DNA of 64,000 nt, from NCBI RefSeq assembly GCF_006715485.1, contig NZ_VFNH01000004.1, positions 310,001 to 374,000 on the forward strand. Reading direction: 5' to 3'. The notes below the pieces were generated by a model. That model saw only the letters and a program-made list of their open reading frames with translations. It was not told the DNA's origin and ran no database searches. Position numbers and translations under genes: made by a program. The stretch is from Herbaspirillum sp. SJZ107. Lineage in GTDB: Bacteria; Pseudomonadota; Gammaproteobacteria; Burkholderiales; Burkholderiaceae_D. Positions within the stretch are counted from its first letter, which is position 1, and every line of letters starts with the position of its first letter. Of the stretch, positions 1 through 64,000 are shown piece by piece.

Positions 1-942
1 CGGCACCAGGAAGTCGCGGCGGCGCTGGAATTCCAGGCGGCGGCTTTCGAAGATGGCGATCGCTTCCGGCGTGAAGCAGGCCAGCGCCGCATGCTGGGCG
101 ATGGTGGGGGCGCAGATGAACAGGTTCTGGGCCAGCTTCTCGACGGTCGGCACCAGCGCTTCCGGCACCACCAGCCAGCCGAGGCGCCAGCCGGTCATGC
201 TGAAATACTTGGAGAAGCTGTTGACGGTGATGATGTCGTCGCCGAAGGCGAGGGCGCTGGTCGGGCGCTCGCCGTAGGACAGGCCCTGGTAGATCTCGTC
301 GACGATGGCGAAACCGCCGCGTGCACGCACGCCGGCCAGCAGCGCCGCGGATTGCGCCGCCGTCATTGCGGTGCCGGTCGGGTTCGAGGGCGAGGCGACG
401 ATCACGCCGCGCGTGCGTTCGTTCCAGTGGCGCTCGAGGTGGTCGGCGGTGAGCTGGTAGCGCGACTCGGGACCGGAGGGCACCAGCACCGGCTTGCCGC
501 CGAAGCTGGTGACGAAATGGCGGTTGCAGGGGTAGCACGGGTCCGGCATCAGGACTTCGTCGCCCTCGTCGACCAGCGCGGCGCAGGCCAGCAGCAGGCC
601 GGCCGAGGCGCCGGCGGTGATCACGATGCGGCGCGGATCGACGTCCTGGCCCCAATGGCTGGCGTACCAGCCGGAGATCGCTTCGCGCAGCGCCGGCAGG
701 CCGAGCGACTCGGTGTACTGGGTGCTGCCGGCCTGGATCGCCGCCATTGCCGCGCTGGCGACCACGTCGGGGGCCGTGAAATCGGGTTCGCCGACGCTCA
801 TGCTGATGACGTCGCGGCCGGCGCGCGTCATCGCCGCGGCGGCCTTGACCATTTCCATCACGCGGAAGGGTTCGATGGCGTCGACGCGGCCGGCGACCTG
901 CAGGGCGCGCGCAAGTTTGTTACCTGGATCGTTGGAAGACAT
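1..942 (-). CDS. Class I PLP-dependent aminotransferase (partial, C-terminus beyond the window)
   Basis: The frame is open from an ATG at 942 to the left edge, giving about 314 residues of a fold-type I aminotransferase of the aspartate/aromatic aminotransferase superfamily. I translated it by hand. The N-terminal part has SVGEPDFTAP and STQYTESLGLPALREAI, typical of the substrate-binding arm. Further on are the cofactor-site motifs SPSNPTGT, IVDEIYQGLSY and SFSKYFSMTGWRLGW, whose lysine is the expected Schiff-base residue. It catalyses transamination in the cytoplasm; the amino donor cannot be assigned from sequence alone. It lies 14 bp downstream of the GGDEF-EAL gene on the same strand and could be co-transcribed. 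The C-terminal small domain is outside the window. Confidence 0.9.
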   Translation of the reverse strand, partial: MSSNDPGNKLARALQVAGRVDAIEPFRVMEMVKAAAAMTRAGRDVISMSVGEPDFTAPDVVASAAMAAIQAGSTQYTESLGLPALREAISGWYASHWGQDVDPRRIVITAGASAGLLLACAALVDEGDEVLMPDPCYPCNRHFVTSFGGKPVLVPSGPESRYQLTADHLERHWNERTRGVIVASPSNPTGTAMTAAQSAALLAGVRARGGFAIVDEIYQGLSYGERPTSALAFGDDIITVNSFSKYFSMTGWRLGWLVVPEALVPTVEKLAQNLFICAPTIAQHAALACFTPEAIAIFESRRLEFQRRRDFLVP

Positions 943-956
943 CCCGTGATTTTATC

Positions 957-3800
957 TCATACCGGCGCCACCTGCTTGTCGACCAGCATGGCGGCGGCCC
1001 CCTGCGCCGGCAGCGGACGGCTGACGTAATAGCCCTGGATCTCGTCGCAATCGTATTTCTCCAGCTCGCGGATCTGCTCGACATTTTCCACGCCCTCGGC
1101 CACCACCTTCAGGTTCAGGCTGTGGGCCAGCCGGATCACGGCCTTGGTGATCAGCGCGTCGTCGCTGTCGTGCGGCAGGTCGCGCACGAAGGTGCGGTCG
1201 ATCTTCAGCGCGTCCAGCGGGAAGCGCTTCAGGTAGGCCAGGCTCGAATAGCCGGTGCCGAAATCGTCGACCGACAGGCGCATCCCGAGCGCCTTGATGC
1301 GCGAGAGGGTCTCGACCGCCGCTTCCGGATTCGTCATCAGCATCGATTCGGTCAGCTCGAATTCGAGCAGGGTCGGCTCGACCCCGGCGCCGACCACGAT
1401 ACGTTCGATGGCGCCGGCCAGGTCGTCCTGCTGCAGCTGGCGCGCCGACAGGTTGATCGCCACCGGCGCCAGCGGCAGGCCGTCGGCTTGCCAGGCCTTG
1501 AGCTGGCGGCAGACTTCGCCGATCACCCATTCGCCGACCGGCAGGATCAGGCCCGTGTCCTCCAGGATCGAGATGAATTCCAGCGGCGGCACCAGCCCGC
1601 GCTGCGGGTGGTTCCAGCGCAGCAGGGCTTCGAAGCCGCTGACGGTAGCGCCGGCCAGGTCGAGCTTGGGCTGGTAGTGCAGCAGGAATTCGCCGCGCTC
1701 GAGCGCCTGGCGCAGCTGGGCCTCGGTCTGCAGGCGCAGCGCCGCGTTCTCGTGCATCGCCCGGGCGAAGAACTGGTAGGTGTTGCGGCCGTCGTTCTTG
1801 GCGCCGTACATCGCCGTGTCCGCGCTTTTCAGCAGGATCTCGGCATTGTCGCCGTGTTCCGGGTAGCTGGCGATGCCGACGCTGGCCGAGACGAACAGCT
1901 GCTGGCCCTGCAGGTAGAAGGGCTGGGCCAGCGACTGGATGATCTCGGCGGCGAGCGCGGCCGTGTCGTCGTCGCCGCTGACGTCCGGCAGCACCACCGC
2001 GAACTCGTCGCCGCCCAGGCGCGCCACCAGCTCGCCTTCGCGCGCGCAGGCCTGCAGGCGGGCGGCGGCCTGCACCAGCAGCTGGTCGCCGACGCCGTGG
2101 CCGAGCATGTCGTTGACGTTCTTGAAGCGGTCGAGGTCGATGAACATGACCGCCGCCCGGCGCCCTTGCGCACTGGCGCGCGCCAGCGCCTGTTCCAGGC
2201 CGAGCGCCAGGTGGCGCCGGTTCGGCAGGCTGGTGAGCGGATCGTACTGGGCCAGGTAGGTCAGGCGGTTGCGTGCATCGCGGCGCTCGATGGCGGTGGC
2301 CAGGATGTTGCCGATCCCGCGCAGGAAGGTGGCATCGTCGGGGCCGAAATGGCGCAGGCCGTCGTCGTACACGCCGATCAGGCCGAACGGGTTCTCGGCA
2401 CTGCCGATGCAGGCGTCCAGGCCGCGTTCCAGGCCATGCTGCTCGGCCAGCGGCGCCATCCAGGGGCGCAGCGGCAGGTCGTGCGGCTGCGGCAGCAGAG
2501 CAGCGGCGGCCAGGTGCTGGCCCTCGGCCCCGGCCAGGCGGCCGGCGGCGGCGCGCAGCAGCACGCTGCCGTCGCCGGCGGCCTCGAACAGCGCGGCGCC
2601 GGGCGTGCCGAGGCCGCGCGCGGCGGCTTCGGCGGCTTCGGCAAACAGCTCGTCGAGATCGTTGTCGGCCAGCGCCTTGCGTCCGAGTTCCGCGATCAGG
2701 GTCTGGCGCTTGGCGTTTTCCACGATCGCGCGCTCGAATTCCTTGCGCTCGGTGATGTCGATGTCGATGCAGATATAGCGTTCGATGCGTTCGCCCTCGA
2801 ACATCGGCACGATGGTGCGGCGCCACTGGCGCACGCCGTTGCGTCCGGCCAGCGCGACCTCGCCGTTCCACACCTGCGGGCCCGGCTGCCAGGCATGGTC
2901 GGGATCGGCCGGCCGGCCGACCGCGCCCAGCGGCATCCCGACCAGCTCGGCGCGCGTGAAGCCGCTGTTGGCCACGAACAGCTCGTTGACCTCGGCGATG
3001 CGCCCGCCGGTGTCGACCTCGCACACGATCGCCGCCTGGTCCATCGCGCTCTTGTGCTGCATCAGGGAGTTCATCAGCGCGTCGATGCGCTGGCCGAACT
3101 GGGCACGCAGGCTGTCGGCGCTGCGGTTGACGGCCTGGATCGCTTCCTGGATCTCGCTCGGGGCGTCGGCATGCAGCGCCGCCGCGGCCGTGATGCGGCC
3201 GGCGGCGACGTCGTTCTCGAAGGAGCGCAGGCGCCCGAGATTGTCGAGCCAGCGCCGCAGCAGGGTCCGCATCAGCGCCAGGCTGACCGCGAACACGATC
3301 AGCGCCAGGGCCGAGGTTTCCGCCACCATGGCCCACATCTGGGCAGCCAGCTTGCGCTCGTCGAAGGACAGGCGCACCACGCCGTAATCCTTGCCGCCGA
3401 CGTTGGCGACGCGGTTGACGTCGTACAGCTTTTCGGCGACCAGGCCGCGCATCCAGTCCGGCGCCGCCTGCGACGGCGGCAGCGGCGGCGCTTCGAGGCG
3501 GATGCGGCCGCCGGCCACGTCGAGGAACTCGGCGCTCTTGAACGGCGACTGCACCAGCATCTTGCTGAGCGTGCGCCTGACGGTGTCGTAGTCGCCGATC
3601 ACCGCGCTGTCCTCGATGGTCTGGGCCGCCACTTCGACCAGGGTCATGGCGCTGTCCTGGGTTTCCTCGATGTGCTGCAGGAACTGGTAGCGGTAGAACA
3701 GCGCCAGGCCGCCGGCCAGGAAGACCAGCATGGTCAGGCTGAAGACGGCGAAGATCCGTCCCATCAGGGAGCGTGGCAGCAGGTGCGGCAGGCGCGTCAT
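957..3800 (-). CDS. Membrane-anchored sensor GGDEF-EAL protein (c-di-GMP turnover)
   Basis: 947 residues. A transmembrane helix near residues 14-35 and a second near 165-185 enclose a periplasmic sensor region. A linker, a PAS domain (about 250-350) and a GAF-like domain (about 360-510) follow. The GGDEF domain carries an intact RLGGDEFAVVL near residue 593, so diguanylate cyclase activity is possible. The EAL domain (about 690-935) keeps GFEALLRW, INLSARQL, ELTES, DDFGTGYSS and AEGVE, that is, the residues needed for phosphodiesterase activity. The protein may therefore be bifunctional, or use one domain for regulation. It starts 10 bp after the PhnD-like gene, so the two are probably one operon and the binding protein may present a ligand to the periplasmic sensor. 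Confidence 0.93.
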   Translation of the reverse strand: MTRLPHLLPRSLMGRIFAVFSLTMLVFLAGGLALFYRYQFLQHIEETQDSAMTLVEVAAQTIEDSAVIGDYDTVRRTLSKMLVQSPFKSAEFLDVAGGRIRLEAPPLPPSQAAPDWMRGLVAEKLYDVNRVANVGGKDYGVVRLSFDERKLAAQMWAMVAETSALALIVFAVSLALMRTLLRRWLDNLGRLRSFENDVAAGRITAAAALHADAPSEIQEAIQAVNRSADSLRAQFGQRIDALMNSLMQHKSAMDQAAIVCEVDTGGRIAEVNELFVANSGFTRAELVGMPLGAVGRPADPDHAWQPGPQVWNGEVALAGRNGVRQWRRTIVPMFEGERIERYICIDIDITERKEFERAIVENAKRQTLIAELGRKALADNDLDELFAEAAEAAARGLGTPGAALFEAAGDGSVLLRAAAGRLAGAEGQHLAAAALLPQPHDLPLRPWMAPLAEQHGLERGLDACIGSAENPFGLIGVYDDGLRHFGPDDATFLRGIGNILATAIERRDARNRLTYLAQYDPLTSLPNRRHLALGLEQALARASAQGRRAAVMFIDLDRFKNVNDMLGHGVGDQLLVQAAARLQACAREGELVARLGGDEFAVVLPDVSGDDDTAALAAEIIQSLAQPFYLQGQQLFVSASVGIASYPEHGDNAEILLKSADTAMYGAKNDGRNTYQFFARAMHENAALRLQTEAQLRQALERGEFLLHYQPKLDLAGATVSGFEALLRWNHPQRGLVPPLEFISILEDTGLILPVGEWVIGEVCRQLKAWQADGLPLAPVAINLSARQLQQDDLAGAIERIVVGAGVEPTLLEFELTESMLMTNPEAAVETLSRIKALGMRLSVDDFGTGYSSLAYLKRFPLDALKIDRTFVRDLPHDSDDALITKAVIRLAHSLNLKVVAEGVENVEQIRELEKYDCDEIQGYYVSRPLPAQGAAAMLVDKQVAPV

Positions 3801-3810
3801 CGGTCTCGGC

Positions 3811-4686
3811 TCAGCGCAGGTTGGCCGGCGCGTCCGCGTAGAACGCGCGGTAGCTGGCGTAGTCGGCGTCGCTGGCGGCGACGAAGGAGGTCGGCTCCGT
3901 CGCGTGCACCAGCTCGGAGCTGGCGGCCAGGATCTTGCGGCCTTCCGGGTCCAGGTGCATGGTCAGGAAGGCACGGGCCACGGCGCGCACCTCGTCGGCC
4001 GGCACGCGCGGGGACGCCATCAGCGCCAGCTCGTTGAACGGGGCTGAACTCCACAGCACCCGGAAGGCATTGCCTTCGCGCGCGCTCCAGTTGGCCACCA
4101 GCTGCGAGTTGGCGCCGACCGCCTTGACCTTGCCGGCCAGGAGCTGGGTGAAGGCGGCGTCGTGGTTGCCGGTGAATACGGGCGTCACCGGGATGTGCTT
4201 GCGCAGCAGCTGGGCGTAGGTGGTCTTGTAGGCGACCAGGGCTTCGGGACCGGGGAAGGCGACGGCACCGCCGGCCAGGTCGCGGATGTCGCGGATCGGC
4301 GAATCGGCCGGCACCACCAGCTGGCCCTGCACCGGCGGCGCGTTGCGGCGGCCGAACACGGTCCAGCCCATCTTCTGGCGATCGGGGCTGAACAGGTGGT
4401 TGGTGAAGGCGAAGTCGACTTCGCGCGCCAGCACGTAGCTGGTGGTGTCGGCCGACGTGCGGCCCAGTTTCAGGTTCAGGTGTACGCCGCTGCGCGCGGA
4501 CACGTAGCGGATGATCGGGTTCCAGTAGCTGGCCGAGACCTGCAGGTTCCACTGGTTGACGGGCGAAAAATTATAGGTGTGCGAACCGGCTGCCTGGGGC
4601 GCGGCGGCGCAGGCCGGCATGGCGGCGACCGTGCAGGCGATGCAGAGCAGGGCGCGGACCCGGCTGGCGTAATGGAAGATGGTCAT
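3811..4686 (-). CDS. PhnD-like periplasmic substrate-binding protein
   Basis: 291 residues with a signal peptide ending near AMPACAAA. The mature part resembles the phosphate/phosphite/phosphonate ABC-transporter binding family (PhnD-type, type II periplasmic fold): SASYWNPIIRYVS, ADTTSYVLAREVDFAFTN, IRDLAGGAVAFPGPEALVAY, VGANSQLVANW. No ABC permease or ATPase lies beside it. Its partner 10 bp downstream is a membrane GGDEF-EAL protein. This fits the known use of such proteins as periplasmic ligand sensors rather than transporter subunits. The ligand is unknown. Confidence 0.88.
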   Translation of the reverse strand: MTIFHYASRVRALLCIACTVAAMPACAAAPQAAGSHTYNFSPVNQWNLQVSASYWNPIIRYVSARSGVHLNLKLGRTSADTTSYVLAREVDFAFTNHLFSPDRQKMGWTVFGRRNAPPVQGQLVVPADSPIRDIRDLAGGAVAFPGPEALVAYKTTYAQLLRKHIPVTPVFTGNHDAAFTQLLAGKVKAVGANSQLVANWSAREGNAFRVLWSSAPFNELALMASPRVPADEVRAVARAFLTMHLDPEGRKILAASSELVHATEPTSFVAASDADYASYRAFYADAPANLR

Positions 4687-4932
4687 GATCTGGTTGCGTA
4701 AGGCCGGGCCGGCACAGGCGTGGGCCGGATAAGAGGAACCAATATAGCATATTTCTAGAATGCAATAAGTTTCGCCTTAGGGAAATTGACGAATTTACCG
4801 AAACCTCCAGGCGTTAGCGACATCCATACAACACTTCCTGGCCCCAGAAACATATGAATTGGGCATGACCGGAAAGAACGGACGTGCTAAAGTCGCAGGC
4901 GATCCAGGACAACGACAAGACAGGGAGCAGGG

Positions 4933-7900
4933 ATGGGGATCGATGACGGCGCCGGCGAGGCGGACAGCGACGGGTCAGGCACGGCCCTGCATTTCCTGGC
5001 GGCCCCGGGTGAGCTCGGGGGCCTGATCCTGCGTTTCGACTGGTCGGCCACGCCGCTCGGTCCGCTCGCATCCTGGCCGCAAAGCCTGCGCACCGCGGTC
5101 AGCCTGATCCTGAATGCGCGCCACCCGATGTGGATCGGCTGGGGACCGGAAGCCACTTTCCTGTACAACGACGCCTACATCGACGTGCTCGGCGCCGCCA
5201 AGCACCCGTGGGCGCTGGGGCGCCCCGCGGCCGAGGTCTGGAGCGAGATCTGGGACGTGTGCGGCCCGCTGGCCGACAAGGTGTTCCAGCGCGCCGAATC
5301 GACCTTCGTCGACGCCGTGCAGTTGTTCATGCTGCGCGGCGACTTCCTCGAAGAGACCTGGTACTCGTTCTCGTACAGCCCGATCGTCGACGAGGCCGGC
5401 CGCGTCGGCGGCCTGTTCTGCCCCTCGTCCGAACTCAGTGCCAGTACCCTGAATGCGCGCCGCCTGTCCACGCTGTCGCGCCTGTCCGCCGATGCGCTGC
5501 GCCAGCAGACCGTGCTGGCGGCCGCCGCCACCGCGGTGACCACACTGGCCGACAACCCGGCCGACCTGCCGTTCGCCCTGCTGTACCTGACCGATGCCGC
5601 CGACATGGAGGCGGCGGGGCCGGTGCGTACGGCGCGGCTGGCGCAGGCGGCCGGCCTGCCGGCCGGGCTGGCGCCGGCGGCGATCGCATGCGATGGCGGC
5701 GGCGACCGTTTCGGCGTTGCGCAAGCCATTGCGCTGGGCCGGCCGGTGCCGGTGGCGCTCGACGGGATCGAAGGCATCCCGCCGGGCCTGGCCGGCAAGC
5801 CGGTGGGGCAGGCGCTGGCATTGCCGCTGGCGGCCCAGGGCGCGGCAGGCCCGCTCGGGGTGCTGGTGCTGGCGGTGAGCCCGGTGCGCCGCCTCGACGC
5901 CGACTACCGCAGCTTCTTCGACATGGTCGCGGCCCAGGTAACGGCGGCGCTGCAGAACGCCGGCGCCAGCGAGGCGCAGCGCCGGCGCGCCGACATGCTG
6001 GCCGAACTGGACCGCGCCAAGACCGATTTCTTCAGCAACGTCAGCCACGAGTTCCGCACCCCGCTCACGCTGATGCTGGGGCCGATCGAGGATGGCCTGG
6101 TGGACGCCGCCCAGCCGCTGCCGGCGCCCCAGCGCGCCCGTTTCGAACTGGTGCGGCGCAATGCGCTGCGCCTGGAAAAGCTGGTCAATACGCTGCTCGA
6201 CTTCTCGCGCGTGCAGGCCGGGCGGATGGAGGCCGACGTGGTCGCCGTCGACCTGGCGGCCCTCACCGCCGACCTGGCCAGCGGCTTCCGCTCGGTGGTC
6301 GAAAGCGCCGGCCTGGCCTTCGAGGTGCGCTGCGCGCCCCTGGCGCCGCCGGCCCGCGTCGACGTCGCGATGTGGGAAAAGATCGTGCTCAACCTGGTCT
6401 CGAACGCCTTCAAGTTCACCTTCGAGGGCGGCATCCGGGTGACGCTGGAGCAGCACGGCATGCAGGCGCGCCTGGTGGTGGCGGACAGCGGCATCGGCAT
6501 CGAGGCGGCCCACCTGGACAAGGTGTTCGAGCGCTTCCAGCGCGTCGCCGGCGCGCGCTCGCGTTCCTACGAAGGCTCCGGCATCGGACTGGCGCTGGTG
6601 CGCGACCTGGTCGAGCTGCAGGGCGGCAGCATCGCCGTCGCCAGCACGCCGGGACAGGGCACCGCATTCACCGTGACGCTGCCGCTGGCGCAGGATGCCC
6701 AGCTGACGCCGCTGGAGGTGGCGCCGGCGGCGCCGAATGCGCGCATGCTGGCCAGCTTCACCAGCGAAGCCGGGCGCTGGCTGCCGGACGCCCTGCAGGG
6801 CGAGGCCGGACCGGCGGCGGCGCCTGCTACGGACGCCGTGCTTTCTCTGCCGGCCGGGGTGGCGCCGGCGCGCGTGCTGATCGCCGACGACAACGCCGAC
6901 ATGCGCGACTACCTGGCGCGCCTGCTCGGCCAGCACTGGCAGGTCCGGCTGGCGGCGACCGGCATCGAGGCGCTCGAGATCGCGCGCCGCGAACGTCCCG
7001 ACATCATCGTCTCGGACGTCATGATGCCGGGCCTGGACGGCTTCGGCCTGATCGCGCGCCTGCGCGCCGACCCCGGGCTGGCCGAGACGCCGGTGCTGCT
7101 GGTGTCGGCGCGCGCCGGCGAGGAAGCCCGCATCGAAGGGCTGGAAGCGGGCGCCGACGATTACCTGGTCAAGCCCTTCGCCGCGCGCGAGCTGCTCACC
7201 CGCATCGATTCGCAGCTGATGCGGGCACGCCTGCGCGCCATCGAGCGCGCCTCGGCCAGCCGCATGGCGGCGATCTTCCGCCAGGTGCCGGCCGCGATCG
7301 CGATCCTGCGCGGGCCCGAGCACGTCTATGAGCTGGCGAACGACAGCTACCAGGCCCTGGTCGGGCCGCGTCCGCTGGTGGGCCTGCCGCTGCGCGCCGC
7401 GCTGCCCGAGCTGGCCGGACAGGGTGCCTTCGAACGGCTGGACCAGGTGCGCGCCAGCGGTAAACCGTACGTGGGCCGCTCGCAGCGCAGCGACCTGGTG
7501 CGCGACGGCGTGCTGCAGGAATGCTATTTCGACTTCGTCCACCAGCCGCTGCTCGACGCCGAAGGCAAGGTCGAGGCCATTGCGATCGTCGCCTTCGAAG
7601 TCACGGAACTGGCGCGCGCACGGCGCGATGCCGAGGTCGCCAACGTCGCCAAGGACGAGTTCCTGGCGATGCTCGGCCACGAGCTGCGCAACCCGCTGTC
7701 GCCGATCCTGATCGCGCTCGAGCTGATCCGGATGCGCCGGCTGCCCGGCGCCGAGCGCGAACTGGCGATCATCGAACGCCAGTCCCAGCACCTGGTGCGC
7801 CTGGTCGACGACCTGCTGGACGTGGCGCGCATCGCACGCGGCAAGCTGGAACTGCGGCTGGAACCGGTGGAACTGGCGCGCCTGGTGGCGCTGGCGGCCG

Positions 7901-8787
7901 AAGCAAGCGCGCCGCTGGTGGCCGAACGCTGCCACCAGCTCTCCATCGACGTGCCGGCGCACGGGCTGCCGCTGAACGGCGACCCGGTGCGCCTGACCCA
8001 GGTCATCGCCAACCTGATCACCAATGCCGCCAAATACACCAACAACGGCGGCCGCATCCGCGTGCTGGCCCGCGCCGAGGGAGGCGAGGCGGTGCTGGTG
8101 GTGGAGGACGACGGCATCGGCATCGCCGCCGACATGCTGCCGCGCCTGTTCGACCGCTTCGTCCAGGAAAAGCAGGCGCTGGACCGTTCGCGCGGCGGAC
8201 TCGGTCTGGGGCTGGCGATCGTCAAGGATATCGTGGCCCTGCATGGCGGCAGCGTGAGCGTCGCCAGCGCCGGTGCCGGCCACGGCAGCCGGTTCGAGGT
8301 GCGCCTGCCGCTGATCGAGGACCGCGCCGCCGCCGCCGCATCCGGCGCCGCGCCGCGCCCGGCGGCTTCGTCATCCGCAGGCTGCAGCGTGCTGCTGGTG
8401 GACGACAACCCGGACGTGCTGGAATCCACCGCCGCGCTGCTGCGCATGGCCGGCCACACGGTCACCACGCTGGCCGACCCCCAGGCCGCGCTGGCGCTGG
8501 CGGACCGTCTCGACGCGGCCGGCGCAGCGGGGCCGCAGGTGGCGCTGCTCGACATCGGCCTGCCGGGGCTGAACGGCTACGCGCTGGCGGCCGAACTGCG
8601 CCGCCGCGGCGCGTTCCGCGATACCGACTTCGTGGCGATCAGCGGCTATGGCCAGCCGGAGGACCGGGCACGCTCGCAGGCGGCCGGGTTCGCGGCGCAC
8701 GTGGTGAAGCCGCCGGCGGCAGGGGAGCTGGCGGCCCTGCTGGAGACGCTGATGCAGCAGCGGCTGGCGTTGACCAGCAGCGCTTGA
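4933..8787 (+). CDS. Large soluble hybrid histidine kinase with two kinase modules and two receivers
   Basis: 1284 residues with no obvious membrane segment. Order: a PAS-like sensor (about 20-170, with FDWSATPLGPLASWP), a GAF-like domain (about 185-345), HisKA with NVSHEFRTPL near residue 366, HATPase (about 475-590), a receiver starting LIADDNADMRDYL near 648, a second PAS-like domain (about 780-890), a second HisKA with [14 protein letters not shown] near 909, a second HATPase, and a C-terminal receiver starting LLVDDNPDVLES near 1153. Both H-boxes keep the phospho-accepting histidine. The start is supported by the upstream gacagggagcagg. No response regulator with an output domain is adjacent, so the partner lies elsewhere. 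The gene has its own upstream region, divergent from the PhnD-like gene. Confidence 0.93.
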   Translation: MGIDDGAGEADSDGSGTALHFLAAPGELGGLILRFDWSATPLGPLASWPQSLRTAVSLILNARHPMWIGWGPEATFLYNDAYIDVLGAAKHPWALGRPAAEVWSEIWDVCGPLADKVFQRAESTFVDAVQLFMLRGDFLEETWYSFSYSPIVDEAGRVGGLFCPSSELSASTLNARRLSTLSRLSADALRQQTVLAAAATAVTTLADNPADLPFALLYLTDAADMEAAGPVRTARLAQAAGLPAGLAPAAIACDGGGDRFGVAQAIALGRPVPVALDGIEGIPPGLAGKPVGQALALPLAAQGAAGPLGVLVLAVSPVRRLDADYRSFFDMVAAQVTAALQNAGASEAQRRRADMLAELDRAKTDFFSNVSHEFRTPLTLMLGPIEDGLVDAAQPLPAPQRARFELVRRNALRLEKLVNTLLDFSRVQAGRMEADVVAVDLAALTADLASGFRSVVESAGLAFEVRCAPLAPPARVDVAMWEKIVLNLVSNAFKFTFEGGIRVTLEQHGMQARLVVADSGIGIEAAHLDKVFERFQRVAGARSRSYEGSGIGLALVRDLVELQGGSIAVASTPGQGTAFTVTLPLAQDAQLTPLEVAPAAPNARMLASFTSEAGRWLPDALQGEAGPAAAPATDAVLSLPAGVAPARVLIADDNADMRDYLARLLGQHWQVRLAATGIEALEIARRERPDIIVSDVMMPGLDGFGLIARLRADPGLAETPVLLVSARAGEEARIEGLEAGADDYLVKPFAARELLTRIDSQLMRARLRAIERASASRMAAIFRQVPAAIAILRGPEHVYELANDSYQALVGPRPLVGLPLRAALPELAGQGAFERLDQVRASGKPYVGRSQRSDLVRDGVLQECYFDFVHQPLLDAEGKVEAIAIVAFEVTELARARRDAEVANVAKDEFLAMLGHELRNPLSPILIALELIRMRRLPGAERELAIIERQSQHLVRLVDDLLDVARIARGKLELRLEPVELARLVALAAEASAPLVAERCHQLSIDVPAHGLPLNGDPVRLTQVIANLITNAAKYTNNGGRIRVLARAEGGEAVLVVEDDGIGIAADMLPRLFDRFVQEKQALDRSRGGLGLGLAIVKDIVALHGGSVSVASAGAGHGSRFEVRLPLIEDRAAAAASGAAPRPAASSSAGCSVLLVDDNPDVLESTAALLRMAGHTVTTLADPQAALALADRLDAAGAAGPQVALLDIGLPGLNGYALAAELRRRGAFRDTDFVAISGYGQPEDRARSQAAGFAAHVVKPPAAGELAALLETLMQQRLALTSSA

Positions 8788-8790
8788 TGT

Positions 8791-9327
8791 TTACGCGCCC
8801 GCGGGGTGGCGGCCGATCCAGTCGTCACGCCCCAGTTGGTGCACTGCCACTTCCTCTCCGCCCCAGCGCTGCAGCCCGGCATAGCGCATGCCCAGCTTGT
8901 CCATCACCCGCGCCGACCCCGCATTCCCCGGATGCCGGATCGCGCACAGCAGCGGCGCCTGCAGCCCCTCGAAGCCGTGCCGCACCAGTTCCCGCGCCGC
9001 TTCCGACGCCAGGCCCATGCCCCAGCGGTCGCGCCGCAGGCGCCAGCCGATTTCGTGCGGGTTGGCCGGGTCGTGGCCGAGGTGCTGGATGCAGCCGGCG
9101 CCCACCAGTTCGCCGCTGTCGCGCTCGATGAACGCCCACCAGCTGTAGCCCAGCGCGGCCCAGCGTGCCTTGACGCGGCCGATCGAGGCCAGGGTTTCCT
9201 CGGGCGTCTCGGGGCGTCCCAGCAGGTAGCGCTGGACCTCGGGATCGCGGTTCATGGTTTGCAGGCCGTCCAGGTGGACGGCGTCGAAAGGTTCGAAGCG
9301 CAGGCGTTCGGTGGTCAGTATCGTCAT
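8791..9327 (-). CDS. GNAT family N-acetyltransferase (RimJ/RimL-like)
   Basis: 178 residues from the ATG at 9327 (MTILTTERLRFEPF). The frame extends upstream, but this start gives the usual family N-terminus. Visible motifs: TERLRFEPFD at the N-terminus, ELVGAGCIQHLG for the central strand, EIGWRLRRDRWGMGLASEA for the acetyl-CoA binding loop, and NAGSARVMDKLGMRYAG near the C-terminus. It probably acetylates an amino group of a small molecule or protein in the cytoplasm; the substrate is unknown. It converges on the histidine kinase gene, ending 3 bp after that gene's stop. Confidence 0.9.
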   Translation of the reverse strand: MTILTTERLRFEPFDAVHLDGLQTMNRDPEVQRYLLGRPETPEETLASIGRVKARWAALGYSWWAFIERDSGELVGAGCIQHLGHDPANPHEIGWRLRRDRWGMGLASEAARELVRHGFEGLQAPLLCAIRHPGNAGSARVMDKLGMRYAGLQRWGGEEVAVHQLGRDDWIGRHPAGA

Positions 9328-9397
9328 CTTCGCGGTCCATGAATGAAAAAAGGCGCGTCCGCGGACGCGCCTTCGATCATAGCAAATGTTCAAGCCG

Positions 9398-10915
9398 TCA
9401 TTGATGGGCCTGGTGGGCGGCGGTCAGGCGCCGCACCAGCGGCAGCGCCACCAGCGCCAGCACCGTGCAGGCCACGGCGCCCATGCCCAGCTTGTTGAAC
9501 AGGCTGGTATAGATCGGCAGGGTCTGCACCGGATCGGTGACGTCGCTCGGCACGCTGGCCAGGTTGGCGACCACGCCGCCCAGGTACTGCGAGATGCCGA
9601 CGGCGACATAATATGCACCCATCATGAAGCCGCCCATGCGCGCCGGCACGTAGCGCGCGATCATCGCCAGGCCCAGGCCCGACACCAGCAGCTCGCCCAG
9701 CGAGTACAGGCCGTAGCCGATGATCATGATCCACGACGAGGTCAGGCCGTTGACGGCAAAGGCGCCGGCCACGCCGTAGGCGAAGAAGCCCAGGGCCACG
9801 GAGAAGAAGCCGAGCGCGAACTTGGCGGCGATCGACAGGTCCTTGCCCGAGCGGCCGGCGGCGGAATAGGCCCAGGCCAGCACCGGCGACAGCACCATGA
9901 TCCAGATCGCGTTCAGGGCCTGGAACTGGGCCGGCGACCAGGTCCACAGGTGGGCGCCGAACACGCTGAAGTCGAGGTCGACGTTACGCAGCGCGAACAG
10001 CGACAGCGAGGTCGACATCTGCTGGTAGAAGATGAAGAAGAACACGATCTGCGCGGTCAGCACCAGCGCTGCGGAGAGGCCGGCGCGCTCGCTCGGTGCG
10101 CTCTTGCGGATCAGGTGGATGAAGATACCCAGCAGGACCACGCCGGCCGCGTACACGAAGGCGCGCGCCAGCGACTGGTATTCCAGGATCACGGCCGCCG
10201 CCGCGGCCAGCACCACGCCGCCGGCCAGCACCGCCAGCAGCTTGCCGGCGTCGACCGGGCGCTCGTCGGGCAGCGAACCGATGTGGGCGATGGTGGCGCG
10301 CATCAGCATCACGTTGAGCAGGCCGACCACCAGGCCGATCGCGCACACGGCGAAGGCGGCATGCCAGCCGAGCTGGTTGCCGTAGGCGGCGTTGACCGCA
10401 TCCTTGATCCAGGGCGTGGCCAGCATCGAGACGGTGGAGCCGACGTTGACCGCCATGTAGTACAGGGTGAAGGCGCTGTCGATCTTGGAATCGTCGCCTT
10501 CGTAGATCTTGCGCACCAGGTTGCCGGCGTTCGGCTTGAACAGGCCGTTGCCGACCACCACCACGCCGAGGGCGCCGAACATGAACCAGGTGTTCTCGGA
10601 CGGTACCGCCATCAGCGCATAGCCGAGCGCCAGGATGACGGCGCCGATGTAGGTGCTGCGGCGCGTGCCCAGCACCTTGTCGCCGATCCAGCCGCCGATC
10701 GCGGGCGCCACGTAGATCAGGGCGGCGGCGGCGCTCCACACCATGTTGGCGCGGCTGTCTTCGAAGCCGAGGCGCTGGACCATGTAGTAGACGATCAGCG
10801 CCTGCATGCCGTAGTAGCCGAAGCGTTCCCACAGTTCGATCAGGGCGACGGTCAGGAAGGAACGGGTCTGGGTGTAGGGGAGGGCGGGGGACAGCGGGGG
10901 GATTTCGTTTTTCAT
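9398..10915 (-). CDS. POT family proton-dependent oligopeptide transporter
   Basis: 505 residues from the ATG at 10915, preceded by a TGGAG ribosome binding site. Near the N-terminus it has ELWERFGYYGMQALIVYYM, the ExxER-containing signature of the POT/PTR branch of the major facilitator superfamily. There are about a dozen or more hydrophobic segments, and GGWIGDKVLGTRRS matches the loop between helices 2 and 3. It probably imports di- or tripeptides with protons across the inner membrane. It is a single gene, with no peptidase next to it. Confidence 0.93.
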   Translation of the reverse strand: MKNEIPPLSPALPYTQTRSFLTVALIELWERFGYYGMQALIVYYMVQRLGFEDSRANMVWSAAAALIYVAPAIGGWIGDKVLGTRRSTYIGAVILALGYALMAVPSENTWFMFGALGVVVVGNGLFKPNAGNLVRKIYEGDDSKIDSAFTLYYMAVNVGSTVSMLATPWIKDAVNAAYGNQLGWHAAFAVCAIGLVVGLLNVMLMRATIAHIGSLPDERPVDAGKLLAVLAGGVVLAAAAAVILEYQSLARAFVYAAGVVLLGIFIHLIRKSAPSERAGLSAALVLTAQIVFFFIFYQQMSTSLSLFALRNVDLDFSVFGAHLWTWSPAQFQALNAIWIMVLSPVLAWAYSAAGRSGKDLSIAAKFALGFFSVALGFFAYGVAGAFAVNGLTSSWIMIIGYGLYSLGELLVSGLGLAMIARYVPARMGGFMMGAYYVAVGISQYLGGVVANLASVPSDVTDPVQTLPIYTSLFNKLGMGAVACTVLALVALPLVRRLTAAHQAHQ

Positions 10916-11113
10916 GGGACTCCAGGACGGTGGCCGGCGGCCTCGTGAGCCCGGCAATGCCCGGATGCTACGCGAGAGCCGGCGTTCGCGCAATGGTCCG
11001 TCCGGGGCGGGGCGCCCGTACTGACAGGCGTTATGCAGTTTCGATTTTTGTCGACGGCGGCTCGTTGTCGAATATAGAATGCGGAGCTCGCCTGTTCAAT
11101 ATGCCGATCCGCC

Positions 11114-13309
<2,196 letters not shown>

Positions 13310-13424
13310 TACAAATAGACTGCATGACCCTGCTTGCATTTGATCGTTCCGTGCGCCAGCTAACGTCTAAGGCTCAGCAGGCGCGCTAGACTGGAATCAA
13401 ATCAAGAGAAGATGGGAGGCAATC

Positions 13425-13745
13425 ATGACGTGGCTTACTGAAATGGTCAGGTATGTGGACGTGCTGGGCGATCCCCAGTTGACACCGAAAACGATCGACG
13501 GATTGCCGCCGTTCGCGCTGCAGCAGGCAGTCGACAGCCTCTTGCACGATGGCTGGATCAAGACCTTCGAGTACAACAAGGACGACGTCTGGATCGATTA
13601 CGCGCGCATCGACCTGCGCAAGGGACGTTCCAAGCTGCGGCTGGAGTGGGACCCGGAAAGCGGCGGCAGCGTCGAGGGTCCGCGCGCGGCGCTCGACGAC
13701 CTGCATGTGCTCGATCCGTGGACCCGGGTCCGGCACCTGCACTGA
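13425..13745 (+). CDS. Small hypothetical protein, 106 residues
   Basis: I do not recognise this family. The start is supported by gatgggaggc just upstream. The protein is soluble, acidic and rich in aromatic residues (MTWLTEMVRYVDVLGDPQ, DDVWIDYARIDLRKG). It has no signal peptide or membrane segment. Codon use matches the neighbours, so it is probably a real gene. It lies 115 bp after a histidine kinase gene and converges on the pseudouridine synthase gene. Confidence 0.65.
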   Translation: MTWLTEMVRYVDVLGDPQLTPKTIDGLPPFALQQAVDSLLHDGWIKTFEYNKDDVWIDYARIDLRKGRSKLRLEWDPESGGSVEGPRAALDDLHVLDPWTRVRHLH

Positions 13746-13808
13746 AGTACGGTAGTCGCGGACGGCTAGTCGTGGACGGCGAGCAGGCCTTGCCGTCCAT
13801 GCGTTTCA

Positions 13809-14555
13809 TCAAAACCGCTCGTCGGGGCCCAGATAGCGCCACTGCCCCGGCGGCAGATCCCCCAGCTTGACGCGCCCGATGCGGACGCGCTTCAAGCCCA
13901 CCACCTTCAATCCCACCATGTCGCACATGCGCCGGATCTGGCGCTTGCGACCTTCCTTCAGCGTAAAACTCAACTGGTCGTCGTTCTGCCAGCGCACCTT
14001 GGCCGGCAGCAGTGGCTTGCCGTCCATCCAGAGGCCGTGGTTCAGCTTGCGCAAGTCCTCGTCCGGCAGCCGCCCCGGCTTGGTGTACTGCACCCGCACC
14101 AGGTATTCCTTTTCGATGGAAGTGTCCTGGCCGATCAGCTGCTTGGCGATGCGGCCGTCCTGGGTCAGCACCAGCAGCCCCGTGGAATCGATGTCGAGGC
14201 GGCCGGCCGGCACCAGCGAGCGCAGCTGGGTCGGGTGGAACTGCTCGGGCGACGGATCATCGGCCCAGCGCGCCTCGGGCTTGACCAGCACCACGGCCGG
14301 CTTGTAGCCATCCTCTGCCTGGCCGCTGACGTAGCCGACCGGCTTGTGGATCAGCACCGTCACGCGCTTGGACTGCTCGGCCGCGGCCTGGCGCTCCACG
14401 GTGATCTTCTGGTGCGGCAGCACCTTGCTGCCCAGCTCGGAGACCACCTTGCCGTCGACGCGGACCCAGCCCTTGGAAATCCAGTCGTCGGCTTCGCGGC
14501 GGGAGGAGAGTCCGAGTTCGGACATGCGTTTGGAGAGGCGTACTGGTTCGGTCAT
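13809..14555 (-). CDS. rluF: 23S rRNA pseudouridine synthase, RsuA/RluF group
   Basis: 248 residues. An N-terminal S4 RNA-binding domain ([18 protein letters not shown]) precedes a catalytic domain with [18 protein letters not shown], where the first Asp is the expected catalytic residue, and the C-terminal [16 protein letters not shown]. It isomerises a uridine in large-subunit rRNA. The N-terminal pattern and IRRMC motif look most like RluF (U2604), but RluB, RluE and RsuA relatives share these motifs, so the exact target is an inference. Single gene on the minus strand. Confidence 0.85.
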
Positions 14556-14587
14556 GGTTCGGTTTTACAGAAGCGAAAAATAGTGAC

Positions 14588-14685
14588 GTCGCCCCTGCGG
14601 AGGCAGGGGCCCAATTTTGCTCGCATTACGGCTGCGCGTGCAACTTGGGGCGATAGCGCAGCTATTGCGCTTTCGCAGGGGCGAC
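14588..14685. repeat. REP-like element bounded by 12-bp inverted repeats
   Basis: gtcgcccctgcg at 14588-14599 recurs inverted as cgcaggggcgac at 14674-14685. The left side also forms an internal hairpin, CCCCTGC (14592-14598) with GCAGGGG (14603-14609). It sits between rluF and the 3' end of glnD. The arrangement resembles dispersed palindromic elements of bacterial genomes; copy number cannot be judged from one window. Confidence 0.55.
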
Positions 14686-14700
14686 GGTCTTGCGTTTAAC

Positions 14701-17295
14701 TCAAATCTTGAGCGCCTCGAACAGCTCGGTCTCCAGCTGCACCTGCACCCGCTGGTTGTGCAAGGCCTGCCCATCGACCAGGAACACGTCCTCGACCCGC
14801 TCGCCCAGGGTCATGATCTTGGCCGTGTGCAGGTTGATGCGGTAGCGCGCCAGCACGCTGGCGATCGAGTACAGCAGCCCGTTACGGTCGTTGGCGGCGA
14901 TCGAGAGCAGCCAGAACTGGCCGCGTTCGTCCGGGCGCAGGTCGACCGTCGGCGTGATCGGGAAGGTGCGCGACATGCGCGACAGGCGGCCGCGCAGCGG
15001 CGGGCACAAGGGTTCCTGGCGCATCAGCACTTCGCACAGCTCGTGCTCGATCAGGTTGATGATGTCGCGGTAGCTGTTGGCGAAATGCTCGTCGGTGATC
15101 AGGAAGGTGTCGAGCGCGTAGCCGTCGCGCGTGGTGTGGATCTTGGCGTCCAGGATCGAGAAGTTCTTGCGGTCGAAGTAGCTGCAGATGCGCGCGAACA
15201 GGTCGGGCTGGTCCTTCACGTACACTGTCACCTGCAGGCCTTCGCCGATCGGCGCCAGGCGCGATTTCACCACCGGCTTGTCGAGGCCGAGGCGGCCGTA
15301 CAGGCTGCGCGTCTGCCAGGCGATGTCGGAGGCGTCGTGGCGCAGGAAGTAGGCGACGTCGAGCTGCTTCCACAGCGCCTCGTGGGCATCCGGGGGCAGG
15401 CCGAACAGGCGCAGCGTGGCCAGCGCTTCCTGCTGGCGCGCACGCAGTTCGCGGTCGGCCGACGGCGGCTCGCCGCCCAGCACGCGCAGCGTGACCTTGT
15501 ACAGGTCTTCCAGCAGCTTGGCTTTCCAGGCGTTCCAGACCTTGGGGCTGGTGCCGCGGATGTCGGCCACCGTCAGCAGGTACAGCGCGGTCAGGTGGCG
15601 CTCGTCCTTGACCAGCGCGGCAAAGGCCTGGATCACGTCGGGATCCGACAGGTCCTGCTTCTGCGCCACCTGCGACATGGTCAGGTGCTGTTCGACCAGG
15701 AACACCAGCAGCTCGGTGTCGTCCGCCGCGATCGCATGGTCGCGGCAGAATTCGAGCACGTCGCGCTTGCCGAGTTCCGAGTGGTCGCCGCCGCGGCCCT
15801 TGGCGATGTCGTGGAACAGCGCGGCCACGTACAGCAGCCAGCGGTCGCGGAAGTTGGCGATCAGCTGGCTGCAGAACGGGTATTCGTGCGCGTGTTCGGT
15901 CATCGTGAAGCGGCGCATGTTACGCACCACCATCATGATATGTTGGTCGACGGTGTAGACGTGAAACAAATCGTGCTGCATCTGGCCGATGATGCGCCGG
16001 AAGTTCGGCAGGTAGCGGCCCAGGATGCCCATGTCGTTCATGCGGCGCAGCGCGTGCACCAGGCCGGACGGCGCCTGCAGCACGCGCAGGAACAGCGCGC
16101 GGTTGGCCGGTTCGGCGCGGAAGGCGTCGTCGATCAGCGTGCGCGCATGCCACAGCGCGCGCATGGTGCGCGCCGTCATGCCCTTGATGTCGGGCCGCTC
16201 GGTCATCACCACGAAGATCTCGAGCACCGCGGACGGGTGGGCCTCGAAGGTGTCGTCGTGGGCGATGTCGATGAAGCCGCCGACCTCGTTGAAGCGCGGG
16301 TTGACCGGCACCGGGATCAGGGGCGTCGGGAACAGCTGGGCTTCGATGTTCTGCAGCAGGATGGTGTTCAGCTGGGTGACTGTCTTGGCGGCCCAGTAGT
16401 AGCGCTGCATCAGGTATTCGCTGGCGCGGCGCGCTTCCAGGCCTTCGCCGGTCGAACTCAGGCCGAAGGTCTCGGCGATCGCGGTCTGGACGTCGAACAC
16501 CAGGCGGTCTTCGCGGCGCCGGGTCTGCAGGTGCAGTCGCACCCGGATGTCCTTGAACGCGTATTCCTTTTCCATCAGCTGGCGCGCTTCCTCGCGCGTG
16601 ATCAGGCCGCGCATCGCCAGCTGGCCCCAGGAACTGGCCAGGCCGGCCGCCTTGGCCACCCACAGGATCACCTGCAGGTCGCGCAGCGCGCCCGGGCTTT
16701 CCTTGACGTTCGGCTCCAGGCTGAAAGGCGTGAATTCATACTTGGCGTGGCGCAGCCGCATCTCGGCGGTCTTGGCATGGAAGAAGGCTTGCGGGTCCAT
16801 TGCCGCGTCGTAGCGGCGCTGCAGTTCCTCGAACAGGGGCTCGCTGCCGCATACCAGGCGCGCTTCCAGCAGGCTGGTCTGCACGGTGATGTCGGCCTTC
16901 GATTCCGTCATGCACTCGTCGACGGTGCGGATGCTGTGGCCGATTTCCAGGCCGAGGTCCCACAGCAGCTGCACGAACTGCTCGAGCCGGGCCTGGGTGA
17001 TGGCGTCGGCCGGCTGGCCGAGCAGGATCAGGAGGTCGACGTCGGAATAGGGGAACAGTTCGCCGCGGCCGTAGCCGCCGACGCCGACCAGCGCCGTGTT
17101 GGCCGGCAGGCCGGCCGCGCGCCAGGCGTCGGCCAGCACGCCGTCGACACTCTGGCGCAGCGCGCGCAGCAGCTTCTCGGGCTTGCCGTCTTCCTGGAAG
17201 GCGGCGATGACGAGCTGGCGCTCGGACTTCAGGCGCCCCTTCAGCTGGAGCGGGAGTTGCTGGACGCTGGCGTCGGCGGTGGAGGGGCTGGACAT
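14701..17295 (-). CDS. glnD: Bifunctional uridylyltransferase/uridylyl-removing enzyme GlnD
   Basis: 864 residues, typical for the family. The nucleotidyltransferase domain shows GVGGYGRGELFPYSDVDLL at about residues 72-90, with the metal-binding Asp pair. A central HD domain has ALFHDIAKGRGGDHSELG, which carries the uridylyl-removing activity. Two ACT domains fill the C-terminus and sense glutamine. It modifies the PII proteins GlnB/GlnK to signal nitrogen status. The stop of map lies 17 bp upstream of its start, so the two are probably co-transcribed, as in other Betaproteobacteria. Confidence 0.97.
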   Translation of the reverse strand: MSSPSTADASVQQLPLQLKGRLKSERQLVIAAFQEDGKPEKLLRALRQSVDGVLADAWRAAGLPANTALVGVGGYGRGELFPYSDVDLLILLGQPADAITQARLEQFVQLLWDLGLEIGHSIRTVDECMTESKADITVQTSLLEARLVCGSEPLFEELQRRYDAAMDPQAFFHAKTAEMRLRHAKYEFTPFSLEPNVKESPGALRDLQVILWVAKAAGLASSWGQLAMRGLITREEARQLMEKEYAFKDIRVRLHLQTRRREDRLVFDVQTAIAETFGLSSTGEGLEARRASEYLMQRYYWAAKTVTQLNTILLQNIEAQLFPTPLIPVPVNPRFNEVGGFIDIAHDDTFEAHPSAVLEIFVVMTERPDIKGMTARTMRALWHARTLIDDAFRAEPANRALFLRVLQAPSGLVHALRRMNDMGILGRYLPNFRRIIGQMQHDLFHVYTVDQHIMMVVRNMRRFTMTEHAHEYPFCSQLIANFRDRWLLYVAALFHDIAKGRGGDHSELGKRDVLEFCRDHAIAADDTELLVFLVEQHLTMSQVAQKQDLSDPDVIQAFAALVKDERHLTALYLLTVADIRGTSPKVWNAWKAKLLEDLYKVTLRVLGGEPPSADRELRARQQEALATLRLFGLPPDAHEALWKQLDVAYFLRHDASDIAWQTRSLYGRLGLDKPVVKSRLAPIGEGLQVTVYVKDQPDLFARICSYFDRKNFSILDAKIHTTRDGYALDTFLITDEHFANSYRDIINLIEHELCEVLMRQEPLCPPLRGRLSRMSRTFPITPTVDLRPDERGQFWLLSIAANDRNGLLYSIASVLARYRINLHTAKIMTLGERVEDVFLVDGQALHNQRVQVQLETELFEALKI

Positions 17296-17312
17296 GGATG
17301 CGCGCTGGGTAC

Positions 17313-18137
17313 TCAGGCCGGGACCGCGTCCTGCGGGCGCACGATGGCCGGCGGCGGCGGGCTGCCGGCGGAAGTCGTCAGCACTTCATAGCCGGTCTCG
17401 GTGACCAGGATCATGTGTTCCCACTGGGCCGACAGGCTGCGGTCCTTGGTCTTGATGGTCCAGCCGTCCGGCATTTCGCGGATTTCGCGGCGGCCGGCGT
17501 TGATCATGGGCTCGATCGTGAAGATCATGCCGGCCTGGATTTCCTCGCCGGTGCCGGGGCGGCCGTAGTGCAGGATCTGCGGCTCTTCATGGAACACCTT
17601 GCCGATGCCGTGGCCGCAGAACTCGCGCACCACGCTGTAGCCGGCGGCTTCGGCATGCTTCTGGATCGCGTAGCCGATGTCGCCCAGGCGCGCGCCCGGC
17701 TTGACCTTCTCGATGCCGATCCACATGCATTCGTAGGTGATCTCGGACAGGCGGCGCGCCAGCTTCGACGGTTCGCCGACGAAGAACATGCGGCTGTTGT
17801 CGCCGTGGTAGCCATCCTTGGTGATGACGGTGACGTCGATGTTCAGCACGTCGCCGTTCTTGAGCACCTTGTCGCCCGGGATGCCGTGGCAGATCACGTC
17901 GTTGACCGAGGTGCAGACCGCTTTCGGGAACGGGGTGTAGCCTGGCGGCGCGTAGTTCAGCGGGGCCGGGATCGTGCCCTGCACGCTCACCATGTATTCG
18001 TGGCACAGGCGGTCGAGTTCGCCCGTGGTCACGCCCGGCTTCACGAAAGGCGTGATGTAGTCGAGCACTTCGGCGCCGAGGCGGCCGGCGATGCGCATGC
18101 CTTCGATGTCTTCCGGGGTCTTGATGGAGATGGTCAT
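17313..18137 (-). CDS. map: Type I methionine aminopeptidase
   Basis: 274 residues from the ATG at 18137 (MTISIKTPEDIEGMRIAGRL). The frame extends further upstream, but this start matches the family. It removes the initiator methionine from nascent proteins. The dinuclear metal site is visible: NIDVTVITKDGYHGDNSRMF supplies two aspartates, GHGIGKVFHEEP a histidine, and FTIEPMI a glutamate. It is divergent from rpsB, the standard arrangement in this group. Confidence 0.96.
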   Translation of the reverse strand: MTISIKTPEDIEGMRIAGRLGAEVLDYITPFVKPGVTTGELDRLCHEYMVSVQGTIPAPLNYAPPGYTPFPKAVCTSVNDVICHGIPGDKVLKNGDVLNIDVTVITKDGYHGDNSRMFFVGEPSKLARRLSEITYECMWIGIEKVKPGARLGDIGYAIQKHAEAAGYSVVREFCGHGIGKVFHEEPQILHYGRPGTGEEIQAGMIFTIEPMINAGRREIREMPDGWTIKTKDRSLSAQWEHMILVTETGYEVLTTSAGSPPPPAIVRPQDAVPA

Positions 18138-18247
18138 GATGGTCTTTCTTGTCCTGCAATCGTCGATGGGGGCCATTATATATGATGCGACTGGACGGCC
18201 GCAGGGGCGGCCGGCCGCTTCCGGAAGAGGATGCGGGTTCGGCGCGC

Positions 18248-18276
18248 TTGAAATCGGGCACGAATCCCGCTAGAAT
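18248..18276 (+). promoter_or_regulatory. Sigma70-type promoter of rpsB
   Basis: A -35 element ttgaaa (18248-18253) and a -10 element tagaat (18271-18276) are separated by 17 bp. This predicts a start near 18283 and an untranslated leader of about 140 nt before rpsB. Confidence 0.7.
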
Positions 18277-18308
18277 CTCGGGTTGCTCGTATCCACATCG
18301 GGCAATGT

Positions 18309-18329
18309 TGTAAAAACTGTCTTTTTACA
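18309..18329 (+). promoter_or_regulatory. Hairpin in the rpsB leader
   Basis: TGTAAAAA (18309-18316) can pair with TTTTTACA (18322-18329) over a 5-nt loop. It lies about 90 nt upstream of the rpsB start, in an AT-rich leader. A role in autoregulation by ribosomal protein S2 is known in other bacteria but is only a guess here. Confidence 0.4.
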
Positions 18330-18421
18330 GCCTTTTATTTATTGAATCGCGAATGCGGCCGACAAGGGTGCCTGTCACAGGTGTACCGGCCGTTATTCAA
18401 GACTTAACCCTGGAGAATCAT

Positions 18422-19168
18422 ATGTCCGTTACTATGCGCGAAATGCTGGAAGCCGGTGTTCACTTCGGCCACCAGACCCGTTTCTGGAACCCGAAAATGG
18501 CACCGTTCATCTTCGGTCATCGCAACAAGATCCACATCATCAACCTGGAAAAAACCATGGCGATGTACCAGGATGCGATGAAGACCATCAAGCAGATCGC
18601 TGCCAACCGCGGCACCATCCTGCTGGTCGGCACCAAGCGTCAAGCGCGCGACATCATCGCCGCTGAAGCCGCACGCGCAGGCGTGCCGTACGTCGACCAG
18701 CGCTGGCTGGGCGGCATGCTGACCAACTTCAAGACCATCAAGACCTCGATCAAGCGCCTGAAGGACATGGAAGCCGCGATCGAATCGGGTGAAGTCGAGA
18801 AGATGTCGAAGAAAGAAGCGCTGATGTTCTCGCGCGAACTGGAAAAGCTGCAGAAGTCGATCGGCGGCATCAAGGACCTGCAGGGCGTGCCGGACGCGAT
18901 CTTCGTCGTCGACGTCGGCTACCACAAGGGCGCCATCACCGAAGCCGGCAAGCTGGGCATCCCGGTCATCGGCGTGGTCGACACCAACCACTCGCCGGAA
19001 GGCGTGACCCACGTGATCCCGGGTAACGACGACTCGTCGAAAGCGATCACCCTGTACGCACGCGGCGTCGCCGATGCGATCCTGGAAGGCCGTGCCAACG
19101 CGACCAACGAAGTCGCCGAGATGGTCAAGTCGGCTGACGACTTCGTCGAAGTCTCCGAGCAGGCGTAA
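18422..19168 (+). CDS. rpsB: 30S ribosomal protein S2
   Basis: 248 residues from the ATG at 18422, preceded by ctggagaatc. Family hallmarks: [20 protein letters not shown] at the N-terminus, IVGTKRQA-like [14 protein letters not shown], and [15 protein letters not shown]. It is part of the small ribosomal subunit. It is the first gene of the plus-strand block, read from the promoter at 18248. Confidence 0.99.
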
Positions 19169-19186
19169 TAAACATAAGTAAGGCCA

Positions 19187-19228
19187 CTGTTGCTTGCATG
19201 AGCGGCAAGCCGATCATGCAAGCAACAG
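19187..19228 (+). other. 15-bp perfect hairpin between rpsB and tsf
   Basis: CTGTTGCTTGCATGA (19187-19201) pairs perfectly with TCATGCAAGCAACAG (19214-19228). It lies 18 bp after the rpsB stop and directly before the terminator at 19234. It may act in mRNA stability or as part of a tandem terminator. Confidence 0.65.
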
Positions 19229-19233
19229 ACTAA

Positions 19234-19258
19234 GGGGGCGCCGAGCGCCCCTTTTTTT
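19234..19258 (+). terminator. Intrinsic terminator/attenuator after rpsB
   Basis: GGGGGCGC, a CGA loop and GCGCCCC, followed by seven T. It lies between rpsB and tsf, so it probably lowers or ends read-through into tsf. Confidence 0.8.
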
Positions 19259-19331
19259 AAGCAGAATACGCGGTGGTGAAGCAAACGCACCCCGCATCCG
19301 TATCTAGAACGTCAATATTAGGAGAAACAAC

Positions 19332-20240
19332 ATGGCAGCGATTACTGCAGCGATGGTTGGCGAACTGCGCGCCAAGACCGACGCCCCGATGATGGAATGC
19401 AAGAAGGCACTGACCGAAGCCGAAGGCGACATGGCACGTGCCGAAGAGATCCTGCGCGTCAAGCTGGGCGGCAAGGCGTCGAAAGCCGCTGCCCGCGTGA
19501 CCGCAGAAGGCGTCGTGGCTGCCTACGTGGCCGGCAACGTCGGCGCGCTGGTCGAAGTGAACAGCGAAACCGACTTCGTCGCCAAGAACGACGACTTCCT
19601 GGCCCTGTGCAACCTGGCTGCCAAGCTGGTCGCCGAGAACAACCCGGCCGACGTCGCCGCCCTGGCCGCACTGCCGGTCGACGGCAAGACCTTCGACGAC
19701 GTGCGTACGGCACTGATCGGCAAAATCGGCGAGAATATGACCGTGCGCCGCTTCCAGCGTTTCGAAACCACCGGCAAGCTGGCTTCGTACCTGCACGGCA
19801 CCCGTATCGGCGTGATCGTCGACTACGAAGGCGCCGACGAGCAGGTTGGTAAAGACGTCGCCATGCACATCGCCGCGATGAAGCCGGTGTCGCTGTCGTC
19901 CGAGCAAGTGCCGGCCGAACTGATCGAAAAAGAGCGTTCGGTTGCCCAGCTGAAAGCCCAGGAAGACGCGGATGCCGCGACTGCCGCCGGCAAGCAGCCG
20001 CAATCGGCCGAGATCGTCGCCAAGCGTATCGACGGTTCGGTCCAGAAGTACCTGAAGGAAGTGTCGCTGCTGAACCAGGCGTTCGTGAAGAACGACAAGC
20101 AGAGCGTCGAAGCCATGCTGAAGGCCGCCAACACCTCGATCAAGTCGTTCACCATGTACGTGGTCGGCGAGGGCATCGAGAAGAAGGTCGACGACTTCGC
20201 AGCAGAAGTCGCAGCCCAGATGGCTGCAGTAAAACAGTAA
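19332..20240 (+). CDS. tsf: Translation elongation factor Ts
   Basis: 302 residues, with an aggaga ribosome binding site. It starts [19 protein letters not shown] and has the EF-Tu contact motif [11 protein letters not shown]. It acts as the GDP/GTP exchange factor for EF-Tu. It is flanked by terminator-like hairpins on both sides, so its transcript level can differ from that of rpsB. Confidence 0.99.
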
Positions 20241-20257
20241 TAAAAAGTAAGACACGA

Positions 20258-20278
20258 CGGGCCGAAAGGCCCGTTTTT
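20258..20278 (+). terminator. Intrinsic terminator after tsf
   Basis: CGGGCC, GAAA tetraloop, GGCCCG, then five T, 18 bp after the tsf stop. Confidence 0.85.
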
Positions 20279-20377
20279 GTAACATGACGCGTTTGTAATG
20301 TAGTCGCACCCTCCGCATGGGTGACCCTCGTGCGCGCAACACCGAATTCGAAATATCTTTCTCTAGGAGCCCCATTC

Positions 20378-21094
20378 ATGACAAAACCAGCCTACCAACG
20401 AGTCCTTCTCAAACTGTCTGGCGAAGCGCTGATGGGCGACGACCAGTTCGGCATCAACCGCGCCACCATCGAACGCATGGTCGCCGACGTGGCCGAGGTG
20501 CAGAAGCTGGGTGTGGAGCTGGCGGTAGTGATTGGCGGCGGTAACATCTTCCGTGGCGTGGCGCCGGGTGCGCAGGGCATGGACCGCGCGACCGCGGACT
20601 ACATGGGCATGCTGGCCACCGTCATGAATGCGCTGGCCCTGGCCGATGCCATGCGCCAGCAGGGCATCACCGCGCGCGTGATGTCGGCGATCGGCATCGA
20701 GCAGGTGGTCGAGCCCTACGTGCGTCCGAAGGCGCTGCAGTACCTCGAAGAAGGCAAGGTCGTGGTGTTCGCGGCCGGCACCGGCAACCCGTTCTTCACC
20801 ACCGATACCGCCGCCGCGCTGCGCGGCTCCGAGATCTCGGCCGAGATCGTGCTGAAGGCAACCAAGGTCGATGGCGTATATACTGCCGATCCGAAGAAGG
20901 ACGCCAACGCGACCCGCTACGAGTCGATCTCCTTCGACGAGGCGATCACCAAGCAGCTGCAAGTGATGGATGCGACCGCGTTCGCCCTGTGCCGCGACCA
21001 GAAGCTCCCGATCAAGGTGTTTTCGATCGTCAAGCCCGGCGCGCTCAAGCGCGTGATTATGGGCGAAGACGAGGGTACACTGGTACACGTTTAA
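20378..21094 (+). CDS. pyrH: UMP kinase
   Basis: 238 residues from the ATG at 20378, preceded by ctctaggag. Motifs: [13 protein letters not shown] at the N-terminus, [10 protein letters not shown], and [13 protein letters not shown]. It phosphorylates UMP to UDP in pyrimidine nucleotide synthesis. A start codon 57 bp further upstream is in frame but lacks a ribosome binding site. Confidence 0.98.
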
Positions 21095-21127
21095 AAATAA
21101 TATTGTTATTGCATCAAGGAGAGCAGC

Positions 21128-21688
21128 ATGTCCGTCGCTGACGTGAAGAAAACCGCCCAGGACAAGATGGCCAAGTCCATCGACACCCTCAAGGCCGACC
21201 TGGCCAAGGTCCGCACCGGCCGCGCCCACACCGGCATCCTCGACCACGTGATGGTCGACTACTACGGTTCGCCGACCGCGCTGCCGATGGTGGCCAACCT
21301 GACGCTGATCGACGCCCGTACCATCGGCGTCACGCCCTACGAGAAGAAAATGCTGAACGCCATCGAAAAGGCGATCCGCGATTCCGACCTGGGCCTGAAC
21401 CCGTCGACCTTCGGCGAAATGGTCCGCGTGCCGACCCCGGCCCTGACCGAAGAGCGCCGCAAGGAAATGGTCAAGCTGGTCAAGTCGGAAGCGGAAGACG
21501 GCAAGATCGCCGTGCGCAACGTGCGCCGCGATGCCAACGAGCAGCTCAAGAAGCTGGTCAAGGACAAGGCCATCTCGGAAGACGACGAGCGCCGCGCGTC
21601 GGAAGACGTCCAGAAGTTGACCGACAAAGCGATCGCCGATATCGACAAGATGGTTGTCGAGAAAGAAAAAGAGATCATGACGGTGTAA
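21128..21688 (+). CDS. frr: Ribosome recycling factor
   Basis: 186 residues, preceded by caaggagagc. Typical stretches: [30 protein letters not shown], and [15 protein letters not shown]. It splits the post-termination ribosome together with EF-G. It lies 33 bp after pyrH. Confidence 0.99.
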
Positions 21689-21729
21689 GATGGCGGGTGA
21701 GGGCGCCTGCGCCCTCCCTGTCGCGAGGC

Positions 21730-21757
21730 GGACCGGCCAGGATAGCCTGGTCGGTCC
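21730..21757. other. 12-bp hairpin between frr and uppS
   Basis: GGACCGGCCAGG (21730-21741) pairs with CCTGGTCGGTCC (21746-21757), including one G-T wobble. No clean T tract follows, so a terminator is not certain. Confidence 0.45.
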
Positions 21758-21824
21758 GTTCCCTATTGGGGCTGTTCCTTCTGTTTTGCTTGCAGCCCAT
21801 TTTTATCGCCGTGTTCCCTGATTT

Positions 21825-22583
21825 ATGATTTTCAAAAGTTCGACCACCGCAGTACCCGACGCGCCGACGGTGCCGCGCCATATCGCCATCATCATGGATG
21901 GTAATGGCCGCTGGGCAACGAAACGGCTGCTGCCGCGTGTCGCCGGCCACGTCAAGGGCGTGGACGCCGTGCGCAAGATTGTCGAAAGCTGCGTGGATCG
22001 CGGCGTCGAGTACCTGACGCTGTTTGCATTTTCCTCGGAAAACTGGCGCCGTCCGGCCGACGAGGTGTCTTACCTGATGGGCCTGTTCGTCAGCGCGCTA
22101 GAGCGCGAAGTGGCGAAGATGCACGCGAATAACATCCGCCTGAAAGTCGTCGGCGACCTGTCGCGCTTCGACGCCAAGCTGCAGGACATGATCGCGAATG
22201 CCGAGCGCCGCACCGCCGGCAACACCCGCCTGACCGTCAGCATCTGCGCCAACTACGGCGGCCGCTGGGACATCATGCAGGCCACCAGCAAGATGATCGC
22301 CGCCAATCCGGGCGTGACCGAATTCACCGAAGAGATGCTGGCACCGCACCTGGCCATGGCCTACGCACCCGAGCCGGACCTGTTCATCCGTACCGGCGGC
22401 GAAGAGCGCATCTCGAACTTCCTGCTGTGGCAGCTGGCCTATTCCGAGCTGTACTTCACCGACACCTTCTGGCCCGATTTCTCGCCCGCGTCGCTGGACA
22501 CCGCGATTGCCTCCTACCAGAGCCGCGAACGCCGCTTCGGCCGCACCGGCGAGCAAGTTTCCAACAACGCCAAGACAAGCTGA
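21825..22583 (+). CDS. uppS: Isoprenyl transferase, undecaprenyl diphosphate synthase
   Basis: 252 residues. [13 protein letters not shown] near the N-terminus carries the catalytic Asp; further motifs are [13 protein letters not shown] and [20 protein letters not shown]. It adds isopentenyl units in cis to make the lipid carrier for peptidoglycan and O-antigen. Its TGA overlaps the ATG of cdsA. Confidence 0.98.
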
Positions 22584-23410
22584 TGCTGAAAACCCGCGTC
22601 GTCACCGCCATCGTCCTGCTGGCCATTTTGTTGCCAGTACTCTATTTCAACAATTTCACGGCGTTTGCGCTGGTGGCGACCGTGTTCTTCGGCGCCGCGA
22701 TCTGGGAATGTTTCCGCCTGTTCAATCCAGGCACCCAGAACGCCCACATCATCGCCATCATCTGGACCGTGGCCTTCGGCATCGCGCTGCAGTTCGGAAA
22801 GCTGAACACGGCCGTGTGGGCCGCGCTCAGCCTGGCGTTGTGGATCGCGCGCTTCGTGCCGTCGCTGAAGACCGGTCTGCCCGCGCTGGGCACGCCCGCG
22901 AACACGCTGCTGAGCCTGGTCTACGGTTTTGCCGTGGTCGGCTGCTTCGCGTCCATCGTCGACCTGTTCTCGCATTCGCCGTGGTACCTGCTGTCGGTGA
23001 TGGCGATCGTCTGGGTAGCCGACATCGGCGCCTATTTCGCCGGCAAGGCCTTCGGCAAGCGCAAGCTGGCGCCGACGATCTCGCCGGGCAAGTCGTGGGA
23101 AGGCGCGATCGGCGGCGGCATCGCGGTCCTGGTGATCGCGTCGCTGACCGTCGCCTTCGGCGGTCCGGCGTTCGCCGACACCTTCGCGGTGCGTGCCCAG
23201 CACACCTTCGGCTGGCCGGCCCTGATCGCGATCCTGGTGCTGATGACGGCCGCCAGCGTGGTTGGCGACCTGTTCGAATCCCAGCTCAAGCGCCGCGCAC
23301 AGATGAAGGACAGCAGCAACCTGCTGCCCGGCCACGGTGGCGTGCTCGACCGTATCGACGCCCTGATCCCGGTCTTGCCGCTCGCAGCCCTGATCGGCTC
23401 GCGGCTGTAA
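22583..23410 (+). CDS. cdsA: Phosphatidate cytidylyltransferase
   Basis: 275 residues from the ATG at 22583, coupled to uppS by a one-base overlap. It is an integral membrane protein with about eight hydrophobic segments. The family signature [20 protein letters not shown] is present, continuing into GVLDRID. It makes CDP-diacylglycerol, the precursor of all phospholipids. Confidence 0.97.
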
Positions 23411-23531
23411 TCTTCCGCTTCGACATGGACGCGGCATCAAGGCGGCTTCAGGTTTTTGCAACTTCGGTGCAAAATCGCTGTCTCTGCAGTCTGGCCGATC
23501 TTTTCTGCTGCGTCCTCTAATGGAAATCCCC

Positions 23532-24701
23532 ATGCAACGCATCACCATCCTGGGCGCCACCGGCTCGATCGGCGTCTCGACCCTTGACGTGCTCGCGCGT
23601 CATCCCGAAACCTACCGCGTGGCCGCCCTCAGCGCCCACGGCCGCGTCGACGAACTGGCGGCCCAGTGCCGTCAATTCCGTCCGCAACGCGCCGTGGTCG
23701 GCTCGGCGGAGGCGGCAACGCGCCTGCGCGAACTGCTCGCCGGCCTCGACATCGACGTCGACTACGGCGAGCGGGCACTGTGCGAGATCGCCTCCAGCGC
23801 CGACACCGACACCGTGATGGCGGCCATCGTCGGTGCCGCCGGCCTGGCGCCGACCCTGGCCGCCGCCCGCGCCGGCAAGAAGGTCCTGCTGGCCAACAAG
23901 GAAGCGCTGGTGATGTCCGGCCAGCTGTTCATGGACGCGGTGCGCGAGCACAAGGCGACCCTGCTGCCGATCGACAGCGAGCACAATGCGATCTTCCAGT
24001 CGCTGCCTGCCCACTATGCGCGCGATCTCGACGCTGCCGGCGTCTCGAAGATCCTGCTGACCGCGTCCGGCGGCCCCTTCCTGCAACGCGCGGTCGAGAC
24101 GCTGGAGCATGTGACGCCGGAAGAAGCGTGCAAGCATCCGAACTGGTCGATGGGACGCAAGATCTCGGTCGACTCGGCCACCATGATGAACAAGGGCCTG
24201 GAAGTGATCGAGGCCCACTGGCTGTTCGGCGCCCCGGCCGACCGCATCGAGGTGCTGATCCATCCGCAGAGCGTGATCCATTCGATGGTGTCCTACGCCG
24301 ACGGTTCGGTGCTGGCGCAGCTGGGTAACCCCGACATGCGCACCCCGATCGCGCACGCGCTGGCCTATCCGGAGCGCATCGTGTCGGGCGTGGCGCCGCT
24401 CGATCTCACCGCCTGGTCGGCACTGCAGTTCCACCAGCCCGATTTCGCGCGCTTCCCCTGCCTGGCACTGGCTTTCGACGCCTTGCGCGCCGGCGGCACC
24501 GCGCCGGCCCTGCTGAACGCGGCAAACGAAGTCGCGGTGCAGGCCTTCCTGGACCGCCGCATCGGCTTCCGCGACATCGACCGCGTGGTACGCCGCGTGA
24601 TGGACGACAACCCGCACGGCGCCGCCTCCAGCATCGAGGCCGTGATGGCGCAGGATGCACGCGCGCGCGCGGCCGCCGAAGCCATCGTCTCGGCGCATTG
24701 A
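23532..24701 (+). CDS. dxr: 1-deoxy-D-xylulose 5-phosphate reductoisomerase
   Basis: 389 residues from the ATG at 23532 ([14 protein letters not shown]), which matches the family better than the in-frame ATG at 23520. Motifs: the NADPH-binding [28 protein letters not shown], and [20 protein letters not shown] for metal and substrate. It is the committed step of the MEP isoprenoid pathway and so works upstream of UppS. Confidence 0.98.
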
Positions 24702-24722
24702 TTCTATTGAGGGAGTAGGGCA

Positions 24723-26063
24723 ATGAATGTCATTCAGATGGCGCTGGCCTTCGTGCTGGCGCTCGGGCCCCTGGTCATCTTCCATGAGCTGGGCCACTAC
24801 GCGGTGGCGCGCCTGTGCGGCGTCAAGGTGCTGCGCTTCTCGATCGGCATGGGCCGCGTCGTGTGGTCGCGCCGCTTCGGGCCGGACCAGACCGAATGGG
24901 CGGTGTCGGCGCTGCCGATCGGCGGCTACGTCAAGATGCTCGACAGGCGTGACCCGACCACGGGTCCGGTTCCTGATGCCGATGTGGCGCGCGAGTTCAC
25001 CGGCCAGAACGTGTGGAAGCGCATCGCCATCGTTGCCGCCGGCCCGCTCGCCAACTTCCTGCTGGCGATCGTCGTCATCGCCGGCCTGTACATGCACGGC
25101 AAGGACGAACCGGGCACGCGCCTGGGCGCCATGGCGACCAACAGCGTCGCTTACCAGGCCGGCATCCGCGGCGGCGACGCCGTCACCGCCGTCAACGGCC
25201 GGCAGGTACAGGCCTGGACCGAACTGCGCTGGGAAATCATCCGCGCCGCCATGGACAAGCGCGAAGCCGACCTGACGCTGCGCGGCGCCCGCGGCGACAG
25301 CTACCGCGCGGTGCTGCCGGCCGCGCGCATCGCCGCGCTCGACGTCGACAGCGACGTGATGACGCTACTGGGCATGCCGATGTGGCGCCCGCGTCCGTCG
25401 ATCGACCAGGTCTTGCCCGACGGTCCCGGCGCCCGTGCCGGCCTGCGCCAGGGCGACGTGCTGGTGGCGGTCGACGGCAAGCCGCTGGCCGACTTCGTCG
25501 ACTTCAAGCGCGCCATCGGCGCCGCCCCCGGCCGCGCCGTGCAGCTCGACCTCGAGCGTGGCGGCCAGCCGCTGCGCGTGACCTTGACGCCGGAGCGCGA
25601 AGCGCGCAGCGGCGAAGGCCTGGCGCGCGTGATGCTGGCCCAGTCGCCCGAGATGGTGACCGTGCGCGCCGGCCTGTTCGACGCGCTGGGACGCGGCGTG
25701 CAGCGCACCTGGGAGACCGCGACGCTGACGCTCAAGATGATCGGCAAGATGATCGTCGGGGAAGCGTCCTTAAAGAATGTAACAGGCCCGATCACCATCG
25801 CCAAGGTCGCGAACCAGGCCGCAAGCTACGGCGTAGAGCCATTTCTGGAGTTTATTGCCTTTGTCAGTATCAGTCTTGGCATAATGAATCTGTTACCAAT
25901 TCCCATTCTGGATGGTGGCCATTTGCTGTATTATTCGCTGGAAGTTTTGACCGGACGCCCCTTGTCCGAGCGCTTCGCCGAGATGGCGCAGCGGGTTGGG
26001 GCGGGCCTGCTGTTCATGCTGATGGCGCTTGCCGTCTTCAACGACCTGGTGCGGCCGCTTTGA
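24723..26063 (+). CDS. rseP: RseP site-2 intramembrane metalloprotease
   Basis: 446 residues. The HExxH zinc site is HELGHYAVARLCG at residues 22 onward, inside the first membrane helix. PDZ domains fill the middle (RGGDAVTAVNGRQVQ, VLPDGPGARAGLRQGDVLVAVDG). The C-terminal LLPIPILDGGHLLYY supplies the third zinc ligand. It cleaves RseA-type anti-sigma factors in the envelope stress response. It sits 21 bp after dxr, next to bamA. Confidence 0.97.
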   Translation: MNVIQMALAFVLALGPLVIFHELGHYAVARLCGVKVLRFSIGMGRVVWSRRFGPDQTEWAVSALPIGGYVKMLDRRDPTTGPVPDADVAREFTGQNVWKRIAIVAAGPLANFLLAIVVIAGLYMHGKDEPGTRLGAMATNSVAYQAGIRGGDAVTAVNGRQVQAWTELRWEIIRAAMDKREADLTLRGARGDSYRAVLPAARIAALDVDSDVMTLLGMPMWRPRPSIDQVLPDGPGARAGLRQGDVLVAVDGKPLADFVDFKRAIGAAPGRAVQLDLERGGQPLRVTLTPEREARSGEGLARVMLAQSPEMVTVRAGLFDALGRGVQRTWETATLTLKMIGKMIVGEASLKNVTGPITIAKVANQAASYGVEPFLEFIAFVSISLGIMNLLPIPILDGGHLLYYSLEVLTGRPLSERFAEMAQRVGAGLLFMLMALAVFNDLVRPL

Positions 26064-26207
26064 AAAAGGGACATCGATACGGGTTCCCTGGCTCGAGGCG
26101 GCATAAGCGCGGGCGCAGAACATGTACCTTGTCCAACCGGGCACCTTGAAAAACCGCCGCGCAGGCGCTTGTTCGAGCTGTCCATGACTGACCCATTGAT
26201 TTTGCCA

Positions 26208-28541
26208 ATGAAATTACATCCTGATCGTCTTGTCTTGCCTTTCACCCGTCGACTGATCGGCGCCGCCGTGCTGGCCTTCTGTTCCGGCCACGCCCTGGCC
26301 GTGGCGCCGTTCGTCGTCAAGGACATCCGGGTCGAAGGCATCCAGCGGACCGAGGCAGGCACGGTGTTCAGCTACCTGCCGGTGCGCGTGGGCGAGACCT
26401 TCGACGACGACAAGGGTACCGCGGCGATCAAGGCCCTGTACGCGACCGGCTTCTTCAAGGACGTGCGCCTCGAAGAAGAAAACGGCGTGCTGGTGGTGCT
26501 GGTCGAGGAACGTCCGGCCATCAATACGGTGGACTTCACCGGCACCAAGGAATTCGAGAAGGACATGCTGGTCAAGGCGCTGAAGGACATCGGCGTCGGC
26601 GAGACCAAGATCTTCGACAAGGCCTCGGTCGACCGCGCCGAGCAGGAGCTCAAGCGCCAGTACCTGTCGCACGGCCTGTACGGCGTCAAGATCACCACCA
26701 CCGTGACCCCGATCGAACGCAACCGCGTGAACGTCATGTTCAACGTGGACGAGGGCGACGTCGCCAAGATCAAGGGCATCAACATCGTCGGCAACAAGGC
26801 CTTCAGCGACAAGGAACTGCGCCGGGTGCTGCAGCTGTCGACCTCGGGCTGGCTGACCTGGTACTCCAAGGCCGACCAGTACTCGAAGCAGAAGCTGACC
26901 GGCGACCTGGAAAACATCAAGTCCTTCTACCTGAACCGCGGCTACCTCGAGGTGGCGGTCGATTCGACCCAGGTCGCGATCACGCCGGACAAGAAGGACA
27001 TCTACCTCACCATCAACATCACCGAAGGCGAGAAGTACACCGTCAAGGGCATCAAGATGGATGGCGAGATGTTCGGCCGCGAGCAGGAACTGCGCAACCT
27101 GATCCTGCTGCAGCCGGGTGCGACCTTCTCGGGCGAACTGCTCGAAGCCTCGAACAAGCGTATTTCCGACCGCCTGGCAAGCTTCGGCTACGCCTTCGCC
27201 AACGTCACCGGCAACCCGGAAATCGACCAGGCCAAGCGCGAAGTCACCTTCACCTTCTTCGTCGATCCGGGCAAGCGCGCCTACGTGCGCCACATGACGA
27301 TCTCGGGCAACACCGTCACCCGCGACGAAGTGATCCGCCGCGAATTCCGCCAGTTCGAGAGCTCGTGGTACGACCCGAACCGCGTGAAGATGTCGCGCGA
27401 CCGCGTCGACCGTCTCGGCTACTTCAAGGACGTGACGGTGGAGACCCCCGAATCGCAGGGCACCACCGACCAGGTCGACGTCAATATCGCCGTCACCGAA
27501 CGCCCGACCGGCAACTTCATGGTCGGCGGCGCCTTCTCGCAGGCCGAGAAGTTCACCTTCACGGCGTCGATCACGCAGGCCAACTTCGCGGGCAGCGGCA
27601 ACACGATCGGCCTCGAGCTGAACACCGGTAAATACAATCGCACGATCTCGGTCGCGCAGACCAACCCGTACTTCACCGACGAGGGCATCTCGCGCGCCTT
27701 CCAGGTCTACCTGCGCACCTCGCGTCCGCCGGCACTGAACATCGGTTCGTACACGGTGCGCCAGCAGGGCGCCAACATGACCTTCGGCGTGCCGTTCTCG
27801 GAAAACGACACGGTCTACTTCGGCGCCGGCGTCGAGCGCACCAAGCTCGAAACCGACACCAGTTCGCCGACCCTGTACAAGACCTTCGTGTCGCAGAACG
27901 GCGGACCGGAGAGCGGTATCGGCACCGCCACCACCAATGCGATCCCGCTGACGGTGGCGTGGGGCCGCGACTCGCGCGACAGCACGGTCACCCCGACCCG
28001 CGGCCGCTACCAGCGCGCCAACCTCGAGGTCGACCTGTTCGGCGACGCCAAGTACTACCGCGCGATCTACGAGCACCAGTGGTACCGTCCGATCACGCGC
28101 TGGATGACGCTGGCGCTGAAGGGCGAGCTCGACTACGGTTCGGGCATCGGCAGCCACGCCTACCCGGTCTTCAAGAACTTCTACGGCGGCGGTATCGGTT
28201 CGGTGCGCGGCTACGAGAGTTCGTCGCTGGGTATCGTCGACCCGTACACGCTCGACGCGCTGGGCGGCGCCAAGCGCATCATCGGCAATGCCGAGCTGCA
28301 GTTCCCGTTCCCGGGCAGCGGCACCGACCGCAGCCTGCGCTGGTTCACCTTCGCCGACGGCGGCCAGGTGTACCAGGAAGGCCAGAAGATGCGCGCCTCG
28401 GAGCTGCGCTACTCGGCAGGTATCGGCCTGTCGTGGATTTCGCCGGTGGGACCGCTCAAGTTGAGTTATGCTAAGCCCTTGAATGCCAAGCCGGGCGACC
28501 GCCTGGAACGCTTCCAGTTCCAGATGGGTACCGGCTTCTGA
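26208..28541 (+). CDS. bamA: BamA outer-membrane protein assembly factor
   Basis: 777 residues from the ATG at 26208. In-frame starts at 26169 (TTG) and 26184 (ATG) are possible, but this one gives a compact signal peptide ending near GHALAVA. Five POTRA repeats cover roughly residues 30-430 (VKDIRVEGIQRTEAGTVFSY is in POTRA1). The C-terminal 16-strand barrel carries SVRGYESSSLG and ends in the aromatic F expected of outer-membrane proteins. It inserts beta-barrel proteins into the outer membrane. Confidence 0.97.
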   Translation: MKLHPDRLVLPFTRRLIGAAVLAFCSGHALAVAPFVVKDIRVEGIQRTEAGTVFSYLPVRVGETFDDDKGTAAIKALYATGFFKDVRLEEENGVLVVLVEERPAINTVDFTGTKEFEKDMLVKALKDIGVGETKIFDKASVDRAEQELKRQYLSHGLYGVKITTTVTPIERNRVNVMFNVDEGDVAKIKGINIVGNKAFSDKELRRVLQLSTSGWLTWYSKADQYSKQKLTGDLENIKSFYLNRGYLEVAVDSTQVAITPDKKDIYLTINITEGEKYTVKGIKMDGEMFGREQELRNLILLQPGATFSGELLEASNKRISDRLASFGYAFANVTGNPEIDQAKREVTFTFFVDPGKRAYVRHMTISGNTVTRDEVIRREFRQFESSWYDPNRVKMSRDRVDRLGYFKDVTVETPESQGTTDQVDVNIAVTERPTGNFMVGGAFSQAEKFTFTASITQANFAGSGNTIGLELNTGKYNRTISVAQTNPYFTDEGISRAFQVYLRTSRPPALNIGSYTVRQQGANMTFGVPFSENDTVYFGAGVERTKLETDTSSPTLYKTFVSQNGGPESGIGTATTNAIPLTVAWGRDSRDSTVTPTRGRYQRANLEVDLFGDAKYYRAIYEHQWYRPITRWMTLALKGELDYGSGIGSHAYPVFKNFYGGGIGSVRGYESSSLGIVDPYTLDALGGAKRIIGNAELQFPFPGSGTDRSLRWFTFADGGQVYQEGQKMRASELRYSAGIGLSWISPVGPLKLSYAKPLNAKPGDRLERFQFQMGTGF

Positions 28542-28552
28542 CCGGGAGTGTT

Positions 28553-29083
28553 ATGTTTAAGATCGTGAAAGCCCCTTTGCCGAAGCGCCTTTTGATGATG
28601 GCCGCCGTATGCGCCCTCGCGGCGGCAGGCGCGCAGGCGCAGGGGCAGGCTGCCGTGGGCCGCATCGGTTTCGTCTACACCGAAAGGCTGATGACGGAAT
28701 CGAAGCTGGCCAAAGCGGCCGACGCCAAGATGCAGGCCGAGTTCTCGAAGCGCCAGAAGCAGGTCGACGACATGGTGCAGCGCTTCAAGAGCGCGCGCGA
28801 GAAGTTCGACGAAGAGGCGCCCAAGCTGACCGACCTCGATCGCACCCGGCGTACGCGCGAGCTGCTCGACATGGAAAAAGACATGCAGCGCATGCAGCGC
28901 GAGTACAATGAGGACCTGTTCCAGCGCAAGAACGAAGAGCGCGCCGCGATCGCGCAAAAGGCGTTCAAGCTGATCGAGCAGGTCGCGGAACAGGAACATC
29001 TCGACGTGGTGCTGCAGGAAGCCGTCTGGACCAGTCCGCGCATCGACATCACTGACAAGATTCTCAAGCTGCTCGACAAATAA
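28553..29083 (+). CDS. skp: Periplasmic chaperone Skp/OmpH
   Basis: 176 residues with a signal peptide ending AAGAQAQG and a gggag ribosome binding site 11 bp after bamA. The mature part begins VGRIGFVYTERLM and continues as a long charged coiled coil (about 45-130), the tentacle region that holds unfolded outer-membrane proteins. It works with BamA. Confidence 0.95.
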   Translation: MFKIVKAPLPKRLLMMAAVCALAAAGAQAQGQAAVGRIGFVYTERLMTESKLAKAADAKMQAEFSKRQKQVDDMVQRFKSAREKFDEEAPKLTDLDRTRRTRELLDMEKDMQRMQREYNEDLFQRKNEERAAIAQKAFKLIEQVAEQEHLDVVLQEAVWTSPRIDITDKILKLLDK

Positions 29084-29106
29084 TCGGACGCTGAAAATAG
29101 AAGAAG

Positions 29107-29158
29107 TGCCGGCGAGGATCCGGCCTCCGGGCCGGCGCCTCGCCGGCATTATTTTTTT
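29107..29158 (+). terminator. Branched intrinsic terminator after skp
   Basis: An outer stem TGCCGGCGAGG (29107-29117) pairs with CCTCGCCGGCA (29138-29148) and encloses an inner hairpin CCGGCC/GGCCGG. A T-rich run follows to 29158. It lies before lpxD, so the lpx genes may have partly separate expression. Confidence 0.8.
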
Positions 29159-29176
29159 CAAAGAAGGAACGACCAC

Positions 29177-30235
29177 ATGGGCACTCGCCTGGGTGATTTG
29201 GTCGAACGCTTCGGCGGTCAGCTGGTAGGCGACCCGAACCTCGAGGTTCAGGGTATCGCGCCGCTCGACAGCGCCGGCGCTTCGCACATCAGCTTTCTCA
29301 GCAACAGCAAATTGCGTGCACTGGCCGCGCAGAGCGGGGCGGCCGCGCTGATCGTCGCGCCGCTCGACGACCAGACCGTGGCCGCGACCTACGAAGGCGC
29401 GCGCATCGTCACCACCAATCCCTACGCCTACTTCGCGCGCGCGGCCCAGTACTTCGCGGACCTCGACGCGATCGTGCCGGCACCCGGCATCCACCCCAGC
29501 GCCGTGGTGCACGAGAGCGCGCAGGTGGACCCGAGCGCCCACGTCGGCCCGAACGCCGTGATCGAAGCCGGCGCGGCCATCGGCCCGGGCGTGGTGATCG
29601 GCGCCGGCTGCTTCGTCGGCCGCGACGCCGAGATCGGCGAAGGCACGGAACTCTTCGCCAACGTGACCTTCCACGCCCGTTGCAAGATCGGCAAGCGCGG
29701 CATCCTGCACTCGGGCGCCGTGATCGGCACCGACGGCTTCGGCTTCGCGCGCGAAAACGGCGTGTACATCAAGATCCCGCAGACCGGACGCGTACTGATG
29801 GGCGACGACGTCGACATCGGCGCCAACACCACGGTCGACCGCGGCGCCCTGGCCGACACCGTCATCGAGGACGGCGTCAAGCTCGACAACCAGATCCAGA
29901 TCGGCCACAACTGCCATATCGGCGCCAACACGGCGATGGCGGGCTGCGTGGGGGTAGCCGGCAGCGCCAGGATCGGCAAGAATTGCACCTTCGGCGGCGC
30001 GGCGATGGTGCTGGGCCACCTGGAAATCGCCGACAACGTCCATATCTCCTCGGGCACGATGGTATCGCGCTCGGTGCTGGAGCCGGGGCAATACACCGGC
30101 TTCTACCCGATGGCCAAGAATGCGGAATGGGAAAAGAGCGCCGCGATCGTGCGCAACCTGAACACGATGCGCGAGAAAATGCGGATGCTGGAAAAACAGA
30201 TCAAACAACTGACGGAAGCTACAGAACAAAAATGA
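29177..30235 (+). CDS. lpxD: UDP-3-O-(3-hydroxyacyl)glucosamine N-acyltransferase
   Basis: 352 residues, with aagaagga before the ATG. An N-terminal uridine-binding domain precedes a long left-handed beta-helix of hexapeptide repeats (for example [17 protein letters not shown]). [11 protein letters not shown] carries the catalytic histidine. It adds the second acyl chain in lipid A synthesis. Its stop overlaps the fabZ start. Confidence 0.97.
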
Positions 30236-30732
30236 CGACTGAACAGACCAAGACCGAATCGAAGATCCTGGGCATCAACGAAATCAAGGAATACCTGCCG
30301 CACCGCTACCCGCTGCTGCTGGTGGACCGCGTGGTCGACTACGAGATCGGCAAGACCATCACCGCCATCAAGAACGTCACCGTCAACGAAGAGTTCTTCA
30401 ACGGCCACTTTCCGCACAAGCCGGTGATGCCGGGCGTGCTGATGATCGAGGCGCTGGCCCAGACCGCCGCCATCCTGTCCTTCATGACCATGAACGTGAA
30501 ACCGGACGAGAATTCGGTGGTCTACTTCGTCGGCATCGACAACGCGCGCTTCAAGCGTCCGGTCGAGCCGGGCGACCAGCTGGTCATGACCGTCGAGATC
30601 GTGCGCACCTCGCGCGGCATCTGGAAATACAAGGCCACCGCCAGCGTCGACGGCAAGGTCGCGGTGGAAGGCGACCTGATGTGCACCATCCGCGCCAATG
30701 AATCGGCGAACGGCGCCGCAGCGGGGCAGTAA
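30232..30732 (+). CDS. fabZ: 3-hydroxyacyl-[ACP] dehydratase FabZ
   Basis: 166 residues from the ATG at 30232, overlapping lpxD by 4 bp. [15 protein letters not shown] and [19 protein letters not shown] contain the catalytic His and Glu of the hotdog fold. It dehydrates hydroxyacyl-ACP in fatty acid elongation and competes with LpxA and LpxD for substrate, which explains its place between them. Confidence 0.98.
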
Positions 30733-31532
30733 TGAGCAAGATCCACCCAAGCGCGATCGTCGATCCCAAGGCCGAGCTGGACAGCTCGGTCGAGGTCGGC
30801 CCGTACTCCATCGTCGGTGCCAACGTGCGCATCGGCGCCGGCACCCGCGTCGGACCGCACGTGGTCATCGAAGGCCACACGACGATCGGCAAGGACAACC
30901 ACATCTTCCAGTTCGCGTCCCTGGGCGCCCAGCCGCAGGACAAGAAGTGGGCCGGCGAGCCGACCCGCCTGGTCATCGGCGACCGCAACACGATCCGCGA
31001 ATTCTGTACCTTCAATACGGGTACGGCGCAGGACGAAGGCGTGACCTCGCTCGGCGACGACAACTGGATGTCGGCCTACACCCACCTGGCGCACGATTGC
31101 CGCGTCGGCAGCAACACGATCTTCTCGAACAACGCCCAGCTGGCCGGCCACGTCCACGTGGGCGACTGGGCGATCCTGTCGGGCTACTGCGGCGTGCACC
31201 AGTTCTGCAAGATCGGCGAGCATGCCTTCATCGGCATGTACACCAGCCTGACCCAGGACGTGCCGCCGTTCGTGCTGGTCTCGGGCAATCCGGCCGAGGC
31301 GCACGGCATCAACATCGAAGGCCTGAAGCGCCGCGGCTTTACGCGCGAGCAGATCAACGGCCTGCGCACCGCCTACAAGCACATCTACCGCTCCGGCCTG
31401 ACGCTGGAAGAGGCCAAGGCCAAGCTGGCGGAAGAGGAAGCCGCCGACGGCGCGCTCGAAACCGGCGCTGCGCCCTACATCCGCGCGATGCGCGAATTCC
31501 TCGGCACCACCAGCCGTGGCATCGTCCGCTGA
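30732..31532 (+). CDS. lpxA: UDP-N-acetylglucosamine acyltransferase
   Basis: 266 residues; its ATG overlaps the fabZ stop by one base. It is a hexapeptide-repeat beta-helix beginning [14 protein letters not shown], with the catalytic histidine in [11 protein letters not shown] and the characteristic [15 protein letters not shown]. It performs the first acylation of lipid A synthesis. Confidence 0.98.
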
Positions 31533-32703
31533 ACGTCCGGTGTCGCCGCAGTGCTCTCTTGCGCTGGTGGCCGGTGAAGTCTCCGGCGACATGCTGGCCG
31601 CCCGCCTGATGGCTGGCCTGAAGCCGCGCCTGCCTGGCGTGGCCTTCAGCGGCATCGGTGGCCCGCGCATGCACGAGCAGGGCCTGGCGTCCGACGTGGC
31701 GATGGAAACGCTCACCGTGCGCGGCCTGCTGCCGGTGCTGCTGCGCTACCGCGAACTGAAAGGCATCCAGAACACGCTGCGCGAGCGCCTGTTACTTGAG
31801 AGACCGGCCGCCTTCATCGGCGCCGACTACCCAGGTTTCAACCTCGGCCTGGAAGAGCAGCTGCGCGCTGCCGGCATCCCGACCGTGCACTTCGTCGGGC
31901 CGCAGATATGGGCCTGGCGCGGCGGCCGCATCAAGAAGATCCAGCGCGCGGTGTCGCACATGCTGCTGATCTTCCCGTTCGAGGAAGCGCTGTACCGCGC
32001 CGCCGGCGTGCCGGCCACCTACATCGGCCATCCGCTGGCGGAACAGATCCCGCTGCAGCCGGACGTGGCCGGCGCCCGGCGCCGCCTCGGCATCCCGCAG
32101 GATGCGAAGGTGGTCACCGTCATGCCGGGCAGCCGCATGTCTGAGATCAAGTACCTGACCGAACCCTACCTGCGCACGGTGCAGCTGCTGGCGCGGTGGG
32201 CTGGCAGCAACGGCGCGGTGCGTTTCATCGCGCCGATGGCGGGCGAGCGCCAAAAGGCGTATTTTATGGGGCTGAGGGACCAGGCCGGCCTGCAGGACGT
32301 GCCCCTGACGCTGGTCGATGGCCAGTCGCACGACTGCATCGCCGCCGCCGATGCGGTGCTGGCGGCATCCGGCACGGCGACGCTCGAGGTGGCGCTGTAC
32401 AAGAAGCCGATGGTGATCGCGTACAAGGTGCTGCCGGCCGAATGGATGATCATCCGCCACATGGGCTACCTGCCGTGGATCGGACTGCCGAACATCCTGG
32501 CGCGCGAGTTCGTGGTGCCGGAATTCCTGCAGCACGCGGCCACGCCGGCAGCGCTGGCGGACGCGCTCTGGGTCCAGCTGACCGACGAGAACAACCGGGT
32601 GCGCCTGCAGCAGCGCTTCCTGGACATGCATCACAGCCTGCTGCGCGACAGTGGCGGCCTCAGCGCCGATGCGGTGCTGCAGGTAATAGGTAAAGCAAAA
32701 TGA
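31516..32703 (+). CDS. lpxB: Lipid-A-disaccharide synthase
   Basis: 395 residues; the start lies inside the lpxA 3' end (17-bp overlap). Motifs: [46 protein letters not shown] and [10 protein letters not shown]. It joins UDP-diacylglucosamine and lipid X at the inner membrane (GT19 family). Confidence 0.97.
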
Positions 32704-33362
32704 GAAAGAAGAAGTTCGATTTCTACCCCGGCCTCCCGGCCAGGAACCGTCCGTTCACGCTCGAGGACGTCGTCTGCGGCGTGGACGAGGCCGGACGCGG
32801 TCCGCTGGCCGGGCCGGTGTACGCGGCGGCCGTGATCCTCGACCCGAGCCGGCCGATCGAAGGCTTGCGCGACTCCAAGAAGCTGACCGAGGCGCGGCGC
32901 GACGAGCTGGCCCCGATCATCAAGGAACAGGCGCTGGCCTGGGCCATCGCCGAGTGCTCGCATCACGAGATCGACACCATCAACATCCTGCAGGCCACCA
33001 TGCTGGCGATGCGGCGCGCGGTGGAAGCGCTGCACACGCTGCCGACCATCGCCCTGATCGACGGCAACCGCTGTCCGCAATTCACGGTGTCGACCATCCG
33101 CGCCCATGCGGTGGTGGAGGGTGACGACAAGGTGCATGCGATTTCGGCCGCCTCGATCCTGGCCAAGACCGCGCGCGACGCCGCCCTGGTCGCGCTGCAT
33201 GCCGCCTACCCGGAATACGCCTTCGACCAGCACAAGGGCTACTCGACCGCGCTGCACCTGGAACGCCTGCGCCTGCACGGCCCGTGCCCGGTGCACCGCC
33301 GCTCGTTTGCACCGGTCAGGGCGCTGCTGGAGCCGGACCTGTTCGAAAGCGCGCCCGCATGA
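32700..33362 (+). CDS. rnhB: Ribonuclease HII
   Basis: 220 residues, overlapping lpxB by 4 bp. [20 protein letters not shown] holds the Asp-Glu pair of the active site, and [12 protein letters not shown] and [12 protein letters not shown] follow. It removes ribonucleotides and RNA from RNA-DNA hybrids. Confidence 0.97.
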
Positions 33363-34147
33363 AGACCATCAGTTCGCGCGACAACGCCTTTTACAAGGAA
33401 CTCAAGGGACTGGCGACCAGTTCGCAGGCACGGCGCAAGGCCGGCCAGAGCCTGCTCGACGGCGTCCACCTGTGCCAGAGCTGGCTGGACCTGAACGGCG
33501 CACCGCTGCACTGCGTGGTGTCGGAAGGGGCGCTGGCCAATCCGGAAGTCGCGGCCATCGTGGCGCGCGCCGAGGGCGCCGGGGCACCGGTGACGGCGCT
33601 GCCGGACGCGCTGTTCGGCGCCATCAGCCAGGTCGAGCACGGCGTCAACCTGGTGTTCCTGATCGAGACGCCGCGCCCGCGCCAGCCTGCGGCCCTGACG
33701 CAATCGGCGGTGCTGCTGGACGGCGTGCAGGACCCGGGCAACGTCGGCTCGATCCTGAGGAGCGCAGGCGCGGCCGGCATCCGGCAGGTGTATTGCAGCG
33801 CCGGCACCGCGTTCTGCTGGTCGCCCAAGGTGCTGCGCGCCGCCATGGGCGCCCACTTCGTGCTCGAGATCTTCGAGAACGTCGACCTGCCGGCGCTGGT
33901 GCGTGGCGCCGGGGTGCCGGTGCTGGCCACCAGCGGCTATGCCAGCAAGCGCCTCTACGACATCGACCTGCGCCAGCCGGCCGCCTGGGTGCTCGGCCAT
34001 GAAGGGCAGGGCGTGTCCGCCGAACTGCTGGAGCTGGCCAGCTTGCGCGTCGCGGTGCCGCATGCCGGGCAGGTGGAGTCGCTGAACGTGGCCGCCTGCG
34101 CCGCCGTGTGCTTTTTCGAACAGCTGCGCCAGCAACAACAAGGCTGA
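33359..34147 (+). CDS. TrmH/SpoU-family RNA 2'-O-methyltransferase
   Basis: 262 residues from the ATG at 33359, overlapping the rnhB stop. It has an N-terminal substrate-binding domain, then a SPOUT knot domain with [28 protein letters not shown] and [17 protein letters not shown]. It methylates a ribose in rRNA or tRNA using SAM. It is likely a 23S rRNA methyltransferase of the RlmB/TsnR type, but the target base cannot be read from sequence. Confidence 0.9.
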
Positions 34148-34225
34148 AGTAAGATCGCTGGGCATGGACTTGATGCGCGGTTCAGGTTACGCTTCGTACT
34201 TGCAACTGTGAAATATTGACTCAAG

Positions 34226-35464
34226 ATGGACACCGCCCACATGCCGCACCTGCCACCGCATCTGCCGAACTTGCATTTCCTGGTCGCGGAAGCGGACCCG
34301 GTCCAGCGCCGCGCCCTCGCCGACGCGCTCACCCAGCTCGGCGCCAGCCGCGTCACCGAAGTACCGGACGCCCCGATGGCCCTGCGCACCCTGCAGGCCG
34401 GCTTCAGCCCGAAGATCGACGTCGCCATCCTCGACCTGGCCCTGGGCGGCATGGACGGCATGGAAATGCTGCGGGCGATCGCCGCGCTGGGCTCCAGCGT
34501 GCGCCTGATCGTCACCGGCGCCCAGCCGCCCGGCGTGCTGTTCTCGGTCGAGACGCTGGTGCAGGCGCACGGCGTCGACCTGCTGGGCACCATCGCCAAG
34601 CCCCGCGGTGGGAACGTCAGCGCCGCCAAGCTCAAGGCGCTGCTCGACAATTACCAGCCCTCGCGCGCGCCCGTGGCAGCACCGGCGGGACCGAGCTTCA
34701 GCTTCGCCGAAGTCGGCGTCGGGCTGCAGCGGCGCGAATTCGAACCCTTCTTCCAGCCCAAGATCGAACTGGCAACCGGCCAGGTGACGGGCCTGGAAAC
34801 CTTTGCGCGCTGGCGCCATCCCGAGCACGGCGTGCTGGGCCCGGCCGCGTTCATCGATGCCCTCGAACAGAACGGCCGCGTCGACTTCCTCGACTGGAGC
34901 ATGATCGAGCTGTCGGTCCAGCACTGTCGCGGCTTCCACGACCAGGGCATCCCGATCTCGATCTCGCTGAACCTGGCGCCGGCCACGCTGGCCCAGCCCG
35001 ACTTCGTGCGCCAGATCGCCGCCTGCATGAAGCGCCACGGCGTGCTGCCGGACTACCTCACCTTCGAGATGACCGAATCGTCGATCCTCGACTTCGACGT
35101 CGATTTCATCGAACGCCTGGTGCGGCTGCGCATGATGGGATTCGGCCTGGCGATCGACGACTACGGCACCGGGCGCTCGAATTTGCAGCTGCTGGCGCGG
35201 ATTCCGTTCTCGGAGCTGAAGATCGACCGCTCTTTCGTCGACGGGGCGTCCAAGAAGCGGCCGCTGGGCACGGTGCTGAAATCCTGCCTGGGGCTCGCGA
35301 ACAGCCTGGACCGCATGTCGTGCGCGGTGGGCGTGGAGACGCGCCAGGATTGGGATTTCCTGCAGGGGCTCGGCTGCACGTATGCGCAGGGGTATCACAT
35401 TGCCAATCCGATGGAGGCTGCGGCCTTTCCGGGGTGGCTGGAAGACTGGCGCCACTTCTTTTAA
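34226..35464 (+). CDS. Response regulator with a C-terminal EAL domain (missing one key Glu)
   Basis: 412 residues. The receiver (about 10-130) has acidic residues in AEADP and the phospho-accepting Asp in VAILDLALGGMDGME. The EAL domain (about 165-405) has GLETFARWRHP in place of EAL, keeps SLNLAPATL, EMTES, DDYGTG and KIDRSF, but reads AVGVET where active phosphodiesterases read AEGVET. Loss of that first glutamate, which is important for catalysis in studied EAL enzymes, suggests reduced or no hydrolysis and perhaps a c-di-GMP-binding output. No kinase is adjacent. Confidence 0.9.
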   Translation: MDTAHMPHLPPHLPNLHFLVAEADPVQRRALADALTQLGASRVTEVPDAPMALRTLQAGFSPKIDVAILDLALGGMDGMEMLRAIAALGSSVRLIVTGAQPPGVLFSVETLVQAHGVDLLGTIAKPRGGNVSAAKLKALLDNYQPSRAPVAAPAGPSFSFAEVGVGLQRREFEPFFQPKIELATGQVTGLETFARWRHPEHGVLGPAAFIDALEQNGRVDFLDWSMIELSVQHCRGFHDQGIPISISLNLAPATLAQPDFVRQIAACMKRHGVLPDYLTFEMTESSILDFDVDFIERLVRLRMMGFGLAIDDYGTGRSNLQLLARIPFSELKIDRSFVDGASKKRPLGTVLKSCLGLANSLDRMSCAVGVETRQDWDFLQGLGCTYAQGYHIANPMEAAAFPGWLEDWRHFF

Positions 35465-35478
35465 CAGCTACTATTAAA

Positions 35479-35508
35479 CCGTCATTCCCGCCTGCGCGGG
35501 AATGACGG
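35479..35508. repeat. Palindromic REP-like element
   Basis: CCGTCATTCCCGC (35479-35491) and GCGGGAATGACGG (35496-35508) form a perfect 13-bp stem with a CTGC loop. It sits between the 3' ends of the EAL gene and ppsR. This type of sequence is common as a dispersed palindrome in Proteobacteria, and may also help terminate both converging transcripts. Confidence 0.65.
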
Positions 35509-35541
35509 CGTCCAGGACACGGGCCGTTGACGCGGAAGCGC

Positions 35542-36390
35542 TTAGTACTCCCGCCGATCCGGCTTGATCTCCTGAAGAATGGTCGTCGAAATCTCCTCGA
35601 TCGACTTGGTCGTCGACGACAGCCAGCGGATCCCCTCGCGCTTCATCAGCATCTCGGCCTCGTTCACCTCGTAGCGGCAATTCTCGATCGACGCATATTT
35701 GCTGCCGGCCCGCCGCTCGTTGCGGATCTCGGCCAGGCGCTCGGGCGTGATCGTCAATCCGAACAGCTTGTGCTTGAACTGGGGCAGCGCCGAGGGCAGC
35801 CTGCCGCGTTCGAAGTCGTCCGGAATCAGGGGATAGTTGGCGGCCTTGATCCCGTACTGCATCGCCAGGTAGAGGCTGGTCGGGGTCTTGCCCGAGCGCG
35901 AGACGCCGACCAGGATGACGTCGGCGTCGGCCAGGTTCTTGTGCGACTGGCCGTCGTCGTGCGCCAGCGAGAAGTTGATGGCCTCGATGCGGTCCTTGTA
36001 TTCCTCGGTGTCGACCATGTTGTGGATACGGCCGATCGTATGGGTCGACTTGACCTGCAATTCCTGCTCGAGCGGCGCGACGAAGGTCTGGAACAGGTCC
36101 ATGTGCATGCCCTGAGCGGCCCGGATCACGCTCGACAGGTCGTGCTTGACCAGGGTCGAGAACACGATCGGACGCTGGTTGTCGCTCAGGGCCACGTCGT
36201 TGATGCGGCGCGCCGCCTCGTGCGCTTTTTCGATGGTGTCGATGAAGGGCAGGCGGATCTGGCGGAAGCGCATCTCGAACTGGCTCAGCACCGCGTGGCC
36301 GAAGGTTTCCGCCGTGATGCCGGTGCCGTCGGACACGAAGAAGACGGTACGCGGGATGGTCGGCGTCGCTGGGGTGCTCTCTGAAATCAT
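35542..36390 (-). CDS. ppsR: PEP synthase regulatory protein (kinase/pyrophosphorylase)
   Basis: 282 residues from the ATG at 36390. The frame runs on upstream, but only as antisense of ppsA. It has [20 protein letters not shown] at the N-terminus, a P-loop-like [17 protein letters not shown] and a C-terminal helical region (DUF299 family). It inactivates PEP synthase by ADP-dependent phosphorylation of a threonine and reactivates it by phosphorolysis. It is divergent from its target gene ppsA, sharing a 177-bp intergenic region. Confidence 0.95.
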
Positions 36391-36567
36391 GGTAATTTTT
36401 TGATAAGATAATAACAAAGTTGCAGTCACCGCACAGTGTGGCGGGCGCACACGCGGTAAAATGCTCTGCAACGAATATGGGTCCGGCTCTGCACCGCGAA
36501 GAATAACAAGAAAAGACGTGTGCCAGCCAACCGCACAGATTTCCATCATCAAAGAAGGTGTTTTATC

Positions 36568-39009
<2,442 letters not shown>

Positions 39010-39026
39010 TCACGGCTCGACCCAGG

Positions 39027-39063
39027 AAAGCCCTCCGCCCCGCTGGGCCGGAGGGCTTTTTTT
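39027..39063 (+). terminator. Intrinsic terminator after ppsA
   Basis: AAAGCCCTCCG pairs with CGGAGGGCTTT around a GC-rich loop, and a T run continues to 39063. Confidence 0.88.
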
Positions 39064-39141
39064 ATCTTGCCAAGCTGCGTGGATGCGATATCCTTTTGGA
39101 AACCCTCCCCGTGAACAGTGTCAACTTTTCCGAAGAATCCG

Positions 39142-39516
39142 ATGAAACGCCTCGTCTTATTGATGACCTTGCTTGGATTGTCCGCCGCCGGTTTTGCCGA
39201 GGAGCCGGCCTTCTGCAAGTCGATGTGTACGTCCGAAAAGACCCAGTGCCTGGCCAACGTCAAGGCCACCGAGAAGAAGGAAGGCATGCTGCCGACCGAT
39301 ACCCCGGAAAAGAACCCGTTCGCCCGCACCGCCCAGGTGCAGATGCGATCGAGCGACAACGGGTCCCTGGAGCAGTCGGGTTACCAGCATCGCCGCATGG
39401 CGCGCAATGGTGCCTGTGACGACGCCTATGGGCGCTGCACGCGCAGCTGCAAGGTCGAGGGCGGGGACGACGCCGTCGGCAAGGTCGTGGCGCGCCACGC
39501 GAAAAAACAGGACTGA
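39142..39516 (+). CDS. Exported Cys-rich small protein of unknown function
   Basis: 124 residues from the ATG at 39142 (MKRLVLLMTLLGLSAAGFAEE), a clear signal peptide; an upstream in-frame start at 39118 is less likely. The mature part has two Cys clusters, FCKSMCTSEKTQC and ACDDAYGRCTRSC, six cysteines that could form disulfides in the periplasm. I do not recognise the family. It sits between the ppsA terminator and a convergent diguanylate cyclase gene. Confidence 0.7.
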   Translation: MKRLVLLMTLLGLSAAGFAEEPAFCKSMCTSEKTQCLANVKATEKKEGMLPTDTPEKNPFARTAQVQMRSSDNGSLEQSGYQHRRMARNGACDDAYGRCTRSCKVEGGDDAVGKVVARHAKKQD

Positions 39517-39521
39517 GGCGT

Positions 39522-40727
39522 TCAGGCGCGCCGGCGCTCCATGCCGTAGCCGCCGGCGGCTGCGGCCACGACGCGGTTGCGCCCGCCCGACTTGGCGGCG
39601 TACAGGGCGGTATCGGCGCGCGACAGCAGGCTGGCGATGGTTTCGCCCGGCACCAGCGTGGCCACGCCGATGCTGACCGTGTAGCCGATGGTGCCGGCCG
39701 CGCTGCGGTCCGCACCGCGTTCGGCGGGGATTGGCGGCGTGCACTGCAGCGCGGTGCGCAGGCGCTCGGCCACGTGCAGCGCCGTGTCGCTGGACGTGGC
39801 CGGCAGCAGCACGGCAAATTCCTCGCCGCCGAGGCGGCCGCAGTAGTCGCGATGGCGCAGGATCCCAAGGGTGCGCTCGACGATTTCCACCAGCACCCGG
39901 TCGCCGGCCGCGTGGCCGTGGGTATCGTTGATGCGCTTGAAGTGGTCGACGTCGAACAGCAGCAGGGACAGCGCCGCCGGCGTGCGCCAGGCCTGGGCGC
40001 ATTCGCGTTCGGCCACGGCGAAGAAGGCGCGGCGCGACGGCGCACCGGTCAGGTGGTCATGGTCGGCGGCGTAGGTGGCGCGCGCGATGATCTCGGCGTT
40101 GGCCATCATCACTGCGCCGAGCGTCAGCGTCGGAATCGACAGCGTGCCGCAGGCGAAGAACACCAGATCCAGGGTCGGCACGTCGAATTGCGGCAGCAGG
40201 CCGGCCACGCGCGCGCCGTAGGCGCCGGCGCGCAGGAACAGGCCGATGCCGACCGCGAAGCTGGCGCAGATCGTGAACCAGTAGGGATAGCGGCGCGCGG
40301 CCGCCGGCAGCGACTGCCTGACGCTGGCGCACATCGCCATGCACAGGCCGCCATGCAGCAGCGAAACCACGACGATGCGCAGCGGCGTCGAATCGATCCC
40401 GTAATGCAGCGTCACCACCGCAGTCATGGTGGCGGCCGTAAAACCGCCCAGCGCACGCCACGGCACCCGGCGTCCCAGGTGACGCTGGAAGCCGACGTAC
40501 ATCATGACCGAGGTACCGATCAGGAGGGCGTTGCCCAGTTCGATCGACAGCAGACCGGAAATGTGGCCACGCGCGGCGAACAGCGGCATCGCGGCGACCG
40601 CCATCGCATTCGCGATGATCCATTCGCGGATACCCCTGGCGCCGCTGTGCGTCTGCGAGGACAGGACCAGCAGCATCACGACCGACAAGGCCATCATGAC
40701 CAGGAACAGGCTGGTGGCGCTCAGCAT
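39522..40727 (-). CDS. Membrane diguanylate cyclase
   Basis: 401 residues from the ATG at 40727 (a TTG at 40745 is an alternative). About six or seven transmembrane segments fill residues 1-215. A GGDEF domain with LLLFDVDHFKRINDTHGHAAGD and CGRLGGEEFAVLLPA follows; the GGEEF form is catalytically competent. It makes c-di-GMP at the inner membrane; the signal read by the membrane domain is unknown. Confidence 0.92.
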   Translation of the reverse strand: MLSATSLFLVMMALSVVMLLVLSSQTHSGARGIREWIIANAMAVAAMPLFAARGHISGLLSIELGNALLIGTSVMMYVGFQRHLGRRVPWRALGGFTAATMTAVVTLHYGIDSTPLRIVVVSLLHGGLCMAMCASVRQSLPAAARRYPYWFTICASFAVGIGLFLRAGAYGARVAGLLPQFDVPTLDLVFFACGTLSIPTLTLGAVMMANAEIIARATYAADHDHLTGAPSRRAFFAVAERECAQAWRTPAALSLLLFDVDHFKRINDTHGHAAGDRVLVEIVERTLGILRHRDYCGRLGGEEFAVLLPATSSDTALHVAERLRTALQCTPPIPAERGADRSAAGTIGYTVSIGVATLVPGETIASLLSRADTALYAAKSGGRNRVVAAAAGGYGMERRRA

Positions 40728-40900
40728 GGGCGCGGCTTCGGGCAAGGGTTAAAAGGCATAACGGCAGACGCCGCAGCGTCCGGTAATCACGAGGAATTGC
40801 CGAATGGTATCAAAATTGTCGCTATGCAGGGTGTTTATTGAACGTCAAGTCAATTAAAATTCATGCTACACGCCTGACGTTGTGGTTTGGCATGCATATG

Positions 40901-40928
40901 TTGACTCTGCGCGCCGACAAGATACACT
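40901..40928 (+). promoter_or_regulatory. Sigma70-like promoter of the nfeD/SPFH pair
   Basis: ttgact (40901-40906) and tacact (40923-40928) are separated by 16 bp, predicting a start near 40935 and a leader of about 77 nt. Confidence 0.55.
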
Positions 40929-41011
40929 GGGTTTGTTGCTGCATATCCAAGCCAACCCTCGTCGCTCGTTCCGGGAGTCGGGGGTTTTTGCTGTCTGAAC
41001 AGGAGGAGACC

Positions 41012-41440
41012 ATGGCTGACTGGATCGGCTGGCTGGCAAGCGCAGGCGTGCTGGTGATCCTGGAGTTGTTCACCGGGACCTTTTATCTGCTCATGATCGC
41101 GATCGGCCTGGCGGCCGGCAGCCTGGTGGCGCTGGCCGGCGCCGGGCTGCCGGTGCAGGCGATCGCCGCCGGCGCGGTCGGCGTCATCGCCACCGGGCTG
41201 CTGCACCGTTCGCGCTTCGGTCGCGGCCGCCTCGACGCCCGCGCCGCCACGCGCGACCGCAACGTCAACCTCGACATCGGCGAGCGCGTCACGGTACCCG
41301 CCTGGGACAACGGCCGTGCGCGCGTGATGTACCGCGGCGCCTTGTGGGATGTGGAGCTGGGGCAGGGCGCGACGCCGCATGCCGGCGAGTTCCGCATCGT
41401 CGAAGTGCTGGGCAGCCGGCTGGTGGTCGCCGACGCGTAA
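41012..41440 (+). CDS. NfeD-like membrane protein
   Basis: 142 residues from the ATG at 41012, directly after a strong aggaggag site; the longer upstream frame is not needed. Two or three hydrophobic segments (ADWIGWLASAGVLVILELF onward) are followed by a C-terminal OB-fold-like domain (GERVTVPAWDNGRARVMYRG, ending VEVLGSRLVV). NfeD proteins work with SPFH/stomatin proteins in membrane quality control; the SPFH gene follows 46 bp later. Confidence 0.92.
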   Translation: MADWIGWLASAGVLVILELFTGTFYLLMIAIGLAAGSLVALAGAGLPVQAIAAGAVGVIATGLLHRSRFGRGRLDARAATRDRNVNLDIGERVTVPAWDNGRARVMYRGALWDVELGQGATPHAGEFRIVEVLGSRLVVADA

Positions 41441-41486
41441 GCTGGAATAACGAATCACAACGATAACGATCACCTCAGGGGAGCAC

Positions 41487-42407
41487 ATGGAATTCTCATT
41501 CGGTACCGTCGCGCTGGTCATCTTCATCATCGCGCTCGTGTTCGTCTTCAAGACCATCAACGTGGTGCCCCAGCAGCACGCCTGGGTGGTCGAACGGCTT
41601 GGCAAGTACCATGCGACGCTGGCGCCGGGCCTGAACATCGTGGTGCCCTTCATCGACCGCATCGCCTACAAGCACAGCCTGAAGGAGATCCCGCTCGACG
41701 TGCCGCCGCAGGTCTGCATCACGCGCGACAACACCCAGCTGCAGGTGGATGGCATCCTGTACTTCCAGGTGACCGACGCCATGCGCGCGTCCTACGGGTC
41801 CTCGAACTACATCCAGGCGATCACGCAGCTGGCCCAGACCACGCTGCGTTCGGTGATCGGCAAGATGGAACTGGATAAAACCTTCGAGGAGCGCGACCAC
41901 ATCAACACCACCATCGTCAACGCGATCGACGAATCGGCCGCCAACTGGGGCGTCAAGGTGCTGCGCTACGAGATCAAGGACCTGACCCCGCCGGCCGAGA
42001 TCCTGCATTCGATGCAGCGCCAGATCACGGCCGAACGCGAGAAGCGCGCGCTGATCGCGGCCTCGGAAGGCCGGCGCCAGGAACAGATCAACATCGCCTC
42101 GGGCGAGCGCGAAGCGGCGATCGCGCGCTCGGAAGGCGAACGCCAGGCGGCCATCAACCGCGCCCAGGGCGAGGCCTCGGCGATCGTGGCGCTGGCCGAC
42201 GCCAGCGCGGCGGCACTGCGCCAGGTCGGCGACGCCATCCGTAGCCCGGGCGGCATGGACGCCGTCAACCTGCGCGTGGCCGAGCATTACGTCGATGCGT
42301 TCGGCAAGCTGGCCAAGACCAACAATTCGATCATCGTGCCGGCCGATCTGGGCGACATGAGCGGGTTGATCGCGAGTGCGCTACAGATCGTGAAGACCCA
42401 GCGCTGA
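41487..42407 (+). CDS. SPFH/stomatin-family membrane protein (QmcA-like)
   Basis: 306 residues, with caggggagca before the ATG. An N-terminal membrane anchor (ALVIFIIALVFVFKTINVV) precedes the SPFH domain (VPQQHAWVVERLGKYHATLAPGLN). A charged coiled coil rich in Glu, Arg and Ala follows (about residues 175-235), which drives oligomerisation. It is probably an inner-membrane scaffold working with NfeD. Confidence 0.94.
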   Translation: MEFSFGTVALVIFIIALVFVFKTINVVPQQHAWVVERLGKYHATLAPGLNIVVPFIDRIAYKHSLKEIPLDVPPQVCITRDNTQLQVDGILYFQVTDAMRASYGSSNYIQAITQLAQTTLRSVIGKMELDKTFEERDHINTTIVNAIDESAANWGVKVLRYEIKDLTPPAEILHSMQRQITAEREKRALIAASEGRRQEQINIASGEREAAIARSEGERQAAINRAQGEASAIVALADASAAALRQVGDAIRSPGGMDAVNLRVAEHYVDAFGKLAKTNNSIIVPADLGDMSGLIASALQIVKTQR

Positions 42408-42433
42408 TCCTGGCGTAACCGGTCCCGTGCCCG

Positions 42434-43807
42434 TCAGCGGCGTGCGGCCAGCGCCGCGTTGGCGTCCGCCGCCAGCGCGCGGTGCAGAAAGGCGAGGGCT
42501 TCGCGCCATACTTCGGCCTGGGCGCGGGCGTTGCCTTCGGGCGTGCCGCCGAGCTTGAATACGCCCGCATCGTATTGCGTCGTCGGTTCCCAGCCGGTGC
42601 CGTTGAGCATGTGGCCGCCGTCCGGGAAGACCAGAGACACCGTGGGCCGGCCCGCCTCGAGGCGGCGTTCGGCGATGTTCTGCGCCATGGCGCCCGAGTC
42701 CCACATCTGGTCGTCGCCGCCGCCGGCGACCAGCATCGGCCCCTCGAAATCCTCGACGCGGATGCGCGCTGCCAGCGCCGCCTGCGGAAACGCGGCGCGG
42801 CCTTTTTCCATCGGACGGCGGTAGCGCACTGGCGCACCGGTGCGGAAACCTTCGAGCTCCTGCTGGAAGCCCAGGTTGGGCACGAAGGGCAGCGGCTTGC
42901 CGCCGAACGAGAACGACGAGCGGCCGGCGCCGGTGGCGCCCGCGTCCTGTCCCCAGCCCTGCCAGACCACGTCGCTCGGGACGATCGCGACCACTGCGCT
43001 AAGCCAGGTCAGCCGGCTGGCCGCGACCAGCGCGAATTCGGCGCCCTTCGACACACCATACAGTGCGATGCGCCCGTCGTCGACGTCGTCGCGAGCCGCC
43101 AGCCAGTCGCGCACCTGGTTCAGGCGGTCGACGGGAATCTCGACGAAGCTGGCGGGCAGCGCCGGCAGCTCGCGTTCGGTGCGTCCCGGCGCGGCCGGCG
43201 AATAATAGGGCAGGCCGACCGCGGCGAAGCCGTGCGCCGCCAACCGCATCGCCAGTTCGCGTGCCGACCGCGCACCCCCTTCGGAGCCGCCCAAAGCGAT
43301 CACGACAGGCCTGCGTCCAGCCGTGCGCGGCCGGGCGAACACCGCGCCCGGAAATGCGGCGACCGGCTCCACCTGCACCTGCGGGTCGTCCTGGTCGAAG
43401 CGCAGGTCGCGGCTGGCGACGGGTTTGCCGTCGACCGTGGCCGTCATGCGGGCCACGCCGGCCTCGGTGGCCGCCGCCGCGCCGGCGATCGGCACCATCG
43501 ACCAGAACAGGCCGCGCACGTCCGCACCGCGGTAGCTGCCGGCGACCGGCGCGTCGCGTCCGAGGTCGACGATGCCGTCGGCGCCGGCGACGAAATCGGC
43601 GCCAGCGCGGTAGCGGACCGGCGCGCCGCGCTCGATCACGACGCGCTCGGCGACCAGGGCGACACGGGCATGAGGCGGAAGTCCCTCGATAGTGATGGCG
43701 GGGCTGTCGGCGGCGGCGAGAACGGCAGGGGTCGACACGCGTATCGTCTGCGCCGCGGCATGCAGGCACAGCAGGGACAGGAAGGCGAGCGGAAGAAGTC
43801 GGGTCAT
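42434..43807 (-). CDS. Exported acyl-CoA thioesterase/BAAT-type alpha/beta hydrolase
   Basis: 457 residues with a signal peptide (MTRLLPLAFLSLLCLHAAAQ). An immunoglobulin-like N-terminal domain of the acyl-CoA thioester hydrolase/bile acid acyltransferase type (about 20-150) precedes a catalytic domain. Candidate triad: Ser in YGVSKGAEFA, Asp in GGGDDQMWDS and His in DGGHMLNG. The substrate is unknown, and export to the periplasm makes a CoA ester unlikely. It is the third gene of the sigma/anti-sigma operon, 20 bp after the anti-sigma gene. Confidence 0.85.
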   Translation of the reverse strand: MTRLLPLAFLSLLCLHAAAQTIRVSTPAVLAAADSPAITIEGLPPHARVALVAERVVIERGAPVRYRAGADFVAGADGIVDLGRDAPVAGSYRGADVRGLFWSMVPIAGAAAATEAGVARMTATVDGKPVASRDLRFDQDDPQVQVEPVAAFPGAVFARPRTAGRRPVVIALGGSEGGARSARELAMRLAAHGFAAVGLPYYSPAAPGRTERELPALPASFVEIPVDRLNQVRDWLAARDDVDDGRIALYGVSKGAEFALVAASRLTWLSAVVAIVPSDVVWQGWGQDAGATGAGRSSFSFGGKPLPFVPNLGFQQELEGFRTGAPVRYRRPMEKGRAAFPQAALAARIRVEDFEGPMLVAGGGDDQMWDSGAMAQNIAERRLEAGRPTVSLVFPDGGHMLNGTGWEPTTQYDAGVFKLGGTPEGNARAQAEVWREALAFLHRALAADANAALAARR

Positions 43808-43827
43808 GATGGCGGTCCTCCGGTCGG

Positions 43828-44235
43828 TCAGGCGGCGTTGGCGCGGTTCGAGATCCACAGCCCGATCCAGGCCGCGAGTGCGACCGCAACATAGCAGGCC
43901 GCCACCGCCGGGGCATCGCGCCACATGAAGTACACCAGCGACTGGTCCTTTACCATGAAGGTGAACGGGGATACGCTGCAGAAGATCGCCAGCGCGATCA
44001 GGAGGCCGCGCCGGCGCAGAGCCTTGCGCACGCGCCGGATCGCCTCGTGCCCTTCGTCCGCGGCGTCGATGCGCGGCAGCTCGACGCCGCCGGTCTGGGC
44101 GGCGCGCGCGGCCCGGGCGAATTGCGGATGTGCCGCAAAATAGCTGTCGACGACAGCACGGGTAGCCGCGCTGGCCTCGCCGGAAAAATAGGCCGGAAGC
44201 AGGTCGACGATCACGTCTTCGGAAAAATTCATCAT
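43828..44235 (-). CDS. Putative membrane anti-sigma factor
   Basis: 135 residues. A short cytoplasmic N-terminus (MNFSEDVIVDLLPAYFSGEA) resembles the helical start of anti-sigma domains but has no HxxxCxxC zinc motif. Two hydrophobic segments follow (about 78-95 and 110-128). It overlaps the sigma factor gene by 4 bp on the same strand, which is the main support for the assignment. The adjacent ATG at 44232 is an equally good start. Confidence 0.65.
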   Translation of the reverse strand: MMNFSEDVIVDLLPAYFSGEASAATRAVVDSYFAAHPQFARAARAAQTGGVELPRIDAADEGHEAIRRVRKALRRRGLLIALAIFCSVSPFTFMVKDQSLVYFMWRDAPAVAACYVAVALAAWIGLWISNRANAA

Positions 44236-44711
44236 GATTCCTCGTTGAGTAGTTGTGCAAGTTTGAGCCGGGCGCGGAACACCTTGACCTTCGCCGCCGA
44301 TACCGAAATCGCCAGGGCCCGTGCGATGTCCTCGTACGGGATCTCTTCCGCGGCGCGCATCAGCAGTGCGGCGCGGTCAATCTCAGGCAGGACCTGCAGG
44401 GCGTCGAGCGTCTTCGACACCACTTGGGCATCGATCGCCAGCTGTTCCGGACCCGGGGTGGCGTCCGCGTGGACGTCGTCGAGTTCCGCGAAACGGCGGC
44501 GCCGGTGCCATTCCTTCAAATACAGGCGGCGCGCGATCGTGCACAGGTAGGCCAGCACGGTGGTCGATTCGATCTGTGCGGACGACGTCATGGCACGCAT
44601 GAAGGTTTCAGCCACCAGGTCCTTGGCCAGGCTGGTGTCCCCGCACAGGCCTACGGCGAAGCGGCGCAGGGCCGGGGCGTGCCGTTCGTAGATCGCTTGT
44701 ATCGTCTGCAT
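44232..44711 (-). CDS. ECF RNA polymerase sigma factor
   Basis: 159 residues from the ATG at 44711; the frame extends upstream without support. Region 2 (RRFAVGLCGDTSLAKDLVAETFMRA) and region 4 (LPEIDRAALLMRAAEEIPYEDIARALAISVSAAKVKVFRAR) are clear. It probably directs transcription of its own operon with the anti-sigma factor and the exported hydrolase. The RiPP operon ends 176 bp upstream on the same strand. Confidence 0.92.
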   Translation of the reverse strand: MQTIQAIYERHAPALRRFAVGLCGDTSLAKDLVAETFMRAMTSSAQIESTTVLAYLCTIARRLYLKEWHRRRRFAELDDVHADATPGPEQLAIDAQVVSKTLDALQVLPEIDRAALLMRAAEEIPYEDIARALAISVSAAKVKVFRARLKLAQLLNEES

Positions 44712-44838
44712 GGTGGTTTCGAGTGTTCCGACCTGTAGACTATCCACGGGGCCGGCGAAAGTTACACGGATCGATGAAAAAATCCTGGAGAGCGGAAAAA
44801 GGGGACCAGAAAGAGGCGGAGAAGGGAGCAAGAACGGT

Positions 44839-44875
44839 GCATGCCGCGCACGCCGGGCCGGCATGCGCGGCATGC
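44839..44875. terminator. Long GC-rich palindrome after the RiPP operon
   Basis: gcatgccgcgcacgccg (44839-44855) and cggcatgcgcggcatgc (44859-44875) pair over 17 bp with one wobble and a 3-nt loop, 12 bp past the ThiS-like stop. Downstream on the minus strand there is only a pyrimidine-rich stretch, not a clean T run. It probably marks the end of the operon. Confidence 0.55.
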
Positions 44876-44887
44876 CTTGGAAGCGGA

Positions 44888-45157
44888 TCAGCCGCCGGAC
44901 AGCGGCTGGACGATGCGCACCTGGTCGCCCTGCGCGAGCCGCAGGCCGCACACGGCGTCCGGGTCGAGCACGCGCTGGTTGTGGATGATGAAGAAGCCGG
45001 GCCGCAGCATGCCTTCGCGCCAGAACGGATCGATGGCGCCGGCATGCCGGGTACCGAGGTCCGCCAGCGCCTCGGCGACGGTCGCGCCCACGGCCATCTC
45101 GAGCGGATACGCCAGGTGGTCGGCTTTGAGCGATTGTGGAATGAAAAGATGGGCCAA
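44888..45157 (-). CDS. ThiS/MoaD-like sulfur carrier protein with C-terminal Gly-Gly
   Basis: 89 residues. No ATG suits the domain start. A TTG at 45157 has GGAG six bases upstream and puts AHLFIPQSL as the first beta strand, so I chose it; a TTG at 45175 is an alternative. The ubiquitin-like fold shows VGATVAEALADL and ends GDQVRIVQPLSGG. Exact termination at Gly-Gly means no protease is needed before adenylation. It is probably thiocarboxylated at the C-terminus by the E1 two genes upstream, with sulfur from the adjacent cysteine desulfurase. It is the last gene of the RiPP operon and the likely sulfur source for thioamidation. Confidence 0.87.
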   Translation of the reverse strand: MAHLFIPQSLKADHLAYPLEMAVGATVAEALADLGTRHAGAIDPFWREGMLRPGFFIIHNQRVLDPDAVCGLRLAQGDQVRIVQPLSGG

Positions 45158-45179
45158 TTGGATCTCCAGGGTCAAGGGG

Positions 45180-46361
45180 TCATGCGGGGACGCGTTCGTG
45201 GGCCGCGTGTTCGTGCACCGACTCGGCGATCCGCCGCAGTGCCGCTGCCGCCGCGTCGACGTCGGCGGCCACGTTGAATTTGCCGAAGCTGATGCGGACG
45301 GCGCCGCCATGGCTGGCACCGCTGCCGAGCCATTCGTGGGCGAGCGGAGCGCAGTGCAGGCCGGCGCGGGTCATGATGCCGAAGTCGCGGTCGAGGACCG
45401 CGCTCACGGTTTGGCTGGGCAGATCGCCGACGTTGCACAGCACGATCGCGGCGCCGGCGTGCTCGCCGTACAGGCGGATGCCGGGCACGCCTGCGAGGCG
45501 CTGCCACAGGTCGTGCGCGTGGGCGTCGGCGTGCGAGGGCGGCTGGCGTTCCAGCCAGGCGAGGCTCTGCTCCAGCAGGGCCAGCCCGTGCACGTTTGGG
45601 GTGCCGGCCTCGAAGCGGCCCGGCGCGGCCTGCGGCATGTCGCGCGCATGCGCATCGCCGCCGCCACCGACCCGCAGCGGCGCCAGACCGGCGTCCGCCA
45701 GACGCGGGCCGAGGTACAGGAAGCCCAGGCCGGTCGGCCCGAGCAGGCCCTTGTGGGCCGGAAAGGCGACGGCATCCGCATGCATCGCCACGACGTCCAC
45801 CGGGACGCTGCCGACGCTCTGAGCGCCGTCGACGACGAGGAAGGCGCCGTACTCGCGGCACAGGCGGCCGATGCGCGCCATGTCGCGCACCTGCCCGGTC
45901 GTGTTGACCGCGTGCGCCAGCACCACCAGGGCGGGGTCCGGCGAGCGCGCGGCCGCGTATTCGAGTTCCCTGCGCAGGTCGAGCGTGCCGGCGGCGGACG
46001 GCGCGGCGATGCGCAGTTCGACCCCGCGCCCGGCCAGGCGGTACAGCGGACGCAGCACGCTGTTGTGCTCCAGGATCGAGGTAATGGCGGTGCGCGGCGC
46101 GAAGCGTTCCGCGATGCCGGCGATGGCGGTGTTCAGCAGGTCGGTGGTGTTGTAGCCGATGGCGATGCGGTCCGGACTTTCGGCGCCGATCAGGGCCGCG
46201 ATCCGTGCACGGCAGCGTCCAACGAGTTCTTCCGAGCGCACCGCGGCGCCGTGCGCGCCGCGGTGCGGATTGCCCCAGGGCGCGCCCAGCACCTCCGCCG
46301 CGCGGACATGAAAGTCGGGCGCCTTCGGCCACGAGGTCGCCGCATTGTCGAGATAGATCAT
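45180..46361 (-). CDS. Cysteine desulfurase (class V aminotransferase fold)
   Basis: 393 residues. MIYLDNAATSWPK at the N-terminus, VVDGAQSVGSVPVDV, the PLP lysine K204 in AHKGLLGPTG, and Cys337 in RAGLHCAPLAHEW as the candidate persulfide residue. Typical of the SufS/NifS-like group. It releases sulfur from cysteine. It overlaps the E1 gene by 4 bp and precedes the ThiS-like gene by 22 bp, so the three form a dedicated sulfur-relay unit. Confidence 0.92.
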   Translation of the reverse strand: MIYLDNAATSWPKAPDFHVRAAEVLGAPWGNPHRGAHGAAVRSEELVGRCRARIAALIGAESPDRIAIGYNTTDLLNTAIAGIAERFAPRTAITSILEHNSVLRPLYRLAGRGVELRIAAPSAAGTLDLRRELEYAAARSPDPALVVLAHAVNTTGQVRDMARIGRLCREYGAFLVVDGAQSVGSVPVDVVAMHADAVAFPAHKGLLGPTGLGFLYLGPRLADAGLAPLRVGGGGDAHARDMPQAAPGRFEAGTPNVHGLALLEQSLAWLERQPPSHADAHAHDLWQRLAGVPGIRLYGEHAGAAIVLCNVGDLPSQTVSAVLDRDFGIMTRAGLHCAPLAHEWLGSGASHGGAVRISFGKFNVAADVDAAAAALRRIAESVHEHAAHERVPA

Positions 46362-47401
46362 GAGGCCTCCAGCGCGTCGGCGAGCAGCGCATGGGCCAGG
46401 TCTTCGTCGCGGGTGCCGTCGACGATGACGCGGCCGTCACTGAAGAAGGTCAGGCGGTACTGGCGGCCTTCGAAGACATGGAGCCGTTCCAGGTGGTACT
46501 CGGTGCGGCTGCGGATGCTGTCCAGGGGCGCGCGCGCTGCCAGGTGCGCGAAGGCCGGCGCCGGCGGCGGCACCTGCAGCTGCAGCGCGTTGCGGCCGCA
46601 CAGCAGCCGGCTGCGCGCCGGCGCCGCGGCGGTTCCGGTCTCGCCGCGCCGTTTCACGCACACTTCGCAGTCGGCGCGGCGCATGACCGGCAGGGCAAAT
46701 TGCGTGTTTTCCCATACATTGAAGTACACCATCTCGCGGCGGCAAGCATCGGCGCGCCCGACCAGCAGCTTGACCGTCTCCGTGAACTGGGTGGTGGCGA
46801 CCTGGCCGATGGTGCTGGCCAGCACGCCGGCCACCGCGCAGGTCTTTTGCGACTGGTGGAGGGCAGGCGAGCCCAGCAGGCAATGAAGGCATGCCGTCTC
46901 CCCCGGCAGCACCGTGAAGCAGCAGCCTTCCATGCCCAGGGCCGCGCCATATACGTAGGGCACGCCGGCCGCGACCGCGGCGGCGTTCAGCTGCAGCCGC
47001 GTATCCAGCCCATCGAGGCCATCCACCAGCACGTCGACGTCGGCGGGAAGGCCGGTCCGTGCCAGGAAGGCGGCATCGAATTCGGTGGCGTGCACGTCGA
47101 CCTCGAGCAGCGAATTGATCTGCAGCAGGCGTTCGCGCGCGGCGGCGACCTTCGGCAGGCCGCGCTCGACGTCGCGCTCGCCGTACAGCATCTGGCGCTG
47201 CAGGTTGGAGGCGTCCACCACGTCCGGGTCGACCAGTGTCAGCTTGCGGATGCCGGCACGGCACAGGAGTTCCGCCACCTGGCTGCCGAGTGCGCCAACA
47301 CCGACGATCATCACATGGGCGGCCTTCAGCCTGGCGGCGCCTGCCGCTCCAATTTCCGGCAGTCTGGTCTGCCTGGAATAACGGTAATCGTTCGCATCCA
47401 T
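46358..47401 (-). CDS. MoeB/ThiF/HesA-type E1 enzyme for the sulfur carrier
   Basis: 347 residues. Nucleotide-binding loop GVGALGSQVAELL at residues 34 onward, NLQRQMLY (about 66-73), the conserved Asp in VDGLDGLDTR, a zinc site made of C171/C174 (CLHC) and C245/C248 (CEVC), and Cys188 in KTCAVAGVLAS where MoeB/ThiF enzymes have a reactive Cys. A C-terminal extension of about 80 residues is not the usual rhodanese domain. It should adenylate the Gly-Gly tail of the ThiS-like protein. Its start overlaps the ABC ATPase stop by one base. Confidence 0.92.
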   Translation of the reverse strand: MDANDYRYSRQTRLPEIGAAGAARLKAAHVMIVGVGALGSQVAELLCRAGIRKLTLVDPDVVDASNLQRQMLYGERDVERGLPKVAAARERLLQINSLLEVDVHATEFDAAFLARTGLPADVDVLVDGLDGLDTRLQLNAAAVAAGVPYVYGAALGMEGCCFTVLPGETACLHCLLGSPALHQSQKTCAVAGVLASTIGQVATTQFTETVKLLVGRADACRREMVYFNVWENTQFALPVMRRADCEVCVKRRGETGTAAAPARSRLLCGRNALQLQVPPPAPAFAHLAARAPLDSIRSRTEYHLERLHVFEGRQYRLTFFSDGRVIVDGTRDEDLAHALLADALEAS

Positions 47402-48105
47402 CAGTTGATCGCTTCCCGGTAGAGCTGGGTCAGGTTAACGTTCTTCAGTTCGGCCTGCGAAAAACGCGCCAGCAACTGTCCCGACTTCATGAGCGCCACC
47501 TTGTCGGCGATCTCCGAGCTGCGCAGCAGGTCGTGCGTTGACATCAGTACGGCCGCACCCGAGTCGCATAGCTTGCGGATCGAGTCGAGCACGCTGTCCG
47601 CGGCGCTCGGGTCCAGGCCCGACAGGGGTTCGTCGAGGAACAGGGCCTTGGCGTTGCGGATGCGGCAGATCGCGAAGGCCGCCTTCTGGCGCATCCCCTT
47701 GCTGAAGGTGCCGACCCGGCGGTGATGAAATTTGCCGTCCAGCCCGCATTCCGACAGCATGGCCGCGCACTCGTCGGCATCGACGGCCCGCTCGTTCCCC
47801 AGCCGGGAAAAGAACAGGATGTTCTGCATCGCCGTGAAGTTGTCGTACAGGCGCACATTCTCGGACAGGAAGCCGAGGTGGCGACGCGCCAGCAGCGGCT
47901 GCGTGGTGGCGTCGATGCCGCTGATGACGGCGCGGCCGGAACTCGGCTGCAGGAAGTTGAGGAACATGTTGATGGTCGTGGTCTTGCCGGCGCCGTTTGC
48001 GCCATACAGGCACATGATTTCCCCGGGCGCCACGTGGAACGACACATCGTTGACGGCGACGTGGTCGGCGCCGAAGCGCTTGACGAGATTTTCTGCGGTA
48101 ATCAC
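47401..48105 (-). CDS. ABC transporter ATP-binding protein (second exporter set)
   Basis: 234 residues. Walker A GANGAGKTT, signature FSKGMRQK, Walker B ALFLDEPLSGLD and switch His in MSTHDLL. It resembles ATPases of ABC-2-type systems. It lies 9 bp after the NEW3-domain accessory gene, whose neighbour is the large permease, so the three probably form one transporter. Likely role: export of, or immunity to, the modified peptide. Confidence 0.93.
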   Translation of the reverse strand: MITAENLVKRFGADHVAVNDVSFHVAPGEIMCLYGANGAGKTTTINMFLNFLQPSSGRAVISGIDATTQPLLARRHLGFLSENVRLYDNFTAMQNILFFSRLGNERAVDADECAAMLSECGLDGKFHHRRVGTFSKGMRQKAAFAICRIRNAKALFLDEPLSGLDPSAADSVLDSIRKLCDSGAAVLMSTHDLLRSSEIADKVALMKSGQLLARFSQAELKNVNLTQLYREAIN

Positions 48106-48114
48106 TCTAAGCTC

Positions 48115-49704
48115 CTAACGAAGTCTGACTTTTTTGCCGACATACACGATGATGAGCAGGACGGCGAGGAACAGGAACAGTACGACGAAGACGGGCAGCA
48201 TGCTGGGGCCGGACTTCACTACCAGGCGGAACACCTTTTCGTCGATCGCCAGCGGCCGGGTCGACGAATAGCCCTCGGTCTTGACGCGCAATTCGTATTC
48301 GCCCACCGCGCTGTCGTTCGGGGTGGTCACCCGCACCTTGACCTTCTTCTCCTGGCCGACGCCGACGCTGGTGATCAGCGCCGGTTCAAAGGCCACGCCG
48401 ATGCCGTTCGGCTTTTCGCTGTCGAAGCGGATGTTTTCCAGCGAGCTCGATCCCTCGTTCTTGACGGTGAAGCCGAACTCGCTGTGGGCGCCCGGCACGA
48501 GTTCGTGCACCAGGCTGTTCGCGACGATGGACAGCTTGCCCAGCCCGCGCGCCACCAGTTTCAGCTCGAGCGAGCCGAGAGACTGGCCGCTGAAGTCGGT
48601 CTCGGCGACCTTGCGGTCACCGGCCGGCAGCTTGGCGACGTTCTTCTCGTCGACAGCGGCGACGATGAAGGGTAGCGGCGCATCCAGCTTGAAGCCCTCG
48701 ACATGGCGCGCCGGAAGCTCGAGGCGCAGCATCAGCGGCCGCGCGGTCTCGCCATTCTCCAGCCTGACCTGGGACACGCGGCTTTTGCCGTCCGCCGACA
48801 CGATGCTGTAGCTGATACTGGGCGGCAGGTTGTACACCTGGAAGAAGAAAGCGCGGCTGTCCTGTCCGCTCCTGCGGATCTCGAACGGATAGTCGATCGC
48901 GCTGCCGAGGTTGGCTTCCTGGTTGATCCGGCCCGCCGTCAGCTCGACGTCGCCGCTCTGGAACTTCTGCTCGGCATAGACGCCGATCTCGTGTTCCGAC
49001 GAGCGGTAGGTGATGTGGATGTTGAAGCGCTCGGCGTCGGTCAGCAGGCGGAAGCGCAGGACCTTGGTCTCGTTGTAGCTCCAGCTGCCGATCTTCAGGT
49101 CGTAGGGAATCGCCACGGCCACCTGTGACGGCATCGCGAACTGGCCCTGCGCATAGCCGGTCCCCGCGCCGGCGCCGGCGCCGCCCGCGAAGTTGTTGGC
49201 CTCGCGCACCGAGATGAAGACATTGTCCAGCCGGCGCTGCAGGATTTCGCGCGGGAAGGCCAGGTCCTTGTCCATTGACGCGAACAGCATCTGCTGCGAA
49301 TCGTCGACCAGCAGGGTCGCGTTGCGTAGGGCCAGTTCCAGGTACTGCTGGCCATCCTTGCCCTTCACCTTGACGGCACGCTCGACCGTGATCTTGGGTT
49401 CGGTGCTGACCAGGTCCATCACCGAACGCTGGAAGCGGATCTCGGCCAGGCGTGCATCGGCGCGCTTCTGCTCGATGTCGGTCTTGCTGACGATGCCTTT
49501 TTCGGCGAGCGGCTCGTACTGCTGCAGCTTGGCGCGCGTCAGCTGGACCTGAACCAGGTTTTCTCGGATCGTCAACAGACTGGTCTGGTCCTGCAGGCTG
49601 TTGGCGAGGCTGTTTGCCGGCATCCCGGCCACGAACGCGGCGGCTGCCAGCGCAGCCGCGGCGGAGACGGAGGCGAGGCGCCGCGCGAAGGCTGACGCGG
49701 TCAT
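48115..49704 (-). CDS. Exported membrane-anchored accessory protein with coiled coil and NEW3-like domain
   Basis: 529 residues from the ATG at 49704 (an ATG at 49722, overlapping the permease, is possible). A signal sequence is followed by a stretch like the hairpin of HlyD-type adaptors: LQQYEPLAEKGIVSKTDIEQ at about 60-80 within a charged helix. The centre is beta-rich. Near 415-490 lies an NEW3-like Ig domain (EFGFTVKNEGSSSLENI, KVKVRVTTPNDSAVGEYEL). One C-terminal membrane helix (MLPVFVVLFLFLAVLLIIVYV) ends in KKVRLR. It sits between the permease and ATPase genes, so it is probably the periplasmic part of that ABC system. Confidence 0.75.
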   Translation of the reverse strand: MTASAFARRLASVSAAAALAAAAFVAGMPANSLANSLQDQTSLLTIRENLVQVQLTRAKLQQYEPLAEKGIVSKTDIEQKRADARLAEIRFQRSVMDLVSTEPKITVERAVKVKGKDGQQYLELALRNATLLVDDSQQMLFASMDKDLAFPREILQRRLDNVFISVREANNFAGGAGAGAGTGYAQGQFAMPSQVAVAIPYDLKIGSWSYNETKVLRFRLLTDAERFNIHITYRSSEHEIGVYAEQKFQSGDVELTAGRINQEANLGSAIDYPFEIRRSGQDSRAFFFQVYNLPPSISYSIVSADGKSRVSQVRLENGETARPLMLRLELPARHVEGFKLDAPLPFIVAAVDEKNVAKLPAGDRKVAETDFSGQSLGSLELKLVARGLGKLSIVANSLVHELVPGAHSEFGFTVKNEGSSSLENIRFDSEKPNGIGVAFEPALITSVGVGQEKKVKVRVTTPNDSAVGEYELRVKTEGYSSTRPLAIDEKVFRLVVKSGPSMLPVFVVLFLFLAVLLIIVYVGKKVRLR

Positions 49705-49708
49705 GTGT

Positions 49709-51109
49709 TTAGCTGACTTCATAGTTGAGAAATACCCGATATCCGGTTAAACAGAAGGCCAGCAGGTACAGCAGCAGCACCGTGATGTCCGGCGCCAGCC
49801 GCGCCATGTCTTCCATCAGGCTGGCCATGGGGGCGCGGAACTCGGGCAGGCCATCCAGGTCGAGGCTGCTCGGCACCGTCTGGTCCCTGCCCTCCAGCTG
49901 GTCGCGGCGCTCGGCCATCATCTTTTCGCCCACGAAGCCCTGGAAGGCGTTGCGGTACTGCTTGACCTCGCCGATGAAGCGCTCCTGGCGCTCCAGGTCG
50001 GTGGCGGTCAGGACCAGGATGATGTTCTCGAAGGCGGCCGACGGCGACAGCCGCGACATCCACGTGATCAGCTGGTTACGCTGCTGCACCTGGGCCGCGT
50101 AGGTTTCGTCGATGCGCGCTTTTTTCTTCTTGACCTCGTTCTGCAGGTCGCCCACCAGCTTGCTCTGCACCTCCATCGGCACGTCGGCAGTGCCTGCATG
50201 CTCCTGCAACCAGCGCTGCTGCACCGCGATCGAGTCCTTGTAGCGCTGGCGGTCGATTTCCCATTTCTGGCCTTCGATCGTGTGGGCCGACGGCAGGTCG
50301 GTGGCCAGCGTCGCGCCGTACAGGCTGAGGCTGGGCACCACCCAGATGAACACCAGCCAGAACAGGACCGAGACCAGCAGCGCATTCGAGGGCTTCGAGA
50401 CCAGACACGAGACCATCACGCCGAGCGCGCTGAAGATGGCCAGGTACAGGATGCTCGAGCCGACGATCAGCGCCAGCCGCAGCCAGTCGTCGCCGCGCCA
50501 GTGGAAATTCCCGGTCATGACGATCGCCAGGATGCCGATCAGCATCGGCAGCAGCAGCGGCAGCAACAGGGTGGCCATCGATCCGACCAGCTTCGCGAGG
50601 ATCAGCTGGGCGCGCGGCACCGGGTGCGACAGCAGCAGCTTCAGGGTGCCGACTTCCTTCTCGCTGTTGATGACGTCGAAGGTCAGCATCATGGCGAACA
50701 GGGCGACCACCACGCGCACCACGAAATTGAAGTCGAAGGCGCTGAACTGCGCGTACACGGGCTCGACACTGAGCAGCGAATCCTGCAGTTTCGGTTCCTG
50801 CACGATGGAGACCGTGGCATTGGTGCCGACCGACTCGTCGACGCCCTTGGCGAAGGCCATCAGCGATGAAGGCGGGCGGTACACCTTGTACAGCCCCCAG
50901 ATCCCGAGAGCCTGGTAGGACACCTGCTGGCGCGTGGTCTCGTGCATCTGCGCGACCGAATCTTCGTACTGCTTCTGCGCCAGGTTGAAATCGTGGGTGC
51001 CAATCACGAGGCTCAGCAGGACCAGCACACTGCACATCAGGAAGATGATGACGAACCGTGCCGACTGCAGGTTGTCCAGTAATTCACGCAACATCAGTAT
51101 CCGGAACAT
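49709..51109 (-). CDS. ABC-2-type transporter permease with large extracytoplasmic loop
   Basis: 466 residues. A first helix (about 18-38) is followed by a periplasmic loop, then five helices between about 130 and 275 (INSEKEVGTLKLLLSHPVPR is the typical cytoplasmic coupling segment). A second large loop with coiled coil (about 300-420) precedes a last helix. This is the architecture of ABC-2 permeases with inserted loops. It pairs with the ATPase at 47401. Gaps of 12 and 4 bp to its neighbours show it belongs to the RiPP operon. Confidence 0.88.
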   Translation of the reverse strand: MFRILMLRELLDNLQSARFVIIFLMCSVLVLLSLVIGTHDFNLAQKQYEDSVAQMHETTRQQVSYQALGIWGLYKVYRPPSSLMAFAKGVDESVGTNATVSIVQEPKLQDSLLSVEPVYAQFSAFDFNFVVRVVVALFAMMLTFDVINSEKEVGTLKLLLSHPVPRAQLILAKLVGSMATLLLPLLLPMLIGILAIVMTGNFHWRGDDWLRLALIVGSSILYLAIFSALGVMVSCLVSKPSNALLVSVLFWLVFIWVVPSLSLYGATLATDLPSAHTIEGQKWEIDRQRYKDSIAVQQRWLQEHAGTADVPMEVQSKLVGDLQNEVKKKKARIDETYAAQVQQRNQLITWMSRLSPSAAFENIILVLTATDLERQERFIGEVKQYRNAFQGFVGEKMMAERRDQLEGRDQTVPSSLDLDGLPEFRAPMASLMEDMARLAPDITVLLLYLLAFCLTGYRVFLNYEVS

Positions 51110-51121
51110 TCGTGAACCCCA

Positions 51122-51703
51122 TCAATAGAGTGAAACGTTGCGCACGTCGAAGGCGAACGGCATGACACCGCCGCTGACGTGCAGGCCGATACCGTTGACC
51201 ATCCTGGAATCCCATTTGACGCGGCGGCCGAAGCCGAGCTGCGTCAGTTTCGAGAACGGGATCTCGAAGGTCTTCCATTCCTTTGTGGCGATGAACTCGG
51301 CGCCGTACTCGTCGTGATCGCGCACCGACTTGAGCAGGACGTTCAGCCGGTACACCTTGCCGTCGCCGCGGGCCGTGAAGCGCAGGCCCTGGCGGCCGCT
51401 CCAGTCCATCAGGGCGGCACCGGCCGGCGCCTGGGTCTGGAAGCCCATGAACGGGAACATGAAACCGGTCTTCAGCTTGCCCTGGATGTGCAGGAACTCG
51501 ACCCCGCTCTCGCTGCGCGGCTGGAGCATGCCGTCGGACTGGCCGGAGCCGGTCATGGCGTCGGTGTATTTCATCCATTGCGGCCCGGGCTGTCCGGCGG
51601 CCGTCACGCGGGCGAGGAATTGGTCCGAGGGCGACGCCGCCTGCGCCATCCCTACCAGCGCGGCAAGAGCCAGGCCGATTGTCAGTCTTCGAATCTGTAA
51701 CAT
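51122..51703 (-). CDS. Exported CIA30/CBM11-like beta-sandwich protein
   Basis: 193 residues with a signal peptide (LALAALVGMAQAASPS) and an AGGAG site upstream. The mature part fits the CIA30 / carbohydrate-binding galactose-binding-like fold: GLRFTARGDGKVYRLNVLLK, EWKTFEIPFSKL and GIGLHVSGGVMPFAFDV. It is periplasmic or secreted. Its role in the operon is unknown; binding of the product or support of the second ABC system are guesses. It lies 9 bp after tfuA and 12 bp before the permease. Confidence 0.7.
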   Translation of the reverse strand: MLQIRRLTIGLALAALVGMAQAASPSDQFLARVTAAGQPGPQWMKYTDAMTGSGQSDGMLQPRSESGVEFLHIQGKLKTGFMFPFMGFQTQAPAGAALMDWSGRQGLRFTARGDGKVYRLNVLLKSVRDHDEYGAEFIATKEWKTFEIPFSKLTQLGFGRRVKWDSRMVNGIGLHVSGGVMPFAFDVRNVSLY

Positions 51704-51712
51704 CGGAATCTC

Positions 51713-52720
51713 CTACAAAAATTTGAGAAATTGTCCAGCGCGGTGTTGCTGGTCCGGTCCGGCCCGCGCCGGGCTTTGCGCAAGCTGGTCGCAGGCATCG
51801 ATGAAGGAAAACAGCGTCGGCTCGTCCAGTTGACGCCGCATGAGCCAGGCCCCCACCGCCGCCTTGCTCAGGAGCTGCTTGTTCTTTTGCCACGCGCGCA
51901 GCAGGCCGCGCGCAGCCGGAGAAGGCTGGCGGGCAGCATCGCCGGCGCAGGCGGCGAGGGCATGGGCGAGCAGCGCGCGCGGGTCCTGTGTGTCCTCCGG
52001 CGCCAGGCTGGCCTTCTGCAGGCGCTGCAGGAAAGCCGTATGCTCGAGCGGTGCCGCCGGGGCGGGCGCAGGGGCCGGCCGCGCCGCCGCCGCCAAGGCG
52101 GCCAGCGCATCGAGGCGCTTGACCTGCGAGCGCGGCGCGTTCAGGTGGGCGAGCGCGCTGTGCGCCTGGGCAGGGTCGTCGGCCAGGGCGTAGGCCAGCG
52201 CTTCGATGCGGACGGCGGTGCGTTCGCGGTAGAACACCGGCTGTAGCGCGTCGGCCAGGCGTTCGAGCAGCGCCGCCGCCGGATCGCCGGGCGTGGCCGC
52301 GTGCGCCGCGTAGCGCAACTGGACCAGCGGCATGGACAGGTTAACGTAGCCACTGTCGGCATCGCCATGCACGAGCGCCACCTCGTCGTCTTGTTCCAGG
52401 CCGTCGCGGTACTGTTCATAAACCCAGCCGATGCCTTCCATACCGAAGCCGTCCAGTTCCGCCGCCCGCAGCGCGCCCATGCTGGCGGCGCCGATCACGC
52501 GTACGCCGCGCGCCAGCGCCAGCAGAATCTCCTTGTGCCAGATCGCGGGAACCTGCTCGAACACGCCGTCGACGATGACGATCGTACCGAAGCACTCCTG
52601 CAGCGCACGGGCGACGTCGCCGAAGCGTACCGGCGGGCGGAAGGCGATGTCCGGGAAGGCGGCCCTGGCCTCGGCCAGCGGCAGGCTCGGTCCGATGAAG
52701 GCGACCACCGGGGCGTTCAT
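51713..52720 (-). CDS. TfuA-like protein (thioamidation partner)
   Basis: 335 residues from the ATG at 52720, overlapping the YcaO-3 stop by 4 bp. The TfuA core spans about residues 1-150: VAFIGPSLP, DGVFEQVPAIWHKEILLAL, GAASMGALRAAELDGFGMEG, DDEVALVHG. Lys63 (in HKE) and Ser80 (in AASMG) are candidates for the Ser-Lys hydrolase pair described for a methanogen TfuA, which releases sulfide from thiocarboxylated ThiS for its YcaO partner. The C-terminal part (200-335) is Ala-rich and specific to this protein. Location next to YcaO-3 and the ThiS-like carrier in one operon fits that role. Confidence 0.93.
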   Translation of the reverse strand: MNAPVVAFIGPSLPLAEARAAFPDIAFRPPVRFGDVARALQECFGTIVIVDGVFEQVPAIWHKEILLALARGVRVIGAASMGALRAAELDGFGMEGIGWVYEQYRDGLEQDDEVALVHGDADSGYVNLSMPLVQLRYAAHAATPGDPAAALLERLADALQPVFYRERTAVRIEALAYALADDPAQAHSALAHLNAPRSQVKRLDALAALAAAARPAPAPAPAAPLEHTAFLQRLQKASLAPEDTQDPRALLAHALAACAGDAARQPSPAARGLLRAWQKNKQLLSKAAVGAWLMRRQLDEPTLFSFIDACDQLAQSPARAGPDQQHRAGQFLKFL

Positions 52721-53877
52721 GCCGCCCTCCGGTTCTGGCAGTAATACACCTGGTCCATGCCGAGCTGCTGCATCCCCGGCACCAGCGCGCGTACCACAGC
52801 GAATGGCGCGTCGTGCCGCCCCAGGTCGCGCCAGTACACGGGTTGGCCGAAGTCGCGCTCGATGGCCGCCGCGACGGCATCCGCAGCGGTGTCTTCCGCC
52901 GCGTCCGCGAATGCGTCGAGCGGCGCGCTGTGCTCGTGCCGTACCCACATCGCGCGTGCGAACGCGGCGTCGCGGCAGCGTTCGAACTCTTCAGGGAACA
53001 GGTCGTCGCGCGCGCCGCTGATCATGGTGAGTCGGCTTTGGACGGTTTCCAGCACGGCAGCCTGCAGCGCCGCGCGCGGATCCGGGCTGCAGCCGAACCC
53101 GGAGAACGCGCCGACGTCGCGAGCGGCACGTGCATCCGGCGACCCAAGCAGCATGACAGCATGGCAATGCAGGCCGGCGCCGGCGGGGATGTCCCAGGCC
53201 AGCAGCACCTGGCCGGCCGCGGCGCAGCGCTCCAGCAGCGGGGCGAGGGGCGCGGCGGCTGCGGCTGTGACCCGGCGGGCCGCGCCCTGGAAGGCGGGGC
53301 CCTGCATCCAGCGCTGGACCGCGTTGCGTTCGACGACCTCGCACAAGGCATGCAGCAGTGCCGCGTCGCGGGTCTGCCCGGCCGCGAGGCCGTTCGAGCT
53401 GCGCATGAACACCGGGGGCGAATCGATGTCGTAGCAGAAATCGGTGCTCAGGCAATCGAGCGGCACCCATGCCGCGGGTCCGCCCAGCAGGCGCTCGACC
53501 TCGACGAACTGGGTCGGCACCGCTTCCAGCGGCAGGCGGGTCGGCCGGTGGGCGAATGCGTACAGGTCGGCCAGCGCCAGGCCATCCGCCCGAGCCCGCG
53601 CCGCCGTGCCATGATAGATCGGGCCGTCGATGCGTTCGGCGTGCCAGGTCTCGATGCTCTCCATGACGGCCGAGATCCGGGCCTGGGCGGCGCTCAGGCC
53701 CTTGCCCTGGCTGACCGACAGCGCGCGCGAGGCCGGACGGATCGCAACGCAGGTTGGCAGCCCGAGGTCGTCGAGGCCCGTGATGTCGGCCACGCGGGTG
53801 ATGCCGAAGGTCCGGCACCACGGCTGGAGCCGGGCCCAGAACGCTTCCGGAGCGGACGGCGAAAGGACGGTATTCAT
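52717..53877 (-). CDS. YcaO-3: TfuA-associated YcaO, predicted thioamide synthase
   Basis: 386 residues from the ATG at 53877; the frame continues upstream inside the permease gene without support. ATP-binding motifs of YcaO enzymes are present: RISAVMESIETWHAER (S69, E73, E76), and ALCEVVERNAVQRW near residue 205. It lacks the Pro-rich C-terminus of azoline-forming YcaOs (it ends CQNRRAA) and is fused by a 4-bp overlap to tfuA. Both points place it in the thioamidating branch, which activates a backbone amide with ATP and replaces oxygen with sulfur. The 2-bp gap to the upstream permease shows co-transcription. Confidence 0.92.
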   Translation of the reverse strand: MNTVLSPSAPEAFWARLQPWCRTFGITRVADITGLDDLGLPTCVAIRPASRALSVSQGKGLSAAQARISAVMESIETWHAERIDGPIYHGTAARARADGLALADLYAFAHRPTRLPLEAVPTQFVEVERLLGGPAAWVPLDCLSTDFCYDIDSPPVFMRSSNGLAAGQTRDAALLHALCEVVERNAVQRWMQGPAFQGAARRVTAAAAAPLAPLLERCAAAGQVLLAWDIPAGAGLHCHAVMLLGSPDARAARDVGAFSGFGCSPDPRAALQAAVLETVQSRLTMISGARDDLFPEEFERCRDAAFARAMWVRHEHSAPLDAFADAAEDTAADAVAAAIERDFGQPVYWRDLGRHDAPFAVVRALVPGMQQLGMDQVYYCQNRRAA

Positions 53878-53879
53878 GG

Positions 53880-54530
53880 TCAGCTCCATTCGTGGCGCAC
53901 CGGGCTGCGTTCGAACACACGCACGGTAAGCCAGAGCAGGGCCGGGGAGGCCGCCGCCAGCAGCAGCGGCAGTACCGGCAGGACGGCGGGCAGGCCGGGC
54001 AGGTGCGCTGCGATGCGGCTCCAATTGACGGCCAGGTTGATGCCCACGACCAGCAAAGGAAACGGCAGCCAGATCGCGCGCGACGAATTGAACAGAATGG
54101 CGCAGCTCAGGTAGAAGCTGCTGCTGAACAGTTGCAGCAGCACGAAGGTAACGATGTTGTCGACATCCGGCATGTCGCTATCCTCGCGCGCCAGGCAGTA
54201 CAGCAGCACGCTGCCCCAGACGACCAGGAAATTGGTCAGGGACAGCAGCCAGGTGGCGGCGAATTTTGCGACCACGATCTCGCGACGGGTAACAGGCAGG
54301 CTCAACAGGAAGGCCATCCCGGTCGCGCCGTCTTCCGACGCCACCATGCGGAAGCTGAGCACGAAACCCGCGATGAAGCTGATGCCGAACGCGAGCGTCA
54401 GCAGCACCTGCGGATTCAGGTTGTCGATCTGGGCGCCCAGCGAGAGTACCAGGCCCAGTTCGCAGGCCATCACGAACAGCAATTCGCCGGCGTGGTGGCG
54501 CAGGTCTTTCTTCAACAGGATCGAGTTCAT
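53880..54530 (-). CDS. ABC transporter permease (first exporter set)
   Basis: 216 residues from the ATG at 54530, overlapping the ATPase stop by 4 bp. About six hydrophobic segments: ELLFVMACELGLVLSLGAQI, LLTLAFGISFIAGFVLSF, AATWLLSLTNFLVVWGSVLL and others. FLLSLPVTRREIVVAK is the typical coupling segment of ABC-2/CcmB-like permeases. With the ATPase at 54527 it forms a compact two-gene exporter, probably for the mature peptide or self-protection. Confidence 0.87.
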   Translation of the reverse strand: MNSILLKKDLRHHAGELLFVMACELGLVLSLGAQIDNLNPQVLLTLAFGISFIAGFVLSFRMVASEDGATGMAFLLSLPVTRREIVVAKFAATWLLSLTNFLVVWGSVLLYCLAREDSDMPDVDNIVTFVLLQLFSSSFYLSCAILFNSSRAIWLPFPLLVVGINLAVNWSRIAAHLPGLPAVLPVLPLLLAAASPALLWLTVRVFERSPVRHEWS

Positions 54531-55174
54531 GCTGCGCGCTCCAGCGGCTGGCGGCCCATGTCGAAGGCACCGGCGGCGATCTTCCAGCGACGGCGGGCGG
54601 CGGCGGTCAGGGGATCGTCGTCGTGGCTGCAAATGACGAGCGCATCGCGTTCGGCCAGGCGGCCCAGGAAGAAGTTGCCGATCACTTCCTTGGCGTCGGC
54701 GTCGACAGGGGCGAGCAGTTCGTCCAGCAGGAAGATACGGGCGCCGCTGCAGGCTGCCAGCAGGAAGTTCAGCTTGGCGTTCATGCCCTGCGACAGGTGC
54801 TTGACCTTGACGTCCAGCGGCAGCTTCAGCTGGGCGGCGAGCTCGGCTTCAAGCTGGCGGCGCCAGCCGCGGTAGAACTGGCGCGCAAACGCCAGCACTT
54901 CGGCCGCGGTCAGGTGGGCATAGGCGCGGCGCAGACTACCGGCGTAGACGACGTCCTGCTTGTAGGCAATCGGGGCGTCCGCCAGCGTGTGGCCGTAGGC
55001 GCTCAATTCGGTATGCCGGGCCATGAAGATCCCCGCCAGGCTCTTGAGGAGCGTCGATTTGCCGGCGCCATTCGCGCCCTGCAGCCAGACCGACTCGCCG
55101 GGCGCAAGGCGCAGCGCGTCCACATGCAGGCTGAAGCCGGGCAGGCTCAGGTCGAGATTGTTTGCTATCAACAC
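54527..55174 (-). CDS. ABC transporter ATP-binding protein (first exporter set)
   Basis: 215 residues. Walker A GANGAGKSTLLKSL, signature LSQGMNAKLNFLLAA, Walker B ARIFLLDELLAPVDADA, and switch His in ICSHDDD. It is short, of the CcmA-like type. Its permease partner overlaps its end. The upstream M50 protease gene ends 13 bp before its start, with protease, ATPase and permease in sequence. Confidence 0.92.
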   Translation of the reverse strand: MLIANNLDLSLPGFSLHVDALRLAPGESVWLQGANGAGKSTLLKSLAGIFMARHTELSAYGHTLADAPIAYKQDVVYAGSLRRAYAHLTAAEVLAFARQFYRGWRRQLEAELAAQLKLPLDVKVKHLSQGMNAKLNFLLAACSGARIFLLDELLAPVDADAKEVIGNFFLGRLAERDALVICSHDDDPLTAAARRRWKIAAGAFDMGRQPLERAA

Positions 55175-55187
55175 GATGTTGCTCCAG

Positions 55188-56390
55188 TCAGGAATGGTTC
55201 GGTACCAGGTATTTCTGCTTGATCGTCCGTAGGTAGGCGACCAGCGACAGCGCCAGCATCGCAGCGACGAGGGCCAGCAGCCCCATGGCGAGCAGCGGAT
55301 GCAGGCTGCCCAGCAGCTTGAGCAGCACGCGCCGCGACTGGTCGACGAAGAAGGCGATGACGGCGACCGAGAAGCCGGAAAACAGCCAGTAAATCGCGCC
55401 GTTGCGTGGCCTGAAGTTCAGGCGCATGGCCCGGCGTACGACCGGCAGCCGCGACATCACGTAGGCCGTAGAGCGCTGGCGCAGGTTGGGTTCGCCGAGC
55501 AGGTCGCTCAACACCCAGTAGCCGTCCAGGCGCAGCGTCGGAATGGCGTTCAGGACCATGCGCGTGAGCAGGATGATGAAGAAGATGAAGGCGGCCTGGC
55601 TCACGTAGGAATAGGGATCGGCCCAGATCAGTACCTGCGCGGTGGCGATCGCCAGGTAGCTTTCCACATACAGCCCGGCGAGCGCGATCTCGATGCGCTG
55701 CAGCTTTCGCGGCAGCATCCAGGCCTCGGAGACATTCACATACACCCCGATTTGCAGGAAGTACAGGACCACCTGGAACTCCCGTACCCGCGCACCGTGG
55801 CGCCGGCAGGCATAGGCATGCCCGAGCTCGTGCATCAGCGACGACACGATCAGCAGCGCGTACACCAGGATCCAGTTGGGAAAGTGGGTAAAGGCAGCGA
55901 ACTGCGGCCAGGCGAACACGTTTTCCTGGACGCACTGGTAGCTGGTGACGACCAGCGCCAGCACCCACAGGACCAACGCGGGCCTGCCGAAGAAAGGCCG
56001 GTATAGCACCGACACCAAATCGAGCACCCGGTTCGGGTCGCACTGGAACAGGCGCAGCAGCAGGATGTTGCCGCGGGCGGAGGCCGGTGCCGCTGCAGGC
56101 GCGCCGTCGGCGGTTTGCAGCAGTCCGGCGCCGGCGGCCTGGCGCAGCATACCCAGCGCCGCGCCGCGCTGGGCCGGCGGCAGGGCGGCGACGAAGGCGC
56201 CGGCCGTGCCGGGTCCCTCGATCCGCTGCAGCAGTTGCAGTGCCGCCAGCGGCAGCCGGAAATGGCGCCCGTCCGGACGCTGCAGGATCGCGAGCGGCTT
56301 GCCGTCCTGTTCCTGGGTCGCGATGGTCAGTGACGGCGACAGCGGCGCGATCGGGAAATCGGCCGGCGCGGCGTAAGATTCGTGGTTCAT
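55188..56390 (-). CDS. M50 membrane metalloprotease with PqqD-like N-terminal domain
   Basis: 400 residues from the ATG at 56390. Residues 15-95 form a small winged-helix-like region (SLTIATQEQDGKPLAILQRP, FRLPLAALQLLQRI) resembling PqqD/RRE leader-binding domains. Then come several membrane helices and the zinc site HELGHAYACRRHG (H187, E188, H191), with TLRLDGYWVLSDLLGE as the second half of the site-2-protease motif. The mix of a possible leader-binding domain and an intramembrane protease suggests leader removal at the membrane before export, but this is an inference. Immunity is an alternative role. One base separates it from YcaO-2. Confidence 0.85.
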   Translation of the reverse strand: MNHESYAAPADFPIAPLSPSLTIATQEQDGKPLAILQRPDGRHFRLPLAALQLLQRIEGPGTAGAFVAALPPAQRGAALGMLRQAAGAGLLQTADGAPAAAPASARGNILLLRLFQCDPNRVLDLVSVLYRPFFGRPALVLWVLALVVTSYQCVQENVFAWPQFAAFTHFPNWILVYALLIVSSLMHELGHAYACRRHGARVREFQVVLYFLQIGVYVNVSEAWMLPRKLQRIEIALAGLYVESYLAIATAQVLIWADPYSYVSQAAFIFFIILLTRMVLNAIPTLRLDGYWVLSDLLGEPNLRQRSTAYVMSRLPVVRRAMRLNFRPRNGAIYWLFSGFSVAVIAFFVDQSRRVLLKLLGSLHPLLAMGLLALVAAMLALSLVAYLRTIKQKYLVPNHS

Positions 56391-56391
56391 G

Positions 56392-57699
56392 TCAGGCGAA
56401 AGGATGTGGATGCGGGTTGAGATCGGCAAGCGTGTTCGGCGTGCGCAGGTAGCCCAGGCGCACCGGTACCTCGTAGATGCGGCGGTGCCCCAGGCTCGGA
56501 TAGCGGTGGTCGGCGGTCAGAGGCACCAGGTCGGGCACCAGGACCTTGCGCACCTTGACCCCGAGGCTGGCCACGTCGCCAGGCGCCAGGTCGACGGCGA
56601 CGGCTTCGCCGACGAAGGGGCGCAGGCGGCGCAGCGCATCGAGCAGGTGAGCCCGAGCATCCGCGCCGGCCAGGCCGTCGCGTTCGCCGCGCATCGCCAC
56701 CTGCGTGGCGCTGTCCAGGAAGCGCAGGTGCGGGCGCAACGCGGGCGAGGTGTAGGCGAGGTCGCGCTGCTCCAGGTTGGTGAAGTCACCATGCGCCTCC
56801 TTGGGTTGCCACACGGCGCGGTCGTTCTGGTCGAGGTGGTAGCGTATGCGTTCGGCGCTGGATGCCGCCTCATGGAAGGCCTTCACCGCGGCGGCGGCAT
56901 GGTCCGGCTTGGCCGACAGGCCCAGCGTGGTGCATGCCTGCCCGTAGATATGCTGGTGCATGACCGCCATGACGGTCGGGATGCCGTGATCCATGGTCAG
57001 GTCGATCAGCGCGCAGGTGGCGCCGCTGCGCCCGATCCGCGCGGCGATCAGCGCCAGCGCCGCGCTGTCCGCCGGCAGGCGCAGCTGCGGCATGGACAGG
57101 CGGTTCAGCCACATGATCATGAAGGCGTCCCGTTCAACCGTTTCCAGCAGGCCGCTCAGCAGAGCTTCGTCGCGGGTCCAGCCGGCCGCCATGCCGGTCG
57201 ACGTCGACAGGCCGAGGTTGTCGGCGCGCGATGCGGGCCGGTAGGGCACGTACACCATGGCCGCCGGCACGAAGCGCCGCTCCAGGTCGAACAGCGAGGT
57301 GCCGCCGAGCCAGAACACTTCGCTGTCGCCATCCAGCCGTGCGAACGGGAAGCCGGGCTGCGCGTACTGCCACGGAGCAAAGATCGGAAACCGTTCGCTG
57401 TGCAGAAACTGCGCCGACGTCGGCTTCGACCAGATCAGGCGCTCGTGGTCGATATGGGCGCCGGAATAGCGTTCGAGCCCTTCGAAGATCGATTTCACGA
57501 TCGCATCGCGTTCGTTCAGCCCGAGCGCGCCCGCGGTCTGGATGTTGTGGCCATGCGGCAGACGGGCGTAGTCGGGTGTCATGTTGATGCAGTTGAAGAA
57601 GCCGGCCGAACGCGCCTGGCCGGGCAGGAACAGCAGGCTCTTGATCAACCCGGTGCGCGGCGACAGCACGCGCTCGGCGAGGGCGGCAATGTCGCGCAT
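56392..57699 (-). CDS. YcaO-2: azoline-type YcaO cyclodehydratase
   Basis: 435 residues; its ATG overlaps the SagB stop by 3 bp. YcaO ATP-site motifs: KSIFEGLERYSGAHIDHERL and SGLLETVERDAFMIMW. The C-terminus ends NPHPHPFA, the Pro-rich tail typical of azoline-forming YcaOs. It is clearly related to YcaO-1 along most of its length but well diverged. It should use ATP to cyclise Cys, Ser or Thr of the precursor to an azoline, guided by the F protein. Division of labour with YcaO-1, for example Cys against Ser/Thr, is possible but unproven. Confidence 0.92.
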   Translation of the reverse strand: MRDIAALAERVLSPRTGLIKSLLFLPGQARSAGFFNCINMTPDYARLPHGHNIQTAGALGLNERDAIVKSIFEGLERYSGAHIDHERLIWSKPTSAQFLHSERFPIFAPWQYAQPGFPFARLDGDSEVFWLGGTSLFDLERRFVPAAMVYVPYRPASRADNLGLSTSTGMAAGWTRDEALLSGLLETVERDAFMIMWLNRLSMPQLRLPADSAALALIAARIGRSGATCALIDLTMDHGIPTVMAVMHQHIYGQACTTLGLSAKPDHAAAAVKAFHEAASSAERIRYHLDQNDRAVWQPKEAHGDFTNLEQRDLAYTSPALRPHLRFLDSATQVAMRGERDGLAGADARAHLLDALRRLRPFVGEAVAVDLAPGDVASLGVKVRKVLVPDLVPLTADHRYPSLGHRRIYEVPVRLGYLRTPNTLADLNPHPHPFA

Positions 57700-58586
57700 C
57701 AGATCGTCGCCGGCAGGGACCGCAGCTGGCCGGCCGGGGCCGGACGGCCACCGACGAGGAAGCCCAGCAGCACGGGTTCGTCGAGCGGGTTGACGTCCAG
57801 TACCTTGGCCATGCGGTCGTCGAACAGGCCGCCGAGGGCGCAGGCGCCGAGGTCGAGCGCCGTCGCGTTCAGGTACAGGTTTTGCAACAGGGTGCCGGCA
57901 TCATGCATGAGGAAGCGGTAGCCGCGCTGCCGGTACTTCGACAGAGTGCGCTTCCAGACGCCGGTCAGCACGAACAGGACCGAGGCGTTCTTCAGCAGGT
58001 CGTGGTAGGTCGTGCACTCGAACAGTTCGTCCAGCATGTCGCCGGTGCGCAGGCGCTGCAAGGCGTGCTGGGGCACGTTGTAATGGTACACGCCGCGTTC
58101 GAGTCCCTCGACGTTCAGCACGATCGGATAGATCTCCATCGGGTACAGGCCGCCGGACGAGGCGGCCGGGCGCCCGAAGCCGCCGTCCTCGAAGCGGCCC
58201 TTCCAGGGTTGCGGACGGGTCGCGCCGTAGGAATGCAGCAGCAGCGCGCTCAATGCCTCCAGGCGCAGGGTGTCGGGCCGGAAGCTGGTGGCATAGGTGC
58301 TGAGCGACGCGCGCCGCTTCAAGGCGTCGGCCAGCGTCATGTCGCCCAGGGATGCCTGCTTGTCGAGCGGGATCGACAGGGCGGCCGGGTAATTCTTCCA
58401 GGCGCGCTGCATCATCGCGAGGATGTTCGGATCGGACTTGATCTCGCCGACCCGGCGGCCTATCTCGCGCGTCGAATTCGGCGACAGTTTGGTGTGTTCG
58501 TGGAAGGTTTCGACGATCTCGTTATCGTCCTTCTGGAAGATGTCGATGAACGAGTACGAAACGTAATCAATGTCTTTCTTTAGCAT
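57699..58586 (-). CDS. SagB/ThcOx-type FMN-dependent azoline dehydrogenase
   Basis: 295 residues, with CGGAG before the start. Nitroreductase-fold motifs: KRRASLSTYATSF, RPAASSGGLYPMEIYPIVL, YRQRGYRFLMHDAGTLLQNL preceded by the SK of the conserved Lys-Tyr pair, and GACALGGLFDD. It oxidises azolines to aromatic azoles. It sits between the two azoline-type YcaO genes, so the final product probably contains thiazoles or oxazoles. Confidence 0.93.
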   Translation of the reverse strand: MLKKDIDYVSYSFIDIFQKDDNEIVETFHEHTKLSPNSTREIGRRVGEIKSDPNILAMMQRAWKNYPAALSIPLDKQASLGDMTLADALKRRASLSTYATSFRPDTLRLEALSALLLHSYGATRPQPWKGRFEDGGFGRPAASSGGLYPMEIYPIVLNVEGLERGVYHYNVPQHALQRLRTGDMLDELFECTTYHDLLKNASVLFVLTGVWKRTLSKYRQRGYRFLMHDAGTLLQNLYLNATALDLGACALGGLFDDRMAKVLDVNPLDEPVLLGFLVGGRPAPAGQLRSLPATI

Positions 58587-58610
58587 ATCGAACTCCGTGC
58601 AGGCCCCTGG

Positions 58611-59942
58611 CTAGGGAAATGGATGGGGAATGCTGTTGAACGAACCTTCCGGCAGCGCTTTTCTCGACAGCTTGCGGGGAACCTGTTCCAGCCTAGGGCA
58701 GCCGAGCGTAGGCAGCCCATGGGTGGCGTACAGCGTGGACAGCCCGGGAATGAAGACCTTGGGCACTACGAAACCGAGGTCGCGAATCTCGCTGGTGGTC
58801 AGGTCGACGGCGCAGGCCTCGTAGCCGGCCGCCTCGACCGCACGCACGCACGCGGCCAGGTCCTGCGCTGCGCTGCCATGGCAGCCGGCGTCGAAATCGG
58901 GTGTGATGCTCAGCGTGGTGTCGAGCAGGAAGCCGGCATGGGCGCGCATTTCCGGTTCACAGTACAGCCGCACGTGGTCCTCGAAGTCCCTGACGTTCAT
59001 GAAGTCGGGATCGGGCCGCCAGTCGGCGCGCCGCTGCATCAGCGAATTGGCCCAGGTCAGCGTCTGCGACGCTTCCAGCCACGCCTTGATCACGGCCTGC
59101 CGGTAATTCGGCCGCGTCGACGCGCCGACGCACAGGTAGGGACCGCGCGCGCTGGTGCCCTCGATCACGCACAGTACCGTCGGGATCGCGATGTCCAGGG
59201 TCAGGTCGAACAGGTGGAACTCGATGCCGCGGCATTTGAAGTAGCGTTCGTACAGCGCGGCCAACTGGGCGTCGTGCCGCCATTCCAGGCGCGGCACCTC
59301 GAGCTGCTTGAGCCAGGTGATGATGAAGGCGTCGCGTTCGACGACTTCGCACAGCCCGCTCAACAGGGCAGCGTCCGGATCGGTGTGGCAGGCCTGGCCG
59401 CTCGACACCGAATACGCGAGCAGGTCGTTCGGGCGTTCCGGGCTGGTGTGCGCGACGTATGGGATGAAGGACAGACACGCCGGGACGTATCGCGTTTCTT
59501 CCTGCCCCAGGACCTTGGCGCCGACCCAGTGGATCGGCAGGTCGGGACTGGCAGCCGCGAACGGATAGTTCGGATGGCTCTGCTGGCGCTGCGAATAGAT
59601 GGCGAAGGTGTCCATGCCGATAGCCGCCGGGCCCAGCTCGCGCTGGGTCGCGTGGATCAGCTCATCGTGGTCATACACGGCGCAGCAATAGCGTTCGATG
59701 CATTCGCCGACCGCGCCCATCGCCGCGTCGTTCCAGGTCAGGCCCGCCGCGCCGGTGTCGCCGATCAGCTCCGAGCGGTTATAGGCGCTGATCGAGCTGA
59801 CCACGGACGATGCGTTGTGGGTGCGCGGGAAGCCGGACTGGTTCAGGATGCGCTGCACATGGCGTACCAGGGCCAGCGGGCCCTGCACGGTTGCGTTGCT
59901 GTGCGCCAGGATCCGGTCCAGGGTGTCGTTCGCGGCCATCAT
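58611..59942 (-). CDS. YcaO-1: azoline-type YcaO cyclodehydratase
   Basis: 443 residues from the ATG at 59942 (the next codon, 59939, is also ATG). ATP-site motifs: AMGAVGECIERYCCAVYDHD and SGLCEVVERDAFIITWLK. The C-terminus ends SIPHPFP, matching the Pro-rich tail of azoline-forming YcaOs. It starts inside the stop of the F-protein gene, as is usual for F/D pairs in thiazole/oxazole-modified peptide clusters, so this is the most likely catalytic partner of the F protein. Confidence 0.93.
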   Translation of the reverse strand: MMAANDTLDRILAHSNATVQGPLALVRHVQRILNQSGFPRTHNASSVVSSISAYNRSELIGDTGAAGLTWNDAAMGAVGECIERYCCAVYDHDELIHATQRELGPAAIGMDTFAIYSQRQQSHPNYPFAAASPDLPIHWVGAKVLGQEETRYVPACLSFIPYVAHTSPERPNDLLAYSVSSGQACHTDPDAALLSGLCEVVERDAFIITWLKQLEVPRLEWRHDAQLAALYERYFKCRGIEFHLFDLTLDIAIPTVLCVIEGTSARGPYLCVGASTRPNYRQAVIKAWLEASQTLTWANSLMQRRADWRPDPDFMNVRDFEDHVRLYCEPEMRAHAGFLLDTTLSITPDFDAGCHGSAAQDLAACVRAVEAAGYEACAVDLTTSEIRDLGFVVPKVFIPGLSTLYATHGLPTLGCPRLEQVPRKLSRKALPEGSFNSIPHPFP

Positions 59943-61090
59943 GCCCAGACCCTCTCGGGGACGCGCTCGGCATGCGCGTTGCAATGCGGGCAGCGGGGCA
60001 CGCGCAGCACGGGATGGCGCTCGGAGGACAGGTCCTCGACGTTCACGGTCAGCAGCTTGCCGGCGCAGATCGGCGTCATGTCAGGCGCCAGCATGCGGAC
60101 TGCCTCGACGGTGGCATAGTTGGCAGCGATTTCCGCAAATGGCGGCAGCACGCCGAAGTTCTCCACTTCCTTCATCGCATTCACGGTATCGGCGAAGGCC
60201 TTGTAGCTGTCGACGTGGCCGACATTGCTCTGGAAGCGGTATTCGTAGCACTTGTAGCAGGCGGTCTCGCTGGGGATGATCGCCGGTCCCATCTGGATCT
60301 CCGTGTTGTCGACCACCGCCAGCGGCAGCCACATCACGTTGGCGGCCAGCACTGCCTTGTTCAGCGATTCGTAGGCCGGATTGAAGATCACGGGCTTGCT
60401 GCAGGCGCTGATGACGAGATCGCATTCGCGCAGCAGCTGCTGCCATTCGATCACTGACGATGGCGCGGCGCCGACGGCAGTGACGGCCGTCGGCAGGCCA
60501 GCGCCGTCCAGCTGCCTGGCGATCACCTCGGCGGGGTGGCGCCCGAGATCGGCGGCCGACAGGTGGCGGCTGCGGGCAATGTCGCACTGGGCTACGGGAT
60601 CGGCCAGCACCAGGATGCGGCCGGCGGCCACCGACGCCAGATTGAGCGCCAGCGGAATAACGAGCTCGGCGGCGCCATACAGCAGGATGCAGCTCGCATG
60701 CATGGCCAGCACAGGCTGCCAGCTGTTCGTGCCGGTATCGCTATATCGGCTGACCGTGCGGCGGAAATGTTTATTCAGTGATTCGAGTTTCGTGGAATCG
60801 TAATTTTTAAATTCGAGAGGAATGGGATCGATTTTCTCGATCATATTCCTTTCATTCAATGCCTTGAATACTTGGCGACATTGATCCGCATTATCGAAAG
60901 AGGTAATTTGCGAATAGACTTCGGCTTCGCTGTAATTCCCGCCGAGCAGGCCGAGGACTTTCATTACCGCAGTCCGGACGATAGCGCCCTTCAATACGAT
61001 ACTTTTGCCTTCGGTGCGTATTTGCAGACTTTCCTGGGATTGCCATACCAGATGCTGGTCTACAAGTTTAATTTTGCGTTGATCATCCAT
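59939..61090 (-). CDS. ThiF-like leader-binding partner protein (F protein) of the cyclodehydratase
   Basis: 383 residues from the ATG at 61090. The frame opens further upstream to 61234, but that part would overlap the terminator and the precursor gene. Residues 1-95 form a RiPP recognition element-like winged helix (IVLKGAIVRTAVMKVLGLLG). A degenerate E1-like domain follows; the nucleotide loop reads LLYGAAELVIP, without GxGxxG. Zinc ligands are CYKC (278-281) and CPHC near 368. Such proteins bind the leader peptide and stimulate the YcaO, but do not adenylate. It is the first maturation gene after the precursor. Confidence 0.9.
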   Translation of the reverse strand: MDDQRKIKLVDQHLVWQSQESLQIRTEGKSIVLKGAIVRTAVMKVLGLLGGNYSEAEVYSQITSFDNADQCRQVFKALNERNMIEKIDPIPLEFKNYDSTKLESLNKHFRRTVSRYSDTGTNSWQPVLAMHASCILLYGAAELVIPLALNLASVAAGRILVLADPVAQCDIARSRHLSAADLGRHPAEVIARQLDGAGLPTAVTAVGAAPSSVIEWQQLLRECDLVISACSKPVIFNPAYESLNKAVLAANVMWLPLAVVDNTEIQMGPAIIPSETACYKCYEYRFQSNVGHVDSYKAFADTVNAMKEVENFGVLPPFAEIAANYATVEAVRMLAPDMTPICAGKLLTVNVEDLSSERHPVLRVPRCPHCNAHAERVPERVWA

Positions 61091-61150
61091 ATATTGGGCA
61101 GGTCTTATCAAGAAAGTGTCAAAGAGGGAATCCGCCTGCGAAGAGGATAT

Positions 61151-61190
61151 AAAAAAACCCGCCGAAAACCTTGCGGTTCCCGGCCGGGTC
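61151..61190 (-). terminator. Intrinsic terminator/attenuator between precursor and maturation genes
   Basis: On the minus strand, ACCCG, CCGGG and AACC pair with GGTT, TTCGG and CGGGT around a GCAA tetraloop, followed by seven T. It begins 14 nt after the precursor stop. Partial read-through would give far more precursor mRNA than enzyme mRNA, a common RiPP design. Confidence 0.82.
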
Positions 61191-61203
61191 AGTGCCGCAT
61201 CTA

Positions 61204-61362
61204 TTAATAGATGACGCAGCTGGTCGAGGTGCACTCGCAGGAGCTGCTGGTGGCACAGGCCGCGCTCAGCATCGCAGTGCGGTCCTCGAGTTCTTCGATC
61301 ATGAAGTCGGCGATTTCGAGTTCGGTGGTGTTGATTTCAGCGACTTCGTTTTTGATTTCCAT
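61204..61362 (-). CDS. RiPP precursor peptide, Cys-rich core, thiazole/oxazole and thioamide candidate
   Basis: 52 residues, found by hand translation of the minus strand; too short for routine calling. TTTGAGGTTTGAC before the ATG gives a GAGG site at good spacing, and the end carries tandem stops TAA TAG. Residues 1-32 form a very acidic leader (eight Glu and two Asp; ELEIADFMIEELEDRTAML). The core region begins near SAA and contains CATSSSCECTSTSC, then VIY: four Cys (36, 42, 44, 49), with Ser and Thr between them. The leader resembles those of thiopeptides and linear azole peptides. The cleavage site is not known; after Ala34 or Ala35 is plausible. It is the first gene of the operon. Confidence 0.9.
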   Translation of the reverse strand: MEIKNEVAEINTTELEIADFMIEELEDRTAMLSAACATSSSCECTSTSCVIY

Positions 61363-61434
61363 GTCAAACCTCAAATAAAGAGTGAAAGAAGAAAGAAATG
61401 CCGTTCGAATCCGGTTCGACAGCCGGGAATGGCG

Positions 61435-61491
61435 GGTAATCGGATCCGTTACCGGAAATGATCGGGCGCTGCAGTTGTAACGCCCGTCATT
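61435..61491 (-). promoter_or_regulatory. Structured part of the precursor mRNA leader
   Basis: Two hairpins can form. AATGA/CGGGCG (61457-61468) pairs with CGCCCG/TCATT (61481-61491) around one bulged base and a 12-nt loop. GGTAA (61435-61439) pairs with TTACC (61449-61453) around CGGATCCG. They lie between the promoter and the precursor start and may affect mRNA stability or translation. No known riboswitch is recognised. Confidence 0.45.
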
Positions 61492-61601
61492 CCAATAAGG
61501 GTATTACCGGTTCATTCGTCAGCCGACAGCCCGATAATCGGATGGCGGTTTTAAAACATCACTGTGGAAAACTGAAGCTTTTATTCCCGAGGTGATGATT
61601 C

Positions 61602-61631
61602 ATTGTAGATTCGCAAAAAATTTCCTGTCAA
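61602..61631 (-). promoter_or_regulatory. Sigma70-type promoter of the RiPP operon
   Basis: On the minus strand a perfect -35 TTGACA (61626-61631) and a -10 TACAAT (61602-61607) are separated by 18 bp, in AT-rich DNA. The start of transcription should be near 61595, leaving about 230 nt of leader. A small palindrome CCGAT-A-ATCGG (61531-61541) lies downstream and could be a regulator site. Confidence 0.72.
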
Positions 61632-62345
61632 TTATTTTTGGTCGAAAAGTTTTTGCAACCGCGGCGAAATAAGCAGCGCCATGAGATTTGAAGTGCGATT
61701 TCCCATGAGAAATAATCACCATTTATCACGGTTTTTCCCTGTATTTGGGTCCAAATAATAATTCTATTAATATGAAACGAAATACAACTTTGCCGTTTTA
61801 ATAATCGGTATAAATATTTAATCCGGGAAATAAGAGGAGAAAATTCATTTGCATATTTACTCGCGTCATATGCATGTGTTCCATTCCCACAGGGTTACGC
61901 GAGAGACATATTTCCAATTGTCTATATATTGCTTTAAGCAAATAATAGTTGGCACGTGATTGCGCGCCACCGGGCCGGTTTGGCGCGTCTTTAGTGACGT
62001 ACGTTGCTGGTGAGAATTCACCGCGCATGCGGAAGATTTGATATGGCTTAAACACAACAACGACGCATGCTGTCGTGTGTCAATACGCAACACAATCGCG
62101 TAGTAATCGTTGCGTGGCGAGGTGAAGGAGGGAAAAAGAGGACTGCGGCGCCGCCGTGCGGGAAGCGTTACTCTAGTGTAAGTGGCGAGTGGGGAGCAGG
62201 ATGGGCGAAGGTGAGTGCCCTCTGCAGGCTGGTGAGGAGAGCGCTGTAGGCGCGCGGTGCGCCTGCAGCGTATTTTGATGCTATTTATAGATTGAAGCGG
62301 CTTACGACAGCCGCAAGCCGGGCAGGCAGCAGCCCGTAGCCGCCA
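61632..62345. other. Intergenic region, partly AT-rich, no supported gene
   Basis: Between the RiPP promoter and the 3' end of the TonB-dependent receptor. The stretch to about 62060 is far richer in A and T than the rest of the window, which suggests acquired DNA or a regulatory region. Short minus-strand frames at 61798-62055 and 61866-62093 lack ribosome binding sites and family features. A palindrome, GCTGTAGGCGC/GCGCCTGCAGC, lies at 62243-62269 and may end the receptor transcript, although no T tract follows. Confidence 0.55.
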
Positions 62346-64000
62346 TCAGAAGTCGACCGTCGCCGACACGCTCACCGTGCGCGGCGCGCCCAGCACCAGG
62401 TAGCCGTAATTCGAATACCCGCCGGCCGATGCCCAGTAATTGCGGTCGGTGAGGTTGTCGATGCGCGCGCGCAGCGTCACGTCGCGGTCCATGAAGCGGG
62501 TCAAGTAACTGGCGCCGATGTCGAGGCGGGTCCAGGACGGCAACTGCTGGCGGTTGGCGGCGTCCGCGTACTGCTTCGAGGTGTACAGGGCGCGCGCATT
62601 CAGCGACAGGCCCGGCACCGCGGCGACGTCCCACTCGCCGCCGAGGTTCAGCTGCGTATCCGGCACGCCGATCGCGTCGTTGCCCTGGTTCTCGCCGTCG
62701 GCGGTGCGGCGCTGCTTGGCGTCGAGCAGGGTCAGGCCGCCCAATACGCGCACGCCTTTCATCGGCATGCCGAACACCGACAGCTCCAGGCCCTGGTTGC
62801 GCTGCTCGCCGAAAATGCCGAACTCGCCGGTCGGGGCGGTCGGCGTCGCCTTCCTGATGCCTGCCAGCGGCTGGTCGGTGCTGAACAGCGCGGCGCTCAT
62901 GCCCAGCTTGCCGCTGTCGTACTTGACGCCGATTTCCTTCTGGCGCGAGACGTAGGGGTCGAACACCGGATTGCGGCGCAGCTGCTCCGGATCGACGCCG
63001 AAGCCCGGCAGCGCCGGGCCCTGCTGCAGCGCCTCGATGTAGTTGGCGTAGAGCGACAGGTTCTTCATCGGCTTGTAGACGATGCCGGCCACCGGCGTGA
63101 CTTCGCTGCGGTCGTAGCCCGAGCTCTGCGTGCCGCTGTTGTAGTCATAGCCGTAGTTCTTGATGCGCTGGTGGCGCGCGCCGACCGTCAGCAGCACACG
63201 CTCGTCGAGGAAGGCCATGGTGTCGGCCACCGCGTAGCTGCCCAGGATCGCCTTGTTCGTCACCAGCGGCGCGTCCATCGAGCCGCCGGTGAAGAAGGTG
63301 GGTGCGGGCGCCGGCACGTCGACCGGGCGGTACAGATTGGTGTTCCAGCCGGCGAAGTCGCTGGTGCCGTAGGCATTGCGCGACTTCAGCTCGAAGGCCG
63401 AGGCAGTGGCGCTGATCGTGTGCTTGACGCTGCCGGTATGCAGGGTGCCGCGCACGCCGATCTCGCCGGTGCGGATCTGGTCGTAGCGGTAATTGTCGAA
63501 GCGGTACATGGTGGCGCCGCCAGAATTATCGACCGTGGTCGGCGAGGCCAGCGCGTTGAATTCGCTGCCGTTGCGGGCGCCGAAGGCGGCCCAGGCCACG
63601 ACGTTCGGCGCCAGGTCGACTTCGCCGCGCACGCTGCCGAAGGTGTCGCGCTCGTTGGAGCGGGTCCAGGGCTGGGCGAAATTGCTGTCGGCTTCCGGCG
63701 CGCGCGGGATGGCGAGCCCGGCGCCGGGCGTGACGCTCGGACGCGGGTTGTCCAGCTTGTGCTCCTGGAAGCCGACGTCGGCCGACAGGCGGTAGCTGTC
63801 GCCGCGGTAGTCGAGGCCGACCGAGAACACGTTCAGTTCGCGCGATTCGCGGTCGACCGCGGTGTCGCCGTCGCGGCGCGCGGCGTTGATGCGGATGCCG
63901 GCACGGTTGTTGTCGAAGCGGCGTGCCACGTCGATCGCAGCATAGCCCTGGCCGCCGCTCTCGACGCCCACCGTCACCCGGTTCAGGTCGGCGTTGGGTG
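62346..64000 (-). CDS. TonB-dependent outer-membrane receptor, siderophore type (partial, N-terminus beyond the window)
   Basis: About 551 residues up to the edge; the frame stays open past the GTG at 63977 (PNADLNRVTVGVESGG), so the gene continues outside. The signal peptide, TonB box and most of the plug are not visible. The barrel shows features of FhuA/FhuE-like siderophore receptors: YKPMKNLSLYANYIEALQQG, RQKEIGVKYD, QRNQGLELSVFGMPMKG, and the C-terminal NYWASAGGYSNYGYLVLGAP, ending in Phe. It probably imports a ferric siderophore. Any link with the RiPP operon 980 bp downstream is unproven. Confidence 0.93.
   Translation of the reverse strand, partial: PNADLNRVTVGVESGGQGYAAIDVARRFDNNRAGIRINAARRDGDTAVDRESRELNVFSVGLDYRGDSYRLSADVGFQEHKLDNPRPSVTPGAGLAIPRAPEADSNFAQPWTRSNERDTFGSVRGEVDLAPNVVAWAAFGARNGSEFNALASPTTVDNSGGATMYRFDNYRYDQIRTGEIGVRGTLHTGSVKHTISATASAFELKSRNAYGTSDFAGWNTNLYRPVDVPAPAPTFFTGGSMDAPLVTNKAILGSYAVADTMAFLDERVLLTVGARHQRIKNYGYDYNSGTQSSGYDRSEVTPVAGIVYKPMKNLSLYANYIEALQQGPALPGFGVDPEQLRRNPVFDPYVSRQKEIGVKYDSGKLGMSAALFSTDQPLAGIRKATPTAPTGEFGIFGEQRNQGLELSVFGMPMKGVRVLGGLTLLDAKQRRTADGENQGNDAIGVPDTQLNLGGEWDVAAVPGLSLNARALYTSKQYADAANRQQLPSWTRLDIGASYLTRFMDRDVTLRARIDNLTDRNYWASAGGYSNYGYLVLGAPRTVSVSATVDF

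Follow-up and report, generated by a model that had tools for sequence, protein, structure and literature searches.

A compact Herbaspirillum operon predicted to join azol(in)e formation with backbone thioamidation

The window, a 64,000-nucleotide stretch from Herbaspirillum sp. SJZ107, carries 16 closely packed minus-strand genes together with a gene for a 52-residue precursor at 44888–61362. We read this array as a RiPP operon that was gained by horizontal transfer and supplies most of its own needs; its product is probably (at a probability of roughly 0.7) a linear azol(in)e-containing, backbone-thioamidated peptide. We infer both the placement of the two modifications on one peptide and their number. 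Herbaspirillum is a betaproteobacterium, and the gene order C-YcaO1-SagB-YcaO2-M50-ABC-permease-YcaO3-TfuA is identical in a locus of Candidatus Lumbricidiphila eiseniae (Actinomycetota; NAEP01000023.1), hereafter L058. With this order shared across two phyla, the array is more than a chance assembly, and the close match in the actinobacterium suggests that the pairing of azole and thioamide genes is real rather than accidental.

Operon architecture

All genes and sites given below lie on the minus strand. Each of the 17 frames was intact, with one terminal stop, given the starts chosen in the analysis; these frames and the family matches bore out the gene positions and strand of the first-pass annotation. 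Successive genes in the 16-gene stretch that starts with the leader-binding protein and ends with ThiS were −14 to +24 bp apart, in line with the earlier claim of overlaps or gaps of at most 24 bp, and 113 bp separated the precursor from the first enzyme gene. The azole-forming and YcaO/TfuA genes, previously described as lying together, were found as a single compact array headed by one precursor. Curated cut-offs were exceeded by the leader-binding protein, YcaO1, YcaO2, SagB, TfuA, ThiS, E1 and desulfurase.

The array lies within a DNA island of ~20 kilobases (42395–62341, strandless), which is an insertion relative to the nearest relative found (L167), whose flanks, 21 bp apart, defined the bounds. 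In L168–L171, the flanks were 83–2194 bp apart with no cluster-protein matches between them, and the cluster was not found at five same-genus loci examined. Also within this extra segment are an ECF sigma factor (44232–44951, its start probably further in; PF08281 49.3 and PF04542 46.7 bits) and a BAAT/dienelactone-type hydrolase (42434–44260; PF08840 76.4 bits), the latter being found, at E 1e-60, in one of 62 genus genomes, namely its own. Both may be candidate cluster members and, because the whole of 42395–62341 is extra with respect to the nearest relative found, the unit may extend past 44888.

Predicted azole-forming enzymes

The E1-like TOMM leader-binding protein (59939–61090; 383 aa) matched TIGR03882 with 58.0 bits (cut-off 36.9). 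A profile built from five homologs matched MccB, TruD, LynD and MusD, and its two CxxC pairs were invariant in 5/5 homologs. The F-protein model TIGR03693 was absent from its matches up to E 1 and hit the L058 counterpart weakly (25.1 bits, cut-off 561.9). The first-pass annotation had called this an F protein; the gene stands, but its sequence is likelier to represent a C-type (SagC-like) protein than an F-type one. In its predicted model, the leader-binding domain was without structural support (pLDDT 44.6).

Two azoline-type cyclodehydratases, YcaO1 (58611–59942; 443 aa; TIGR03604 307.0 bits) and YcaO2 (56392–57699; 435 aa; 272.9 bits), exceeded the model cut-off of 219.25, and the SagB-type FMN azoline dehydrogenase between them (57699–58586; 295 aa; TIGR03605 143.3 bits, cut-off 78.4) did likewise, as anticipated by the earlier call of two azoline-type YcaOs plus SagB. 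The latter protein contains KYxxRGYR, which we take to be a SagB motif. YcaO1 ends in PHPFP and YcaO2 in PHPHPFA; ExxQ is missing from YcaO2 in both the window and L058, and likewise from several other azoline YcaOs compared.

Genes for predicted thioamidation and sulfur supply, and accessory genes

The thioamide-type YcaO3 (52717–53889) scored 185.1 bits with PF02624 (cut-off 25.7) and 167.4 with TIGR00702 (cut-off 75.65), and fell below the cut-off of the archaeal McrA equivalog TIGR03266 (133.5 bits, cut-off 365). Its closest solved relative was MJ1094 (E 5.8e-12), and in a midpoint-rooted tree of 53 YcaOs it clustered with TfuA-associated rather than azoline proteins. The adjacent TfuA gene (51713–52720; 335 aa; PF07812 131.4 bits, cut-off 30), overlapping it by 4 bp, encodes a protein with a C-terminal extension that matched the solved TfuA 6xp8 (E 1e-26) and kept the ASMGALRA motif. 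A sulfur relay follows, comprising a ThiF/MoeB-type E1 enzyme (46358–47401; PF00899 207.1 bits, cut-off 28.1), a cysteine desulfurase (45180–46361; PF00266 231.5 bits, cut-off 21.5; RAGLHCA motif; best NCBIfam model TIGR01977 with 274.3 bits, under its cut-off of 377) and a ThiS/MoaD sulfur carrier with a TTG start and a Gly-Gly end (44888–45175; PF02597 29.8 bits, cut-off 22.5, scored on a slightly longer frame). The YcaO/TfuA pair and relay proposed earlier were thus recovered by matches above the five Pfam cut-offs.

The M50 protease and two ABC systems named earlier were also found. The M50/S2P intramembrane metalloprotease (55188–56390; PF02163 45.8 bits, cut-off 27.2) has HELGH and LDG motifs, is akin to the daptide protease (NF041824 147 bits, below the cut-off of 300) and is a candidate leader peptidase. 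ABC ATPase 1 (54527–55174; PF00005 56.5 bits) and ABC-2 permease 1 (53880–54530; PF13346 41.4 bits on a longer frame) both have L058 counterparts. The second system consists of ABC-2 permease 2 (ABC2_membrane_2, DUF3526; 49709–51109; PF12679 99.7 bits) and ABC ATPase 2 (47401–48105; PF00005 91.9 bits), with a NEW3-domain protein amid its parts (48115–49722; PF10633 46.3 bits). A CIA30-domain protein with a hydrophobic N-terminal stretch was found at 51122–51703 (PF08547 57 bits).

Precursor peptide and upstream signals

The precursor (61204–61362; 52 aa) comprises a leader of about 33 aa followed by the core AACATSSSCECTSTSCVIY, in which 12 of 19 residues are Cys, Ser or Thr (4 C, 5 S, 3 T); cleavage of the leader would take place close to the GG/SA motif. 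Comparison with the three L058 precursors gave scores of 94, 75 and 95, a level reached by 0/2000 shuffles each time; in leader-only comparisons, 8, 63 and 30 of 2000 shuffles did as well as the real sequences. All four peptides carry a short hydrophobic, aromatic tail after the last Cys (CVIY in the window; CVAWA, CVYTW and CIVWF in L058). In the own genome, the precursor locus was the sole match below E 0.2.

A promoter-like site, TTGACA-18-TACAAT, lies at 61602–61631, some 240 bp ahead of the precursor gene's start; it agrees with 11/12 consensus bases, a likeness in sequence that is no evidence of function. The 1.5 kb region held six promoter-like sites (shuffle mean 1.5) and four terminator-like sites (shuffle mean 2.1). 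A terminator-like hairpin in the precursor–enzyme gap (61161–61184; ten pairs, six of them G-C, with a T-tail) is a possible attenuator candidate.

Recurrence in other genomes

L058 and the window share a precursor family, the C-to-TfuA order, and ThiS-like and ThiF genes nearby. L058 has three homologous precursors in front, richer in Cys than that of the window, a ThiS-like Gly-Gly-ending frame upstream and a ThiF-rhodanese fusion downstream on the other strand. The ThiS-like frame was without a match in the Pfam search and gave a poor model, whose top fold matches were sulfur carriers with insignificant E-values; the L058 M50 protein scored beneath the Pfam cut-off (19.8 vs 27.2 bits). Within the 20.7 kb searched there, the cysteine desulfurase, NEW3 protein and CIA30 protein were unmatched. 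A literature search under Lumbricidophila, the spelling of the record title, found no paper.

In the 53-YcaO tree, YcaO1 and YcaO2 were each sister to their L058 namesake with a support of 0.999. A sister grouping of the YcaO3/TfuA pairs of the two loci had a support of only 0.179, and the AU test (p 0.114) neither rejected nor established it; by identity to the window pair, L058 came only ninth among 49 of 82 available loci (35.8%, against 36.5% for the best). The thioamide genes may thus have joined the azole half through a recruitment of their own. The YcaO-TfuA pairs of L058 and L154 branched with pAMI4, L094, L080, L109 and L084 (SH-aLRT 90 and 85). L154, from the same class as the window genome, combines a precursor differing from that of the window with C, one azoline YcaO, SagB, ThiS, ThiF, YcaO and TfuA, and two LanB-type queries found no match there.

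Proposed pathway and alternatives

Every step of the following chemistry is conjectured from the gene set. The hairpin behind the precursor gene would cause the precursor to be made in excess. The E1-like C protein would bind the leader and hand the core over to both YcaO1 and YcaO2. These would turn Cys and part of the Ser/Thr residues into azolines by cyclodehydration, and SagB would oxidise the azolines to azoles. In parallel, the cysteine desulfurase would draw sulfur from cysteine, the ThiF-like E1 would adenylate the Gly-Gly end of ThiS to yield a thiocarboxylate, and TfuA would free sulfide from it into YcaO3, which would swap O for S in the same peptide at one backbone amide or more. 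Leader removal would then fall to the M50 protease, and the ABC systems would serve either for product export or for host protection.

A plain linear azole peptide, made by YcaO1, YcaO2 and SagB alongside a YcaO3/TfuA pair and relay that modify another peptide or protein, is rather unlikely. Similarly laid-out azole clusters without TfuA do exist (Rhizobium L049, by search; L056, by annotation only), protein-modifying YcaOs are known (uL16, PMC13063428), and most YcaO-TfuA pairs fetched lack adjoining azole genes: an azoline-type YcaO was unseen at 76 of the 80 TfuA loci for which DNA was fetched, just 38 of which spanned at least 20.4 kb. Against this, YcaO3 sits inside the array and overlaps its neighbours, L058 and L154 show the gene combination again, only one good match to the precursor was found in the genome, and a separate OsmC-YcaO gene of a ribosome-associated family lies elsewhere in that genome (L002). 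It is highly improbable that YcaO/TfuA and the relay act on another bond, giving for instance a C-terminal thioacid or, following a trifolitoxin-type idea, a YcaO3-made azoline. E1/ThiS pairs also make thioacids. A 2015 article (PMC4603692) described the substrate of TfuA-associated YcaO as unknown and TfuA as implicated in trifolitoxin; however, the characterised bacterial YcaO-TfuA pairs install backbone thioamides (PMC8153245, PMC6511847), and the operon already has two azoline-type YcaOs.

A thiopeptide product is unlikely because the PF14028 family (thiopeptide cyclase/SpaB_C) is absent from the genome, with zero matches; of three positive-control records one, pAMI4 of Paracoccus aminophilus (L048), was matched (E 3.7e-36). 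The precursor is weakly like thiocillin-type precursors (NF033482 17.6 bits, cut-off 25) and the pAMI4 cluster, with similar enzymes, has a PF14028 protein adjoining its YcaO, yet we give very little credence to a dehydratase and cyclase encoded elsewhere turning the Ser-rich core into a macrocycle or dehydrated azole peptide. No dehydratase family was among the Pfam matches of the cluster genes, and PF04738 (split LanB dehydratase) had zero matches genome-wide, as in its controls; the first-pass claim of an absent cyclase therefore stands more firmly than that of an absent dehydratase. A silent or decaying cluster without product, compatible with its presence in none of the relatives examined, is exceedingly improbable given 17 intact frames and the retained SagB, M50, TfuA, YcaO3 and desulfurase motifs and ThiS Gly-Gly end.

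Beyond the doubly modified linear peptide itself, we consider it somewhat better than an even bet that the operon represents a distinct RiPP subclass, namely linear azole peptides that carry thioamides but no dehydroamino acids, common to an actinobacterium and a betaproteobacterium. The core would be divided between two paralogous cyclodehydratases, both of which have a cross-phylum ortholog, and YcaO/TfuA, fed by the operon's own line from cysteine to ThiS thiocarboxylate, would thioamidate the same peptide, perhaps in the hydrophobic, aromatic tail after the last Cys.

Comparison with known systems and significance

A one-D-protein azole system comprises a precursor, an E1-like C protein, a YcaO D protein, SagB, a protease and ABC export, to which the window adds a second D protein, a thioamidation module and a sulfur relay. 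Adjacent YcaO and TfuA genes with the TfuA motif kept are shared with the thioviridamide group and thiovarsolins, from which the window departs in its azole-forming genes and in encoding a desulfurase-E1-ThiS line. A Gly-Gly-ending ThiS together with an E1 enzyme, a trait of the YcaO-TfuA class though not of each member, is present in the window. AviMeCys flavoprotein and kinase/HopA1 proteins of the thioamitide type were not among the cluster-gene Pfam matches. Nor was a LanM-type match of the dehydrazole kind (LanMbC, an azole-dependent lanthipeptide dehydratase), a dehydrazole cluster with an additional YcaO/TfuA having been described (PMC10676384). Azole enzymes, YcaO/TfuA and a Ser/Cys-rich precursor are common to the thioamide thiopeptides saalfelduracin and thiopeptin, named in PMC8120280, which attributes split dehydratases and a cyclase to thiopeptide clusters; the window has no PF14028 protein. 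The pAMI4 cluster shares these three components plus ThiS and MoeB, and differs by its PF14028 protein. Three-YcaO clusters (L049 and L056 of Rhizobium, and L153 of a further genome) resemble the window in having a C protein, a SagB and more than one azoline-type YcaO; L049 has a small precursor-like gene, searches for TfuA or ThiS in L049 and L153 were without a match, and neither is annotated in the incomplete gene table of L056.

Malit et al. (2021; PMC8120280) annotated YcaO-TfuA clusters as azole peptides (LAP; Fig. 5C) or thiopeptides (Fig. 5D) and described thiopeptide-like precursors in several Proteobacteria, Herbaspirillum among them. The LAP clusters, compared here by the description outside the supplement, unite azole enzymes with YcaO/TfuA as in the window, but most have fused cyclodehydratases and split lanthipeptide dehydratases. 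The first-pass term "undescribed" is accordingly too broad for the combination of azole and YcaO-TfuA genes. It may hold for the precise gene content of the window array, in which two cyclodehydratases stand beside a dedicated sulfur relay and no dehydratase was found; this content did not turn up in the literature consulted.

That the gene set occurs in two phyla speaks for a function under selection. If the reading is true, azoline- and thioamide-forming YcaOs share one substrate within a compact system, making order of action, leader recognition and the division of labour among three YcaOs testable. Hydrolysis of ThiS-COSH by TfuA is described as feeding YcaO (PMC13185837, PMC8153245), and in 2021 it was posed as a future question whether TfuA proteins associated with bacterial RiPPs share the mode of action of their archaeal counterpart (PMC8153245). 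By encoding a cysteine-to-ThiS sulfur line beside a bacterial TfuA, the operon makes that question directly testable.

The operon and its proposed chemistry

The minus-strand gene run of the first-pass annotation was borne out as 17 intact frames, with starts chosen here, and the 16 genes that begin with the leader-binding protein and end with ThiS are spaced by -14 to +24 bp. Family scans agreed with the gene families named at that stage, except that the "F protein" scored best as a TIGR03882/SagC-like E1 protein. The nearest solved relatives of this leader-binding protein were MccB, TruD, LynD and MusD, and this score and these relatives make a role as C protein for discrete YcaOs the likelier one. 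Its predicted structure (pLDDT 44.6) was too poor for use. The precursor gene is preceded by a sigma-70-like site with 11 of 12 consensus bases and followed by a terminator-like hairpin. Two frames without a Pfam match were rejected as genes, with 51084-51893 replaced by 51122-51703 (CIA30) and 45172-46440 by 45180-46361 (cysteine desulfurase). The whole genome yielded four YcaO matches, three of them inside the window. The fourth (L002, G000:C4:609805-610812) lies outside the cluster and is an OsmC-YcaO fusion (TIGR03549, NF040716), whose family is annotated as ribosomal-protein associated.

A C protein, a SagD-type YcaO and SagB make azoles, and a YcaO with TfuA makes thioamides. The operon retains the serine of ASMGALRA in TfuA, HExxH in the M50 protease and KYxxRGYR in SagB; the desulfurase keeps its cysteine loop and ThiS its Gly-Gly. 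We infer all of the chemical steps of the pathway, including the sulfur route, which would lead from the cysteine desulfurase to ThiS. TfuA is described as hydrolysing ThiS-COSH by a Ser-Lys pair (PMC13185837), and ThiF and ThiS homologs as being used in making some thioamitides, with a single thioamide reported for one refactored cluster (PMC9576775).

The operon had initially been called undescribed. For the exact gene set, no description of it or of its product was found in the open-access text covered by the searches. The word did not hold for the combination of YcaO-TfuA with azole enzymes, since such clusters were already described by Malit et al. 2021 (PMC8120280). Therefore, a variant and not a kind is claimed as new. 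The same paper reports thiopeptide-like precursors in Proteobacteria, Herbaspirillum included. The substrate of TfuA-associated YcaOs was called unknown in 2015 (PMC4603692), and one dehydrazole cluster carries YcaO/TfuA (PMC10676384).

Genomic surroundings

A 16S search of the genome gave no match, and its group is taken as Burkholderiales-like on the basis of scattered DNA matches in 27 plasmid records, most often from Paraburkholderia (6) and Burkholderia (5), with 3 each from Variovorax, Caballeronia and Sinorhizobium. In the nearest relative found, a same-genus locus (L167) with flanking DNA 94-95% identical, 21 bp separate the two flanks of the island, and the window genome therefore has 19,947 bp of extra DNA (42395-62341). 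In four further same-genus loci (L168-L171), the blocks adjoining the site share 79-86% identity, with 83, 792, 1392 and 2194 bp between them. The cluster proteins (E 1e-5) matched in none of these five loci (7.2-18 kb long), which hold the best foreign matches to the TonB-receptor gene beside the island. This neighbouring gene was matched at E 1e-60 in 49 of the 62 genus genomes, own included. Directly downstream of the operon, at 42434-44951, the extra segment encodes an ECF sigma factor together with a BAAT/dienelactone-type hydrolase of 608 residues, and the latter was matched at E 1e-60 in its own genome and in 0 of the 61 others. The GC content is 0.657 in the extra segment, 0.656 in the 10 kb to its left and 0.685 in the 1.7 kb to its right, and composition thus does not hint at a foreign source. 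Direct repeats longer than 11 bp were not found in the 300-bp stretches round each island end.

Searches for relatives

The C protein was matched in 31 of 392 family genomes, own included, which were an even draw from a larger group (best foreign E 2.6e-11). TfuA was matched in 6 of 399 genomes of the order, again counting its own. A YcaO3-type gene adjoins TfuA in four of the stretches round the five foreign matches, and a match to C, to SagB or to a YcaO nearer the azoline type was found in none of the five. The YcaO1 profile (E 1e-30) matched 4 of 369 class genomes and 4 of 398 phylum genomes, own included in each. With a self score of 916.5 bits, the best foreign match in these sets (189.6) fell below the genome's own YcaO2 (223.8), and therefore no close YcaO1 ortholog is present in the class and phylum sets. 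A YcaO1 search of genome contigs gave 39 pattern-matching stretches with no relatives among them, and the window precursor had no match in plasmids.

A TfuA-alignment scan of named species genomes confirmed at least 544 stretches, of which the best 80 were taken further. Searching with the cluster proteins (E 1e-5), we found an azoline-type YcaO in at least four of these 80 loci, a lower bound because only 38 are 20.4 kb or longer. L058, from Candidatus Lumbricidiphila eiseniae, has the full set of azole and YcaO/TfuA genes; L069, a Chloroflexi MAG, has YcaO and SagB; L094 has a partial YcaO at the contig end and a PF14028-type relative; and L123 has a YcaO protein of 719 residues. Three further loci of the best 80 matched LanB-type queries alone: L109, and weakly L135, matched the PF14028 query, and L084, from Teredinibacter waterburyi, the query without a Pfam family. 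The latter query, one of two, is an 846-residue protein of plasmid pAMI4 that was first called a LanB dehydratase by eye; it has no Pfam match, the call was rejected, and matches to it count little.

Other related clusters

Locus L154 (2156-12030), from a genome in the same class as that of the window, has an azole plus thioamide cluster that encodes on one strand a precursor, C, YcaO, SagB, an unknown protein, an ABC-type ATPase (called by its P-loop), ThiS, ThiF, YcaO and TfuA, and neither LanB-type query matched in it. The unknown protein, which follows SagB and precedes the ABC-type ATPase, has 459 residues and no Pfam or NCBIfam match. The cluster on pAMI4 (L048:5942-24819) of the alphaproteobacterium Paracoccus aminophilus comprises a small Cys-rich gene, ThiS, MoeB, a PF14028 protein, YcaO, a leader-binding protein, a nitroreductase, a site-2 protease and a YcaO with TfuA. 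It is a thiopeptide-like relative, and its product is a candidate thioamide thiopeptide.

The window precursor was compared with those of pAMI4, L154, Teredinibacter and R. jaguaris, and 134, 911, 408 and 174 of 2000 shuffles, respectively, scored as high. As these scores are not clearly above the shuffles, no homology is claimed with the four. In T. waterburyi, a 60-residue Ser/Cys-rich precursor-like frame (L084:7013-7195) lies near the YcaO/TfuA pair, as does a gene resembling that for the 846-residue protein of pAMI4, which is unclassified; an azoline-type YcaO was not found in the 20.7 kb of this locus. Two Rhizobium plasmids (L049, L056) and locus L153 carry three azoline-type YcaOs, C and SagB, and TfuA was not found there.

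The L058 cluster and shared ancestry

L058 is assigned to Microbacteriaceae, Actinomycetota, in the taxonomy (spelled Lumbricidophila in the record). The assignment is supported by the YebC gene on the same stretch, which shows 68-69% identity to two records from actinobacteria and no more than 46% to the rest of those listed. The order of C, YcaO1, SagB, YcaO2, M50, ABC ATPase, permease, YcaO3 and TfuA is that of the window. In local alignments, the identities are 30, 47, 44 and 39% for the four proteins of the azole half and 26, 34, 31, 41 and 46% for the remaining five. Differently from the window, ThiF (37% identical) is on the opposite strand, and three tandem Cys-rich precursors plus a ThiS-like frame ending in Ser-Ser-Gly-Gly precede the enzymes. 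The predicted structure of this frame (pLDDT 57.6) was too poor for use. The window precursor scored 94, 75 and 95 against the three L058 precursors, and none of 2000 shuffles, which preserve leader and core composition separately, scored as high for any of them; when the comparison was limited to the leaders, 8, 63 and 30 of 2000 did. The ExxQ motif is missing from YcaO2 in both the window (56392-57699) and L058 (4810-6114); several further azoline YcaOs aligned with them also lack it, and YcaO1 and YcaO3 retain it.

A tree of 53 YcaOs separated the azoline type from the TfuA type and placed window and L058 as sisters for both YcaO1 (0.999) and YcaO2 (0.999), with the two sister pairs joining at 0.694. 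In the YcaO3 plus TfuA tree, the window row is long-branched, and L058 groups with L154, pAMI4, L094, L080, L109 and L084. The SH-aLRT support was 90 in a quick tree of 49 of the 82 loci and 85 in the set for the AU test, which left out 18 of the 49 as long branches or near-copies. Constraining window and L058 together gave an AU p of 0.114, so that their grouping is neither rejected nor shown. The azole half thus clearly has a common ancestry with that of L058, and the thioamide half may also have one or may stem from two separate recruitments. Either common ancestry or double recruitment of the thioamide half would link the azole and thioamide functions.
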